A DNA stretch of 47,967 nt from a virus. Shown here piece by piece: positions 1-47,967 of this stretch. The DNA is taken from positions 1 through 47,967 of the IMG/VR virus record IMGVR_UViG_3300005918_000033. The stretch is one strand, 5' to 3'. The notes beneath the pieces were generated by a model, which saw only the letters and a list, made by a program, of their open reading frames with translations, was not told where the DNA came from and did no database searches. Every line of letters begins with the position of its first letter. The first letter of the stretch is position 1. Made by a program: the position numbers and the translations under genes.

Positions 1-83
1 GTATCCCAAGCCAGCTTGACATCAGCGCTGAAAGCCGGAACTGTAAATAGTAAAATTGTCAAAATTAAAAGTAGCTTTTTCAT
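1..83 (-). CDS. Exported protein, N-terminal fragment (runs off left edge)
   Basis: The reverse strand starts at 83 with ATG after a GAGGAA ribosome binding site. It reads a classic signal peptide: two lysines, a hydrophobic LLLILTILLF core and a small-residue PAFSA cleavage region. The mature part begins DVKLAWDT, a start often seen in exported beta-sandwich (fibronectin type III-like) proteins. Only 27 residues lie in the window, so function is open. It is the third consecutive gene of this operon with an N-terminal export signal. Confidence 0.7.
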   Translation of the reverse strand, partial: MKKLLLILTILLFTVPAFSADVKLAWD

Positions 84-120
84 AGTTTCCTCATTTCGTT
101 TAGGTCTGTAATCCCTATCA

Positions 121-402
121 TTACAGGCCTAATTTGGCTTTCTCTGCCCGGCCCGCCTGACCAATGGAATAGATGTTGTCATAGATTGCATTGCCCGCAC
201 TTACGGACCCTGTAAACGTGCCGGTTGTGCCATTTATTGCTGCAGGAGTTGTATCTCCAATTACTACACCATCAATCGTCCCGCCAGTAATTTCTACACT
301 GGTCTGGTCTATTCCATTTTGTACTACTCCATCAAGCCATAGTGTACTACTAAACGCATAAGAAGCAATAAATAGAATAAATAAAACAATAAGCTTTTTC
401 AT
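121..402 (-). CDS. Small exported protein with phage-fibre-like motif
   Basis: 93 residues. The first ~19 form a signal peptide (MKK, a hydrophobic VLFILFIAS core, then AFSS). The mature chain carries GGTIDGVVIGDTTPAA followed by GTFTG, a threonine and glycine-rich motif that recurs in phage tail and structural proteins around trimeric coiled-coil or beta regions. It follows the 155-residue exported protein within 5 bases, so they are probably co-transcribed. A fibre-like segment behind an export signal is odd for a virion protein, which is normally cytoplasmic. It may act at the cell envelope. No enzyme motif is seen. Confidence 0.65.
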   Translation of the reverse strand: MKKLIVLFILFIASYAFSSTLWLDGVVQNGIDQTSVEITGGTIDGVVIGDTTPAAINGTTGTFTGSVSAGNAIYDNIYSIGQAGRAEKAKLGL

Positions 403-406
403 ATCA

Positions 407-874
407 TTACCTCAACTTATAAATAATTTCAAGTCCATAAGTTACTTGACTTCCATTAGTCCAAGCAAAAACTAAACCAGACTTACCATCCAAAATCGCT
501 TCTTCAGGAACATAAGTTTGAAATATATCAGTAGCAGTAGTCATATCTTGAATAAGAAGAACAGTATCATATTCAGCACCTAAATGCGAATCTATTGTAG
601 CAGTAAAATCATTTGCTCCCCCTGCAGCTGACAGATGCAACCTAATAGATACAAGCTCAATAGACGAAACGTTGTTAGTTGGCATAGTCGGCATAGTAGC
701 TGCTATATCACCAATTCCAGTAACATAATACTGCTGAGTAACTTGTATCTGAGGATCACCTTGAATAACTGTAACAGTCCCAGCATTTACAACTCCTCCA
801 GGAACAGTATAAGTAAAAGTAACAAAAGCAAAAAACAAAACTAAAACTACTGACAACCATTTAAACCTTTTCAT
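407..874 (-). CDS. Exported or membrane-anchored protein of unknown function
   Basis: 155 residues. Residues ~6-25 are strongly hydrophobic after a basic MKRFK start, consistent with a signal peptide or N-terminal anchor. The rest is a soluble, Thr/Ala/Val-rich beta-type sequence with TMPTMPT and a C-terminal YGLEIIYKL, resembling small phage decoration or fibre domains in texture only. A GGAGAA ribosome binding site precedes the start. It sits between the 62-residue protein and another exported protein. Family not recognised. Confidence 0.65.
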   Translation of the reverse strand: MKRFKWLSVVLVLFFAFVTFTYTVPGGVVNAGTVTVIQGDPQIQVTQQYYVTGIGDIAATMPTMPTNNVSSIELVSIRLHLSAAGGANDFTATIDSHLGAEYDTVLLIQDMTTATDIFQTYVPEEAILDGKSGLVFAWTNGSQVTYGLEIIYKLR

Positions 875-887
875 TTTAAATTCTCCT

Positions 888-1076
888 TTACCTTAGCGCC
901 ATTCCCATTCTTATAAGACCCCTTATAAGTGTAAGAACACCAAGAGGTGCATCTTCATAAAACCCAAATGAAGCAAATAAGTTAGCAATATTTCCAGGCG
1001 CTGCTGCTCCGTAAGTTGATGTATAAACTCCAAGTGTCGCTATTGCCACTGTGTCTATCCCATTATGAAGACTCAT
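888..1076 (-). CDS. Small conserved structural-operon protein, copy 2 of a duplicated pair
   Basis: 62 residues. Its first ~43 residues closely match the protein at 1538-1732: both share NGIDTVAIA, GVYT, TYG, AP, NIANL and AS, differing mainly in the C-terminal ~20. The gene start overlaps the end of the 160-residue gene by 14 bases, suggesting coupled translation. The C-terminus is hydrophobic and basic (VLTLIRGLIRMGMAL), compatible with membrane contact. Function unknown. Confidence 0.7.
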   Translation of the reverse strand: MSLHNGIDTVAIATLGVYTSTYGAAAPGNIANLFASFGFYEDAPLGVLTLIRGLIRMGMALR

Positions 1077-1545
1077 TTACTTTCCTTTTCCGTCGAGCTT
1101 TCAGCCAACGCCAGGTTCCAGGCGACAGCCAAACCAAAGGGGCCGGCAACATCTTCCTGGTCATTTCAAAGACAACCTCTTCCATGACTTCAATTTTTGC
1201 TCCGGCAATGGTTTTAAACATTTCAAACTGTAGTTGCTGTTTATTAAATCGATCACATTTTTGAGCAACGTAATGCACCATCTCATTACCCTTTGAACCG
1301 TAAGAACCATCACCTGGAAAAGATAGCCCTTGTTTCATTTCCATTAACGTGCTGATCAACCCGGCCCCGGCCATCTCGGGGGAAAACTTCTTTTTGTTAA
1401 TGAGCCAGTCAAGAATCGTTCCGGAACTTCGCTCGATCTTTCTGCTCTCTGTCCCACCGTCTTTGTAGGGTTCCAACTGAACTTCAATGTCATACCCCTC
1501 TTTTATCTTGGCATAAATTTCTTTCAGCGTTAGCTTTTTAGCCAT
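1063..1545 (-). CDS. Hypothetical protein, 160 aa, between two paralogous small genes
   Basis: Charged, mostly helical protein starting MAKKLTLKEIYAKIKEG, with a very basic C-terminus (WRWLKARRKRK). A middle stretch (AGAGLISTLMEMKQGLSF, ~residues 60-77) is moderately hydrophobic, and a second short hydrophobic patch (LPAPLVWLSPGTW) lies near the end, so membrane association is possible. It overlaps the upstream 64-residue gene by 8 bases and the downstream 62-residue gene by 14. No recognised family. A lysis or structural role cannot be told from sequence. Confidence 0.7.
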   Translation of the reverse strand: MAKKLTLKEIYAKIKEGYDIEVQLEPYKDGGTESRKIERSSGTILDWLINKKKFSPEMAGAGLISTLMEMKQGLSFPGDGSYGSKGNEMVHYVAQKCDRFNKQQLQFEMFKTIAGAKIEVMEEVVFEMTRKMLPAPLVWLSPGTWRWLKARRKRKVNESS

Positions 1546-1732
1546 TTCTTAGTCTCCTATAATACTGCATTACTATATTGATAATTTTAATCGTTACATT
1601 CGGCGCATTTTCGAGATAGCCCATACTTGCGTAAAGATTAGCAATATTGGCAGGGGCCATACTCCCATACGTTTCTGTGTAAACACCGTGAGATGCAATC
1701 GCAACCGTATCTATTCCGTTTCGTAAAGCCAC
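1538..1732 (-). CDS. Small conserved structural-operon protein, copy 1 of a duplicated pair
   Basis: 64 residues, paralogous to the 62-residue protein two genes downstream (shared NGIDTVAIA, GVYT, TYG, AP, NIANLYAS and AP positions). The C-terminal 20 residues diverge and are basic (YYRRLRNG). It follows the 470-residue fibre-like protein by 9 bases. The conserved N-terminal 40 residues and variable tail suggest a shared binding partner with different outputs. Function unknown. Confidence 0.7.
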   Translation of the reverse strand: MALRNGIDTVAIASHGVYTETYGSMAPANIANLYASMGYLENAPNVTIKIINIVMQYYRRLRNG

Positions 1733-1741
1733 TCTGCCTCC

Positions 1742-3154
1742 TTACGCCCAGGTCGCTGCAATCCGTACCGTTGTGGTATCGTTGTCTGTGACCGCGCCTG
1801 ACATTATATCTGCACCGTCTGCCTCATTTCTCAAGGCAACAACTCCGTCTGCATCTGTGATATTCATTTTGTTCATTAAGAAGCGGTATATTTGCGCCAT
1901 CATTGTCTCGAATGAATGCGTTTGCCCGGTCAGCGCTTCGGTGGCATCCCATATCTCCGCTGCGGTTGGGACGGCAGCAATTGCTACTCCTTGAGCTTCC
2001 ATCGAATCGGTAGTGGCTTTATAAAGCGTTGCATCCGCGCTTGTACTCATTAAATGGCCCATCACCGTTTTAGCAACTACAAAACTTTCAAGATCACCAT
2101 CAGCATCTACACCCGTGGTTACTTTCAGAAGATGATCAAGATTAAACTCTTCAAGTATTTTTTTACAGGCAAGAGCGATATGATTTGTACCGTGTGCTGT
2201 GGTTCCGACATCAGCGGCGAAGGTTGCATTATTTATCGCAGCATCTTCAATAGAAGTCTCTGTGATAAAGTCCGCTGGTAAAGTTCCTGAAACCGCCCCG
2301 GCATTTATACCGGCAGTTAATGTAACCGCTCCGGTATGAGTTGTGGTTCCAGTCACGAGAAGATTCTGTGTCACCGTAGCATCGGTATCAATCAACAGAC
2401 TATTTGCACTCAATGCTCCGACAATATCAAAGCCAGCACCATAAGAAACCGCCCCGGTAAGGGTAGTAACTCCGGTGTGGGTCGTGGTTCCTGTTACGAG
2501 AAGATCCCCAGATATCGTAGCGTTTGCATCCACAAGAACACTCCCAGCGTCAAGGGCGTTTGTAATCGAAAGTGCTTGAATAACAAAATCGGCATCCTCG
2601 TCTACTGACGCGGGAGTAATAACATCATTCCCTATGGAGGATACTGCACACCCCGCTGCACCTGTTATCTCTGTAGCCGTCAAAGCACCAGCTGCAAAAT
2701 GTTCATTTGCAAGGGCGTTGTCTGCAATCTTGGCAGAAGTTATTGCATCGGCGTTAATAGCTGTTGCCGTAATAGCATTAGCATCAATCGCCTTAACCTG
2801 AACGTCCAGGTAATCCGTGGCTGCAACTGCGAAAAGACTGTCATAAACGTTAGCATTCACGACCATGAACTCTGCCCATACAGGCAAACACGCGCTTGCG
2901 TCACTCACAAAAAAGGTTAGCCGTCCTTCCTCTGAGGGAAACCCGTCAGTAATCACAAGTGTATACATACCGTGGGCTTTATGCGTGAATGTGAGCGCAG
3001 AAGCGTCCTGGAATGTAGTTCCGTCATGCTTCATAATTTCTGCGCTGTCAGCAGTACCCAGCGCAATGTCTGTAACCGGCGTTACACCATCGTCCTTATC
3101 TAAAAATGGGCCAACTAAGACTGTCGCCGCTGTGTCTGCCTTTAAATATTGCAT
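1742..3154 (-). CDS. Fibre-like virion protein with internal repeats
   Basis: 470 residues, rich in Ala, Thr, Asp and Gly and nearly free of basic residues, as in phage fibre shafts. The N-terminal ~95 residues form a compact beta-rich head (GPFLDKDDG, AHGMYTLVITDGF, GRLTFFVSD). Residues ~115-165 hold repeated Ala-Ile-Asn/Asp-Ala heptad-like units (AITATAINADAITSAKIAD), then two copies of a unit ending LLVTGTTTHTG spaced ~65 residues apart. The C-terminal ~110 residues include an aromatic helical segment (FETMMAQIYRFLMNKM). It lies in the GC-rich cassette with the 499-residue protein. Probably a side fibre or decoration protein; receptor not predictable. Confidence 0.75.
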   Translation of the reverse strand: MQYLKADTAATVLVGPFLDKDDGVTPVTDIALGTADSAEIMKHDGTTFQDASALTFTHKAHGMYTLVITDGFPSEEGRLTFFVSDASACLPVWAEFMVVNANVYDSLFAVAATDYLDVQVKAIDANAITATAINADAITSAKIADNALANEHFAAGALTATEITGAAGCAVSSIGNDVITPASVDEDADFVIQALSITNALDAGSVLVDANATISGDLLVTGTTTHTGVTTLTGAVSYGAGFDIVGALSANSLLIDTDATVTQNLLVTGTTTHTGAVTLTAGINAGAVSGTLPADFITETSIEDAAINNATFAADVGTTAHGTNHIALACKKILEEFNLDHLLKVTTGVDADGDLESFVVAKTVMGHLMSTSADATLYKATTDSMEAQGVAIAAVPTAAEIWDATEALTGQTHSFETMMAQIYRFLMNKMNITDADGVVALRNEADGADIMSGAVTDNDTTTVRIAATWA

Positions 3155-3165
3155 TTAATTTCTCC

Positions 3166-4665
3166 TTATATTCTCATTTGTCTATAATGGTGCATTGCTA
3201 ATGGTGGCACTGTAACCCCACCAACTGTATACTCAATATCTAGGGTGGGAGGGTAATCATCCCAATCATCAACATTGATTCTGATATGACTTCCATTAGT
3301 TGTTGATCCTTGTGCTTTGAGCGCAAAACGCATATTATCGTTAGTACTATATCCGCTCAAATTAACAATATCCTGCACACAGTCAGTGATATCTAGCTCA
3401 TATTCTGTCCCGTCAACCCAATCGCCTGAAGCGTCGATTGTAACAGTATCACCAGCGCTTGAGTCTGTAAAGCCACTGGTGGGACGTGATGACGAACCCC
3501 ACGCGCCAGAGTAATTGGCTCCGATATCTCCATAGCATATAAAAATTACAGTGGTTTCGGTTGTTGACCCCGCTTCGACGGTTAGTGTCGCATCAGTGAT
3601 CGTATCCCCCTGTGCTATGTCCGGGATCGTTTGGAAACGAATACCAGCATGCTCAAAATTGCTGTCGTCGTAATCTCCGATATAGGCACCCCAATCGTCA
3701 TGCCAGTCACCCCAATCTTCCACACCTCCATCTGCGTCGTTAGTAACCGTCTCCTGTGTTATCGATGGATCGAAAACTAAATCACCAGTGGGCAGATTGT
3801 TGATATCGGCGACCTTGGCACCAACGAGCAAATAATGATTGGTCCCATCAAACCAGAATCTTTTTTTCAGAGGTATTTTTACAGCATCTTTGCCGGAGCC
3901 AACTGATACATAATCTATCGGCAGAAAAGCAAGCAAGCGGTCTGCTGCATCTTGCAGCTCTACCGAGCCATCAGCACCAAAATCACTGCTATCGGATTGC
4001 TCTATACTGTCTTTTACGATTTTGGGAATCTCCGACCAATCCAATTTAAAAACGAAACCAAAATATGTTTCAGGTACGGATGTTTCGGGCGGGCGGTTGG
4101 CTGCAATCCACTCCCTCGCGGATTGGTTTAAAACAACATCTTCTTTGAGACCATCACCGTTAACACGCCATCTTACACTGCATTCACCTCCCCCGGGGGT
4201 TGACCAAAGGTTGCGCCATTCTGCCTGTGATCCAATGTTAACTGGATCGGCATTGGGTCCGATAGTTATTGATTGTGTTGACCGGGATAGATTAGCTCTA
4301 TCATAGTCAGGTGCACCGCCAATGTCTTGCCAATCGCGTGTAGGGTAATGCAAATAACCGATACGGTGCAGTCTAAATTGAAACCAATTTTGCCCTTTTC
4401 TACCACCGAATCCTACCCAACCATCCGATTTATTAACGGGTTGCCCAACTGCAAAATGCCAACCGTTTGATGTGATTCTCCAACCATCAAAAACAGGGTT
4501 GCTAACCCTAACCGGATCGCAATTGATTTCGGCGTCATGCACACCGGAGCCGAGCACTGATTCATAATGCAAACGTGCCAGGGATATAGAGGCGCGTTTA
4601 ATACCAGCATCAACGTACACCCGTCCCGAGTATGTGCGTTTTGCTATGTTTTCAACAAATGCCAT
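3166..4665 (-). CDS. Large virion or surface protein with C-terminal jelly-roll (DNRLRE-like) domain
   Basis: 499 residues. The first ~200 residues hold aromatic, glycine-rich stretches (GFGGRKGQNWFQFRLHRIG) of unknown fold. A middle linker follows. The last ~200 residues look like a DNRLRE-type jelly roll: GDTITDATLTVEA early, a central WVDGTEYELDIT and a terminal IRINVDDWDDYPPTLDIEY strand pattern. Such domains occur in secreted adhesins and some phage tail proteins. The gene is 11 bases from the 470-residue fibre-like gene and shares its high GC. It may be a host-range module. No enzymatic residues are recognised. Confidence 0.7.
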   Translation of the reverse strand: MAFVENIAKRTYSGRVYVDAGIKRASISLARLHYESVLGSGVHDAEINCDPVRVSNPVFDGWRITSNGWHFAVGQPVNKSDGWVGFGGRKGQNWFQFRLHRIGYLHYPTRDWQDIGGAPDYDRANLSRSTQSITIGPNADPVNIGSQAEWRNLWSTPGGGECSVRWRVNGDGLKEDVVLNQSAREWIAANRPPETSVPETYFGFVFKLDWSEIPKIVKDSIEQSDSSDFGADGSVELQDAADRLLAFLPIDYVSVGSGKDAVKIPLKKRFWFDGTNHYLLVGAKVADINNLPTGDLVFDPSITQETVTNDADGGVEDWGDWHDDWGAYIGDYDDSNFEHAGIRFQTIPDIAQGDTITDATLTVEAGSTTETTVIFICYGDIGANYSGAWGSSSRPTSGFTDSSAGDTVTIDASGDWVDGTEYELDITDCVQDIVNLSGYSTNDNMRFALKAQGSTTNGSHIRINVDDWDDYPPTLDIEYTVGGVTVPPLAMHHYRQMRI

Positions 4666-4700
4666 TTATAATCTCCTTTTACGTCCGCCTAAACCCAACA

Positions 4701-5030
4701 TTATGCTAATGTAAGTTTAGCATCTATAATAACTTCATGCCCCACACTTAAAACACATTCCGAAAACTTAATATAAAGATCTAGCGCTTTAGCACCAAAC
4801 GGAAAAGCAGGATTAAAATACTTAATCATTGGCCCTCCATCTGTAGACAGCATACTTGTAACTTTTGAGCCTGTATCTGCGTCCAAACGAAAGATGATTT
4901 TATCACCCACTGCTCCAGGAAGAAATTCAATAGATGCTACGTACAATACTCCCGGCCCTGGAAAGTGCCAATCTTCATCTATTACAGATAAATTAATAAT
5001 TCCGTTATTTATTGTATATACTGCTGCCAT
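4701..5030 (-). CDS. Small phage structural-type protein
   Basis: 109 residues, beta-rich (VLYVASIEFLPGAVGDKIIFRLD, VGHEVIIDAKLTLA), with the short, neutral, all-beta character of phage decoration or fibre-adaptor proteins. It is preceded by a GAGGTTATT leader and by the unusual interlocked inverted repeats at 5093-5240. It is the first gene of the structural string after the HNH gene. No specific family assigned. Confidence 0.65.
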   Translation of the reverse strand: MAAVYTINNGIINLSVIDEDWHFPGPGVLYVASIEFLPGAVGDKIIFRLDADTGSKVTSMLSTDGGPMIKYFNPAFPFGAKALDLYIKFSECVLSVGHEVIIDAKLTLA

Positions 5031-5092
5031 AATAACCTCAACTTATAAATTGTTTATTGTATCTTCGATGTGGTATATGCTCGTGGCATCAT

Positions 5093-5240
5093 GCGGGGTT
5101 GAGTACCAAGAAACAAGACTGGAGGCCACCGGCGTGAAACACTGAGTACAAGTTAGTGATACCTAGAAAGCTTGTTTCTTGCCGAGACATCACAACCCCG
5201 CAGAAGGACGTTCCTCGGATTTTTCTTCCTAGGTATCACT
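5093..5240 (-). other. Interlocked inverted repeats; potential RNA pseudoknot
   Basis: Three perfect arm pairs: 5093-5101 with 5193-5201 (9 bp), 5107-5117 with 5171-5181 (11 bp), and 5155-5166 with 5229-5240 (12 bp). The third pair interlocks with the first two instead of nesting: one arm lies inside their loop and the other outside. On the minus-strand transcript this gives H-type pseudoknot topology covering the last ~30 codons of the HNH gene and ~60 bases of its 3' region. Perfect arms inside coding sequence suggest a selected structure. Function unknown. Confidence 0.6.
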
Positions 5241-5710
5241 TGTTTTGTTTTATAGAGTATTTGTTTAATTAGTAAAGGTAAGTCTGTATTATCTGGCCAC
5301 GGATTAGCTAAGAACCACCGCCAAATAATTACCCGAACTCTGTTAGTAAAGGCAAGTTTGTATTCTAAGCTAGTCCCGGCAACTACAGCTGTATGCCTAT
5401 TTAATAAGGTAATTTTATCATGGCAGGTTTTGCAAAGAAATACAGTAATTGGTGGGGTGTAAGTGATATGGTGTACTTGAAGATGGAAGGCTCTGTTACA
5501 ATTTATACAGTTGTTTTTGAAATCATGTCTCCACGGGCCGGCCAGTCTTTCAGTCCTGGATTTTTTGTTTTCAGGTTTAGTCTTAGGAAGCTTCTTTCCA
5601 ATCGACTTTGTTAACAAGTCCATAAAGGTGACTTTATTGCCAGAAACGTCAAATAATGACTTTGTCAGCTTACTTCCTTTTTCAAACTTAGGATGAGAAA
5701 TCATTATCAT
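5153..5710 (-). CDS. HNH-type endonuclease-like protein
   Basis: I choose the ATG at 5710 (alternative 5704), because GGAG lies just upstream and it overlaps the preceding gene only slightly; the open frame extends further but would lie within that gene. About 185 residues. The centre has CINC, then HHITY, then LCKTCHDKI, the HNH/zinc-finger layout with two CxxC pairs and the HH catalytic motif. Flanks are basic. HNH proteins next to small-terminase-like genes are common in phages, where they can assist packaging or act as homing nucleases. The last ~30 codons form half of the interlocked inverted repeats. Confidence 0.7.
   Translation of the reverse strand: MIMISHPKFEKGSKLTKSLFDVSGNKVTFMDLLTKSIGKKLPKTKPENKKSRTERLAGPWRHDFKNNCINCNRAFHLQVHHITYTPPITVFLCKTCHDKITLLNRHTAVVAGTSLEYKLAFTNRVRVIIWRWFLANPWPDNTDLPLLIKQILYKTKQVIPRKKNPRNVLLRGCDVSARNKLSRYH
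5641..5668 (+). repeat. Dispersed palindromic element inside the HNH gene
   Basis: CAGAAAC-GTCAAATAATGAC-TTTGTCAG with core at 5648-5660, antisense to the gene and in its N-terminal part, upstream of the HNH motif. The central bases deviate from the other copies, but both flanks match. Confidence 0.55.
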
Positions 5711-6179
5711 CAATCTCCGCAAGTCGTGTTGAGAAGTCTTTTTCCAGAACTTCTGGCGCTGTTTCGTCAGTAAACTCTGCATCTTCAAAGTCTGTTTCCT
5801 TGTGATCTTTAACAACACCTTCTTGCTTTTCCATATATACCAAGTGCGCAACCAAGCCTTTTATTTCACTGGGTTTGCCTTCGATTACTTGTTCCTTGTC
5901 TTTCAAAATCTTGTAAGACATTACCAAGTCCCGAAGTGAAGCATTTTCTATCTTATCCGGCGTGATTGCTTCAAGGCATCTGGCCTGCAGCTCAGTGAGT
6001 TGGAGGCTTTGGATTTCTCTGTACTGCAGAAGCACTCCTTGCTTTTTACTTAAATCCGCGATTCTAGCCCGAAGCGTGGGCTGGGATATACCGAGTTCAG
6101 TAGCAATTACAGGTATAGTTTCCCCGCGATCCAGCAAATCCAACGCAACTTCCATATCCACGAATTTCTTTCTAGACAA
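5688..6179 (-). CDS. Helix-turn-helix protein, candidate small terminase subunit
   Basis: 163 residues. Residues ~12-42 read as an HTH (VALDLLDRGETIPVIATELG then ISQPTLRARI). The middle has LRDLVMSYKILKDKEQVIEGKPSE, a helical segment of a kind seen in phage small-terminase and related HTH proteins. The C-terminal ~45 residues are acidic. It overlaps the upstream 62-residue gene by 8 bases and is followed by an HNH gene, a familiar packaging-region neighbourhood. No large terminase follows within the window, so the terminase assignment is tentative; a transcriptional regulator is the alternative. Confidence 0.5.
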   Translation of the reverse strand: MSRKKFVDMEVALDLLDRGETIPVIATELGISQPTLRARIADLSKKQGVLLQYREIQSLQLTELQARCLEAITPDKIENASLRDLVMSYKILKDKEQVIEGKPSEIKGLVAHLVYMEKQEGVVKDHKETDFEDAEFTDETAPEVLEKDFSTRLAEIDDNDFSS

Positions 6180-6360
6180 GTCTTTTTTCCTTTAAAAAGT
6201 TTTCAACAAAGCTAAATACCTGCTCTAACGCTTCTTCATGCGTATACAAAGCCTTTTTATTTGCAAGATCTTCAGTTGTATAGCCTTCAAATGAATCTCT
6301 TGTACTTTTGCTTATATCCTTAAATGTCAGAATCTTTTTTAAAACTTCTGTTGCTTTCAT
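6172..6360 (-). CDS. Hypothetical small acidic-helical protein
   Basis: 62 residues, almost entirely helical by composition (MKATEVLKKIL at the start, EEALEQVFSFVENFLKEKR at the end). It overlaps the start of the HTH gene by 8 bases, so the two are probably translationally coupled. No recognised motif. A regulatory or adaptor role is possible but unproven. Confidence 0.6.
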   Translation of the reverse strand: MKATEVLKKILTFKDISKSTRDSFEGYTTEDLANKKALYTHEEALEQVFSFVENFLKEKRLV

Positions 6361-6369
6361 AAAAAACCC

Positions 6370-6624
6370 TTAAACTAAAATTTTACAAGTTGGTTTTTGA
6401 TAAACATTATCGCTGGAGCCTTGGCGTGTACAGTTTCCAGCGGGGCCGGGGCTATATCTTACACAAAGTTCTTCTTTTCCGTTTGCTTCGCAAAAGTAAA
6501 CAACCTGTAGTTTTATAAAGTCTTGCTTAGCTTCTAAGGCTTCAGCTTGCAACTCTTCTAAAGGTATAACTTGCATTGGAGCTAAGCTTCTCTCTAAACC
6601 ATTTGTTAAACTTGCAGTATCCAT
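6370..6624 (-). CDS. Hypothetical protein, first gene of the left minus-strand operon
   Basis: 84 residues with a helical N-terminal half (PLEELQAEALEAKQDFI) and a C-terminal half with three Cys in ~30 residues (ELCVRYSPGPAGNC and TCKI). It is the promoter-proximal gene, ~60 bases downstream of a good sigma70-type promoter on the minus strand. Family not recognised. Confidence 0.6.
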   Translation of the reverse strand: MDTASLTNGLERSLAPMQVIPLEELQAEALEAKQDFIKLQVVYFCEANGKEELCVRYSPGPAGNCTRQGSSDNVYQKPTCKILV

Positions 6625-6685
6625 CTACCTTCTCCCAAACTTGTTTTGTGTGACCTTTTCAAAGTTTACTTTGATTTTATAGTTT

Positions 6686-6714
6686 ACCATATCACGGTAT
6701 TTTCTAGAAGTCAA
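6686..6714 (-). promoter_or_regulatory. Sigma70-type promoter for the left minus-strand operon
   Basis: On the minus strand, TTGACT (6714-6709) and TATGGT (6691-6686) are separated by exactly 17 bases, matching five and four of six consensus positions. The first gene starts at 6624, giving a short leader. Confidence 0.6.
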
Positions 6715-6729
6715 TAACTATTTTCTAGA
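6698..6729. repeat. Paired 11-bp direct repeats around the promoter -35 box
   Basis: TATTTTCTAGA occurs at 6698-6708 and 6719-6729, start to start 21 bp, about two helical turns. Each contains the palindrome TCTAGA. They bracket the -35 box at 6709-6714, an arrangement expected for an operator or activator site. Confidence 0.6.
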
Positions 6730-6959
6730 TATGAAAGATAATTTCGTCAGTATATTTCGCCGGTGGTATGGGTGAAACAAGCCAAGCGCAGCGCGCTTGT
6801 AAGACCTTGGGTCTATTTTGCCCTTTGGGGGAATCTGGGGCTATCTATACAGAATACAAAAGGAAGATGGCCCTCGCACCCCCGCCTGAATCAAATTCAT
6901 TAAATAAGGGATTGGTCATTGATTGACTGACATTCATTGTTTGCAAATGGTTTAGAGGT

Positions 6960-7170
6960 TGAGTCGTGACTCAGTAGATGAACACAAGCCATTTACTGAA
7001 TATGATTCAGTGGAATACAGCCATGCCGCTGAATGATATTCATTAATTAAGTATAGTTCATTATGAATGTCTGACATACAATGAATACAATTCACAGAAA
7101 GAATAGGGTTCATTCCGAACGCTGACATACTTAATGAGTACGGAGTCAGTGAATGAATCTTGGTTCACTG
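6960..7170. repeat. Array of TGAAT/ATTCA palindromes
   Basis: TGAAT-N3-ATTCA occurs three times: 6997-7009, 7030-7042 and 7082-7094. Related palindromes are TGAGTC-gt-GACTCA (6960-6973), TTCAT-t-ATGAA (7057-7067) and AGTGAA...TTCACT (7148-7169). CTGACATAC also occurs twice, near 7071 and 7122. The spacing is irregular (33 and 52 bp). Candidates are initiator iterons or repressor operators. Confidence 0.55.
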
Positions 7171-7333
7171 TTTAGTTCTCCATTCAGTGTTTAGTATGAA
7201 GCACTAAGTATTAAATCTCGGAACGTTTTGTGTGGCGGATTAGCTGCAGATTTGATGGATATTGATCGGTAGATTTGATTGATATACGGGCGTAAAGGTG
7301 AACAAAAAAATCAATTTTACGGGGTTCACGTGA

Positions 7334-7399
7334 CCAAAATCGAACGCATTTGATTTATTGGTATCGTAGTATGCATTTCAAAAATGCGTTCAATTTTGG
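7334..7399. repeat. 18-nt inverted repeat
   Basis: Arms at 7334-7351 and 7382-7399 are complementary except for one position that can form a G-U pair, with a 30-base loop. It lies between the TGAAT palindrome array and the 23-bp direct repeat. Confidence 0.6.
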
Positions 7400-7453
7400 G
7401 CAAATCACAACCATGTATCCTTTTTCATACAGTGGTTTATTATTTTGAATTTC

Positions 7454-7559
7454 CTAACCCATTGATTTTATTCAATTTTTCAAAAGCTGGTTCAATATAA
7501 TAAACATTCAGGTCTTTGTCGAATTTTACCAATTTTCTAACCCATTGATTTTATTCAAT
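7454..7559. repeat. 23-bp perfect direct repeat
   Basis: Identical 23-base copies at 7454-7476 and 7537-7559 (beginning CTAACCCATTG), start to start 83 bp. They immediately precede an AT-rich tract and the early promoter. Confidence 0.75.
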
Positions 7560-7584
7560 AAATTAAAATTTTATTTTATTTAAG

Positions 7585-7613
7585 TGCTTGGCATATCCAT
7601 TGCATATTATACT
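7585..7613 (+). promoter_or_regulatory. Candidate early promoter
   Basis: A good -10 box TATACT (7608-7613) lies ahead of the whole plus-strand block. The -35 is weak: TGCTTG at 17-bp spacing, or TTGGCA at 14-bp spacing. The position, after a long AT-rich stretch and before a structured leader, supports a promoter more than the -35 match does. Confidence 0.4.
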
Positions 7614-7623
7614 GGTACGAAGG

Positions 7624-7760
7624 CGGATCGTATAATCCGACCAGTCGACCGTATTGAATACGGGAATCAGGTTCACGCCCGCGCAAATGCGCGTAATGAT
7701 CTTTTAAAAATAACGATAATCAGTTTTACGCAGAAAGGGCAAAGCCCTTAAAATATCGTT
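7624..7760 (+). promoter_or_regulatory. Structured 5' leader with successive hairpins
   Basis: Perfect stems: CGGAT/ATCCG (7624-7639), CCGTATT/AATACGG (7649-7663), GCGC/GCGC (7681-7692), and AAGGGC/GCCCTT (7735-7749), the last enclosed by AACGATA/TATCGTT (7712-7718 with 7754-7760). No U-tract follows, so these look like leader structures, not terminators. Confidence 0.45.
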
Positions 7761-7768
7761 CATAAAAA

Positions 7769-8397
7769 GCCCATATTTTTTATAATGAATCTGTTTTCAA
7801 AATTCAAAACAAGTTTTGAAGGGGGATTTATCATGGCAAAGCGTATAATTAGTTGGGATCTGTTCGGTTCAATCCTTGAAATGGGAAAATATATTGATTC
7901 AGACACACCAGCAACAAAACTTTGGAGTTTTGATCTGGCCGATATATATCCTGAATTTTTGAAGTTCAATAAAGTACAAAAATATCTGGTTGTTTACGGA
8001 GTTAAGCAGAATCTGGCAGATGCTGGCGCAATGGAAAAAACTGCCGATGCAAAAGTGATTTTGGCCAAGGCAAAGTGGGAATTGTTTCTGAAAGGTGAAA
8101 CCAGTGATAAGAGGGTCAATGCCACCGGAGCAGCTGAGAATAAAAAGGCTGTAAACAGTATGAAAGCTAAGGCTGAAGTTGTTTCCCTCGAAGGCCTTAT
8201 GGCCAAAAAGCTTCTGGACAGTGAAAACTTCACTGATGAAGATCAAGCGAAGCTTGATGAGTTTATCAGTATCCAAGCAAAGCATCTGGCCAGCGAAGCA
8301 GAAAAGAAAGTTGAAAACGATAAGTTTGAGGAAGCATCGAAAAAGAACAAAAAATAATCAATTAACTGAAAACAGGTTTATTATAAAGAATATGGGC
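7769..8397 (+). repeat. 31-nt inverted repeat enclosing the first early gene
   Basis: Arms 7769-7799 and 8367-8397 are complementary over 31 bases with three mismatches, and all three form G-U wobble pairs on the plus-strand RNA. They flank the 174-residue gene exactly, one in its 5' leader and one just after its stop. No target-site duplication is obvious. Confidence 0.65.
7833..8357 (+). CDS. Early protein, copy 1 of family A (paralogue at 18655-19092)
   Basis: 174 residues starting MAKRIISW. I choose the ATG at 7833, preceded by GGGGGA, over the in-frame ATG at 7785, which lies inside the inverted-repeat arm. The core (~residues 29-85) contains LWSFDLADI, YGVKQNLADAGA and KWELFLKGE. It matches the later 145-residue protein in LVFDFASL, YGLSQKLGDAAAG and VWEGLKSG, so these are paralogues. 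The C-terminal ~60 residues are Lys/Glu-rich and helical. It is the first gene of the early block and is enclosed by a 31-nt inverted repeat, suggesting special dosage or timing. Molecular function unknown. Confidence 0.75.
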   Translation: MAKRIISWDLFGSILEMGKYIDSDTPATKLWSFDLADIYPEFLKFNKVQKYLVVYGVKQNLADAGAMEKTADAKVILAKAKWELFLKGETSDKRVNATGAAENKKAVNSMKAKAEVVSLEGLMAKKLLDSENFTDEDQAKLDEFISIQAKHLASEAEKKVENDKFEEASKKNKK

Positions 8398-8425
8398 AAA
8401 AGCGGAGCTTTTGATGTATTCATTT

Positions 8426-8453
8426 AAGAAAGGTCAATATTTGACTTTTTGTC
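8426..8453 (+). repeat. Dispersed palindromic element, intergenic copy
   Basis: Core GTCAATATTTGAC at 8433-8445, with upstream AAGAAAG and downstream TTTTTGTCTT flanks shared with the other copies. It lies between two early genes, upstream of the ribosome binding site of the 77-residue protein. Confidence 0.7.
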
Positions 8454-8482
8454 TTAACCAAATAAATGAAGGAGACTTAAAA

Positions 8483-8716
8483 ATGTCAAGAATTCAAGAT
8501 GCTTTGAAGCAAGTAGATGACGCTAAAGAAATGCTGGCAATAGCAAATGACGAATTAATGTCAGTTGTTATATCTTGTCAAGATATGCCTTTGAAACAGG
8601 CAATGGCAGATGGAATTGTCAGATTTAATTTCGCTGTTCCAAGAGGGTTTAAACGAGATTTTACTGGTCTTCCAGACTTACATGATGCTGATGTAGAATA
8701 CGCTCATAAGAGGTAA
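8483..8716 (+). CDS. Hypothetical small early protein
   Basis: 77 residues from the ATG at 8483, chosen because GAAGGAGA lies 8-13 bases upstream; the longer frame would read through the palindromic element. The N-terminal half is helical (ALKQVDDAKEMLAIANDEL). The C-terminal half has RFNFAVPRGFKRDF. No recognised family. A terminator follows 10 bases after the stop. Confidence 0.65.
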   Translation: MSRIQDALKQVDDAKEMLAIANDELMSVVISCQDMPLKQAMADGIVRFNFAVPRGFKRDFTGLPDLHDADVEYAHKR

Positions 8717-8725
8717 AAAACAAAA

Positions 8726-8759
8726 AAGGCTGGTTCAGAAACATTGAACTGGCCTTTTT
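8726..8759 (+). terminator. Rho-independent terminator
   Basis: A 12-bp stem (8726-8737 with 8745-8756, two G-U pairs, 7-base loop) runs straight into five T residues. It closes the first two-gene early unit. Confidence 0.8.
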
Positions 8760-8826
8760 CTTCTGGAAGCAAGCTTCTAAACACTGAATAAGACTCAGTA
8801 AAAAGGCAAAGCCTCAGTAAATAATT

Positions 8827-9178
8827 AACATTTATAACATTTGTAACAATAGAACAATGTACAGTGAACCAATGAACAATGTAACAGTCCCTGGCTTGTA
8901 CCATTTTCACCCAATAAAGTTTGACCAGGTTCCTTAACAATAAATTCCTTTAAGCCTTTCTTCCCTTCTTTCTCTTAAAAAATAATAAATATAATAATAT
9001 ATATATATATATATAGTATATAATATAAATAAAAAACGAAAAAGAGCTTAAGTCAGAAGACTTACTCGAAGTAAGTTATAAAGGTCAATATTTAAATGGT
9101 AAAAACGGGACAAGCCAAGCAATGTTACATTGTTCATTGGTTTATTGTTCATTGTATATTTGTTAAAAATGTTACCGT
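8827..9178. repeat. Long inverted repeat flanking an AT tract; candidate origin
   Basis: Positions 8870-8886 and 9125-9141 form a perfect 17-bp inverted repeat. The similarity extends imperfectly over ~55 bases (arms roughly 8827-8886 and 9121-9178, with repeated AACAATG/CATTGTT units). Between them lies an almost pure A/T run with a (TA)n core, about 8978-9036. The 8760-9194 gap holds no gene. A repeat-flanked unwinding element is a plausible replication origin. Confidence 0.5.
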
Positions 9179-9194
9179 AGATTATAAATAATCA

Positions 9195-9223
9195 TTGACT
9201 TCTGGATTGAAACGTGATAAGAT
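9195..9223 (+). promoter_or_regulatory. Candidate promoter for the second early unit
   Basis: TTGACT (9195-9200) and TAAGAT (9218-9223) are 17 bp apart. An alternative -10, TATAAT, lies at 9228-9233 but with poorer spacing to TTGAAA (9207-9212). It sits just after the candidate origin and ahead of the long gene string. Confidence 0.45.
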
Positions 9224-9254
9224 GACTTATAATCCCAAAACCGGAGGTTTTAGA

Positions 9255-9506
9255 ATGAAAATAATTAGTCTTACAATACCAAGCTATAAAGCATTTATGT
9301 ATCGGCAAGTGTGGAAAATTACTGCTTGGCGAGATAGTTATGTCTGGAAAAGTCATCCAATAGGTTATATTGACGCAGAAGAATCTTATCAGTATTCAAC
9401 AGATAAATACCAGTTAACAAGCATTTCTACAAGTTTAACTGCAAACAAAGAATGTGTACTTGAACCGTACATAAGCCCGGCGGTGTCAGCGGATACCGAC
9501 CAATGA
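9255..9506 (+). CDS. Hypothetical early protein, 83 aa
   Basis: Start at 9255 because GGAGG lies ~8 bases upstream; the open frame extends back to 9195 but that part overlaps the promoter. The sequence is rich in aromatic residues (YKAFMYRQVWKITAW, DSYVWKSH) and beta-like. No family recognised. Its leader (TATAATCC, then GGAGG) is repeated before the next gene. Confidence 0.6.
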   Translation: MKIISLTIPSYKAFMYRQVWKITAWRDSYVWKSHPIGYIDAEESYQYSTDKYQLTSISTSLTANKECVLEPYISPAVSADTDQ

Positions 9507-9556
9507 AGCAAAACCATTAAATGACCTATAATCCAAAATAAAAAGGGAGGTTTAAA

Positions 9557-9715
9557 ATGAAAACTGAAGTAACAATTAGAATCAGGCCCGAAGGAACCAC
9601 AATCTGGTCAGATGGAGTGCCGCAAGTTGTCTTTCCAAAACAGATTGATATTGAAATAGATGGTGATTTGTGGTCACTGGATAGGCTTATAGAAGAGGCT
9701 GGAATAGAAAAATAA
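9557..9715 (+). CDS. Hypothetical protein, 52 aa
   Basis: A small ORF starting MKTEVTIRIRPEG after AGGGAGG. Beta strands TEVTIRI and QIDIEID surround WSDGVPQVVFP. The leader contains TATAAT at 9527-9532 and resembles the leader of the previous gene. Function unknown. Confidence 0.55.
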   Translation: MKTEVTIRIRPEGTTIWSDGVPQVVFPKQIDIEIDGDLWSLDRLIEEAGIEK

Positions 9716-9769
9716 GTTTCTCAACCACCGGCGAATTCTACTTAAACAAAACCAAAAAAGGAGAACATC

Positions 9770-9970
9770 ATGAGTGCAGGCTGCGGAAAAAAAATGCAAG
9801 AATATATCCCCAGAGGATACGGGTACAAAGAAATCACTGTAAAATGTGGCTCAACTTCTCCAAGTGGTTATCCGTGGCAGTGTGAGAAGTGTGAGAAGTT
9901 AAATGAGCACAGAGACTGGCACAGAGAAGCTGCTGAAAACGGTGAGTGTTGGGGAGAAGATGATTATTAA
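9770..9970 (+). CDS. Cys-rich putative zinc-ribbon miniprotein
   Basis: 66 residues with C5, then C28 in VKCGS, then WQCEKCEK and a terminal ECW. The CGK...CGS...CEKC pattern suggests a small zinc-binding module. A GGAGAA site precedes the start. Several other Cys-pair miniproteins follow in this block. Confidence 0.65.
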   Translation: MSAGCGKKMQEYIPRGYGYKEITVKCGSTSPSGYPWQCEKCEKLNEHRDWHREAAENGECWGEDDY

Positions 9971-9986
9971 AAAGGGAGGTTTAAAA

Positions 9987-10145
9987 ATGAAAGATAAAAA
10001 ATTTCTTGTTACCTTTATTACAGGTCAGTGCGAAATTGTTTATGCGGATAGTAGTCAATCTGCTTCAATTTTAGCCCAAGCTAAACAGATTAAAAAAGAT
10101 AATAGTTATAAAATTTCTAAAGTTATGCAAATAAAGAGGTATTAA
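9987..10145 (+). CDS. Hypothetical protein, 52 aa
   Basis: ATG at 9987 follows GGGAGG. The sequence begins MKDKKFLVTFITGQCEIVYA, beta-rich, and ends in a basic helix (ILAQAKQIKKD...KVMQIKRY). No motif recognised. Confidence 0.6.
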   Translation: MKDKKFLVTFITGQCEIVYADSSQSASILAQAKQIKKDNSYKISKVMQIKRY

Positions 10146-10146
10146 A

Positions 10147-10281
10147 ATGAGCGCAGGAAAGATCAGGCTTTACATATTTTTAATCTACTTCGGCTTTGGG
10201 TTTTGTCTCATATACCCACTTTTAAAGTTTTTACAGGAAAGTTTTACTTTAAACTTTAAAAAGGAGGTGACTATCATGTAA
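10147..10281 (+). CDS. Single-span membrane miniprotein
   Basis: 44 residues. Residues ~8-28 are strongly hydrophobic (LYIFLIYFGFGFCLIYPLL), a likely transmembrane helix after a short basic N-terminus. The start overlaps the end region of the previous gene closely. Function unknown. Confidence 0.5.
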   Translation: MSAGKIRLYIFLIYFGFGFCLIYPLLKFLQESFTLNFKKEVTIM

Positions 10282-10282
10282 T

Positions 10283-10338
10283 CAGGCTTAACCGCCGAAT
10301 CCTGTTATCAAGTGATAGCAGGCTTGGGCAGTTAAACT
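10283..10338 (+). ncRNA. Intergenic RNA hairpin
   Basis: An inner 10-base arm pair (CCTGTTATCA / TGATAGCAGG) sits within an outer pair (GCTTAACCGCC / GGCAGTTAAAC, nine of eleven paired). No U-tract follows. Possible mRNA stability or processing element. Confidence 0.3.
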
Positions 10339-10359
10339 TCAAAGAAAGGAGATTTGAAA

Positions 10360-10572
10360 ATGCCAAAATTCACACCAAAACCTTTAATCAAAAAACCTTT
10401 AACTAAAATACCTAAATCTAAAGATAGATGCATTTGTGTTCTTGTTAATGAAGAAGTACACAAAAAACTAAGTATGTATGCAGCTATACATAACTTACCA
10501 ATTAGAAATATTGCAGAAGAAGCAATTTTTGAGTTTATTTATAAATACGAACCTGAAAGAAGGGAGAACTAA
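10360..10572 (+). CDS. Ribbon-helix-helix-like DNA-binding protein
   Basis: 70 residues. Start ATG at 10360 after AAAGGAG (an in-frame TTG lies 6 bases earlier). The N-terminal 24 residues are Lys/Pro-rich. Residues ~25-62 fit a ribbon-helix-helix: strand CICVLVNEEVH, helix KKLSMYAAIHN, helix RNIAEEAIFEFI. Such proteins act as dimeric repressors or plasmid/phage copy-control factors. It precedes the 167-residue family B gene by 3 bases. Confidence 0.6.
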   Translation: MPKFTPKPLIKKPLTKIPKSKDRCICVLVNEEVHKKLSMYAAIHNLPIRNIAEEAIFEFIYKYEPERREN

Positions 10573-10575
10573 AAA

Positions 10576-11079
10576 ATGGATGTAATAGAAGAAGCAATTA
10601 TGCAAATTTTCAGCGACAAAGAAGAAGTAATACTAATCCCTTGCAAAGATGTAAAGCACCGAAATGTCTTAAGAACCACAGCCTTCCGACTGCGAAATAA
10701 GATGGAAAAGCAAGCAGGATTAGAAAAAATGAGAGATATTGGTCTGTCCACTGAAGATATAAATGGACAGTATTACTTAAAGCTTTATCTAAAAAAATCT
10801 TTACCAATTTTTGCTGTTAGAGATGGTATCTTGGTAGAGATTAAAAAGGATACTGAAACCTTTTCCAAAGAAGCCAACAGAATTCTTCAGCTTTTAATTA
10901 AGGATAAAAAATCCACAGATGAAATAATTGAAATTTTAAAAGGTTTCAACATGACAGAAGATCAAATCCTGGAACAGTTGAAAGTCTTTGCTCCGGAAAG
11001 TTTAGAGGAAATGCTGTTTCCCCAAGATATGGAGAAAAGGAAGAAGTTGGACAAAGAAGGTAAACCTTTAAAGGAGTAA
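10576..11079 (+). CDS. Early protein, copy 1 of family B (paralogue at 17958-18365)
   Basis: 167 residues. It shares layout with the later 135-residue protein: an N-terminal strand-helix part, then LPIFAVRDG (cf. TPFVAFLKD), then a C-terminal two-helix part, LLIKDKKSTDEIIEILKGF (cf. MLKDEKPREEIEDALNGL), ending in EQLKVF / EIKEFF. The C-terminal helices could be a small DNA- or protein-binding domain. It lies just after an RHH gene. Function unknown. Confidence 0.7.
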   Translation: MDVIEEAIMQIFSDKEEVILIPCKDVKHRNVLRTTAFRLRNKMEKQAGLEKMRDIGLSTEDINGQYYLKLYLKKSLPIFAVRDGILVEIKKDTETFSKEANRILQLLIKDKKSTDEIIEILKGFNMTEDQILEQLKVFAPESLEEMLFPQDMEKRKKLDKEGKPLKE

Positions 11080-11081
11080 AA

Positions 11082-11324
11082 ATGAAATCAAAAATAGAAG
11101 TCACCGAAAAAGAAGTAAAGGCCGCAATCAGGGTAATACTTGCAGATAAGGGAAGCTATTTAACAAGCTTAAACTACGCTGTAAATTACTGCCGACACGC
11201 TCTTCTTATGACTGGTTCTGATCTTTCTGTTCAGGTTTTGTACATTCTGAACAACATCTCCCACTGGACTCGTCCTGGGAGCAAGGAAGTAAGGAAAGTC
11301 TTAAAAGACTTTACCAAAAATTAA
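11082..11324 (+). CDS. Hypothetical helical protein, 80 aa
   Basis: Starts 3 bases after the family B gene with AAAGGAG upstream. Mostly helical (VTEKEVKAAIRVILAD, LNYAVNYCRHALLM, LSVQVLYILNNI), with a basic C-terminus. No motif recognised; coupled expression with the upstream gene is likely. Confidence 0.65.
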   Translation: MKSKIEVTEKEVKAAIRVILADKGSYLTSLNYAVNYCRHALLMTGSDLSVQVLYILNNISHWTRPGSKEVRKVLKDFTKN

Positions 11325-11341
11325 TCAAAAGGAGAGCTAAA

Positions 11342-11464
11342 ATGAAAATTTATGGTTTATCAAAGCAGCAAAAAGAAAAAAGGTTAAACTATCTGCAGAA
11401 AACAAACTCCACATCCAGATGGATTAAATATTTAAAGTACCATTTACGAAAATCAACCAAGTAA
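11342..11464 (+). CDS. Basic miniprotein, 40 aa
   Basis: Lys/Arg-rich chain (MKIYGLSKQQKEKRLNYL...WIKYLKYHLRKSTK) after AGGAG. The charge suggests nucleic-acid binding. The palindromic element begins right after its stop. Confidence 0.5.
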   Translation: MKIYGLSKQQKEKRLNYLQKTNSTSRWIKYLKYHLRKSTK

Positions 11465-11488
11465 AAAGGTCAAAAATTGACCTTTCTG
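11460..11488 (-). repeat. Dispersed palindromic element, intergenic copy, reverse orientation
   Basis: The core at 11469-11481 reads GTCAATTTTTGAC on the minus strand, with the shared CAGAAAG upstream and CTTTTTACTT downstream flanks. It lies between two plus-strand genes. Confidence 0.7.
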
Positions 11489-11517
11489 AATGGGCAACGC
11501 CCAAAAGGAGATTTAAA

Positions 11518-11709
11518 ATGAAAGAATGTAATGCTTGTGCAAATGATAAATGTCATCCTGGCAAGGAAATGGTTATGTCAGATTTAGATTGCTCCCAACA
11601 TACTCCAATTGATAGATCATGGAAGTTAAGATACGTAATTTCAAAGATCAGCATCTCTGCTGCCGGCGCCATGTCTGACACATTAAAATGGTTTCTGAAA
11701 TGGAGTTAA
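11518..11709 (+). CDS. Cys-rich miniprotein, 63 aa
   Basis: The N-terminal 27 residues hold four Cys (CNAC, KCH, DC), suggesting a metal site. A basic central segment and an amphipathic C-terminus (AAGAMSDTLKWFLKWS) follow. GGAG lies upstream. Function unknown. Confidence 0.6.
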   Translation: MKECNACANDKCHPGKEMVMSDLDCSQHTPIDRSWKLRYVISKISISAAGAMSDTLKWFLKWS

Positions 11710-11733
11710 AACTTATTTTAAAGGAGATTTAAA

Positions 11734-12087
11734 ATGACAAAAGCAAAAGACAGATTAGCCGTTGAAGAGTGTTTAATTCTGTGGAAGTATCTTGCTCAAT
11801 CTGGATCAACAGATAAAAAAGGTGCTATACGGAAGTTACATGAGCAGAAGAGACTTAGTAGAGAGTACTATTTCAATAACTGCCCATTCTGTGAGCAGTT
11901 TAATTGTGGAAAATGTCCCTGGCGAACAGTTCCCAATCATATTGGTGGTTGTACTGTATGTATGCACGACGGTAGTCACTATAGATTGTGGACAGCAATA
12001 ATATGGATAGATAACAGAAGAGCTCAACAAAGGGCAGCCTCGGCAGTTTATAAATTCCTTAAGCAAATAAAAATAGAGGAGATCTGA
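11734..12087 (+). CDS. Zinc-binding protein of unknown function, 117 aa
   Basis: Residues ~50-75 carry CPFC, C, CPW, then CTVC, a dense set of Cys pairs likely to bind zinc. Flanks are helical (EECLILWKYLAQSG before, RAQQRAASAVYKFLKQIK after). The CPW and later Cys spacing resembles the 85-residue protein at 12250-12507. Possibly a host-takeover factor; no family assigned. Confidence 0.65.
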   Translation: MTKAKDRLAVEECLILWKYLAQSGSTDKKGAIRKLHEQKRLSREYYFNNCPFCEQFNCGKCPWRTVPNHIGGCTVCMHDGSHYRLWTAIIWIDNRRAQQRAASAVYKFLKQIKIEEI

Positions 12088-12089
12088 AA

Positions 12090-12236
12090 ATGACATTCAG
12101 AGAATGGTCGCAGACTAAACCTCCACAAGTCCGGCAAGAAAATTTTCTAACATCACTTAGCTCAGAAATCGGAGACTGGGGAGTAGTGGTGTTTTTAACT
12201 TGGCTGATTTGTTTTGTAGGAATTAATGTAAAGTAA
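12090..12236 (+). CDS. Single-span membrane miniprotein, 48 aa
   Basis: Starts 3 bases after the previous gene with GAGGAG upstream. Soluble N-terminal ~28 residues, then a hydrophobic C-terminal helix (GVVVFLTWLICFVGI), so probably tail-anchored. Confidence 0.5.
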   Translation: MTFREWSQTKPPQVRQENFLTSLSSEIGDWGVVVFLTWLICFVGINVK

Positions 12237-12249
12237 AGGAGATTTAAAA

Positions 12250-12507
12250 ATGCCAACTGAAAAAGAACACGTAGAAAAGCTGTTTTTACTGCTAAATAGA
12301 CCAAGTCCTTGCAGTGGTTGTCCTTGGAGTAGTACTGTAATAAATGACGACTATTGCGATGTATGCAGAGCTTTTATTGGTTTACCTCCATACCGTTACA
12401 CTTCTAAAAACATAGGAGTATACAAATGCCCTTGTAATCTTCTTAGTACAAAGGAATCTATCAAAAGAACTTGGCTTGCCCTGGAAGAGAAAGGTTATTT
12501 AGACTAA
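12250..12507 (+). CDS. Cys-rich protein, 85 aa, related to 11734-12087
   Basis: Six Cys in CSGCPW, YCDVC and KCPC suggest one or two zinc sites. The C-terminus is helical (TKESIKRTWLALEEKG). CPW and the second Cys pair echo the neighbouring 117-residue protein. AAGGAG lies upstream. Function unknown. Confidence 0.65.
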   Translation: MPTEKEHVEKLFLLLNRPSPCSGCPWSSTVINDDYCDVCRAFIGLPPYRYTSKNIGVYKCPCNLLSTKESIKRTWLALEEKGYLD

Positions 12508-12535
12508 AGAAGCTTTGCTTCGAAAGGAAAAGAAA

Positions 12536-13231
12536 ATGAGCCAAAAATTTGAAGGAATTACACTAAACGGAGAGTCTTTGACAAGAGACTTGGCAGATGA
12601 ATTTGATTCAGAAAAAACAGCTGAAATCGAAGAAGTCCGTCAGGAACATATCAACCTTCCACTTAGTGGCAATCACAAAACCTATAAAAACCCACCAAAG
12701 AAAGGCCCTCGAGTCTCAAAGCGAGCTCGGCATCTAACAGATAACGAAATTAGAAAGGAGTACGGAATTATGGAAAGACCTTTTTCTTCAGTAATAGAAA
12801 ATATCATCTGGGTGATTTTAAACAGCGAAAATCGAATCTCACCCAAGGAAATTGCCAAATCCATCAACTGGACAGGATCCAATCAAGTTTTATCCACAAC
12901 AATTTCTGTTGTTTACAAGGCCTTAAATCTGACACGCATAAAACACTATAGAACACCAATCATTCTGCGCAAAAAATCCGGAAACTCCTTTCTTTATTCA
13001 AGTACTTGTGAACCTAAAGATAAACAAAACACAGCTTATCTTAACAAACTTGTTAAGCAAGTTCGTATTTATCAGAAAGGTTTACGTGAGTTTTCTAAGC
13101 CTTCTATACATGACTCGAAGCCTTTTGTACCTGTACCAACAGAAAAAACCATTCAAGCTGCTGTCGAAAAACAACTTAATACAAAAGTTGAAATTTCAGG
13201 CTCAATTGAAATTACTGTTACAATTAAGTAA
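12536..13231 (+). CDS. Putative winged-helix DNA-binding protein
   Basis: 231 residues from the ATG at 12536 (AAAGGA upstream). The N-terminal ~65 residues are acidic and linker-like. Residues ~82-150 look like a winged helix: VIENIIWVILNSENRISPKEIAKS, then NWTGSNQVLSTTISVVYKAL, then a basic wing. The C-terminal ~45 residues are beta-like (VEISGSIEITVTI). A replication or transcription role is plausible from this position in the early block. Confidence 0.55.
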   Translation: MSQKFEGITLNGESLTRDLADEFDSEKTAEIEEVRQEHINLPLSGNHKTYKNPPKKGPRVSKRARHLTDNEIRKEYGIMERPFSSVIENIIWVILNSENRISPKEIAKSINWTGSNQVLSTTISVVYKALNLTRIKHYRTPIILRKKSGNSFLYSSTCEPKDKQNTAYLNKLVKQVRIYQKGLREFSKPSIHDSKPFVPVPTEKTIQAAVEKQLNTKVEISGSIEITVTIK

Positions 13232-13241
13232 GGAGTAAAAC

Positions 13242-13415
13242 ATGATAAAACATATATCAAAACGAAAAAGGTATACTACAGTTTGTTGTAGCTGGTGTGG
13301 TGATAAAACTACAAATAATGCTACTTATGAATGTGATAGATGTTGGGAATTACGTAATAGAATAGAAAGTAATGTAGAATTAACTAAACGAATGCTTCAA
13401 CAACTGGAGAAATAA
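13242..13415 (+). CDS. Zinc-ribbon miniprotein, 57 aa
   Basis: CCSWC and CDRC, 14 residues apart, form a treble-clef-like zinc site, followed by a helix (ELRNRIESNVELTKRMLQQL). AAGGAG lies upstream. Unknown role. Confidence 0.6.
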   Translation: MIKHISKRKRYTTVCCSWCGDKTTNNATYECDRCWELRNRIESNVELTKRMLQQLEK

Positions 13416-13416
13416 A

Positions 13417-13602
13417 ATGAACAGAATTAAGAAAATCCTCATGACTCGAGATAAGCTATCTGCTGAAGCTGCGGATAAGTTAATTGCAGATGCTATGAAA
13501 GCTTTTGAGTTATCTTTAGTCTTAAACCGACCTCAAGATTTAGATGAAATCTGTTATGACTGGTTTGGATTAGAGTTAAAATGTTTAAAAGATTTACTTT
13601 AG
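13417..13602 (+). CDS. Hypothetical helical protein, 61 aa
   Basis: Starts 1 base after the previous stop, so it is translationally linked. Helical: KILMTRDKLSAEAADKLIADAMKAF, then acidic NRPQDLDEICYDWFGLELK. No motif recognised. Confidence 0.6.
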   Translation: MNRIKKILMTRDKLSAEAADKLIADAMKAFELSLVLNRPQDLDEICYDWFGLELKCLKDLL

Positions 13603-13615
13603 AAGGAAACTAAAA

Positions 13616-13861
13616 ATGAAAAGGCAATTTGAATTAAGGAATGGAATTATTGTAGAAGAAAAGCCCGGCAAAGGTGCTGTCAAGGCCAAAGGCTTTATTG
13701 ATGATTATACTATACTTAAAGGTATAGAAACTGAATCATTGTATAAAGTAGGTATTTGGTTATGCTTAGGATTACCTTGGAGAGATAATCAGAATTTTCC
13801 AATAGGTGATAGTCATGGAACTGACTTTGACATTATTAAAGAAATTAAAAAAGGAAACTAA
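13616..13861 (+). CDS. Hypothetical protein, 81 aa
   Basis: Beta-like N-terminus (FELRNGIIVEEKPG), a central VGIWLCLGLPWRDN, and an acidic/basic C-terminus. AAGGAA lies upstream. No family recognised. Confidence 0.55.
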   Translation: MKRQFELRNGIIVEEKPGKGAVKAKGFIDDYTILKGIETESLYKVGIWLCLGLPWRDNQNFPIGDSHGTDFDIIKEIKKGN

Positions 13862-13863
13862 AA

Positions 13864-14049
13864 ATGAACACAAAGAAAGTTCTACGCAAAATCTGCAAGA
13901 ACTGTGGTAAGCCCAGAGTCCAACATTACATGGGTTTAGTATCTTATTCTTACAACTTATGCCCTGGGCCTGATAGTAGAATTGGATTCGGAGATTACTA
14001 TAACAGCCCCGGAACTACCTTTAAAGAGGAGGAGAAAGATGAAAGCTAA
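13864..14049 (+). CDS. Cys-containing miniprotein, 61 aa
   Basis: CKNC near the N-terminus and a single later Cys in NLCPGPD suggest a partial zinc-ribbon. It overlaps the next gene by 11 bases, supporting coupling. Confidence 0.55.
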   Translation: MNTKKVLRKICKNCGKPRVQHYMGLVSYSYNLCPGPDSRIGFGDYYNSPGTTFKEEEKDES

Positions 14050-14302
14050 AACTAAAGAAAAAACCTACCGCATTACTTGGACATTGTTTGAAGACTTTGA
14101 TCTTAATGCTCTATTTGACTTATATGAAGACTTTGGTTCTTTCAGGCAATTTGATTGTACCAAAGCCAAACACTCCGGCCCAGAACTTTTCCACGGTGTT
14201 TTAACTCCTTACACAAAACTTGAAGCAGAGAGACTGGCTAACTATGCTAATTTAAATTACACTCGAGCTTGGCATCAAGCGGAGGAGGTAAGAGGTGGTT
14301 AA
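14039..14302 (+). CDS. Hypothetical protein, 87 aa
   Basis: ATG at 14039 follows GAGGAGGAG and overlaps the previous stop. A beta-type start (KTYRITWTLF) is followed by an acidic aromatic segment (DLNALFDLYEDFGSF) and a helical C-terminus. Function unknown. Confidence 0.6.
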   Translation: MKAKTKEKTYRITWTLFEDFDLNALFDLYEDFGSFRQFDCTKAKHSGPELFHGVLTPYTKLEAERLANYANLNYTRAWHQAEEVRGG

Positions 14303-14510
14303 AGAGCTACTTAAATATATACTTTTTATTGCTTTGCTTACAGCTGTATTTGTCTTTTCTTTGCAGTCACTTTATTGGAAAGGCCAAGCTGTTTATTGGA
14401 AAGACATAGCTGAAATATATGAAACTGCTTTCCATCGAGTTATAAACCAAACCAGAGTTCCTGATAGTTCTAACTATCCTTATGTACTGAAGAAAAAGGA
14501 GAAAGAATGA
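14295..14510 (+). CDS. Single-span membrane protein, 71 aa
   Basis: GTG start at 14295, with GGAGG upstream and an 8-base overlap with the previous gene. Residues ~8-25 form a transmembrane helix (YILFIALLTAVFVFSL). The following ~45 residues would lie outside the membrane. Function unknown. Confidence 0.6.
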   Translation: MVKELLKYILFIALLTAVFVFSLQSLYWKGQAVYWKDIAEIYETAFHRVINQTRVPDSSNYPYVLKKKEKE

Positions 14511-14743
14511 AATTAAAGCGAAACATGACTATTTACATCAGTGCAATAGACATAGCTGATATTCTGGCCAGGGAAACTCCGGAAGGAATTGCAAAGGTAT
14601 TCAATGCAATTGGAGAGAAGCTTCACAACCAAACTACAGAATCTGGATTTAGGCTTAATTTAATTACTCCTTGTCTGAATCCATACAGCCGGTGGCTGTT
14701 TGAAACAATGACTGCGAATATTAAAAAGGAGAAAGTGAAATGA
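14507..14743 (+). CDS. Hypothetical protein, 78 aa
   Basis: ATGA overlap with the previous stop. It contains TIYISAIDIADILARETPEGI and AKVFNAIGEKL, then NPYSRWLFETM. The last motif resembles NPSAQWLISAI in the next gene, so the two may share a short C-terminal element. Confidence 0.6.
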   Translation: MKLKRNMTIYISAIDIADILARETPEGIAKVFNAIGEKLHNQTTESGFRLNLITPCLNPYSRWLFETMTANIKKEKVK

Positions 14744-14985
14744 GAAGAAAAATAAACCCAACCTGGATAGCTAACATGAAAGAAAAGTTAAGTAAAGCTA
14801 AAAATTTTGATAGAAGTATTACTTTTGAGCCCGAGATAATATCTTACAATCCTTCTGCGCAGTGGTTAATATCAGCTATAGCAAGTAGAGGTTTTATACC
14901 AAAAGTCGAAAATCTTGGAGCCGGAGTTAAGAGAGTAGGAATTAAAGGCTCTTGCTGTAAATTATGTGGAGCAGTAATTAAATAA
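14740..14985 (+). CDS. Hypothetical protein with C-terminal Cys pair, 81 aa
   Basis: ATGA overlap with the previous gene. Basic N-terminus, NPSAQWLISAIASRG in the middle, and a terminal CCKLC probable metal site. Function unknown. Confidence 0.6.
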   Translation: MRRKINPTWIANMKEKLSKAKNFDRSITFEPEIISYNPSAQWLISAIASRGFIPKVENLGAGVKRVGIKGSCCKLCGAVIK

Positions 14986-14998
14986 AGGAGAAAGTGAA

Positions 14999-15244
14999 AT
15001 GAACAACAAGAAGATACTTAATCTTATTCGACAGTATTCTAAAGGAATTAAGGCTAAAGAAGTGGCTGAAATATTACACCTATCAAAGAATAACATTTCA
15101 GGTACTTTGACCAAACTGAAAAGTTATGGTCTTATTTACAATTTCGAGGCTAAGTGGTATTTCTGCAGAGATAACAATATGTCCATAACTTGCTCGAACT
15201 GCGGAACTGTTCTTGCATTTACCAGAAAAGGAAGGATTCTTTAA
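14999..15244 (+). CDS. Winged-helix/HTH regulator with zinc ribbon, 81 aa
   Basis: Residues ~4-45 match an HTH of MarR/ArsR type: LIRQYSKGIKAKEVAEIL, LSKNNISGTLTKL, then a short wing ending KWYFC. The tail has CSNC. A compact DNA-binding protein, probably a phage transcriptional regulator. AAAGGAG lies upstream. Confidence 0.6.
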   Translation: MNNKKILNLIRQYSKGIKAKEVAEILHLSKNNISGTLTKLKSYGLIYNFEAKWYFCRDNNMSITCSNCGTVLAFTRKGRIL

Positions 15245-15260
15245 AAAGGAGAATAAAATT

Positions 15261-15395
15261 ATGAAACTTAAAACTGTAAGAAGATGGTTAAATAGAAACT
15301 CGTATAAGATTGCTAATGCAAAGATTCAAGAATCTAAGAACAGTCTTACACGCAGAGCAACAAAACTGCAAAAATTACTACAGAAGGGAGAATAA
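15261..15395 (+). CDS. Basic miniprotein, 44 aa
   Basis: ATG at 15261 after AAAGGAG; an earlier in-frame ATG lies inside the previous gene. Strongly basic and helical (KTVRRWLNRNSYKI, RRATKLQKLLQK). Nucleic-acid binding is plausible. Confidence 0.5.
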   Translation: MKLKTVRRWLNRNSYKIANAKIQESKNSLTRRATKLQKLLQKGE

Positions 15396-15398
15396 AAA

Positions 15399-15578
15399 AT
15401 GTCAATATCAGAAAGATTGTTAAGAAAGTGGAGAAAGGAAGCGCTTAAACACGAAGGTGTTATTGTGGAAGCACACGCTATCTCTGCCCCTATACTTGTA
15501 GCTGGTTATATTGAGTGCCAACAACGAATCCTTCAAATGACCCAAGAACTCTTAGACCAGCACTTACTGAGGAAGTAG
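15399..15578 (+). CDS. Hypothetical protein, 59 aa
   Basis: GGGAG upstream. Helical and basic at the N-terminus (MSISERLLRKWRKEALKH), then a mildly hydrophobic AISAPILVAGYIECQQRIL. Not recognised. Confidence 0.5.
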   Translation: MSISERLLRKWRKEALKHEGVIVEAHAISAPILVAGYIECQQRILQMTQELLDQHLLRK

Positions 15579-15592
15579 AAAGGAGAAATAAA

Positions 15593-15793
15593 ATGGAATT
15601 AGTAGAAGGAGTACCCTATAGTTACTTAGGAGACGGCCTATATGCTAAGTTTGATGGGTTCGGAATCTGGCTACTGGCTAACGATCACAAGAACCCCACA
15701 GACAGAGTATGCCTTGAACCTGCTGTACACCAAAGCTATCTTAGGTTTATTGAAGATTTAAGAGAAATGTACGGAAAGGAGGTTATGAAGTGA
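15593..15793 (+). CDS. Hypothetical protein, 66 aa
   Basis: ATG at 15593 after AAAGGAG. It contains aromatic/glycine strands (YSYLGDGLYAKFDGFGIWLL) and a C-terminal helix (YLRFIEDLREMYG). Its stop overlaps the next GTG start. Confidence 0.55.
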   Translation: MELVEGVPYSYLGDGLYAKFDGFGIWLLANDHKNPTDRVCLEPAVHQSYLRFIEDLREMYGKEVMK

Positions 15794-15990
15794 AGAAGAG
15801 AATAGAAGTCTTAGAAATGATAGCAGAAGATATGAAAGCTGACGCAGAATACTTTGACGGTAAACCCTTTACGGGGAAGACTGTTGGTATAGCACTTGGT
15901 CATCATGGTGCAGCTATAGCAGCACTTGCTAACATTATAAAAGCAATACTAAAGGAGATAAAAAATGACAAAACCAAAGTATTACCTTAA
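15790..15990 (+). CDS. Hypothetical protein, 66 aa (paralogue at 22449-22664)
   Basis: GTG start overlapping the previous TGA stop. LEMIAEDMKADAEYFDGKP, then GHHGAAIAALANIIKAIL. The 71-residue protein at 22449 has the same plan (GITEDMKRAVAKF... AHNAAISVLATILAAIL), so the gene is duplicated within the early block. A small helical bundle of unknown role. Confidence 0.6.
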   Translation: MKKRIEVLEMIAEDMKADAEYFDGKPFTGKTVGIALGHHGAAIAALANIIKAILKEIKNDKTKVLP

Positions 15991-16219
15991 GACATTCCAA
16001 CAGGCACTGAAAATCTATCACGAAAAATACCCTGCAGCTACACTTAAACGTGCTGTTTGTGGTATAGAAAAGAAGTGGTGGAATGAAATGCGCTTACTTA
16101 ATAAAGCGCCTTCTAAAGCAGAAAATAAGTATAGTAAAGTTAAAACAGTAGATTCCTATTTCGTTGTACCTATAAATTGCTTAACAAAACGCTATGAAAC
16201 GGAAAGGAGAGCAAAATGA
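15965..16219 (+). CDS. Hypothetical basic protein, 84 aa
   Basis: Overlaps the previous gene by 26 bases, with GGAG upstream. Basic, with FQQALKIYHEKYPAATLKRA and EKKWWNEMRLL. A DNA-binding role is possible. No family recognised. Confidence 0.55.
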   Translation: MTKPKYYLKTFQQALKIYHEKYPAATLKRAVCGIEKKWWNEMRLLNKAPSKAENKYSKVKTVDSYFVVPINCLTKRYETERRAK

Positions 16220-16755
16220 GAGCAAAATGGACGGAGTTAAAAAATAAATTTAATCCAGGGGATATTGTTAAAATGAAGAAAGATGATTTTCATTTTAATC
16301 CTGCGTTTAAAGTAACCAGTATAGGAATGGTTCAAGCTGTTCATGTTTATGCTGGTAAAGATGTGTGTATCAGAATAGGCAGAGGCGAAACTAAGCCAAG
16401 AAGCTTCAAGGGAAGAATATCTTATACTATTTCAGGGTTTAGTTTAAGGCCTGAAGAATGTCAACTTGAGTTGTATGAAGAAGTAGTAAAAGCTGAGGAG
16501 GAAGAAAATGAAACAGCAGAAAGCGAGATAAATACTGGTAATTCTGTATCACCTTTGTGTATAAAAGTTGGTGATAGAGTAAGCGTAAATATTAATGCAG
16601 CTAAGATTACATTAGCATATCATGCTGAGGTACTGCGGATGCCTTGTGCAACAGGTGACTCATGGATATTCAAAGCCTTAACTGACAACAGTATTTTTTA
16701 CGTTTCAGAAGGTTGTACTGTATCATTACTTGAGAAAGGAGAAGAAAGATGCTAA
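16216..16755 (+). CDS. Two-domain hypothetical protein preceding the ligase
   Basis: 179 residues. Residues ~13-90 and ~110-175 each look like a small beta-barrel (NPGDIVKMKKDDF...; IKVGDRVSVNINAAK...), separated by an acidic Glu-rich linker (~90-105). GD-I/R-V starts are typical of SH3-like or KOW-like barrels. It overlaps the ligase start by 7 bases, so the two are probably co-translated. Confidence 0.55.
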   Translation: MRAKWTELKNKFNPGDIVKMKKDDFHFNPAFKVTSIGMVQAVHVYAGKDVCIRIGRGETKPRSFKGRISYTISGFSLRPEECQLELYEEVVKAEEEENETAESEINTGNSVSPLCIKVGDRVSVNINAAKITLAYHAEVLRMPCATGDSWIFKALTDNSIFYVSEGCTVSLLEKGEERC

Positions 16756-17633
16756 TATCTCGTCCACTTAAAGCTCCAAACAAAACTCTAGAAGATAACC
16801 AGCTTTCCAAGCTACCTTACCCTGTTGTAGGTTCACCTAAACTTGACGGAATCAGATGCTTAATAGATGGTACGGCTAAAACCAGCTCTATGAAAGGTCA
16901 GCCAAACCCATTCGTTCAGCAAACTTTATCTCGGCCTGAGTTTAATGGTCTTGATGGGGAGTTAATTATAGGTAAACCAAATAGTCCTTCAGTTTTCAAC
17001 AATTCCACCGGCCCACTAAGGCGTAAATATGACGAACCTGATTTTAGATTCTACATTTTCGATAGCTTTTTATTTCCTGTAAGCTCTTATAAAGTTCGCT
17101 GGATTAATGTGTCTATACCTTTATACCCAAGAGTAACAGTTATTTCTCAAACTTATCTTGCTTCTCCCAGTGATGTTATTGAATATACTAAACTTTGTAT
17201 AGAAGATGGTTATGAAGGTGCTATGCTTCGCACGTTGACTGGTCTGTACAAACAAGGCCGAGCTACTTTCAACGAGATGAATATCTTCAAGCGAAAACCC
17301 TTAACAGACGCTGAAGCAATGATCATTGGCTTCACTGAGCAGCAAACTAATTTAAACCCCAAGTTTATAGATGAAATGGGCTTAACAAAGCGAGCTACAA
17401 ATCAAGATATGAAAGTAGGCGCGGGAACTCTGGGGAATTTCATTTTACAAAGTCCAGATTGGAAGAAACCTTTCTACTGCGGTGGTGGTTGTTTGCTTCA
17501 CTTTGAACGAAAAGAAATCTGGGACAATAAGGAGAAGTATCTTGGAAAGATTATTACTTACAAATATCAAGCTTACGGTAGTTTAATTGCTCCCAGGCAA
17601 CCTATATTCAAGCGGTTTTACCAAGAATTTTAG
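16749..17633 (+). CDS. ATP-dependent DNA ligase
   Basis: 294 residues. It seals nicks in phage DNA, using ATP to form a lysyl-AMP intermediate. Motif I is PKLDG with the nucleophile K31. Motif III is LDGELI (~68-73), followed by FYIFD (motif IIIa-like), motif IV EGAMLR, and motif V FKRKP. The C-terminal ~100 residues form the OB domain. This compact two-domain form is typical of phage (T7-like) ligases. It is intact and overlaps the previous gene. It probably serves replication and repair together with the polymerase further downstream. Confidence 0.9.
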   Translation: MLISRPLKAPNKTLEDNQLSKLPYPVVGSPKLDGIRCLIDGTAKTSSMKGQPNPFVQQTLSRPEFNGLDGELIIGKPNSPSVFNNSTGPLRRKYDEPDFRFYIFDSFLFPVSSYKVRWINVSIPLYPRVTVISQTYLASPSDVIEYTKLCIEDGYEGAMLRTLTGLYKQGRATFNEMNIFKRKPLTDAEAMIIGFTEQQTNLNPKFIDEMGLTKRATNQDMKVGAGTLGNFILQSPDWKKPFYCGGGCLLHFERKEIWDNKEKYLGKIITYKYQAYGSLIAPRQPIFKRFYQEF

Positions 17634-17648
17634 AAAGGAGCTCTGAAA

Positions 17649-17855
17649 ATGTTTACAAAACAAGGTTTTTATGAAGTAAAGCTAAAGTGGAAAGACAAGT
17701 GGAGAAAATTCTACGTCCCTGCTGATAGCGAATACAGTGCCTTAAATGCTGCTGTCAAGCTGCTTTCTGAATCACTGGGTATGGCTTATTACCCTTGCAG
17801 AAACAAATATCACGGACAAAGAGATAATTTTACTGTAACAAAGTTGGAGGTTTAA
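17649..17855 (+). CDS. Hypothetical protein, 68 aa
   Basis: Follows the ligase by 15 bases with AAAGGAG upstream. Beta-rich: GFYEVKLKWKDKWRKFYVPA, then the helix SALNAAVKLLSESLG. This strand-strand-helix pattern occurs in many small phage proteins. Function unknown. Confidence 0.55.
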   Translation: MFTKQGFYEVKLKWKDKWRKFYVPADSEYSALNAAVKLLSESLGMAYYPCRNKYHGQRDNFTVTKLEV

Positions 17856-17857
17856 AA

Positions 17858-17947
17858 ATGCAAGCACTACAACAATATATTGTAGCATTTCTTTTGTATT
17901 GCTTAGTAGCTTTAGTATGGATTGGTTTACCTAAAATACTTTTTTAA
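17858..17947 (+). CDS. Tiny membrane peptide, 29 aa
   Basis: A short ORF after GGAGG, nearly all transmembrane (IVAFLLYCLVALVWIGL). Its spacing fits the gene string (2 bases after the previous stop; next start 10 bases on). Confidence 0.45.
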   Translation: MQALQQYIVAFLLYCLVALVWIGLPKILF

Positions 17948-17957
17948 AGGAGGAAAA

Positions 17958-18365
17958 ATGTCTAAAGTAGCACAAGTTTGGATAGAAGAGGCAAAGAAAT
18001 TAGAAATAAACCAAGCTATTTTTCTCAGAGTGGCAAACAAATCTGAGCAAACAGATCTTGCAAATGCGTTAGAAAAGGAGAAGGAGAATTTTGCGTCTCT
18101 AGATACCGTCCACGCCAGTCAGCTGTTTATAAATAAGGTTTTGAAGAATGCCCGGCAGTATGTAGTAATTGAGAGAAAGTATAGAACTCCGTTTGTAGCC
18201 TTCTTAAAAGATACCGATGGAAGTTTGTCTAAGCTTACTATAGACCCCGAGCGCAGGAGACAGATTTACCTCATGCTGAAGGATGAAAAACCAAGAGAAG
18301 AAATAGAAGATGCGCTGAATGGCCTGACAGAAGGAGAAATCAAGGAATTCTTCCCTGAAAAATAA
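17958..18365 (+). CDS. Early protein, copy 2 of family B
   Basis: 135 residues from the ATG at 17958 (AAAGGAGG upstream). It parallels the 167-residue protein at 10576: FLRVANKSEQTDLANAL at the N-terminus, TPFVAFLKDTDG in the middle, MLKDEKPREEIEDALNGLTEGEIKEFF at the end. It is followed by a strong promoter, so it closes a transcription unit. Function unknown; paired in this genome with family A genes. Confidence 0.7.
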   Translation: MSKVAQVWIEEAKKLEINQAIFLRVANKSEQTDLANALEKEKENFASLDTVHASQLFINKVLKNARQYVVIERKYRTPFVAFLKDTDGSLSKLTIDPERRRQIYLMLKDEKPREEIEDALNGLTEGEIKEFFPEK

Positions 18366-18388
18366 TCTTCAAAACTATGAAAAAATCC

Positions 18389-18417
18389 TTGCTAGTTGAG
18401 ATTGGTCATGATATAAT
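18389..18417 (+). promoter_or_regulatory. Sigma70-type promoter
   Basis: TTGCTA (18389-18394) and a perfect TATAAT (18412-18417) with 17-bp spacing. It starts the unit with the RHH protein, family A copy 2 and the recombination genes. This is the best plus-strand promoter match I found. Confidence 0.7.
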
Positions 18418-18447
18418 GCAACCATCATTTGATGGAGGGAAAATACA

Positions 18448-18627
18448 TTGCGTTATATTCAAACTGAATTAACAGATGAAGAATTTATTGTAATAAAGAA
18501 GGTAATTTTAGATGCTAGTCTAGCTTTGAAAGATTTTATAAAGGCAGCTATATTCGAGAAAATACTTCGTGACGCTGCTAAAAACAGAGAGGTTGAAGGT
18601 ACTGAAGAAATTAGTTCTTTAGACTAG
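18448..18627 (+). CDS. Ribbon-helix-helix-like regulator, 59 aa, TTG start
   Basis: TTG at 18448 follows GGAGGG at usual spacing; no ATG gives a sensible start. The sequence has the RHH pattern: strand YIQTELTDEEF, helix IVIKKVILDAS, helix ALKDFIKAAIFEKILRDA. It is the first gene after a strong promoter, so it is probably a regulator, possibly of its own operon. The assignment rests on pattern only. Confidence 0.55.
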   Translation: MRYIQTELTDEEFIVIKKVILDASLALKDFIKAAIFEKILRDAAKNREVEGTEEISSLD

Positions 18628-18654
18628 AAACTCTCAAATAATTAGGAGGTAAAA

Positions 18655-19092
18655 ATGGCAAAAGGAAAAGTTCAAGAACAAGATGTTCCACAGGAAGAAG
18701 TAGCAACTCCGGAAATAGCACCTGCAAAGAAGAAAAAGAAACGTTTAGCTAAAATCATCGAAGGAACTGTCCTCACTATCAAAGAGGCAATTACCGAGTC
18801 AACCTTGGTCTTTGATTTTGCAAGTCTGCCGGAAAACATTCAGGCTTTGCTTGGGCCTTACGGGCTGAGTCAGAAACTTGGAGATGCAGCTGCCGGGAAG
18901 TCCGGGCAAACAGCTGTAGACTCCATTAACAAGGTTTGGGAAGGCCTGAAGTCTGGGAATTGGAGTGTCAGGGCTCCGGCTGCCGAGAAGATTTCCAAAA
19001 AATCTATTCTTGGTAAGTTTGAGGAAATGCCTGACGGCCCGGAGAAAGATATGGCAGCTACGCTGCTTAAAAACCTGGGTATTCTTTCCTAA
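18655..19092 (+). CDS. Early protein, copy 2 of family A
   Basis: 145 residues. A Lys-rich N-terminal tail (~1-35, KKKKKR) precedes the family A core: LVFDFASLPENIQ, YGLSQKLGDAAAGKSG, VWEGLKSGNWSVRAP. The paralogue at 7833 has the same core with a different tail. The basic tail suggests nucleic-acid contact. It lies immediately before the nuclease and recombinase genes, hinting at a replication or recombination role. Confidence 0.7.
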   Translation: MAKGKVQEQDVPQEEVATPEIAPAKKKKKRLAKIIEGTVLTIKEAITESTLVFDFASLPENIQALLGPYGLSQKLGDAAAGKSGQTAVDSINKVWEGLKSGNWSVRAPAAEKISKKSILGKFEEMPDGPEKDMAATLLKNLGILS

Positions 19093-19104
19093 ACCTTTAA
19101 CCGG

Positions 19105-19160
19105 GGGAGGGTAGGTTCGATCAGGTAACCAGTACGACCTGATCTGTAGCTTGCCCTTCC
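19105..19160 (+). ncRNA. Long intergenic hairpin RNA
   Basis: Outer arms 19105-19115 and 19150-19160 pair over 11 positions with three G-U pairs. Inner arms 19119-19126 and 19137-19144 pair perfectly over 8. No U-run follows, so it is not a standard terminator. It separates family A copy 2 from the nuclease gene. Confidence 0.5.
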
Positions 19161-19198
19161 TTTCCACTCACCTTTAAGAAATAAAGGAACCCAATAGA

Positions 19199-20146
19199 AT
19201 GAATGAAAATAAAGACCAACTTGTCCTAGACAACTCCGGAAGATCAACCTACCGTCAGTGCAAAATGAAATACTTCTTACAAATTATACACGGCTGGCAA
19301 AGTAATTACGGCAGTACTGCGCTCCGCTATGGTTCTTGCTATCACGGAGTTCAAGAAGGTTACCAATCTTGGATTAAGAAAAATGGCTGGCCTAAAGATC
19401 AGACTGAACAAATGGCTGCAATTACCCAAGGTCTTACACTTGGCAACAAGATTTACCAAAAAGAGACAGAGGGTAAAGAATACTATGATGATTACAAGAA
19501 TTTCAACACTGCAGCAGATGCTTTTAATGCTTATCTTGAATATTTTAAGGATGATGAACAGCATCTGGAAATACTTTCTACAGAACAAAAGTTTTCCTGC
19601 CCAATAGAGCCTGAAAGTGAAATTGAAGCGAAGCTTCTTGCGAAGCTACCTGAGCTTATCTTTACTGGAAAAATAGATCTCTGCGTAAAAATGGATGGAA
19701 TGGAGTGGATTTTAGATTTCAAAACTACTGGTTGGTGGCTTGACAAAGTAATTATGCAAGCAAACCGCAGCCCGCAGTTGATTGGGTACTCTTATGCCGC
19801 AGATAAAGTACTTGGTTTTACTCCTCAAGGAACTTTATGCTCCTTTGCTTTCGCTGGGTCTACTAAATCAAAAGTCACTGGGAATTGGGGTAAGGTTCGT
19901 TATGACTTTCGCAGAGTTCCACAGATTTTCACCGCTGGAGATATTGCAGCGTGGAAGCTGAGTTTCATTGATACAGCAAGAGGGATTCAATTTTCTAAGG
20001 ATAATAATCTGTGGCCGGAAAGTTTTGACAACTGTTACTTATATGGAGCATGTCCTTATTTACGGCTATGTCAGCAGCATAAACCTTACAAAGATCTGAA
20101 CTTTGAAGGCTTTCATGTAAAGCATTGGAGTGTTTTGGATAATTAA
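19199..20146 (+). CDS. Cas4/RecB-like PD-(D/E)XK exonuclease with four-cysteine cluster
   Basis: 315 residues. PD-(D/E)XK signatures: GKID with D160, then LDFKT with D173 and K175. C21 (YRQCKMKY) near the N-terminus and C279, C285, C291 near the C-terminus match the split four-cysteine, probably 4Fe-4S, arrangement of Cas4 and AddB nuclease domains. Such enzymes resect DNA ends. Its neighbours, a Sak4-like ATPase and an SSB-like protein, make a phage recombination set. It has no helicase domain and no Cas genes are nearby, so this is a phage recombination nuclease, not a CRISPR component. Confidence 0.85.
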   Translation: MNENKDQLVLDNSGRSTYRQCKMKYFLQIIHGWQSNYGSTALRYGSCYHGVQEGYQSWIKKNGWPKDQTEQMAAITQGLTLGNKIYQKETEGKEYYDDYKNFNTAADAFNAYLEYFKDDEQHLEILSTEQKFSCPIEPESEIEAKLLAKLPELIFTGKIDLCVKMDGMEWILDFKTTGWWLDKVIMQANRSPQLIGYSYAADKVLGFTPQGTLCSFAFAGSTKSKVTGNWGKVRYDFRRVPQIFTAGDIAAWKLSFIDTARGIQFSKDNNLWPESFDNCYLYGACPYLRLCQQHKPYKDLNFEGFHVKHWSVLDN

Positions 20147-20150
20147 CCCC

Positions 20151-20180
20151 AAGAAACGTCAAATTTTGACCATTTGTCTG
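20151..20180 (+). repeat. Dispersed palindromic element, intergenic copy
   Basis: Core GTCAAATTTTGAC at 20158-20170 with AAGAAAC upstream and CATTTGTCTG downstream. It lies between the nuclease and the Sak4-like gene. Confidence 0.7.
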
Positions 20181-20201
20181 AATAAAAAGGAGGGAAAATA
20201 A

Positions 20202-20951
20202 ATGCCGTCAGCAAAAGATGTAACTACAAATTCTGAGTGGTTAAAGGTAATGTCAGTCGGAGAATCCGGGATGGGAAAGTCAATTTTTGCTTCTAGTTTC
20301 CCCACTCCCGGTTTTATATTTGACTTCGGAGGTGAGATTCTTTCATACAAAGGTTTAGATTTTGACTACGAGCAGTATGAGCTCAGCCCAAGAGGTTGGG
20401 TAAAGTTTGAAACAGACTTTATGCAAATAAAAAAAGTTGTTGCTGAAGGAAAGTATGTAACGGTAATTACTGATAACTTATCAGCAATGACTGATCTTTG
20501 TATGGAAAAAGCAATGCAGCTTGATCCCAGACGCAGTAAAACAAACGGCCCAATTTGGAATGTCCACTATGATATGGTAAAGAACCTTATGGAAGGTAAG
20601 CTTCGGCAGATGTTAAACCTCCAGTGTAATCTTGTATTTATAGCACATCTTAATACTATAAAAGATAAAGATGGGGCTGTAATTGGAGTTGAGCCAAGCT
20701 TGACTGGTAAACTTTCCGGAGATGTTCCTTCGTATTTTGACGAAGTACTTTATCACACAACAAGAAAGGAGAAAAGTGATACTAAATGGTTGCTTCAAAC
20801 TGTGCCTATAGGTAGAAATCACGGAAGAAGCCGAGCTTCTGGAAAAAAAAGATTACTTCCAGATACTCTGGAAAATGATTATTCCTTGTATATTAGTTAC
20901 TTACAGGGAAAGAAAGTAAAGGAGGTGATAAAACCTATTAGCAAGAAGTAA
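20202..20951 (+). CDS. Sak4-like RecA-fold ATPase (AAA_24 type)
   Basis: 249 residues. Walker A is GESGMGKS (~20-27). Walker B-like VTVITDNLSA follows at ~86-95. A glycine-rich GFIFDFGGE segment after Walker A and LVFIAHLNT further on fit the phage AAA_24/Sak4 recombinase group, which promotes single-strand annealing together with an SSB. A probable SSB gene follows directly. ATG at 20202 is preceded by AAGGAGG. Function is inferred from motifs and the neighbouring nuclease and SSB. Confidence 0.75.
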   Translation: MPSAKDVTTNSEWLKVMSVGESGMGKSIFASSFPTPGFIFDFGGEILSYKGLDFDYEQYELSPRGWVKFETDFMQIKKVVAEGKYVTVITDNLSAMTDLCMEKAMQLDPRRSKTNGPIWNVHYDMVKNLMEGKLRQMLNLQCNLVFIAHLNTIKDKDGAVIGVEPSLTGKLSGDVPSYFDEVLYHTTRKEKSDTKWLLQTVPIGRNHGRSRASGKKRLLPDTLENDYSLYISYLQGKKVKEVIKPISKK

Positions 20952-20991
20952 AGAAACACTAACATTAATTCTAACTAAGGAGATTACAAAA

Positions 20992-21543
20992 ATGGCTAAA
21001 AAGACAAAAGAAACAACGACAGAAGACACCAACTACCAAGACCAAGATGACAGACAAGACGATGTTCAAGATCCCGCAGAAGGGTTAGGTGAGTTGGATT
21101 TCAACGTTACTGACGAGTACAAACCTGATCCGCTGATTCCGAAGGGAACTTACTACGGAGTAGTTACAAAAGTTTCTTTCAATCCGGAGCAGCATTGCAT
21201 TATTTGGGAAAGTTGCCTGCATGACAACGGTGGAGTTATGAATGACGGTGAGAGCCCGATTGATGGAGCTTATGTCTGGTTCAGAAATTGGTTGCCTAGG
21301 CCAGGTGATGAAGATACTCTGACCAAATCAGGGAAATCCACCAAGCGTCAGAGCAAAATTAATATGCTCAAAGACTTCAGCGAAGCTCTTGGAGTTGATA
21401 TGTCTACCCCGCAGCAGATTGCAACTGCAATCAGTGAGGCTCAGTGGATGGGGTTGGAAGTCGAGGCTGATGTTGACATAGATGAGTATATGGGTAAGTT
21501 TCGGAATAATGTAAACAGACTGCGGAAGAGTAAGATGTTTTAA
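20992..21543 (+). CDS. SSB-like protein (DUF669-type) with acidic N-terminus
   Basis: 183 residues. The first ~40 are acidic and Gln/Asp-rich. Then LIPKGTYYGVVTKVSF starts an OB-like barrel, with FRNWLPRPGD and a helical LKDFSEALGVD, ending GLEVEADVDIDEYMGKFRNNVNRLRK. This matches the layout of phage DUF669-like single-strand-binding proteins adjacent to Sak-type recombinases. The acidic stretch is N-terminal, whereas classical SSBs carry it at the C-terminus. It probably coats ssDNA for the Sak4-like ATPase. Confidence 0.6.
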   Translation: MAKKTKETTTEDTNYQDQDDRQDDVQDPAEGLGELDFNVTDEYKPDPLIPKGTYYGVVTKVSFNPEQHCIIWESCLHDNGGVMNDGESPIDGAYVWFRNWLPRPGDEDTLTKSGKSTKRQSKINMLKDFSEALGVDMSTPQQIATAISEAQWMGLEVEADVDIDEYMGKFRNNVNRLRKSKMF

Positions 21544-21551
21544 ATAAATTT

Positions 21552-21674
21552 AAGTGGGTGGCGGAATGTAGCTAAGCTACTTGGTAGACGCGCTAAATGG
21601 CAAGATACACCGGGTTAACGTAAAAGCGCTTGCGGCTGGGATATCTTATGCAGGTTCGAATCCTGCCCCACTTA
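21552..21674 (+). tRNA. tRNA-Leu-like RNA with D-loop hairpin insertion and no clear anticodon arm
   Basis: Acceptor arms AAGTGGG (21552-21558) and CCCACTT (21667-21673) pair perfectly, followed by A. The T-arm GCAGG-TTCGAAT-CCTGC (21650-21666) is canonical. The class II (Leu) D-arm signature GCGGAAT...TGGTAGACGC is present, but interrupted at 21568-21580 by a perfect 13-base hairpin (GTAGCT-A-AGCTAC). The 58 bases from 21592 to 21649 should hold the anticodon and variable arms (~33 expected), yet I find no standard 5-bp stem with 7-base loop. CCA is not encoded. It may be a degenerate tRNA, an intron-bearing tRNA or a tRNA mimic. Confidence 0.6.
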
Positions 21675-21697
21675 AACTAAATCAAAGGAGACAAACA

Positions 21698-21856
21698 ATG
21701 AGTGTAAACAGTTCTACTCAACATATAATTTGGCAAGACTACTCTAAAATTATAAGGATAAGATGCGGACATATAGAAATATCATTAGCAAAAAAGCCAC
21801 AATACTGCCCAAATTGCGGAGAAAATGTTAAAGAAGTAGAAATACAAAAACCTTAG
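21698..21856 (+). CDS. Zinc-ribbon miniprotein, 52 aa
   Basis: ATG at 21698 after AAAGGAG; the open frame upstream is the tRNA-like RNA. A Cys in IRCGH and a later CPNCG give a rubredoxin-like knuckle. Function unknown. Confidence 0.6.
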   Translation: MSVNSSTQHIIWQDYSKIIRIRCGHIEISLAKKPQYCPNCGENVKEVEIQKP

Positions 21857-21877
21857 AAGTAAAAATTAGGAGATCTA

Positions 21878-22036
21878 ATGCCAGTAGACAAACATAAACA
21901 AGAAAGAGAAGTATCAGATATGGTTTGGCTGGAAGCTATAAAATGGGAACTTCTAAGTCTTCAAGCAAAAAATGGTTTGGATAGTAAACAAGATGCACTT
22001 TTATTAAAGCTAAGACAAGAAGGAGTACTGAAATGA
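21878..22036 (+). CDS. Hypothetical helical miniprotein, 52 aa
   Basis: Follows AGGAGA. Helical (VSDMVWLEAIKWELLSLQAKN, DALLLKLRQEG). Its TGA overlaps the next ATG (ATGA). Confidence 0.55.
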   Translation: MPVDKHKQEREVSDMVWLEAIKWELLSLQAKNGLDSKQDALLLKLRQEGVLK

Positions 22037-22224
22037 TTCCAAAGGAGTTTGTTGAAACAAACCTTAAAAAAGCCAAAGGTGCGTGTTTTTTCGGTGTACC
22101 TATTGAAAAACTTACTCGTAATGAATTAATTGCGTGTGCTGTTGCAGGGTGGACTGCTGAACAAGATGCTTTGAAAGAAAATAAACACCAGAGAGACTTT
22201 TTGTTGTCTATAAAGGGGTACTGA
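22033..22224 (+). CDS. Hypothetical protein, 63 aa
   Basis: ATGA-coupled to the previous gene. A helix (NELIACAVAGWTAEQDALKEN) and GACFFGVPIE are the recognisable features. Unknown function. Confidence 0.55.
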   Translation: MIPKEFVETNLKKAKGACFFGVPIEKLTRNELIACAVAGWTAEQDALKENKHQRDFLLSIKGY

Positions 22225-22225
22225 A

Positions 22226-22459
22226 ATGAATATAGAAAGTTTTATTAAAAAGGAAGCTCCAAAAAAAGACATCCATGACATGACGTATGCTGTTGCATTA
22301 AGGAGTGTCCACAATACTTATAAAAACATGCCATTGACTGAGCTTAAAGAGTGGCAAATTGTTGCTCGAAAGCAATACAATTCTACACACAACAGCACAG
22401 CAGCGTGTATGATTTTATTCTCGCTAATAAAAGAAAAGGAAAAGAAAAATGAACGATAA
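22226..22459 (+). CDS. Hypothetical protein, 77 aa
   Basis: Starts 1 base after the previous stop. Helical with basic ends (SFIKKEAPKKDIHDMTYAVAL; STAACMILFSLIKEKEKK). It overlaps the next gene by 11 bases. Confidence 0.55.
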   Translation: MNIESFIKKEAPKKDIHDMTYAVALRSVHNTYKNMPLTELKEWQIVARKQYNSTHNSTAACMILFSLIKEKEKKNER

Positions 22460-22664
22460 AGAAAAGCTTGAAGTAATACAAATACTGAAAGGTATAACAG
22501 AAGATATGAAACGTGCAGTAGCAAAGTTTGTTAAAGAGCCTCTTGACAAGCAAGCAATTTTTGATTACTTCGCAGCTCACAACGCAGCTATATCAGTATT
22601 AGCAACTATCCTGGCAGCAATTTTAATACGGGAGGCTGATAAAAAGGAAGAGAAAAATGAGTGA
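22449..22664 (+). CDS. Hypothetical protein, 71 aa (paralogue at 15790-15990)
   Basis: Shares EVIQIL...ITEDMK and AHNAAISVLATILAAIL with the 66-residue protein at 15790. It overlaps both neighbours. A helical bundle; role unknown. Confidence 0.6.
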   Translation: MNDKEKLEVIQILKGITEDMKRAVAKFVKEPLDKQAIFDYFAAHNAAISVLATILAAILIREADKKEEKNE

Positions 22665-22860
22665 AACAATAGACTGTATAAAATGTTATCAACCAGATAT
22701 ACCTATTACTGCTTATTATATTCCTTTAGGCTCAAGCGGTTTTATTAAAGTTTTTAATTACCCGTGGAGCTTAGATGTTTTACTGCTTACAAGGAAACAG
22801 GGTAAACTTGAAATAGCAAAATTTGATGCTGCTATGATGGGAGAAGAAAATGAGACTTGA
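22657..22860 (+). CDS. Hypothetical protein, 67 aa
   Basis: Overlaps the previous gene by 8 bases. One Cys pair (CIKC) near the N-terminus, then beta-like ITAYYIPLGSSGFIKVF. Not recognised. Confidence 0.5.
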   Translation: MSETIDCIKCYQPDIPITAYYIPLGSSGFIKVFNYPWSLDVLLLTRKQGKLEIAKFDAAMMGEENET

Positions 22861-23089
22861 AAACCTCTACGAAAATTTTGGAAAAGCTTCAATTGAATCT
22901 CAGGCTTCGTATATGTCAGAATATCGCTTACGTCGAGCTGAAGATATGACTAGAACACCAACTTGGCCTAAGGTAAAGAAGTCAAGCAGCAAAGTTTTAC
23001 CTCTCACAGAAGAAGAGAAGACTATAATGACTTTGATGGGCTTGAAGAGAAAAGATATTATTGCTATGAGACAAATGAATTTAACCTGA
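22850..23089 (+). CDS. Hypothetical protein upstream of the methyltransferase, 79 aa
   Basis: Overlaps the previous gene by 11 bases. A basic middle (SEYRLRRAEDMTRTP) and a C-terminal helix pair (TEEEKTIMTLMGLKRKDIIAM) resemble a small HTH-like end. It lies 13 bases before the ParB-methyltransferase and may be functionally linked. Confidence 0.55.
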   Translation: MRLENLYENFGKASIESQASYMSEYRLRRAEDMTRTPTWPKVKKSSSKVLPLTEEEKTIMTLMGLKRKDIIAMRQMNLT

Positions 23090-23102
23090 GGAGAAGAATT
23101 GG

Positions 23103-24434
23103 ATGAAAGAAAGAAAAATAGACGAGAGTATAATCTTTGAGTTTGACCCGGCGAAAATTACTATCCACGGTGATCTGCCCAGACAAAGAAAAGATCTTGG
23201 TAAGATAGAGAAAATGATGGATTCGATAACTACCTTTGGTCAATTCCAGCCAATTATAATCAACAGAAATAATGAGTTAATTGCCGGCGGTCGGAGACTT
23301 GCCGCTTGTCTTATGCTTGGAATAAAAGTCAGAGCCTGTTATAAAGATACTATAGATCCTGTTTTAATGCGGGAGATAGAGCTGGAAGAAAATCTTCAGC
23401 GAAAGGATTTAATTCCGGCAGAAGAAAGTCTTGCTGTAGACGAGCTTGTTAAATTGAAACAAGCCAGATTTGGTACACCAACCAGAGGAAAAACCGGCGG
23501 GTTTACGCTGGAAGATGCGGCTGAAGTAGTAGGCAAAACCAAAGGCTACGTGATTGAATCTTTACAGATAGCTGATATGGTTAGAAGTTTCCCGGATTTA
23601 TCTAAAGCAAAGACAAAATCTGAAATAAAGTCTGCTTACAAAGGCTTGCAAAGAGTTCAAGATAATATATCAGCTTTAACTGACTATGAGAAAAAGGCAA
23701 CAAAAATAGAGGTTTTTAGTGTAGTTAATGCAAATGCTCTGGAGCATATGAAAAAGAAAGAGAAAAACTCCATAGACCTATTGTTTACAGACCCACCTTA
23801 CGGTATAGATATAGATGAAGTTGGAATGACCACTGGCGGAGAGACTGGTGGCGATTTGACCACCACTGGAACAACGTACCAAGATGATCTAGAATATACC
23901 ACAAAATTGCTTACAGCAATTGCAAAAGAATCTTACAGATTTACTAAAAACAACGCTCACGCTTATATCTTCTGCGGTAGAGATAGATTTATATTCCAGC
24001 TTGCTTATGATTTAATGACTGCTGCTGGTTGGCTTGTATTAAAGTGGCCTATGATTTGGGCTAAAGGAAAATCCGGACAAAACAACCAGCCGAGTATGTG
24101 GCCAAGCTCTACTTATGAAGCAATTCTCTTCGCTAGAAAACCTACTTCCAAACTTATCATTGAAGGAAAAGGTGATTGGATTCAGTGCGATAAAGTTCTT
24201 CCGAGTCAGAGGCTTCACCAAGCAGAAAAGCCTGTTTCTCTGTGTAAAGAACTTATCTCTCGTGTAGCTATGCCGGGGTTTACTTTATACGATCCTTTTG
24301 TAGGTTCCGGGGCAATACTTGAAGCTGGTCTTGCTATGAAACTTCTATGTTCAGGCTGCGAGCTTGCTGTTGAGTCTTACTCTATAGCCCTTGGCAGACT
24401 GACAAAACTTACTAACAAAGAAATTACGTTGTAG
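23103..24434 (+). CDS. ParB-like domain fused to a DNA methyltransferase (beta class)
   Basis: 443 residues. The N-terminal ~200 contain a ParB/Srx fold: QFQPIIINRNNELIAGGRRL (~50-66), then IELEENLQRKDL and a predicted HTH region (TLEDAAEVVGKTKGYV). The C-terminal part is an N4-cytosine/N6-adenine methyltransferase: motif IV DPPYG with D230, and motif I DPFVGSG from D397. Because motif IV precedes motif I it is beta class. ParB-MTase fusions are known in phages and mobile elements. The likely role is self-methylation against restriction or marking of replicated DNA. No cognate restriction enzyme is adjacent. Target base and sequence are not predictable here. Confidence 0.85.
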   Translation: MKERKIDESIIFEFDPAKITIHGDLPRQRKDLGKIEKMMDSITTFGQFQPIIINRNNELIAGGRRLAACLMLGIKVRACYKDTIDPVLMREIELEENLQRKDLIPAEESLAVDELVKLKQARFGTPTRGKTGGFTLEDAAEVVGKTKGYVIESLQIADMVRSFPDLSKAKTKSEIKSAYKGLQRVQDNISALTDYEKKATKIEVFSVVNANALEHMKKKEKNSIDLLFTDPPYGIDIDEVGMTTGGETGGDLTTTGTTYQDDLEYTTKLLTAIAKESYRFTKNNAHAYIFCGRDRFIFQLAYDLMTAAGWLVLKWPMIWAKGKSGQNNQPSMWPSSTYEAILFARKPTSKLIIEGKGDWIQCDKVLPSQRLHQAEKPVSLCKELISRVAMPGFTLYDPFVGSGAILEAGLAMKLLCSGCELAVESYSIALGRLTKLTNKEITL

Positions 24435-24443
24435 GAGGAAGAG

Positions 24444-24617
24444 ATGAAAGAAAACATAAAATTAAAGAAATGCAAACGTGGTTACGATGTAACGCTTACA
24501 AAAAAGATTAAACACCCGTATAATTCTGAGCAATGGTCGGTAATTTGTAGTAATTGTGATTATGTAAGTGATAAATATTTAACAGCTAAAGAAGCTATAC
24601 AATATTGGAATAAGTAA
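24444..24617 (+). CDS. Lar-like zinc ribbon protein (putative restriction alleviation)
   Basis: 57 residues. WSVICSNCDYVSDK followed by LTAKEAIQYWNK matches the end of the Lar/restriction-alleviation family (Cys pair, then EAIxxWN). The usual first CPFCG pair is replaced by a single Cys (KKCKRGY), so the zinc site is incomplete or altered. It is 9 bases after the methyltransferase, which supports a counter-restriction module. The assignment rests on this short motif. Confidence 0.5.
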   Translation: MKENIKLKKCKRGYDVTLTKKIKHPYNSEQWSVICSNCDYVSDKYLTAKEAIQYWNK

Positions 24618-24629
24618 GGAGATTTGAAA

Positions 24630-24968
24630 ATGGAACCAAAGGTTACCAAAACACAAAAAGTAGTTTCTGGTAGTGATACAGTAAAAAGAGAAAAGTATGA
24701 CCCAATTCTGTCCATCCAACAAGCTATCAATATGGCTACGGCTGAAAACCGTGTGGTTAGATTTCTAACTGAAAAGTCTAACAAAGAAATAATGCTGGGA
24801 GTTGTTGATATGAAAGGCTGTGCACTGAGAAAACCAAGCAAAGAAGCAAAAGAAATTGCTGTAATCCCGCCTGGGATTGAGGATTTTTGTTTTGAGAAAG
24901 CGGTAGATATGAGTATTAAAACTTCCAGCAGAATTATTGTTCCTAAACCTAGAATATGGCTTCCGTAA
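24630..24968 (+). CDS. Hypothetical protein, 112 aa
   Basis: ATG at 24630 after AAGGAG. Helical middle (ILSIQQAINMATAENRVVRFL), then a beta-like VDMKGCALRKP and PPGIEDFCFEKA. No family recognised. Co-oriented with the HExxH gene 9 bases downstream. Confidence 0.55.
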   Translation: MEPKVTKTQKVVSGSDTVKREKYDPILSIQQAINMATAENRVVRFLTEKSNKEIMLGVVDMKGCALRKPSKEAKEIAVIPPGIEDFCFEKAVDMSIKTSSRIIVPKPRIWLP

Positions 24969-24977
24969 GAAGAAAGA

Positions 24978-25283
24978 ATGAAAAAACCTAAAACAGTAAA
25001 AATTGGTGGGCATATCTTCAAAGTTTTGTGGCCACATAAATTTCGGGAAAGAGGTGATATTTATGGGCTGTGTAGTCATTCAAGGGCAGAAATCAGAGTC
25101 GGTAATGTGAATGCCGCTGGTAACAAAACAGCCGAAAGTGCTCAAATAGTATCGTTTATCCATGAGGTTTTACACGCTATTGATATCACTTCTGGCCATA
25201 AGATTTTCAACAGTAACGAAGCCGCAATAGAAGGAATTTCCGAAGGTATTTACCAAGTACTTGTAGATAATAAATGGTTATAA
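24978..25283 (+). CDS. Small zincin-like metallopeptidase
   Basis: 101 residues. FIHEVLHAID has the HExxH zinc motif (H62, E63, H66), with a later AAIEGISEGIYQ whose Glu could be the third ligand. The short length and KIGGHIFKVLW start fit phage-encoded minimal zincins, not SprT or ImmA. Substrate unknown; it could process a host or phage protein. It overlaps the next gene by 10 bases. Confidence 0.6.
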   Translation: MKKPKTVKIGGHIFKVLWPHKFRERGDIYGLCSHSRAEIRVGNVNAAGNKTAESAQIVSFIHEVLHAIDITSGHKIFNSNEAAIEGISEGIYQVLVDNKWL

Positions 25284-25468
25284 CGTATTGGGAACATAAA
25301 GTAGGAATTTCTACCTACTTAATAAAAGAGTGGAAATGCTGTGGACACTTATGGCAATTAATGTTATCAGGTAATTATATAAGAGGACATAACTGGAATC
25401 CAGTATGCCCAACTTGTGGTAAAAAATCAGAGTCAGTGTGGTTACCAGGAAAGCGGTATGTACCGTAA
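25274..25468 (+). CDS. Zinc-ribbon miniprotein, 64 aa
   Basis: Overlaps the metallopeptidase end. CCGH and CPTCG, separated by ~26 residues, form a probable zinc site in an aromatic-rich chain. Function unknown. The palindromic element follows its stop. Confidence 0.6.
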   Translation: MVITYWEHKVGISTYLIKEWKCCGHLWQLMLSGNYIRGHNWNPVCPTCGKKSESVWLPGKRYVP

Positions 25469-25470
25469 CC

Positions 25471-25500
25471 AAGAAAGGTCAATATTTGACTAAATGACTG
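25471..25500 (+). repeat. Dispersed palindromic element, intergenic copy
   Basis: Core GTCAATATTTGAC at 25478-25490 with AAGAAAG upstream and TAAATGACTG downstream. Confidence 0.7.
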
Positions 25501-25625
25501 ACAAAATAATCAACATAGGAAAGACTCATAACGAAGTAGTAGTAACTCATGCAACACATAATTTGCTGTACTTCGTTAAGAATTTTTTCCAGATTATAAA
25601 ATTAAATCGTATCAAGAGAGATTGA
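25494..25625 (+). CDS. Possible miniprotein, 43 aa
   Basis: ATG at 25494 opens a short frame (MTDKIINIGKTHNEVV...) with no good ribosome binding site. Its start lies inside the flank of the palindromic element. It may be spurious; without it 25469-25655 is empty apart from that element. Confidence 0.25.
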   Translation: MTDKIINIGKTHNEVVVTHATHNLLYFVKNFFQIIKLNRIKRD

Positions 25626-25655
25626 TTAAATTACTAGATAAAAAGGAGAATTGAA

Positions 25656-25859
25656 ATGACAACTCCAGCACAACGTTGGGCACAGAAAAGAAATTGGCAT
25701 AAAGCTAGATTAATGGGTATGTTAGCAGTTTGTCACAATGAAATATTTACAAGAAAAGAAAGACTAGCTTTTCATAAAGTTCATACACAACTGATAGATC
25801 TCTTAATAGATTGGAACAGTCAGAATTATAAGTCTAAACAAGAGTATCTAAGAATGTAA
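25656..25859 (+). CDS. Hypothetical basic protein, 67 aa
   Basis: AAGGAGA upstream. Basic and helical (PAQRWAQKRNWHKARLMGML, ERLAFHKVHTQLIDLLIDW). No motif recognised. Confidence 0.55.
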   Translation: MTTPAQRWAQKRNWHKARLMGMLAVCHNEIFTRKERLAFHKVHTQLIDLLIDWNSQNYKSKQEYLRM

Positions 25860-25888
25860 GATTTATCCTTAAATCAAAAGGAGCTAAG

Positions 25889-26365
25889 ATGAAAGAAATT
25901 CAATTATCTCGAGGAATGGCAGCACTAATAGACGATGAAGATTTTAAAAAAGTGTCTCAGTATAAATGGAGTATTCTAGAAGGAAGAAATACTTATTATG
26001 CCGAACAAAAACGTGATTTAAGGTATAGACATTTACACAGATATATAATGAATACGCCAAAAGATTTAATTGTAGATCATAAAGACGGAAACGGATTAAA
26101 CTGCCAAAAAATAAATATGCGTAATTGCACTTACGCTGAAAACTGTCAAAACAGAAAACAACGAAACAAGAAAAAATACGGTTATCAAGGAGTATTTTCC
26201 AGAGCAGAAGATAAACATTACGCTGGTATTAGGTATAAAAGAGAGCAAATTCATTTAGGCGTATTTAGCACAGCAGAAAATGCAGCTTTAGCTTATAATA
26301 AAAAAGCTCTAGAATTATATGGAGATGATGCAAATCTTAATATTATTTCTATAGGAGATAAATAA
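25889..26365 (+). CDS. HNH homing endonuclease with AP2 DNA-binding domain
   Basis: 158 residues. Residues ~48-90 are the HNH core (HLHRYIM, IVDHKDGNGLNC, NMRNCTYAEN). Residues ~96-150 form an AP2 domain (YQGVF, YAGIRYK, HLGVFSTAENAALAYNKKA). This is the standard free-standing phage HNH-AP2 homing enzyme. It abuts the polymerase gene, with its stop overlapping the ATG (TAATG). The polymerase frame is uninterrupted, so there is no intron. It may home into an intergenic site next to the polymerase. Confidence 0.85.
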   Translation: MKEIQLSRGMAALIDDEDFKKVSQYKWSILEGRNTYYAEQKRDLRYRHLHRYIMNTPKDLIVDHKDGNGLNCQKINMRNCTYAENCQNRKQRNKKKYGYQGVFSRAEDKHYAGIRYKREQIHLGVFSTAENAALAYNKKALELYGDDANLNIISIGDK

Positions 26366-28770
26366 TGCGCTGTGAAATTGAAGGTCCAGATGACGCAAAA
26401 ATTATGATGGTAGGGGAATGTCCTGGCGCAGAGGAAGATAAAATAGGTAGACCCTTTGTAGGTAAAGCAGGGCAAACCTTAAATAATCTCTTAGCCCAGG
26501 CCGGTATAGCTCGGTATCAATGCTTAATTACTAATGTAGCAAAAGAAAAAGCTCCAGCTAACAAAATTTCTTTCTACTTTGAAGATAAAAAATGTACTAT
26601 ACCTAAACCTAAAATGCAAGAATGGGTAAACGAGCTTAAAGCTGATATTGAATTATACAGACCCAATATTATAATTGCACTTGGTGCAACAGCTCTTTGG
26701 GCTTTAACTGGTGAAAAAAAGATTTCTATATTTAGAGGCTATATTATTCCTTGTACTTTAGTTTCTGGAGTAAAGGTTATGCCTATTTATCACCCTCAGG
26801 CTATTTCATATGACTGGAAACTTTACTTCCAATCAGTTCTGGATTTCCGTAAAGCTCTCAGACATTCCGAGTTCCCCGAAATACCTGAATCCACACAGAC
26901 ATACCTTCCAAATGTTAGCGCAAGACAATTCATTGACTACATGGAAGAATGTATAGCCAAACCTGAGTGGGAAGAAATTGCAGTAGATGTAGAGACTCTC
27001 CAGCCAGGAAGTCATATAGAAGAACTTGGTCTCAGCCACAGTGCAGACTTTGGTATTTCTTTTTTCTTTCTAAAGGGTCGTGCTCCCACTGTCCCAGAAA
27101 GCACAGAGCTTTTAATTTGGCAGACCTTTGCTAGACTGATGGAGAAAAAGAAAGTAATTATGCAGAATGGAGCTTATGATATTGGAGTACTCTGGCATAA
27201 TCAGCATATTCTAGTTGAGAATTTATCAATGGACACACTTATAGCTGCTCATGTTTGTTGGCCAGAATTACCCAGAGATCTTGGTTTCTTAGGTTCTGTC
27301 TGCTTAGACGTCCCACCGTGGAAGAAAGGTTCAGCAAAGACCCAGATCTACAATCCTGCTGATGCAGCTAATACCTTCGGTATATCTAAAGTTCTTGATG
27401 CTGAGCTGACTGTACAAGGAGTCAGAGAAACTTTCGATTTCGAAATGGGCCTGATTCCCGTAGCTCTTATGATGCAACTTCAAGGTATTGAAGTAAATAT
27501 TGAAAAGAAAGAAGAGCTGATTAAAAAGTGGAATATCATTATGGTAGATATGAAAGGTCAGCTGGATAAAATCATTGGTAGAGAAATAAATTTTAATTCT
27601 CCAAAGCAAATGCAACAACTTCTTTACATAGACCTTGGTCTTCCTGTTCAATACAAAAGACGAAAGTCTATCAGAGACAAAAAGACAATGACTACAGATG
27701 CAGCAGCGTTACGTACTCTGTCTCGAAACGTTCCAGATAATCCAATTTTTAACTTAATCCTGGAGTATAAAAAAGCCAACGTGTTGCTTAGATTCCTGGA
27801 TGTAAAACTTTCTCCAGAGAACAGAGTCCATACAAGCTACAATATAACTGGTGCAGCATCTGACGATGAGGAGGATACAAAGAAAACAAAACGTAGCTTT
27901 GGTAGATGGAGTTCCAGCAAGTCAATCATCCTTCCCTTTGGTAGTGGAAATCTGCAAAATATTCCTCCTGAAGCCAGGAAAATGTACACAGCTCCGCTGG
28001 GATGGAAAATCGTCGAAGCAGATTATGCTCAAGCTGAAGCTGTTATTGTTGCGCACTTGTGTAATAATCAAAAGATGAAAAAGATGTTTAAAGATTCGTT
28101 TGGTCTTTCTAGCGAAGAGAAGAAACCTTACGATATACATATTTTAAAAGCTACAGAACTCTTTAACATCCCTTGGGACGAAGTTACTAAAGAACAACGT
28201 ACTCTTGCTAAAACAATCAGGCATGGTAGAAATTACTCCGCTGGGCCACTTGTCCTATCTAATAGACTTGGTATTACTATGACAAAAGCTAAAGGATTAA
28301 TTGAACTCGACCAGCGAATTGATCCTTCCCTTGGTCTCTGGCATATGTCTATCCAAGAAGAGTTAAAGCGTACCAGAGTTCTTAAAAATCTCCTCGGCAG
28401 AAAGCACAGATTCCTTGATCGCTGGAGTGATTCTTTATTTCGTAGTGCCTATTCATACAAACCTCAATCAACAGTAGGAGATTTACTTAACGCAGCTTTA
28501 AAAACATTATATGATAGTTTATATAATGTTTCTTACGAAATGACAGTTCTTTTACAACTTCATGACGCTATATATGTAATGGTAGAAGATAAAAACGTAG
28601 AAAAAGCTATAGAGCATATGAGAAAATGTATGATAAAACCTTTAAAGTATAAAGAGGAAACATTTTATATTGACTGTGACTTTAAAATTAAGACATCATG
28701 GGCTAAGGGCGAAACTTATGAAAAGAACTGGTTAGAGTTTGATGAAGAGCATAACTTAGGGAGGGTTTAA
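26365..28770 (+). CDS. Uracil-DNA glycosylase-family A DNA polymerase fusion
   Basis: 801 residues. Residues ~10-175 are a family 4-type uracil-DNA glycosylase: GECPGAEED, GRPFVGKAGQTL, TNVAKE, and HPQA with H143; the N-terminal CxxC of typical iron-sulfur members is not obvious. A DnaQ-like 3'-5' exonuclease follows (DVET with D208 and E210, QNGAYDIG). The C-terminal half is the polymerase: motif A DYAQAEA with D553, O-helix QRTLAKTIRHGRNY, motif C LHDAIYV with D734. The residue matching E. coli Pol I F762 is His620, and the usual HDE reads HDA. The main replicative polymerase of this phage, with built-in uracil sensing or removal. Confidence 0.9.
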   Translation: MRCEIEGPDDAKIMMVGECPGAEEDKIGRPFVGKAGQTLNNLLAQAGIARYQCLITNVAKEKAPANKISFYFEDKKCTIPKPKMQEWVNELKADIELYRPNIIIALGATALWALTGEKKISIFRGYIIPCTLVSGVKVMPIYHPQAISYDWKLYFQSVLDFRKALRHSEFPEIPESTQTYLPNVSARQFIDYMEECIAKPEWEEIAVDVETLQPGSHIEELGLSHSADFGISFFFLKGRAPTVPESTELLIWQTFARLMEKKKVIMQNGAYDIGVLWHNQHILVENLSMDTLIAAHVCWPELPRDLGFLGSVCLDVPPWKKGSAKTQIYNPADAANTFGISKVLDAELTVQGVRETFDFEMGLIPVALMMQLQGIEVNIEKKEELIKKWNIIMVDMKGQLDKIIGREINFNSPKQMQQLLYIDLGLPVQYKRRKSIRDKKTMTTDAAALRTLSRNVPDNPIFNLILEYKKANVLLRFLDVKLSPENRVHTSYNITGAASDDEEDTKKTKRSFGRWSSSKSIILPFGSGNLQNIPPEARKMYTAPLGWKIVEADYAQAEAVIVAHLCNNQKMKKMFKDSFGLSSEEKKPYDIHILKATELFNIPWDEVTKEQRTLAKTIRHGRNYSAGPLVLSNRLGITMTKAKGLIELDQRIDPSLGLWHMSIQEELKRTRVLKNLLGRKHRFLDRWSDSLFRSAYSYKPQSTVGDLLNAALKTLYDSLYNVSYEMTVLLQLHDAIYVMVEDKNVEKAIEHMRKCMIKPLKYKEETFYIDCDFKIKTSWAKGETYEKNWLEFDEEHNLGRV

Positions 28771-28773
28771 AAA

Positions 28774-29193
28774 ATGAATAGAAGAAAATTCTTAAAAGGT
28801 TTAGTACTTACAGTAGGCTCTTCTTTTTTACCGTTTAGTATATTAAAAGCTAATGTACTAAATAAAACTAAGCTAAAACAAGAAAAGACAATTACGTTTA
28901 ATAACATAGTGCAATTATATGAAGACTTTGAAACGCTTGATTTAACTAGCTACTCCGATAAAAATAATAGGCTGGAACGCTACATAAAACCAGCTGTAGC
29001 TCAATTACAGCAGGATTATTTAAAGTATAAAAGAAAAGGTTATATATCTTTTATACCTCCACATGCAGAACTTGGAATAAAAGTTACTACCTTTAAACAC
29101 AATGGAGTATACTTTAGATTTATCCAAGATGCTTATAGTATAGAAACTGATACTTTTATGAACAGGATAGATATGTTTTTAGGAAAGGTATAG
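28774..29193 (+). CDS. Protein with twin-arginine-type signal, 139 aa
   Basis: Residues 1-28 read MNRRKFLKGLVLTVGSSFLP, a close match to a Tat signal (RRxFLK, then a moderately hydrophobic stretch). The mature part is mixed (AVAQLQQDYLKYKRKG, GIKVTTFKHNGVYFRF). It is 3 bases after the polymerase, so co-expressed. A Tat-exported protein in a replication operon is unusual; superinfection or envelope functions are possible, but nothing proves export. Confidence 0.55.
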   Translation: MNRRKFLKGLVLTVGSSFLPFSILKANVLNKTKLKQEKTITFNNIVQLYEDFETLDLTSYSDKNNRLERYIKPAVAQLQQDYLKYKRKGYISFIPPHAELGIKVTTFKHNGVYFRFIQDAYSIETDTFMNRIDMFLGKV

Positions 29194-29194
29194 T

Positions 29195-29554
29195 ATGAAA
29201 AAAACACCTTGGTATATTTTACGAGCTAAAGAGGGTAGAGGTTTTGTTTCAAAGCGAATTCTTTATAAAATTCTTGCTTACCAAAGCATACTTTTTGGTC
29301 AAGCATATCTAAGTCATGATGAAAAGTTTTGTAGAGTAATAAATATAGAAGAAATGCGTAAGAATATTAAACCTTTTTCTGTAAGGTATAAGAACCTTTA
29401 TTGCCCAGACTGTAAGAAAATTACTACTATGTCTTATGACTTATTTGAAGATATGTACAGATGTTGTAAATGTGAATATTTTTGGTATCCAGTAGAGCTT
29501 GGCATACGTGATAATCCTGAAGCAGGGTACTTGAAACTAAACAAAAAGGAGTGA
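29195..29554 (+). CDS. Zinc-ribbon protein, 119 aa
   Basis: LYCPDCKKITTM and YRCCKCEYFW form two CxxC knuckles (~residues 69-95). The N-terminal ~65 residues are basic and aromatic. It resembles small phage zinc proteins that bind nucleic acid or polymerases. It is 1 base after the previous stop. Confidence 0.6.
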   Translation: MKKTPWYILRAKEGRGFVSKRILYKILAYQSILFGQAYLSHDEKFCRVINIEEMRKNIKPFSVRYKNLYCPDCKKITTMSYDLFEDMYRCCKCEYFWYPVELGIRDNPEAGYLKLNKKE

Positions 29555-29557
29555 AAA

Positions 29558-29776
29558 ATGGCTGAAGCTTTTAAACAGTTAATACAAAGATACGCAAAAG
29601 GAAAGAAAATTTGTAATTGTGGTCAGGCTTATGAAACTCCTTGTGGTGAAGGAATTATAGATGGAAAACATAGAACTGATGTAATGATGTGTGCATGGGG
29701 TTGTAGTGCAAATCAAATAAATGCTAAAGAGTATATAGCAAAAGAAATTATTAAAGAGTTTAAAATTAAACTTTAA
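29558..29776 (+). CDS. Cys-rich protein, 72 aa
   Basis: Five Cys (CNCG, TPCGEG, MCAWGC) in the first ~55 residues. The C-terminal helix is basic (KEYIAKEIIKEFKIK). Metal binding likely; function unknown. Confidence 0.6.
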   Translation: MAEAFKQLIQRYAKGKKICNCGQAYETPCGEGIIDGKHRTDVMMCAWGCSANQINAKEYIAKEIIKEFKIKL

Positions 29777-29787
29777 AAGGCATAAAA

Positions 29788-30174
29788 GTGAAAAACACAG
29801 ACAACATAATACTACTTTCTGTTAATACTATCCAGGAGCGAGATGAAATAATTAAGGATATGTATAAGACTTTAACCTCTCAAGCTGGTAGAAACTACAT
29901 AATACAAAAAGACAGAGTAAATAGAATCCGAGTATATCATAAACAAAAAAATATACAGATTTTAATCAACACTTACGTTGTAGTAATTCTTCCAGTTCTT
30001 CTAGACTTCTCCCCGTTGAATGATCTTATTGGAACAGTAGATTTCAGGTTAGATAAAACAATAGATAGGCTTATAAAATTAACTGGTAGGCTGCAGATGC
30101 TTCAGGGCAAGAGAACCGTTAGTGGATTTGGTGGAGCAGAAAAACTTAAAAAAGCCTTAATCAGTTTAGTATAA
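29788..30174 (+). CDS. Hypothetical protein, 128 aa
   Basis: GTG start after AAAAGG. It contains IILLSVNTIQERDEIIKDMY, a basic middle, a hydrophobic YVVVILPVLLDFSP, and LDKTIDRLIKLTGRLQML. It precedes the DUF3987-like gene by 10 bases and may be a partner. Not recognised. Confidence 0.6.
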   Translation: MKNTDNIILLSVNTIQERDEIIKDMYKTLTSQAGRNYIIQKDRVNRIRVYHKQKNIQILINTYVVVILPVLLDFSPLNDLIGTVDFRLDKTIDRLIKLTGRLQMLQGKRTVSGFGGAEKLKKALISLV

Positions 30175-30184
30175 AGGAATATAA

Positions 30185-31399
30185 ATGGCGCGACATCTGA
30201 AGAATTGGCTTGATAGTTACATCGAACTTCAGGATAATACAGAACCGGCAGCAATCTTTGACGTCTGGGTAGGTTACTCAGTCATTGCCGCTGCACTCCG
30301 TAGAAAAGCATACTTACAACTTGGTAGACTTGTCTACTATCCAAATCTCTATGCAGTTTTAGTTGCAGATCCCGGTGTAGCCAGAAAGACTCAAGCAATA
30401 AAGTACGGGGTGGAGTTTCTTGATACAATCCCTGAAATTAGAACGTGTGCAGATTCGTCAACTAAAGAAGCAATGACTGATGATATCGAGAGCAGCGCAA
30501 TAGATGAACTTCTTGCTGATGGGACAGCACTTCGGCACAGCTCACTGAATATTATTTCAAAAGAGTTTGAATCTTTTCTTGGGCAGAAAAAAGAAAATAC
30601 TAGAATGCTGACTGCATTAACAGACCTCTTTGACTGCCCAAGTGAATGGAGTTCACGTACCAGACATGGAACATCTAACGCTATCATCAGACCCTGGATT
30701 AACCTCCTTGCCGCCACAACACCAGATTCTCTAGCTAACTCCCTTCCTGCAAGTGCTATTGGTGGCGGGCTTACATCTAGAATTCTGTTTGTTTATGCAA
30801 GTAGGAAGAAAAAATCTGTAGCAATTCCTTTTCTAACACCAAGTGAAATTAAGTTAAAGGGACTTTTAGAAAAAGACTTGTACCAAATCAGCCGCATTAC
30901 TGGTGAATATGAAATGTCTAAAGCTTGTCTAGACAACTGGGTAGATTGGTACAACGCTTACGACGAAGATGAGTCCGGGGTTAGAATTTGTATAGACAGG
31001 TCATTTTCTGGATGGTATTCTAGAAAACCTTCATATGTTTTAAAGCTTTCTATGCTCCGTGCAGCTGCAACAAAACAAGCCTTAGTCATTGAATGGTATC
31101 ATATTGAGGAAGCTATTGAGGCAATCAAGCAGGTTGAACATGTAATGGGGAATGCTTTTAAGGCTATTGGAAAGTCTGATATTACTGCCGAAGTAGATAA
31201 TGTTATGCAGATTATAGAAAAATCCGGGGCTATTTCAGAAAAGGATTTAATGACTATTATCTGGCGGGATATTGATTCTACAAAGTTTGAAAATGTAATA
31301 GGTACAATACTTAAAACAGGAAAAGTAAAAAGGGAATATAAAGGTCCAAAAGATGAAAAAGGTATCTGGTATTATTGGACTTCAAATTCCCTTGGTTAA
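30185..31399 (+). CDS. DUF3987-like helicase/primase-associated ATPase
   Basis: 404 residues. WLDSYIELQDNTEPAAIFDVW at the start and LVADPGVARKTQ (~58-69), a modified P-loop, match DUF3987-type phage ATPases that act as replicative helicase or primase partners. NIISKEFESFL and WINLLAATTPDSL are typical following motifs, and a C-terminal winged-helix-like part (IEKSGAISEKDLMTIIW) is present. No other helicase or primase is visible here, so it is the best candidate for that role. Its stop is 1 base from the opposing gene. Confidence 0.75.
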   Translation: MARHLKNWLDSYIELQDNTEPAAIFDVWVGYSVIAAALRRKAYLQLGRLVYYPNLYAVLVADPGVARKTQAIKYGVEFLDTIPEIRTCADSSTKEAMTDDIESSAIDELLADGTALRHSSLNIISKEFESFLGQKKENTRMLTALTDLFDCPSEWSSRTRHGTSNAIIRPWINLLAATTPDSLANSLPASAIGGGLTSRILFVYASRKKKSVAIPFLTPSEIKLKGLLEKDLYQISRITGEYEMSKACLDNWVDWYNAYDEDESGVRICIDRSFSGWYSRKPSYVLKLSMLRAAATKQALVIEWYHIEEAIEAIKQVEHVMGNAFKAIGKSDITAEVDNVMQIIEKSGAISEKDLMTIIWRDIDSTKFENVIGTILKTGKVKREYKGPKDEKGIWYYWTSNSLG

Positions 31400-31400
31400 T

Positions 31401-31658
31401 TTAGGAGCTTTTTACTCTAACATCTACAAAGTCAACTGGTAACTGACCCTCCATTTTTAATGCTGTAATCGCATTAATCCGTTGAGTTTTTGCAATTCTT
31501 TTCTGTATTAGTACTTCGTTTGTATTTATATTTGCTTTTTTAGTACGAAAGTCTACTACCTCCACAAAATTATCTGATAAAAATTCTTGGTCTTTATACT
31601 GCGGTCTACTATACAATCCAAAAACCTTATTTTCTTTATTTCTTGAAACAAATGGCAT
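31401..31658 (-). CDS. Small protein downstream of the tail fibre, 85 aa
   Basis: Overlaps the fibre gene stop (TAATG). Basic, helical C-terminal half (NEVLIQKRIAKTQRINAITALKME). Its position after a fibre gene suggests a fibre-assembly chaperone or adaptor, but the sequence matches no family I recognise. Confidence 0.6.
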   Translation of the reverse strand: MPFVSRNKENKVFGLYSRPQYKDQEFLSDNFVEVVDFRTKKANINTNEVLIQKRIAKTQRINAITALKMEGQLPVDFVDVRVKSS

Positions 31659-32983
31659 TAGTCATCCCTCCCTCGCCGATCTTCCCAGCCTAAAGTAGTT
31701 ATGTCAAATTCTTCAATAGTGGCACTATCTCCTCTAACACGAATTTGACTAGATTCATTAGTATATACTTCCATATACGACATTGTAGGCTCGCCAGTAT
31801 TAATGACTGTAATAGATGCTAATGGTGCAGCATCCTCATTCGGCGCTTCATCATTTGCATCAGGTGAGCTAAGATATGTCATACTAAGAGCATTATCATC
31901 AAGCTTTACATTCAGAAGGGCTTTAACTTTAACATCTGTAGGTACATCCATTGTCTTAAGCGCCGCCGTAGTTTGATCCACATTCCCTTCATCCACACTC
32001 TCTTTTGGGTTATCCCACAGAAACGCATCTCCTATCTGAGTAAAACCATAAATATCAGCACCAAACCCGTCAGTCAGTATCGAACCAACTCGTCTAAAAT
32101 ATGTATATCCTGCTGGAATATCAGAAGCATCTACTTCTGTAGAAAACCCAAAGTCTATTGTTCCATCAGAGTCTTTCTTAATCACAAACATATGATACCA
32201 AGTATCGTCAGTTGCAGGAATTGCAGTACCATTAAATAAACCACCTGCGTCGTCCCCTGCGGCAAATACTGCATCAAGTTTTTTTGTCAAGCCCGCAGCC
32301 AGTACAAGATCAACAGCATTAGTACTGTCTCTACATTCTCCAACAGCAATATCAATGTCCTGATCATCATCAGCACCGTTATTAGATATTTGTAAACCTG
32401 CAATATATCCTCTTGGAAGAAGAGTAGTTAGTCCAAGTGAAGCTCTTGCTGTTGCTCCGCTTTCTGCCACCCAAGTAGCTCCATCACCAACCACTATATT
32501 TCCATCTGTTGGAGTAAGTGCAGCAATTGCTAACAACAAAGCACTATAAGCTTGAATGTCTGTTCCTGCTTCAAGATTAGCTGTTGCTTTAAAAGCTGCT
32601 TCACTAGCATCATCTAACAACGACTGCATATATACACTAATCCCAAGAGCTGTCATAAACGCTGCTGCAGTTGCAGCATCAACAAGCGTTGAAACAAAGG
32701 CAGAATAGGGTGTAGCTGGAACATTATCCATAGTCCATTGTACCACATCATCTGAATCTTTTAATACAAATTTATAACTTCCACTAGCATAAACTACAGC
32801 TTCACCATTTGTATCTAGAATCACTGGATTAGTGTTAGCAACTCCAAGATCATATGTAGTATAAGTATCTTTTGGTGTAGTTGTTCCTGCTGAATATGCA
32901 TACAACTTACCGCCACTTAACGCAACTCCTGTAGAGCTTTCACCCTTAAATTTCGGATATGGAAGTAATTCTCCAGTTGCCAT
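31658..32983 (-). CDS. Tail fibre/spike with P22-type head-binding N-terminus
   Basis: 441 residues. The N-terminal ~100 contain GGKLYAYSAGTTTPKDTY, NPVILDTNGEAVVY, YKFVLKDSDD and VVQWTMDNVP, the widespread P22-tailspike-like head-binding domain. Alanine-rich segments at ~105-165 suggest a coiled or fibrous shaft. The C-terminal ~250 residues form a beta-rich, Asp-rich tip (DDDQDIDIAVGECRDS...). No hydrolase motif is seen. This is the most likely receptor-binding protein of the right operon. Confidence 0.8.
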   Translation of the reverse strand: MATGELLPYPKFKGESSTGVALSGGKLYAYSAGTTTPKDTYTTYDLGVANTNPVILDTNGEAVVYASGSYKFVLKDSDDVVQWTMDNVPATPYSAFVSTLVDAATAAAFMTALGISVYMQSLLDDASEAAFKATANLEAGTDIQAYSALLLAIAALTPTDGNIVVGDGATWVAESGATARASLGLTTLLPRGYIAGLQISNNGADDDQDIDIAVGECRDSTNAVDLVLAAGLTKKLDAVFAAGDDAGGLFNGTAIPATDDTWYHMFVIKKDSDGTIDFGFSTEVDASDIPAGYTYFRRVGSILTDGFGADIYGFTQIGDAFLWDNPKESVDEGNVDQTTAALKTMDVPTDVKVKALLNVKLDDNALSMTYLSSPDANDEAPNEDAAPLASITVINTGEPTMSYMEVYTNESSQIRVRGDSATIEEFDITTLGWEDRRGRDD

Positions 32984-33010
32984 TTTAAATCTCCTTTTTA
33001 AAAAACTTCG

Positions 33011-33040
33011 TTTAGAAACGTCAAATTTTGACCTTTTTAC
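33011..33040 (+). repeat. Dispersed palindromic element between two virion genes
   Basis: Core GTCAAATTTTGAC at 33019-33031 with TAGAAAC upstream and CTTTTTACTG downstream on the plus strand, opposite to transcription here. It lies between the 2634-residue and fibre genes. Confidence 0.7.
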
Positions 33041-36000
33041 TGTTTAACTTTTACAGCTTTAACCTTAACTTGTTTAATTCTTACAGCTTTAACTTTTGGT
33101 GTGGCTATTCTTATTGCATTTTGGCTTCTTTTCTTTTCTGCTCTTTCTTCTTGTATTCTTTCTGCCCCTTTTCCAAATCTATAGTAATAAATCTTTCCTA
33201 CAAGAGGAATTGACTTCGTTGTCTCAAGTCCCTTTTCATCTCCAGCTGTAAGAATATCTTTACTTAACGAGTTTACAATTTGTGTCGGAGGAAGCATTTG
33301 CTCCATTAAAGCTTTACCAAGACCTTCTCTTCTAATTCTTCTTGTTGTATATCTTGATATTGCAAAATGTGCAAGCCTGTTCAAAAACAAATCAGAGAAA
33401 TCAACCGGCTTACCCCTTAATAAATCCTGCAGCATATCTCCCGTTGCTTCCATCAGGGTTAGAAAGAATACAATTTTAATAAGGTTTCTAAGTCCACTTA
33501 ATCTTTGTCCTTTTGTTGCTATTTGTCTGAAAACCTTTCGTCTATATACATCAAACTTCTTCAAGTCAAAAGACTTCAGCATATACGCAATTCTGAAATT
33601 CCCACCTTCAATAAATCCCTGTGGAAGTTCTGAAAGTGTAGCTGGCTGATACTCGGAAAGTTTCCTTAGCAGATAAAGCCTAACATCTCTCGAATCACCT
33701 TGGTCTCTAAATGTCTTAAGTAGCTCGTTTGTTTTCTTACCAAAGATTGGCGCAAGTTCTTCCCAGAATTTATCAACAACTTTACTGTTTGTTGATTTTG
33801 CTCTTCGTACAGCTACATCATATGAAGCATTTATTAAAGTTTCCTTACCAATAGCATCTATTTTAGTTAGCCAAATCATTCTAAATACTCTATCAACGGC
33901 CTTTGCTGAAGTAGTTTTATCGCTAAATTCAGCTCCGATTTTACTAATCCCAAGTGATTCTTTAGTAAATTCTGATTTTCCTACTAAGGCCCTTGGAAAA
34001 ACTTTCACTGTAGGAATCACTCCACTTTCTATAAAAGACCAAGCAATATCACCAACTTGCCTGAGAGCTGAAAACGGACTTCCCATTACATCTATAACAG
34101 ATAGATTTTTTATTGTAGTAACAATTCCACTGGTTCCAACTGGATTAAATCTTGCTTTTAAAATTGAACGGAGTTCAAGTTCTTGACTTGGAGTTAATTT
34201 TTTCTCTTTTACAAGATCTAAAACGTACGCTCCGATTGTATTGTTTAGGTTGAAAAGCTCAGATTTCTTATCTACACCTTTCCCAAAAATTTTCCTTGAT
34301 TCTACAGCAATAGTTATATCTGCAATGTAACGTAAAAGAGCACTGTTTGAATCACCAAAGAATTCATTCATCTCCGGTGTAAGTTTTCTCAGCTTCCTAA
34401 TCTTCAACTGTCCAGGCTTTGACAAAGTAATTCTCTCATCTGCATAACCTCTAAACAGTGAATTTACTAAATTAATTTCTTCTTCTCGTGTCAAAGACCT
34501 TTTCTTCTTTGCAGCATGAGCTTTAAGAAACAAGTCTATTGTAGACCATTTGTCTTTTCTGTGCAAATAATCCATAAGACCTTCAAAATCTTTAACTTCT
34601 CTTGGATGATATTCTTCCAAGTAGTTAAACTTATAACCAGCTTTTAAAGCATACTCCCGAAGTCCGTCAAGCAATAACCTAATTTGTTTATACTCTCCTG
34701 CAACTTTAGGATATTTCTTTAAATATATATCAATCTGCTTTTTGTTTGAGTTCTTTCTTGCTAAGTCAAAGTTTTTGTAGTCAAATTTTGTCATTTTGCT
34801 AGTAGACTTAATAAAAGGAAGCGCTAACCTTATAAGGTTTTCTATTTTAGTATTGCTGTCTAACTCAAATTCTATTAGTTTGTTTTTTATAGTTGGATGG
34901 ATATTTTCTGCTCTGGTAGTAAGTGCTCCAAGTTGTCTATCAGCAAACTTACCTGTTCGTTTTAAAGCTCTGGAAAGTTCTTTAGTAGTAACAGAACCTC
35001 TCTCATCCATCACTGGCTTAGCGGCTTTCAAACTTTTCCACACTTCTTGAATATACTTCTTCACCTTTTCCCAAGCATTGCCTAAGGCAGACTTCATCTT
35101 CTTTTGCCAGTCGAAGTATCTTTGCTTGGAGCCTGTGTAGAAGCTCTCACCGAGTTTTTGCAGGTGTGGAATAGCTGCTTTTATATCCTTGCCAGTTTTG
35201 ACAATAAGTCTAACAGCTTCTACTGGATCAAGACCTGAATAAAGCTTAGTCCCTTCTCCGCCCTTAACTTTAAGTATATCTCTAAACGGGCCTGAGTCGA
35301 GAATAGAAACTTTGTTCATGGCTTTTACTTCTGGGGTGATAGGAGCGAACCAGACCTTTTCAGAATTCTTTCTTGCAGGGCCAACAGACTCTAGTCCAGC
35401 CATAGGCCCACCTGGGATACTAGATCCTACTTCTGTCTCCCTCAACTCAGCCTTTACACCATATTCTGCCTTAACCATCTTAGGAATTTGTTCTTCGTAA
35501 AGCCGCTTGAACATGTTGGCGTCTACTAGTATATTACCATGACTTCCACCTGTTATTTCACCTGTCTTCTCTTGTGCTTCTATAGTTCTTCTAACCTTCC
35601 CACCTGCAAATTTTCCTACTTCATCTAAATCCTTAAATCTATTTTGGACACCAATTGATCTTTCATCTTTATAGAATTCTACCTTATAACCAACATCATG
35701 AAAATTTACTGTATGCCCACGTTTTCGTTTCTCCCAAGTCATTTTATCAGCAAACTTACCATACCTATCCGCAAGTATCTCCGCAGTGCTCCAGCTAATC
35801 CCATCCTTATCTTTCTCAATAGCCTCATTCATCATATCTCGGACAACTAACTTAAACCAGTCTTTCTTGAAAGGCATGTTAGGTACACCTTCACCTGAGG
35901 ACTTTGCACCAAGTTCATGAATCTTTACAGATGCATCATCTTTCTTTATACGCGCATCTATAAACCTACCAGCTTCTCCATCAAGTTTAAGATTTATTCC

Positions 36001-39000
36001 AGTATTAATTGCATTATCAGCTATTTCATGTACAACTTTAGCAATAGGCCCAGGCCTTAGTTCATCTTTATTTAGAAAATTTCTTATTGTTACTGATGTT
36101 CTAACAGATAGAAAGCCCCCACCATCTTCATTTATTCTATATAATTCTTTTAACGCAGTTCTATTCTCTTCTCTAAATATCTGATCAGTTAAAAGTTTAC
36201 TTCTTTCTTTAATTGTTACTCCAGCTTCTTCCCAATTATGGAATATACCACTCTCTATTTCATCATACTTTTCGTACTTTACCTTAGCCACTGCCAGTGC
36301 TTTAACAGCTTCAGTATCTACCTTAACCTCACTTTTAAACCCTTCAGCACTTCCCCTTTCCGCTTGCACACTTTGTATCTCATCTCCATGGATAGTCTTC
36401 TCACCTGTAACCATACTTCGTTCATGTGAACGGTTAGTTGCAAAGACGCCCCAGCCTTGCTGATCAAAGTGTTTTTCTTGAAATTGACTATAAGATTTTC
36501 CTACTTCTACTTGATCTGCATACTTAAACAACGTTTCCTTATAATTCTTTATATCACCGTCTAGAGTTAAAGTAGGGTACCTATTTGGAGGAAACTTAGC
36601 TGGAGTAATGTATATATTTTCAGTTCCTTCTTCTATTACCCACTGGTCAAGCACAGTCTTCTCAATATGAATACCTTTAATTTTACTTAAAAGATTCTTC
36701 CACCCACTTACTCTCTCAGTCGGTTTAAAGCCCAACAATGCACCTTCAATACCACTGATTTTCAAATCTTCATTTTTAACTCCAGTCTTCTTCAGTTGAT
36801 TCAACAATGTTCCAGCTTTAGGATTCTTACCAAACAATTTCTCTAGAGAAGAAATATCAACTTCTCCTCTTTGGTTTTTAACCGGATCAAGTAAAGATTT
36901 AATCGCATCACTAACCTTTACTCTTTCCCAAACTGCTGCAACTTGGTTTTTTACTTTAGCCCACAAATCTCCAAGGCTTGCTTTCATCTTTGCTTGCCAG
37001 TCAAAATACTTTTGTTTACTTCCAGTATAATGTTTTTCTCCAAGTTGTTGCAAATGAGGTAAAGCTTGTTTTATACCCTTGCCAGTTTTGACAATAGCTT
37101 GTATTGCTTCTACTTCACCTTTAGGTAATCCTTCCACCGCTGGTACAGTTCTCTTTCCATCTTTGGTAAGTTGTCTATTGGGAAGACCTTTAACACCGTC
37201 TTGAAGTCCCTCCCCATGGACTGATATGTCTTCAAGATCTCTTGTAATGCCTTCAATTCTTTCTCCGAAATCTTCATAAAACCTCCTCATTCTATCAGAT
37301 AACTTGTAAAGTCCTTTATGACCATAAGCAGCATAAATTCTTGCTACTTCAGCAGCAAATCCCTCCGCATGATTAAACTCCGCCACATGGCTATATTCAT
37401 GTACTAACGTATGCACCATCATATCTGCTTGAAGTCTGTTAGTATCTTCTCCAGCTTTAACAGCTTGACTAAACGCAGTAGATTCAGACATTCTAGTTGA
37501 TATATTAAAAGGGTTAATAGCATATAAGTCATACCCTGTTAGTTTCTTATCAGACTTATAACCAAATACACCAGTATCTATAGTTATATGAAAGTCAGTA
37601 GGACTATCACCAAGATATCTTAGCTTAGTTGTAAACTGCTTCATTAATTTAGAAAAGGCTCTTATTAAATCTGCATTAGCTTTAATTATAGCCATTGCAT
37701 CAGCAAAAGCTTGGCCTTCATAAGGAATTAGTACCTTAATCCCATCAAACTCCGGAGACCTTTTAACCATCTCTCCAAAATTTGCTCCACGCTCTTTTAC
37801 TAAAGCGTTTCTAATATCATCATGTACTCGTTCAAGTATAGAATCAAGTATATCTACAAAGTCTTCTCTTAGTTCAGTTCTATTTTTCAGAAATGGGTAA
37901 TCTTCATCTCTAACACTAGGAGTTTCTTCAAAATCGATTATTACTTCATAGTCTGGTTGTACTGGTAAACTACCACCTTTAAGTCTTCCAGTTCTAACAT
38001 CTACTATCAAACCCTTGTTAGTAATCATACGATTAATACTAATATCACCACCACCCCAAGACATACCATACGGTTCAGTTTTTACATGATAAATAGTTAC
38101 CTTTGATCCTTTGTGAGAAAAACTTTCAGGTCTTACTTTTTCAGGCTCATTCGCTAAGTTTTTAGCTTTAAACAACGTATTCCTAACCACACTATTATCC
38201 ACAGGACTTAATAAATCGTATGAAATGTCAGCTGTTGACCAAGTACCTTTAGTAACTCCTTCAACAGCTTGAGTTATATCATAACCGCTAATAGTACTGT
38301 TGTTTATTTTATATGGAAGAGTTGCAACAAAAGATGTTCCACTAGGTTCATTAGTTCTAGAAGGAGTAATTGTAATTTTTCCATTATAAATTTGCTCTCT
38401 GGTAGCTATAACAGTAGATTTAATTCCATTCTTTACAGTCTCTAGTTTAATCTTTTTAGGGATTAATAAAAGAGCTATTTTAGCAAGACCATATCCGCCT
38501 CTAGTTGTAGTACCAGATTTACCGATACTCCCACCAACTAAGAAAAACTTTTTAACTTCTTCAGTTGACATTCCAAAACCATTATCACTAAAAGTTAATT
38601 CTCCTGCTATGCCTGGAGTTGTATTATTATTTTTAAAAGATACATTTACTCTACCGTCTATATTAATAGCATCTAACGAATTCTGCATTAATTCATAAAT
38701 CATTGTTTTAGATGGATTCTGATTAGCTATGTCTTTAAGCAAAGTTGGAAGTAAGTTAGTTTTATCCAGAGTAAATTCTGTTTCTACAACTTTAAGCTCT
38801 TCTACTTCTTTAGGAACTTCTTGCCTACTCTCAACAACAAGCCCTGTAAAAATGTTTCCTTTAGGCTCCTTAATGTTTTTAACTCCTTTAATATCATTAA
38901 GCAGCTCAATAGATTGTTTAACTGGGCTTTGCTTCTCAGGCAAAAGGTCAACTTTTGACGTTTCTTGAATCACAAACCCATCTTTTACTTCCTTAACTCC

Positions 39001-40941
39001 CCAACCCTTACCCTTTTTCACAGCTGCTTTTTCTGCGTAATGCTTCATTGTCCAAGGTACAACTTTACCTTTCTTATAGCCGGGCTTGCCAAGGATTTGA
39101 GGAAGCGGAGCTTCTTTTTTTACTTCTACCTTTTTTACTTCTTTTGCTTCTCCCTTCTCCCCTTTAAAGCTTTCAAACCTTTCAAGCTCGTCTATTTCTT
39201 CGACTTTCTTTCCGCCTTTAACTACCTTTAATCCAGCTTTCTTATTTTCTTTATCCGTAGCTAAAAAGATTTTGTCTAAATTAGCATTAGCATATTCCGC
39301 CGGTGGCTCGTCAGCAGTTAATTGATCTACTATACTACCAGTTTCTTTTTCAATTATATCCCACTTATATTCATCACTAGATGATTCTCTAACTATATAA
39401 TATTCAGACGAATCTTTTCCTTCTTCCTGTAAGAAAATATCATCATCAGATTTCTTTTTTTCTTCTGTTTTCTTTACTTCTTTCTTCTCCTTCCCAAACT
39501 TCAACTCTCTTCTTTGAAAAACCCACCTGTCATCTTTCTCAAATACTTTATACTCTGTAGGATCAGCACCAGCTCTTTGTCCAGCAATTTTCATCTGCTT
39601 AATTGCTTCTTTTTTAGAGTCAAAGCTTGCTGTACTTACATCATACGGACCAGTCTTTACTTCAGCTATTTCAGTTACTTTATCAAGTTCAGCATCTCCG
39701 CCGTAAGCTTTAGCTGCTTGCTGCCGAGCGTATTGGCTTACAGCGTCTTTGTTTGTATATTGCTTCTTTACTGCTTCAAGACTTCCAAGTTCTTTCACCT
39801 TAGTATCTACAAAAGTCTTTTGCTCTGGAGCTATTTTTATTTCGGTAGGGGTTTTCTTTCCAACTGCTTTCTTCTTCTCTACAGCTTTCTTTTTAGCTGC
39901 TTCAAACGCTTTTACTGCTTTCTTAGGATCTAAATTTATTGTGTCTTCCATTTCTGCCGCAACTTCTTCAGGAGTAACTTCTGGTTCTTTTTCCTTTGGT
40001 TTTGGTTTTTCTTCTCCTTTAGTTCGTTTAGCTAAACTCTCTTTAAAATAACTATCAGACTTTTTAACAAGCTCAGCTTCTGAAAGATTAGGGTTCTTTT
40101 TAAGTACTTCTTCAAGACTTTGTACCATTAAACCACGTTCTTTTATTGTGGCCTTTCTGTATAAAGTAGAATCTCTTACTTTCTTTACAGCAGCTGGAAT
40201 CTTCCCTATAGCAAAACCACCAGCTTCAAACACACCAAACAAAGCCATAGTTTCAAGCGTTCTGTCTTTCTCGCCTTCACCAAGTAATGCACCACCAATC
40301 ATACCTTTTAGAATTGCTCGATAAAATGGTCTAGCTTGTGAAGTAAGTTTTGCTGTTATTAAACCACCAGCTTTTAATGCTACTGATGCTGGTCCAAGAA
40401 ATCCTACACCTTCTCCGGTCGCTCCAATAATATCAGCAATGGGAATATCATCAAGTTTTTCTAAACTAACACCTTTTTCTTCATCGTATGCAAGTCCTAC
40501 ATTAGGTACGCCTACACTTGGAAGTTTTTTACGCCAGTATTCTGCTGCTACTTTAAGTACATTTTCAGTATCCATTCCAAGAGTTTTTAATGGTTTTAAT
40601 GTAGGCCCCATAATACCTTGTACTGCTTTGACAGCTAAATATGGAGCATAAGCAAGAAGATTTTTATCGTCTTTTTCTTTCTTTTCAACCACTGGCTCCA
40701 ACTGCTCTGCCATTGCTTGAATTTCTTGCTCAGGTAAATCTGGATACTGAAGTTTCAACTGCTCTACATCAGTATTGTCTATTGGAAGCTTTGCTTCAGG
40801 AACAGGAAAAGCCACAAGTTTCCCCGCAGCATCAATATGCTCCGAAGCTTCAGCTTCAAAGTCTAACTCTGGCAAACCCTGCAAACCAGGCTGCTTAACT
40901 TCTTGATCAAAATTAAGTTCAGGTAAATTACCAAGATTCAT
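33037..40941 (-). CDS. Giant polyvalent virion protein (2634 aa) with GHKL ATPase and HExxH modules
   Basis: The N-terminal ~750 residues are charged and linker-rich (GEEKPKPKEKEPE). A Bergerat (GHKL) ATPase follows: N-box ELMQNSLDAI (~750), G1 SDNGFGM (~785), G2 GGYGLAK (~817). H1181-E-Y-S-H1185 is a zincin motif (LVHEYSH). A unit PHLQ.LGE..YTGSKQ.YFDWQ occurs twice (~1285 and ~1917). Between the copies are EIQS (~1519) and PFKKDWF (~1690), recalling a recurrent domain of phage polyvalent proteins. The last ~450 residues resemble their LPD38-like helical end, finishing in repeated Lys-Val-Lys units. Probably packaged and injected with DNA. It overlaps the upstream gene (TAATG). Confidence 0.8.
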   Translation of the reverse strand: MNLGNLPELNFDQEVKQPGLQGLPELDFEAEASEHIDAAGKLVAFPVPEAKLPIDNTDVEQLKLQYPDLPEQEIQAMAEQLEPVVEKKEKDDKNLLAYAPYLAVKAVQGIMGPTLKPLKTLGMDTENVLKVAAEYWRKKLPSVGVPNVGLAYDEEKGVSLEKLDDIPIADIIGATGEGVGFLGPASVALKAGGLITAKLTSQARPFYRAILKGMIGGALLGEGEKDRTLETMALFGVFEAGGFAIGKIPAAVKKVRDSTLYRKATIKERGLMVQSLEEVLKKNPNLSEAELVKKSDSYFKESLAKRTKGEEKPKPKEKEPEVTPEEVAAEMEDTINLDPKKAVKAFEAAKKKAVEKKKAVGKKTPTEIKIAPEQKTFVDTKVKELGSLEAVKKQYTNKDAVSQYARQQAAKAYGGDAELDKVTEIAEVKTGPYDVSTASFDSKKEAIKQMKIAGQRAGADPTEYKVFEKDDRWVFQRRELKFGKEKKEVKKTEEKKKSDDDIFLQEEGKDSSEYYIVRESSSDEYKWDIIEKETGSIVDQLTADEPPAEYANANLDKIFLATDKENKKAGLKVVKGGKKVEEIDELERFESFKGEKGEAKEVKKVEVKKEAPLPQILGKPGYKKGKVVPWTMKHYAEKAAVKKGKGWGVKEVKDGFVIQETSKVDLLPEKQSPVKQSIELLNDIKGVKNIKEPKGNIFTGLVVESRQEVPKEVEELKVVETEFTLDKTNLLPTLLKDIANQNPSKTMIYELMQNSLDAINIDGRVNVSFKNNNTTPGIAGELTFSDNGFGMSTEEVKKFFLVGGSIGKSGTTTRGGYGLAKIALLLIPKKIKLETVKNGIKSTVIATREQIYNGKITITPSRTNEPSGTSFVATLPYKINNSTISGYDITQAVEGVTKGTWSTADISYDLLSPVDNSVVRNTLFKAKNLANEPEKVRPESFSHKGSKVTIYHVKTEPYGMSWGGGDISINRMITNKGLIVDVRTGRLKGGSLPVQPDYEVIIDFEETPSVRDEDYPFLKNRTELREDFVDILDSILERVHDDIRNALVKERGANFGEMVKRSPEFDGIKVLIPYEGQAFADAMAIIKANADLIRAFSKLMKQFTTKLRYLGDSPTDFHITIDTGVFGYKSDKKLTGYDLYAINPFNISTRMSESTAFSQAVKAGEDTNRLQADMMVHTLVHEYSHVAEFNHAEGFAAEVARIYAAYGHKGLYKLSDRMRRFYEDFGERIEGITRDLEDISVHGEGLQDGVKGLPNRQLTKDGKRTVPAVEGLPKGEVEAIQAIVKTGKGIKQALPHLQQLGEKHYTGSKQKYFDWQAKMKASLGDLWAKVKNQVAAVWERVKVSDAIKSLLDPVKNQRGEVDISSLEKLFGKNPKAGTLLNQLKKTGVKNEDLKISGIEGALLGFKPTERVSGWKNLLSKIKGIHIEKTVLDQWVIEEGTENIYITPAKFPPNRYPTLTLDGDIKNYKETLFKYADQVEVGKSYSQFQEKHFDQQGWGVFATNRSHERSMVTGEKTIHGDEIQSVQAERGSAEGFKSEVKVDTEAVKALAVAKVKYEKYDEIESGIFHNWEEAGVTIKERSKLLTDQIFREENRTALKELYRINEDGGGFLSVRTSVTIRNFLNKDELRPGPIAKVVHEIADNAINTGINLKLDGEAGRFIDARIKKDDASVKIHELGAKSSGEGVPNMPFKKDWFKLVVRDMMNEAIEKDKDGISWSTAEILADRYGKFADKMTWEKRKRGHTVNFHDVGYKVEFYKDERSIGVQNRFKDLDEVGKFAGGKVRRTIEAQEKTGEITGGSHGNILVDANMFKRLYEEQIPKMVKAEYGVKAELRETEVGSSIPGGPMAGLESVGPARKNSEKVWFAPITPEVKAMNKVSILDSGPFRDILKVKGGEGTKLYSGLDPVEAVRLIVKTGKDIKAAIPHLQKLGESFYTGSKQRYFDWQKKMKSALGNAWEKVKKYIQEVWKSLKAAKPVMDERGSVTTKELSRALKRTGKFADRQLGALTTRAENIHPTIKNKLIEFELDSNTKIENLIRLALPFIKSTSKMTKFDYKNFDLARKNSNKKQIDIYLKKYPKVAGEYKQIRLLLDGLREYALKAGYKFNYLEEYHPREVKDFEGLMDYLHRKDKWSTIDLFLKAHAAKKKRSLTREEEINLVNSLFRGYADERITLSKPGQLKIRKLRKLTPEMNEFFGDSNSALLRYIADITIAVESRKIFGKGVDKKSELFNLNNTIGAYVLDLVKEKKLTPSQELELRSILKARFNPVGTSGIVTTIKNLSVIDVMGSPFSALRQVGDIAWSFIESGVIPTVKVFPRALVGKSEFTKESLGISKIGAEFSDKTTSAKAVDRVFRMIWLTKIDAIGKETLINASYDVAVRRAKSTNSKVVDKFWEELAPIFGKKTNELLKTFRDQGDSRDVRLYLLRKLSEYQPATLSELPQGFIEGGNFRIAYMLKSFDLKKFDVYRRKVFRQIATKGQRLSGLRNLIKIVFFLTLMEATGDMLQDLLRGKPVDFSDLFLNRLAHFAISRYTTRRIRREGLGKALMEQMLPPTQIVNSLSKDILTAGDEKGLETTKSIPLVGKIYYYRFGKGAERIQEERAEKKRSQNAIRIATPKVKAVRIKQVKVKAVKVKQ
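38938..38966 (-). repeat. Dispersed palindromic element inside the giant gene
   Basis: On the minus strand AAGAAAC-GTCAAAAGTTGAC-CTTTTGCCTG (core 38959-38947), read in frame as ETSKVDL. It lies before the GHKL domain, in the low-complexity linker, where insertion would be tolerated. Confidence 0.65.
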
Positions 40942-42104
40942 TACTCACTCCCTACAGCTGTTTTATAGGCGTTTTGAATTTCTTCATCTGTTTTACCAGA
41001 ATAATTTTTTCTGTAAATTGCAAGTTGCTCTTCAGTTAAATTTTTTACTATTTTTTCCTTAACCCACCCACCTGTAGTTTCTACTTTTGTATCTTCTCCA
41101 GGTAATATATCTTTTCCCCATTTAATAATCTTCCCTAAAGTATCAAGTTCTATTTCATAAGCATCTTCTTTCCAAACAAGTCTGTCTGAACTTCCAGTCG
41201 CTTCAGCCAACTCATTAAATATATTAGCTTTAACTTGCCCAGCTTTTTTATCTATTGCTATTTGTGGAAGGTTTCCTTCTTTATCAGCCTTTAGAAAATC
41301 GTCGTCAATATCTAACATTGTTTTTACATTTGCTCTTTTATTTGCTGCTATTTGTGCTTTAGTTAAACTCTCCATTCCTGTAGGCGGAGCTTCTTTTCCA
41401 ACCGCATCACTTCGTTTAACATAAGTAATTGACCCGTCTGGTCCAACTACTCTTTTAAGAGCCTTATCTTCTTTCTCTGCTTTATCAAACGATGCTCCTG
41501 GATCTCCCGAGATCTCTTTAGGATCTAACACATCTCCAGGTTGTGGTACTTTAGGAACTGCGTATAGCTTAGTAGTACCATCTGAAAGATGAATTTTTCT
41601 GTAGTCAACAGTCAAGCCATTAGCTGTTCTATCAGCTGCAGTCATTAAATTACCAATCCGCAGTTTAAGCTTCTTTAAATTAGCAGGAGTCATAGTTTTC
41701 CCAGTCGAAGAACTTATATCAGTACTAAGTAACTCATCTGGATCAAAAAGCATTTCAGCATGATCTTTTAACAATGGATTAGCCATAATACTATCATAGA
41801 ACGTTCTATACTTTTCTCCAGTTAAATCACCAAGGTCTATATTACCAAGGCTATCTCTGATCTGCCCTGCAGCTGATGCTTGATTTTGTAATCTTGTTTG
41901 ATTAGTTATAGCATTCTGCGAAGCAACATCAGCCTTTCGCTGTGACTTCAGCGCACTTTGCATCTCTGGAGAAAGTTGCAAATCAAGCAAAGCATTCTGC
42001 TTCTTTCTAGTTTTCGTCATAGCATCTTGAGCGTTTATCTGACTAATTGCTTGAAAAGTATTTGTCAAATCGTTTCCTGATGTATTCAATTGAGGTAACG
42101 GCAT
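40941..42104 (-). CDS. Ejection/internal virion-type protein, 387 aa
   Basis: Gln/Asn/Ala-rich N-terminus (TFQAISQINAQDAMTKTRKKQ, LKSQRKADVASQNAITNQ), typical of internal ejection proteins that form helical assemblies. The middle has FYDSIMANPLLKDHAEMLFD. The C-terminal third is charged (LVWKEDAYEIELDTLGKIIKWG). It lies between a gp7-like DNA-transfer protein and the giant protein, the position of P22-type gp20/gp16 proteins. Direct homology is not evident, so it is assigned by order and composition. Confidence 0.6.
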   Translation of the reverse strand: MPLPQLNTSGNDLTNTFQAISQINAQDAMTKTRKKQNALLDLQLSPEMQSALKSQRKADVASQNAITNQTRLQNQASAAGQIRDSLGNIDLGDLTGEKYRTFYDSIMANPLLKDHAEMLFDPDELLSTDISSSTGKTMTPANLKKLKLRIGNLMTAADRTANGLTVDYRKIHLSDGTTKLYAVPKVPQPGDVLDPKEISGDPGASFDKAEKEDKALKRVVGPDGSITYVKRSDAVGKEAPPTGMESLTKAQIAANKRANVKTMLDIDDDFLKADKEGNLPQIAIDKKAGQVKANIFNELAEATGSSDRLVWKEDAYEIELDTLGKIIKWGKDILPGEDTKVETTGGWVKEKIVKNLTEEQLAIYRKNYSGKTDEEIQNAYKTAVGSE

Positions 42105-42118
42105 TTCAATTTTCTCCT

Positions 42119-42829
42119 TTATTTATACCCTGCAGATTGTCCAATATTATTAATTCCAGTGGTATAACCTGGTATACCTGCCCCAATAGGTGGAGTAGTA
42201 TTTTTCCACTGATTATACCCAAGCAAAGCATTACTTGTACCAGACTGTATTGCACCAGTAATTGCGTTTGCTTGATTAATCTGTCCGCCAGCTATTGCAT
42301 TTCCTGCTGCTATACCACCTTGAAACTGTGTATTTCCAATATTAGCACCAACTGCTCCAGCTTGTCCAGCTGTTTGACTTGCTGTACTTTGCCCAACTCC
42401 AGCAAGACTCTGCAACGGCGTAAGACCTTCATAATATCTACGAAGGAAATTATCATATTCTTTATTATAATCACCCGAAGCATAGTCTTGCCCATATCTT
42501 TGTAAAGCTTTTCCTGTAGCTCCACCAAGCAAATTACCTCTGGCCGCAGCGCTACGCTCAATAGCTTTCTCTCCTTCCGCAAGCCTAAAATCATACCCTG
42601 GACTTTTTTCGTAATCAAACTCTCCAGGCCCGGCAGTTACCCTTTCTTGCAAAACACCAAGAGCTTCTTCTCCAGCTTCTCTCCAAGGCTCAGTTAATCT
42701 TACACCCCGCTCAAACATCTTTAACTGTACATCAGCTGATATTTTAGCAGCATCTATTGCTGCTTTTGCTTGAGACTTCCCTGCACTTTTTGCCGCACCT
42801 GCTCCTACTATTCCAGAAACTGCTGACAT
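42119..42829 (-). CDS. P22 gp7-like DNA-transfer (ejection) protein
   Basis: 236 residues. PGYDFRLAEGEKAIERSAAA, GNLLGGATGKALQRYGQDYA and LQSLAGVGQSTA are characteristic of a widespread phage DNA-transfer protein family. The Ala/Gly-rich N-terminus (VGAGAAKSAGKSQAKAAIDA) can insert in or line a membrane channel. The C-terminal third is Gly/Gln/Asn-rich. It would be packaged in the head and ejected to help DNA cross the envelope. It follows the GNAT gene by 2 bases. Confidence 0.8.
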   Translation of the reverse strand: MSAVSGIVGAGAAKSAGKSQAKAAIDAAKISADVQLKMFERGVRLTEPWREAGEEALGVLQERVTAGPGEFDYEKSPGYDFRLAEGEKAIERSAAARGNLLGGATGKALQRYGQDYASGDYNKEYDNFLRRYYEGLTPLQSLAGVGQSTASQTAGQAGAVGANIGNTQFQGGIAAGNAIAGGQINQANAITGAIQSGTSNALLGYNQWKNTTPPIGAGIPGYTTGINNIGQSAGYK

Positions 42830-42831
42830 GA

Positions 42832-43278
42832 TTAAATCTCCTTTATGTAATGCATTTCAAGTAAACTATATCCTTGCTTTTCATAAAACTTTTTAAGAGA
42901 TTCTGGATAAGAATCTACCATATGTATCATTGCAAGCTTTTTACAGTCAAGTTTTTCAGCTTCTTCTTCAAACTTGTTAAACAACTGCTTACCAATACCT
43001 CTATAGCTTGGATCAACAAACCAGAAAGCTTCAATAGCAATTTTCTTTCCGTCATGTAAATCATTAGATATAATAAACCCTATAGTTCCTTGGATTATCC
43101 CATCATCTGTTTCAGCATAAAATACTTTGCATATACCAGACTCAAGCATTTCTTGATATACGTCATGAGCATATTGAACATCAACTTTAACCATATCAGT
43201 TGCTTGCTCAAAAGCTTTTAAAAATTCAGTATGTCGCATACTTTCTCTACCATTCTTTGCTGTCCATTCTTTTATCAT
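42832..43278 (-). CDS. GNAT N-acetyltransferase in the virion operon
   Basis: 148 residues. Motif A of the GNAT fold is seen in WFVDPSYRGIGKQLFNKFEEEA (RGIGK is the acetyl-CoA loop, near residue 95). The following LAMIHM and FYEKQGYSLLE give the usual strand and C-terminal beta features. It probably transfers acetyl from CoA to an amine. Its ATG overlaps the radical SAM stop (ATGA), so the two are made together, just before a DNA-transfer protein. The substrate may be a virion protein or the radical SAM product, but this is inference. Confidence 0.8.
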   Translation of the reverse strand: MIKEWTAKNGRESMRHTEFLKAFEQATDMVKVDVQYAHDVYQEMLESGICKVFYAETDDGIIQGTIGFIISNDLHDGKKIAIEAFWFVDPSYRGIGKQLFNKFEEEAEKLDCKKLAMIHMVDSYPESLKKFYEKQGYSLLEMHYIKEI

Positions 43279-44360
43279 GCTGCCTCCTTTATTTTTTCAA
43301 GCGCTGGGTATTGATAAAGCCCCTGACTTACAATGTAATCAAGAAAAGCTTTGTCTAAATACTCAACTTGCTTGTCTGTAATTAATCTATTCTTTCCATT
43401 TTTTGTGCCTATGAACGGCTGAACAAGTTGAGGAAATACATAATACTTTTCTGGAATTCTTTTTATCTCTTGTGCTATATCTGCATAGCTTTCATCTTCA
43501 AAGCCAAGCAAAACATTACCGTGATATTTAATTTTGTACTTATGTAATAAGTCTAAGGTCTTATAAATATCTTCTACCTTAACTCTCTTATTTATCTTAT
43601 CAAGCCTTTCCTGATTAAACGATTCAATACCAACAATAAAATAATAACAATTTGCTTCTTTAGCAGCTTTTACCATTTCCTCGTCAAAAATATCACAGCG
43701 AATACTCGCTCCCCACTCTAAATTCTTTCCTTTCAACCACTCACAGACTTTCATAAATCTAGGCTTAGACAGATTAAAAGTATTATCGTTAAATACTATA
43801 GTATCAATTTTATATTTTCTTTTGTAAAATTCAATTTCTCCAAAAACCTTTCCCAAACTTCTAGTTCTAAATTTACAAGTCTGAGAACAAAAAGTACAGT
43901 TGTATGGACAACCTCTAGAAGTCAGAATACCCATATACTTATTATCATGTCTTTTATGATATTCTTCTATTCCAAAGCCTGCGTAATCCGGCCAAGGAAT
44001 AAAGTCAATATTTGACGTTTCTTCGAACTCACCTTGAACTACTTGATCAACATACTTTTTCATAATCTCTGGAAGAAAGGTTGCAAGTGCTCCACCCACA
44101 ACAGTCCAAATTCCCAACTCTTTACAAATCTTAGCATCTCGAATAATGTACTTAGCAAATTCCTCAAACCCCGTAAACAACACAGCATCCTGGTTTTTTA
44201 CTTCCTCTACAAAATCATAATCAAAGAGATTATAATTCAGCACTTTAACCTCATGCTCTTGTTTCTTTAAAACACCTGAAACATACATAAATCCCAGCGG
44301 ATAACAACAAGGATCACTAAGAGGTACATCGTATTTATGGCAAACTAAACAAATTTTCAT
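43275..44360 (-). CDS. B12-binding-type radical SAM enzyme in the virion operon
   Basis: 361 residues. The N-terminal ~115 look like the Rossmann B12-binding domain of class B-type radical SAM proteins (VVGGALATFLPEIMKKYVD, VVQGEFEE), though the cobalamin-binding DxHxxG His motif is absent. The radical SAM core has GCPYNCTFC with C151, C155, C158 for the 4Fe-4S cluster, then FNDNTFN and FIVGIESFNQERLDKINK. No SPASM-like Cys cluster is seen. It overlaps the fibre gene stop (TAATG) and the GNAT start. A palindromic element lies in frame between its two domains. Confidence 0.85.
   Translation of the reverse strand: MKICLVCHKYDVPLSDPCCYPLGFMYVSGVLKKQEHEVKVLNYNLFDYDFVEEVKNQDAVLFTGFEEFAKYIIRDAKICKELGIWTVVGGALATFLPEIMKKYVDQVVQGEFEETSNIDFIPWPDYAGFGIEEYHKRHDNKYMGILTSRGCPYNCTFCSQTCKFRTRSLGKVFGEIEFYKRKYKIDTIVFNDNTFNLSKPRFMKVCEWLKGKNLEWGASIRCDIFDEEMVKAAKEANCYYFIVGIESFNQERLDKINKRVKVEDIYKTLDLLHKYKIKYHGNVLLGFEDESYADIAQEIKRIPEKYYVFPQLVQPFIGTKNGKNRLITDKQVEYLDKAFLDYIVSQGLYQYPALEKIKEAA
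43996..44023 (-). repeat. Dispersed palindromic element inside the radical SAM gene
   Basis: On the minus strand AAGAAAC-GTCAAATATTGAC-TTTATTCCTT (core 44016-44004), read as ETSNIDF. It falls exactly between the B12-binding-like and radical SAM domains. Confidence 0.65.
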
Positions 44361-45325
44361 TATGTTGACTCCCCCAATTTATCCACTAAGAAATGAAAGT
44401 GAACTTGAATTAAGTCTACATTAACTCCACAAGTTCCAACATTAGTATATTTTAGTATCATTCCTATATCATCATCTGCAACAGCCCCAACAATTCCTGT
44501 AGTAAGTGTAACTCTTTCAAGTCTATTTACTGCAGTAGCTCCAGAGGTTTTGTGTATAGTAGTAGTTGCTCCTGTTACTAACTCACCAACTTCTACATTA
44601 TTATACTCTAATTCCCAATCAGCAGTACCAGTATTTGCAGCAGTTTGGTGACAAAAGTCTACTTCAACTTCTACTACCGAATCTGCTTCCATTCTGAAAG
44701 GACAAAGTAAAGAATAATGTGCATCATCACCTTCAGCAAATACCAAAGTAGGAAAGACACTTAAGCGACTTGCAGTTGGAGCAGTAGCACCCGGTTTCCA
44801 AGAGGCCGCGCTGACTCGAGTATGACCGTAAACTTTAGCAGTACCGTGTAATGTAAGTTCTCCAGTACTATCAATCTGTACTTGATTTGCGCCTGCTCCA
44901 ACATTAGCTCCTGCAAATGTAACAGTTGCTCCAGTGTGGAGATCTTGTGGAGCTGCTAGCGTTATTGTACCATCACCATCATCTGTTACAGTTATCTGAT
45001 TAGCTGTCCCTGCTACCCAAGAAGCAAGATTTGCAATACTAATAATTTTCTTATTTGCATCAGTTGATAACATTCTGCTTGCTGTAAGATCGCCAAGTGT
45101 AACACTATCAAATTCTACATCTGCATCTGTATCAATATCCTGAGGTAAAGAAAGAGTAATTGTATCATCACCGTTGTCAGTAATAGTTATTTGATCAGCT
45201 GTACCCAAAACTATTTCAGTCAGTACACTGGTAACTATAAGTTTATTAAAATACTTTATCCATATCTGACTCATAATTCCAGGAGAGACAAACATTTCTT
45301 CTCTAAAAGGAGGTCTTTCACTCAT
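44360..45325 (-). CDS. Tail fibre or virion protein with repeated beta units, 321 aa
   Basis: I choose the ATG at 45325: GAGGAG lies upstream and it overlaps the gp10-like stop (ATGA). Two copies of ADQITITDNGDDTITLSLPQD / ANQITVTDDGDGTITLAAPQD (~35-56 and ~98-119) are typical of phage fibre and spike shafts. The C-terminal ~150 residues form a beta-sandwich-like tip (VVEVEVDFCHQTAANTG, LERVTLTTGIVG). The product may be a substrate of the coupled radical SAM/GNAT pair, but nothing shows this directly. Confidence 0.7.
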   Translation of the reverse strand: MSERPPFREEMFVSPGIMSQIWIKYFNKLIVTSVLTEIVLGTADQITITDNGDDTITLSLPQDIDTDADVEFDSVTLGDLTASRMLSTDANKKIISIANLASWVAGTANQITVTDDGDGTITLAAPQDLHTGATVTFAGANVGAGANQVQIDSTGELTLHGTAKVYGHTRVSAASWKPGATAPTASRLSVFPTLVFAEGDDAHYSLLCPFRMEADSVVEVEVDFCHQTAANTGTADWELEYNNVEVGELVTGATTTIHKTSGATAVNRLERVTLTTGIVGAVADDDIGMILKYTNVGTCGVNVDLIQVHFHFLVDKLGEST

Positions 45326-46743
45326 ACTGTACACTCCTCAAGCTCAGCATACGCACCAAGCATAACAACTTTCACTGGATCTGAAATTGTTAATCTCAAA
45401 ATTCTATTCCTTGATTTTCCCAACCTTTTCCACGCAACTCTAGTTTCGTATTTACCAACTTTTCCAATATCTTTCCAATACTCGTTTGACCAAGTATGTC
45501 CACCATCATCTGACCACTGAAGCATAGCCTGCGGATCTTCTCCCTGTACACCGCCAGTAAGTCCAACACCAGTTTCAAAATCAACTTCTAACCTATGCCA
45601 AATAACATTTAGTCTTTCTTTATTTATAACTTGAGTAGCTCTAATTCTGCGTATTTCATATGAATTATCTGTATAAACACTCATCTTCAGTTCATATAAA
45701 ATACCATTCTCGTAATCTCCTACAATTTGCTTACTATCAAAAGTTATACCATCAATAGCTCTATGCCTACCCCAAGGAGTTCTATCTGTAGTTGTAGAAT
45801 AACTTTGCCATTCATGCCAAAATCCTGTAGTAATATCGTAAACCCAGACTTTATCTTCTGTCGGAAAAACCAAGACATAAAAAACATGCCCTGCTATTGT
45901 ATACGTGAAGGCTTTTGCATCTAACACAGTACTATATGTTGATATTTGATACTCAATGTGTGAGGTTGAAATTACCTGTACTTGATACCCAGAATTTCTT
46001 ACAACTTTATTCTTGTTTGAAAACCAATAAAGGTTTCCGTCAATACTAAGTAAAGAGTCCGGAACATCAGTTCCTATATCAATAACTGCACCAGAAATTC
46101 TAACAAAAGGAAAATCTACATTTCCAGAATCATAAAATATCTCTGTAGTTTTTTCTCCAAAAATCCAAAGATCATGAGAATTAGATAACACTCTAACTGC
46201 ATCATCTGGATTAGCCTCCGCTGAAGCAAAGTCTAATGCATCCCAAGATGTCCCATCGTACGAACCAGAGATATAAATTGTTCCAGAACTTGATGTAATA
46301 ATAAAATACCCATCCTGGTAAGTAGCACTCGAAGCAACTGGGAAATCTGCATCTGCAATTATTGCTAGCACATCCGCTGTAATTAAATACCCACTCGCTG
46401 TCCCATCAACTATAATAACTTCTGTACCATTATCAGCCATAAAGACCGCACCAGTTGTTGTAGTAATGTCACCAAGATCAGTTGCTGTTCCATCTGTGTC
46501 TACAGAATAAACAGTTGCTCCAGATACAACATAAAGAATACTTCCAAAAACATGCATACATCTAATAGGGTATGTAGTACCTGCTGTAAGAGTACTAAAA
46601 ACTTCAAGTCCAGGTGTTCCATACAGCACTGTATCATTCTTTGCTCCTATCTGATCAACAGAAGGAAATAAATTTATGCACTTCTGCGCATTAACATTCG
46701 TACTGCGTTCTGTATACGCCCCTCCAGTAAACGGCAATTCCAT
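45322..46743 (-). CDS. Packaged-DNA stabilization protein (P22 gp10-like)
   Basis: 473 residues, close to the ~470 of P22 gp10, the hexameric tail hub that keeps packaged DNA in place. Features: the NLFPSVDQIGAKNDTVLYGTPGL start, repeated beta-propeller-like strands (GNLYWFSNKNKVVRNSG, VWVYDITTGFWHEW), and a C-terminal IRRIRATQVI, HRLEVDFETGVG, WSDDGGHTWSNEYW, RVAWKRLGKSR pattern shared by this family and related phage tail hubs. It follows the gp4-like gene by 4 bases, the P22 order. Confidence 0.85.
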   Translation of the reverse strand: MELPFTGGAYTERSTNVNAQKCINLFPSVDQIGAKNDTVLYGTPGLEVFSTLTAGTTYPIRCMHVFGSILYVVSGATVYSVDTDGTATDLGDITTTTGAVFMADNGTEVIIVDGTASGYLITADVLAIIADADFPVASSATYQDGYFIITSSSGTIYISGSYDGTSWDALDFASAEANPDDAVRVLSNSHDLWIFGEKTTEIFYDSGNVDFPFVRISGAVIDIGTDVPDSLLSIDGNLYWFSNKNKVVRNSGYQVQVISTSHIEYQISTYSTVLDAKAFTYTIAGHVFYVLVFPTEDKVWVYDITTGFWHEWQSYSTTTDRTPWGRHRAIDGITFDSKQIVGDYENGILYELKMSVYTDNSYEIRRIRATQVINKERLNVIWHRLEVDFETGVGLTGGVQGEDPQAMLQWSDDGGHTWSNEYWKDIGKVGKYETRVAWKRLGKSRNRILRLTISDPVKVVMLGAYAELEECTV

Positions 46744-46747
46744 AATT

Positions 46748-47452
46748 TTATCCTATGTTTATGTTATAACTACCTCTAGACCCTGCAGGCACAATAATAC
46801 TTACAGGTTCTACGTAGTTTGCTGAATTTCTTGTTATAAGCCTATTATACGAACTATTTGCTATAGCTACAACACTTGCAGGAATTGTCTTTCCAAACTC
46901 CGGAGCAATTCGTACAGCCAAGTTATAAATAATAGGTTCCTCATATATTACTGGCATGCTGAGTGTATCAGCTACAGTCTCAAACGAGCTAGTTTCTGTA
47001 AAGGGTTTCAAACTCTCCAAAACCAAAGACTCAGCAGCCGACGGAACCGGGTAGACATAGACAATAATTAACGGATAGGTGTAACTCAAATAACAACTAT
47101 GCGGTCTTCCGCTGGTAGTTTTAGATGATATTTTTCTATACTTCCCCTCAGAAATAATATCTACTGCATGAGTAATATCTGAGCTATCAAGAACAGCTGC
47201 ACCTATCAACTGGTTAGGTCGCAAAGAATCTATATCCCCGCCGTCACCCCAGGTATACGCCCCTGTTGCAGCAACTAACGCATGCGTCTCGTACACAGAA
47301 GAAAAGACATTAATCTTCTCAGCTGACCAAGACCTTAACATCGACTGCAAAGCAGATAAACAATCTTCTTGTTCTTCTGGTTCAAGATTCTCTCCGCTTG
47401 CTTTAACACCAAGCTTTCTTGCCGAAGCATTTATTACTTCTGAGACTAACAT
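46748..47452 (-). CDS. P22 gp4-like tail accessory factor / head completion protein
   Basis: 234 residues. VSEVINASARKLGVKASGENLEPEEQEDCLSALQSMLRSW is the typical N-terminal helical region of gp4-like proteins, which join portal and tail hub. IIVYVYPVP and EEPIIYNLAVRIAPEFGK are also family-like. In P22 gp4 also has muramidase activity; no active site can be confirmed here. It overlaps the upstream 121-residue gene by 1 base. Confidence 0.8.
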   Translation of the reverse strand: MLVSEVINASARKLGVKASGENLEPEEQEDCLSALQSMLRSWSAEKINVFSSVYETHALVAATGAYTWGDGGDIDSLRPNQLIGAAVLDSSDITHAVDIISEGKYRKISSKTTSGRPHSCYLSYTYPLIIVYVYPVPSAAESLVLESLKPFTETSSFETVADTLSMPVIYEEPIIYNLAVRIAPEFGKTIPASVVAIANSSYNRLITRNSANYVEPVSIIVPAGSRGSYNINIG

Positions 47453-47817
47453 TATTTTTCACCCTTTTTTGTTTTCTTGTCAGAAAGGTCAGATTTTGAC
47501 TTTTTGTCTGAAAGCAATGATCCAAAGACAGGTTTTTCTTTTTCTTCCAGCTCTTTCTCCCTCTTATCTAAAGCCTTCTCTCTTTCATCCAAAAGTTCTT
47601 CCCTAGTTTTCTCTTTTCCTTTAAAGCCAGCTGGTGATTCAACCCATCCAAGCTTAAATGCTTTTTCCTGCTCTGACTTAGTTTGAAATACTTCTCCAGT
47701 ACGATTATCATTATGGTAAAGCCTTTTTGGCCAACCAAATTCAGGATCTATTACTTTAGCCTGCTTTACCTTTTCTACTTTAACACCTGATCTAAGTAAC
47801 CTGTTATTACTAGGCAT
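47452..47817 (-). CDS. Coiled-coil protein between coat-like and gp4-like genes, 121 aa
   Basis: Start ATG at 47817 after AAGGAG (the longer frame starts within the hairpin). The N-terminal half includes DPEFGWPKRLYHND. Residues ~68-100 are a Glu/Lys coiled coil (REELLDEREKALDKREKELE). The C-terminal SDKKSKSDLSDKKTKKG contains the palindromic element. Possibly a head-completion or structural adaptor. Not recognised. Confidence 0.6.
   Translation of the reverse strand: MPSNNRLLRSGVKVEKVKQAKVIDPEFGWPKRLYHNDNRTGEVFQTKSEQEKAFKLGWVESPAGFKGKEKTREELLDEREKALDKREKELEEKEKPVFGSLLSDKKSKSDLSDKKTKKGEK
47481..47510 (+). repeat. Dispersed palindromic element inside the coiled-coil gene
   Basis: On the plus strand CAGAAAG-GTCAGATTTTGAC-TTTTTGTCTG (core 47488-47500), antisense to the gene. 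It encodes part of its Lys/Ser/Asp C-terminus. Confidence 0.65.
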
Positions 47818-47835
47818 CTTTTTTCTCCTTAAAAG

Positions 47836-47858
47836 CGGGTGGTACAAGGCGCCACCCG
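47836..47858 (-). terminator. Hairpin after the structural gene, terminator or attenuator
   Basis: Perfect 7-bp stem (47858-47852 with 47842-47836 on the minus strand, CGGGTGG/CCACCCG) followed by CTTTTAA. The short U-run suggests partial termination that lowers expression of downstream tail genes relative to the upstream structural gene. Confidence 0.5.
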
Positions 47859-47880
47859 AACGCAGTAATATTAATATTTC

Positions 47881-47967
47881 TTACGCAGCATTTACAGCAA
47901 TACAAGAAGTAGCTGCTGTTGATACTGCACCACTAACCATAACACCAGCATTATCAGTAGATTGAGC
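47881..47967 (-). CDS. C-terminal end of a structural gene (possibly major coat protein), partial
   Basis: On the minus strand the frame reads 28 residues (AQSTDNAGVMVSGAVSTAAT... ending AVNAA) then TAA at 47883-47881. The Ala/Ser/Thr/Val-rich, uncharged end fits a capsid or decoration protein. The downstream hairpin and gp4/gp10 order suggest an abundant head protein. Most of the gene lies beyond the right edge, so the identity is inferred. Confidence 0.5.
   Translation of the reverse strand, partial: AQSTDNAGVMVSGAVSTAATSCIAVNAA

Follow-up and report, generated by a model that had tools for sequence, protein, structure and literature searches.

A short palindromic element is repeated nine times in the window, i.e. 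the whole stretch of DNA analysed here, a linear virus record of 47,967 bases with 37% G+C, and we asked which protein may read such an element and what its dispersal over the genome may serve. The gene content of the window is that of a short-tailed phage, with a DNA polymerase, a DUF3987-type primase, a Sak4-like protein and P22-type tail genes, and terL lies beyond the contig end. An earlier note, made from the letters alone, had proposed a genome-wide protein-binding site comparable to phage stoperators, a packaging or segregation signal, or a dispersing palindromic mobile element.

The element and its copies in the window

Analysis of the window recovered all nine copies that had been located before, with one coordinate corrected from 33019 to 33020. 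The copies are 29 bp long and conform to (C/A)AGAAASGTCAA-WWW-TTGACYWTTTNNCTK, in which the core is palindromic; since the half-sites are mirror images, the candidate binder presumably acts as a dimer. The exact core GTCAA-N3-TTGAC was found seven times in the window versus 0.04 expected, as estimated from 1000 second-order Markov shuffles, none of which had more than 2. A leave-one-out weight matrix gave 31-40 bits for seven copies and about 21 bits (21.3) for the best of 60 shuffles, the lower scores being those of the copies at 5648 (17 bits) and 11469 (14 bits in the orientation first assigned to it). The earlier note had allowed that random AT-rich sequence might give as many matches; shuffled sequence scanned with the matrix yields essentially no element, and AT-rich composition is excluded by these shuffles as the source of the copies. 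The flanks are conserved as claimed, AGAA, GTCA and TTGAC being about 98-100% invariant among 105 copies from 26 contigs. They also orient the copies; the strand of the 11469 copy should be '-', since on the minus strand its flanks match too (38 bits).

The copies and the two genes adjoining the first of them are as follows, G028 being a related phage described below.

5642..5670, plus strand: copy 1, at the junction between the stop of the terS-like gene (5688) and the start of the HNH gene (ATG at 5623)
8427..8455, plus strand: copy 2, in the intergenic stretch that follows gene 7785-8357; same place in G028
11459..11487, minus strand: copy 3, intergenic, 38.4 bits on the minus strand versus 27.2 on the plus strand; same place and strand in G028
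20152..20180, plus strand: copy 4, flanked by the genes for the PD-(D/E)XK nuclease and the Sak4-like protein; same place in G028
25472..25500, plus strand: copy 5, intergenic, upstream of the region of the DNA polymerase gene; same place in G028
33014..33042, plus strand: copy 6, overlapping the giant-protein gene (33037-40941) at its stop and the following gap; same place in G028
38937..38965, minus strand: copy 7, within the giant-protein gene, in frame (QETSKVD)
43994..44022, minus strand: copy 8, read in frame as EETSNID within the radical-SAM/B12-binding gene; G028 has the same first seven codons
47482..47510, plus strand: copy 9, in the last codons of a 131-aa gene; the P22-gp4-like tail gene follows after about 30 bp; kept in L009
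5688..6179, minus strand: terS-like gene, its product with an N-terminal helix-turn-helix, a helical remainder with a conserved middle, and an acidic C-terminus with a conserved end
5153..5623, minus strand: gene for an HNH-type endonuclease, following the terS-like gene (phrog_2340, E 2.5e-4), its start being the in-frame ATG after the site

Four copies had been placed inside protein genes. Clearly inside are only those at 38937 (giant protein), 43994 (radical SAM) and 47482 (131-aa gene), and the first two are indeed read as ETS(K/N)(V/I)D. The TerS/HNH junction is the most likely place of the copy at 5648, formerly assigned to the HNH gene, since this gene has an in-frame ATG at 5623, after the site; relatives of the window phage have a site at the same junction. 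The copy at 8433 precedes an AGGAG-ATG at about 8483. A different palindrome, GAAGC-N3-GCTTC, is present in five copies in the window versus 0.02 expected.

Conserved places and lineage-specific versions in relatives

Contig C511 of G028 (JAAELO010000512.1, 56.6 kb), binned with a Desulfobacterales MAG, carries a phage that is colinear with the window, its proteins being 34-79% identical. Seven of the nine window copies have a G028 counterpart in the same place and orientation, and for the eighth (38937) the giant gene of G028 contains a site too, at a position that is not alignable. At the radical-SAM site seven codons are identical between the window and G028, the average codon match for identical residues being 62%, which is no more than suggestive. 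The earlier note had let its claim stand or fall with conservation in related phages, and such conservation, of both place and orientation, is present between the window and G028. At the junction of a 174-aa and a 212-aa gene a site was found in 11/11 genomes (10/11 when counted from the second gene) despite differing site sequences. Places that persist while all copies of a genome change together are what a shared, co-evolving binding protein produces.

Scanning of IMG/VR with AGAAASGTCAAWWWTTGACYWTTT returned 30 stretches; 25 of the 26 records examined had copies, most of them several, and the reversed control pattern gave one match in total. With a weight matrix built from all contigs, 105 copies were detected across the 524 kb of the 26 contigs. 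Every copy exceeded 24 bits; another two matches fell at 8-12 bits, none scored between about 12 and 24 bits, and shuffles gave nothing above 10 bits. The highest count was 16 copies, in the 47 kb of G005. A motif-independent set of 68 loci was obtained by searching with the terS-like protein of the window, and 44 of these loci contained a site above 14 bits in the stretch examined.

The window copies are about 5 kb apart and the coefficient of variation (CV) of their gaps is 0.38 (p = 0.008 versus random placement). Among 18 contigs at least about 30 kb long, gap CVs ranged from 0.25 to 0.81 versus 0.74-0.91 expected; 17-18 of the 18 were under the mean random CV and all but a few were clearly more even, with p values of 0.003 for G430 and G451 and 0.001 for G459. 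The spacing in G005 and G006 was not significantly more even than random, and the combined p (5e-11) is inflated because the genomes are related. The 18 contigs have 1.5-3.4 sites per 10 kb, and their largest gap measures 12.6 kb. These genomes are almost wholly coding, and of 86 copies 59 lie between co-directional genes and 17 inside genes. The copies occur in both orientations relative to transcription, as had been noticed, and the counts (37 same, 39 opposite) are random.

Contigs lacking the window-type element carry other dispersed palindromes with the layout AG, four to six bases, core, mirror image and CT or CTG.

G430: ten copies of CAGYRACCRYGTCAAWWWTTGACRYCGCT
G438: ten copies of AGTTYGGTCANAATGTGACCRATSTTCTG
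G451: seven to eight copies of AGATARTTCAANNNTTGAAYTATCT
G453: seven copies, core GTCGA
G444 and G445: three copies each of a dispersed palindrome

A motif-free search for similar 25-bp palindromes repeated per genome revealed clusters of three to eight in a dozen genomes and at most one in shuffles, and added G437, G429 and G443 to the list. Desulfofustis phage MD01, complete in GenBank as OP947158, contains nine copies of TTGCTATGTCCCANNNTGGGACATAGCAA with at most one core mismatch, at 249, 2251, 7688, 15474, 23059, 29970, 37113, 41281 and 42977. No dispersed palindrome was found in the cultured relatives 119X and Microcystis phage Mel-JY34. A literature search retrieved no publication describing this element, which is not proof that none exists. 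In G437, TGTAC/GTACA repeats are clustered in about 400 bp (7019-7425), possibly as an origin-like array.

The TerS-like protein and its homologs in islands

The terS-like family alone occurs in all of the large contigs (21/21). In relatives its gene lies directly upstream of TerL (phrog_2) and a P22-type portal gene, with an HNH-type gene between in several of them, and it occupies the small-terminase position. Structure prediction of the monomer gave an all-helical model (mean pLDDT 77). A site within 200 bp of the terS-like gene was found at 21 of 28 dereplicated loci, where 24% would be expected (p = 3e-8, shared ancestry included), and a few other genes likewise have conserved neighbouring sites. 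Where the terS-like gene is divergent the elements are divergent too, with their architecture unchanged; the window type of the protein is AGAAAGGTCAA..., that of G451 AGATAGTTCAA... and that of Desulfofustis phage MD01 TTGCTATGTCCCA....

Covariation was analysed in 24 genomes, among which the distances are intercorrelated; the window phage, whose TerL is beyond the contig end, is therefore not among them. Site distance correlated with the distance between terS-like helix-turn-helix regions at r = 0.53. A partial Mantel test of site versus helix-turn-helix given TerL gave r = 0.44 (permutation p = 0.003), and that of site versus TerL given the helix-turn-helix gave r = -0.06. Correlations with TerL, portal, DNA ligase, the ParB-methyltransferase fusion and the second near-universal family were between 0.07 and 0.33, and the site sequence tracks the terS-like helix-turn-helix better than it tracks TerL, portal, primase, polymerase or the ParB-methyltransferase. 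A tail-gene family, present in nine genomes only, did as well as the helix-turn-helix (r = 0.69) and is, on this measure taken alone, a further candidate. The ParB domain had been proposed as a binder, a role for which the r of 0.11 between the ParB-methyltransferase fusion and the site sequence speaks poorly.

The second near-universal family, with the motif KLGDAAAGKxG (window 18655-19092 and 7785-8357), occurs in 20 of 21 large contigs, often in two copies per genome, and had no Pfam match. As a binder it was rejected (r = 0.11).

Searches of PHROG, Pfam and NCBIfam with the terS-like protein returned only generic helix-turn-helix matches; a PHROG named terminase small subunit was matched weakly by one of 47 family members (E 1e-3), and Foldseek with the model gave no significant whole-chain match. 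Since TerS families are very diverse, the missing profile or fold match weakens the name and not the role. The gene upstream of terL in 119X, Mel-JY34, VS-ABTNL-3 and ctMlz233 had no significant match to the terS profile. G453 and G023 carry the dispersed site together with a terS homolog in which no helix-turn-helix is recognisable; in G453 a separate 55-aa helix-turn-helix ORF at 18760-18927 might supply the missing domain.

Five matches to the element were found in the genome collection. One of them belongs to a Geobacteraceae MAG: L082, an island beside tRNA-Leu with a P4-type integrase, whose sole gene matching these phages is a 128-aa terS-like homolog without the acidic tail. Three tandem sites about 45 bp apart, plus a partial fourth, stand just upstream of that gene. 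This pairing of gene and sites is the strongest single pointer to a match between protein and element. A further 821 genome searches in three Desulfobacterota groups yielded four more islands with terS-like homologs, in which an integrase (in three of the four), a small regulator, a D5/DUF3987/DUF3631 replication protein and the terS-like gene follow the PICI gene order. No repeated site was found in four of the five islands. The PICI-like islands of Desulfobacterota are located as follows.

L235: 9483-14205
L236: 963-5706
L237: 41-4258
L220: 304-3400
L082: 174-3301

That some PICIs carry terS is described in PMC6092414, and the islands found here resemble the terS-carrying ones of that account in having terS homologs alongside integrase and replication genes; a passage of PMC10803314 describes PICMI satellites as being without terS and a recognisable pac. 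Restriction-modification-like cargo lies downstream of the island in L236, and L235 contains an IS66-like element. The hosts of the phages appear to be Desulfobacterota, and in host MAGs matches outside phage and island contigs were no more numerous than those of the reversed control pattern. Isolated full-consensus copies between genes were seen in L078 (1065-1088, Syntrophales MAG) and L080 (4434-4457, Deltaproteobacteria MAG), the latter followed shortly by a second palindrome, ACCAAGTCAATAATTGACTTGGT.

Packaging, regulation and organisation as possible functions

The claim of a genome-wide protein-binding site is well supported by conservation in place and by covariation with the helix-turn-helix. 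From these comparisons we give an even chance to the reading that the element is the site of a dimeric phage helix-turn-helix protein, most likely the TerS-like protein of 5688-6179(-), kept genome-wide in about ten evenly spread copies. The TerS-like protein is fairly well supported as the probable binder, by sequence-based inference, and the role of the element as a packaging or self-recognition mark is suggested with less certainty. As the element changes in step with the DNA-reading part of the protein, the copies look like docking sites for labelling or handling the phage's own DNA. A TerS-like dimer would bind the element at many points of the concatemer, and bound TerS would let TerL recognise phage DNA along its whole length and not at one pac site; satellites with the same mark would be recognised by TerL likewise. 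The most specific form of this proposal, a distributed packaging code in which TerS reads about ten even palindromic sites, all co-evolving, and satellites hijack the system with TerS-like proteins and copies of the site, is tentative and could well fail.

The terminase operon, the site adjoining the terS-like gene and the PICI-like islands are in favour of packaging; that the copies face both ways and that no TerS profile or fold match was obtained are against it. The earlier suggestion of a packaging signal agrees with the reading favoured here, though by way of a different candidate protein: the candidates then named were the proteins at 10360, 18448 and 14999 and the ParB domain. Known pac phages have one main pac site and package directionally. 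As in TerS-pac headful phages and in terS-carrying PICIs and SaPIs, a helix-turn-helix TerS-like protein lies upstream of TerL with an adjacent site; pac sites known so far are confined to one or a few local positions, whereas the element is repeated evenly genome-wide in both orientations. If a terminase adaptor does read genome-wide sites, it would be an exception to the textbook single pac or cos site per genome, bearing directly on how phage DNA is distinguished from that of the host and on hijacking by satellites.

The sites might also be distributed operators, through which a helix-turn-helix regulator (a repressor or late-gene regulator, possibly TerS doubling as one) would block or set transcription genome-wide, a reading we consider possible and rather doubtful. 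The stoperators of cluster A mycobacteriophages, described in PMC6550527 as lineage-specific sites diverging with the L5/Bxb1 immunity repressor, are the nearest known pattern, since both consist of many short conserved sites over a phage genome with lineage versions that diverge with a DNA-binding protein, and dispersed sites co-diverging with a regulator are, in that account, the stoperator hallmark. Most copies of the element are in gene junctions (59/86 between co-directional genes), and in the L082 island three sites stand in tandem right before the terS-like gene, as in autoregulation. Stoperators are short and asymmetric, number 20-30 per genome, follow the direction of transcription and bind a repressor in temperate phages; the element, unlike them, is 29 bp long with a palindromic core, numbers about 10 per genome, is random in orientation (37 versus 39) and evenly spaced, and is linked to the terminase operon. 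Some copies, moreover, lie mid-way in long genes, the candidate gene is in the terminase operon and not in an immunity region, and the related MD01 is predicted to be strictly lytic, as stated in PMC10370329. The stoperator analogy of the earlier note fits in part only: orientation to transcription is random here, and no integrase was visible among the large proteins searched in the incomplete window. A phage repressor binds the conserved inverted repeats of phiC31 and the c1 operators of P1, which are dispersed and highly conserved as well. Both of these phages are temperate and have a known repressor; the gene linked to the element is terS-like, and no repressor turned up. Should the protein be a regulator, a terminase-operon gene would control the genome at ten places, which would also be new.

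Marks that organise or segregate the phage chromosome, bridged or labelled by a protein at regular intervals, would account for sites that are palindromic, orientation-neutral and evenly spaced genome-wide with no gap above about 13 kb. The sites of MatP/matS, SlmA and Noc are such palindromic, orientation-neutral marks spaced over a replicon; those are chromosomal and read by other protein families, whereas the element is phage-borne, and with the best candidate binder in the TerS position and an r of 0.11 for the ParB-methyltransferase we regard this function as unlikely. Dispersal of a REP- or MITE-like palindromic mobile element would fit sites that are short, scattered and mostly intergenic, as well as the two isolated copies in other bacteria (L078, L080). 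The same places and orientations are occupied in the window and G028, and the 174-aa/212-aa junction in 11/11 genomes; spacing is even, the sequence diverges in step with the protein, and the element is not widespread in host chromosomes. As far as tested, mobility is refuted by the conserved places and the turnover of site sequence in place, and we hold it to be highly improbable. Recognition by a host factor is barely credible: few data bear on it beyond the apparent Desulfobacterota hosts, and against it stand the lack of excess in host MAGs over the reversed control and the differences of the element between phage lineages.

That all sites of a genome change together while keeping their places is a natural experiment in protein-DNA co-evolution. 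Whether the protein serves packaging or regulation, MD01 (OP947158), a complete public genome, shows the same dispersed-site pattern.

Promoters or terminators were ruled out for the element by its random orientation and the copies inside genes.

Other repeats were noticed in two further phages. In ctMlz233 (L226), from the wider phage group, a TTTAC-N6-GTAAA palindrome occurs five times, at 475, 18883, 31479, 36646 and 38794. Vibrio phage VS-ABTNL-3 (L227) has eleven copies of the 16-mer AATTATACAATTCAAA (at most three mismatches), often paired and possibly representing phage promoters.
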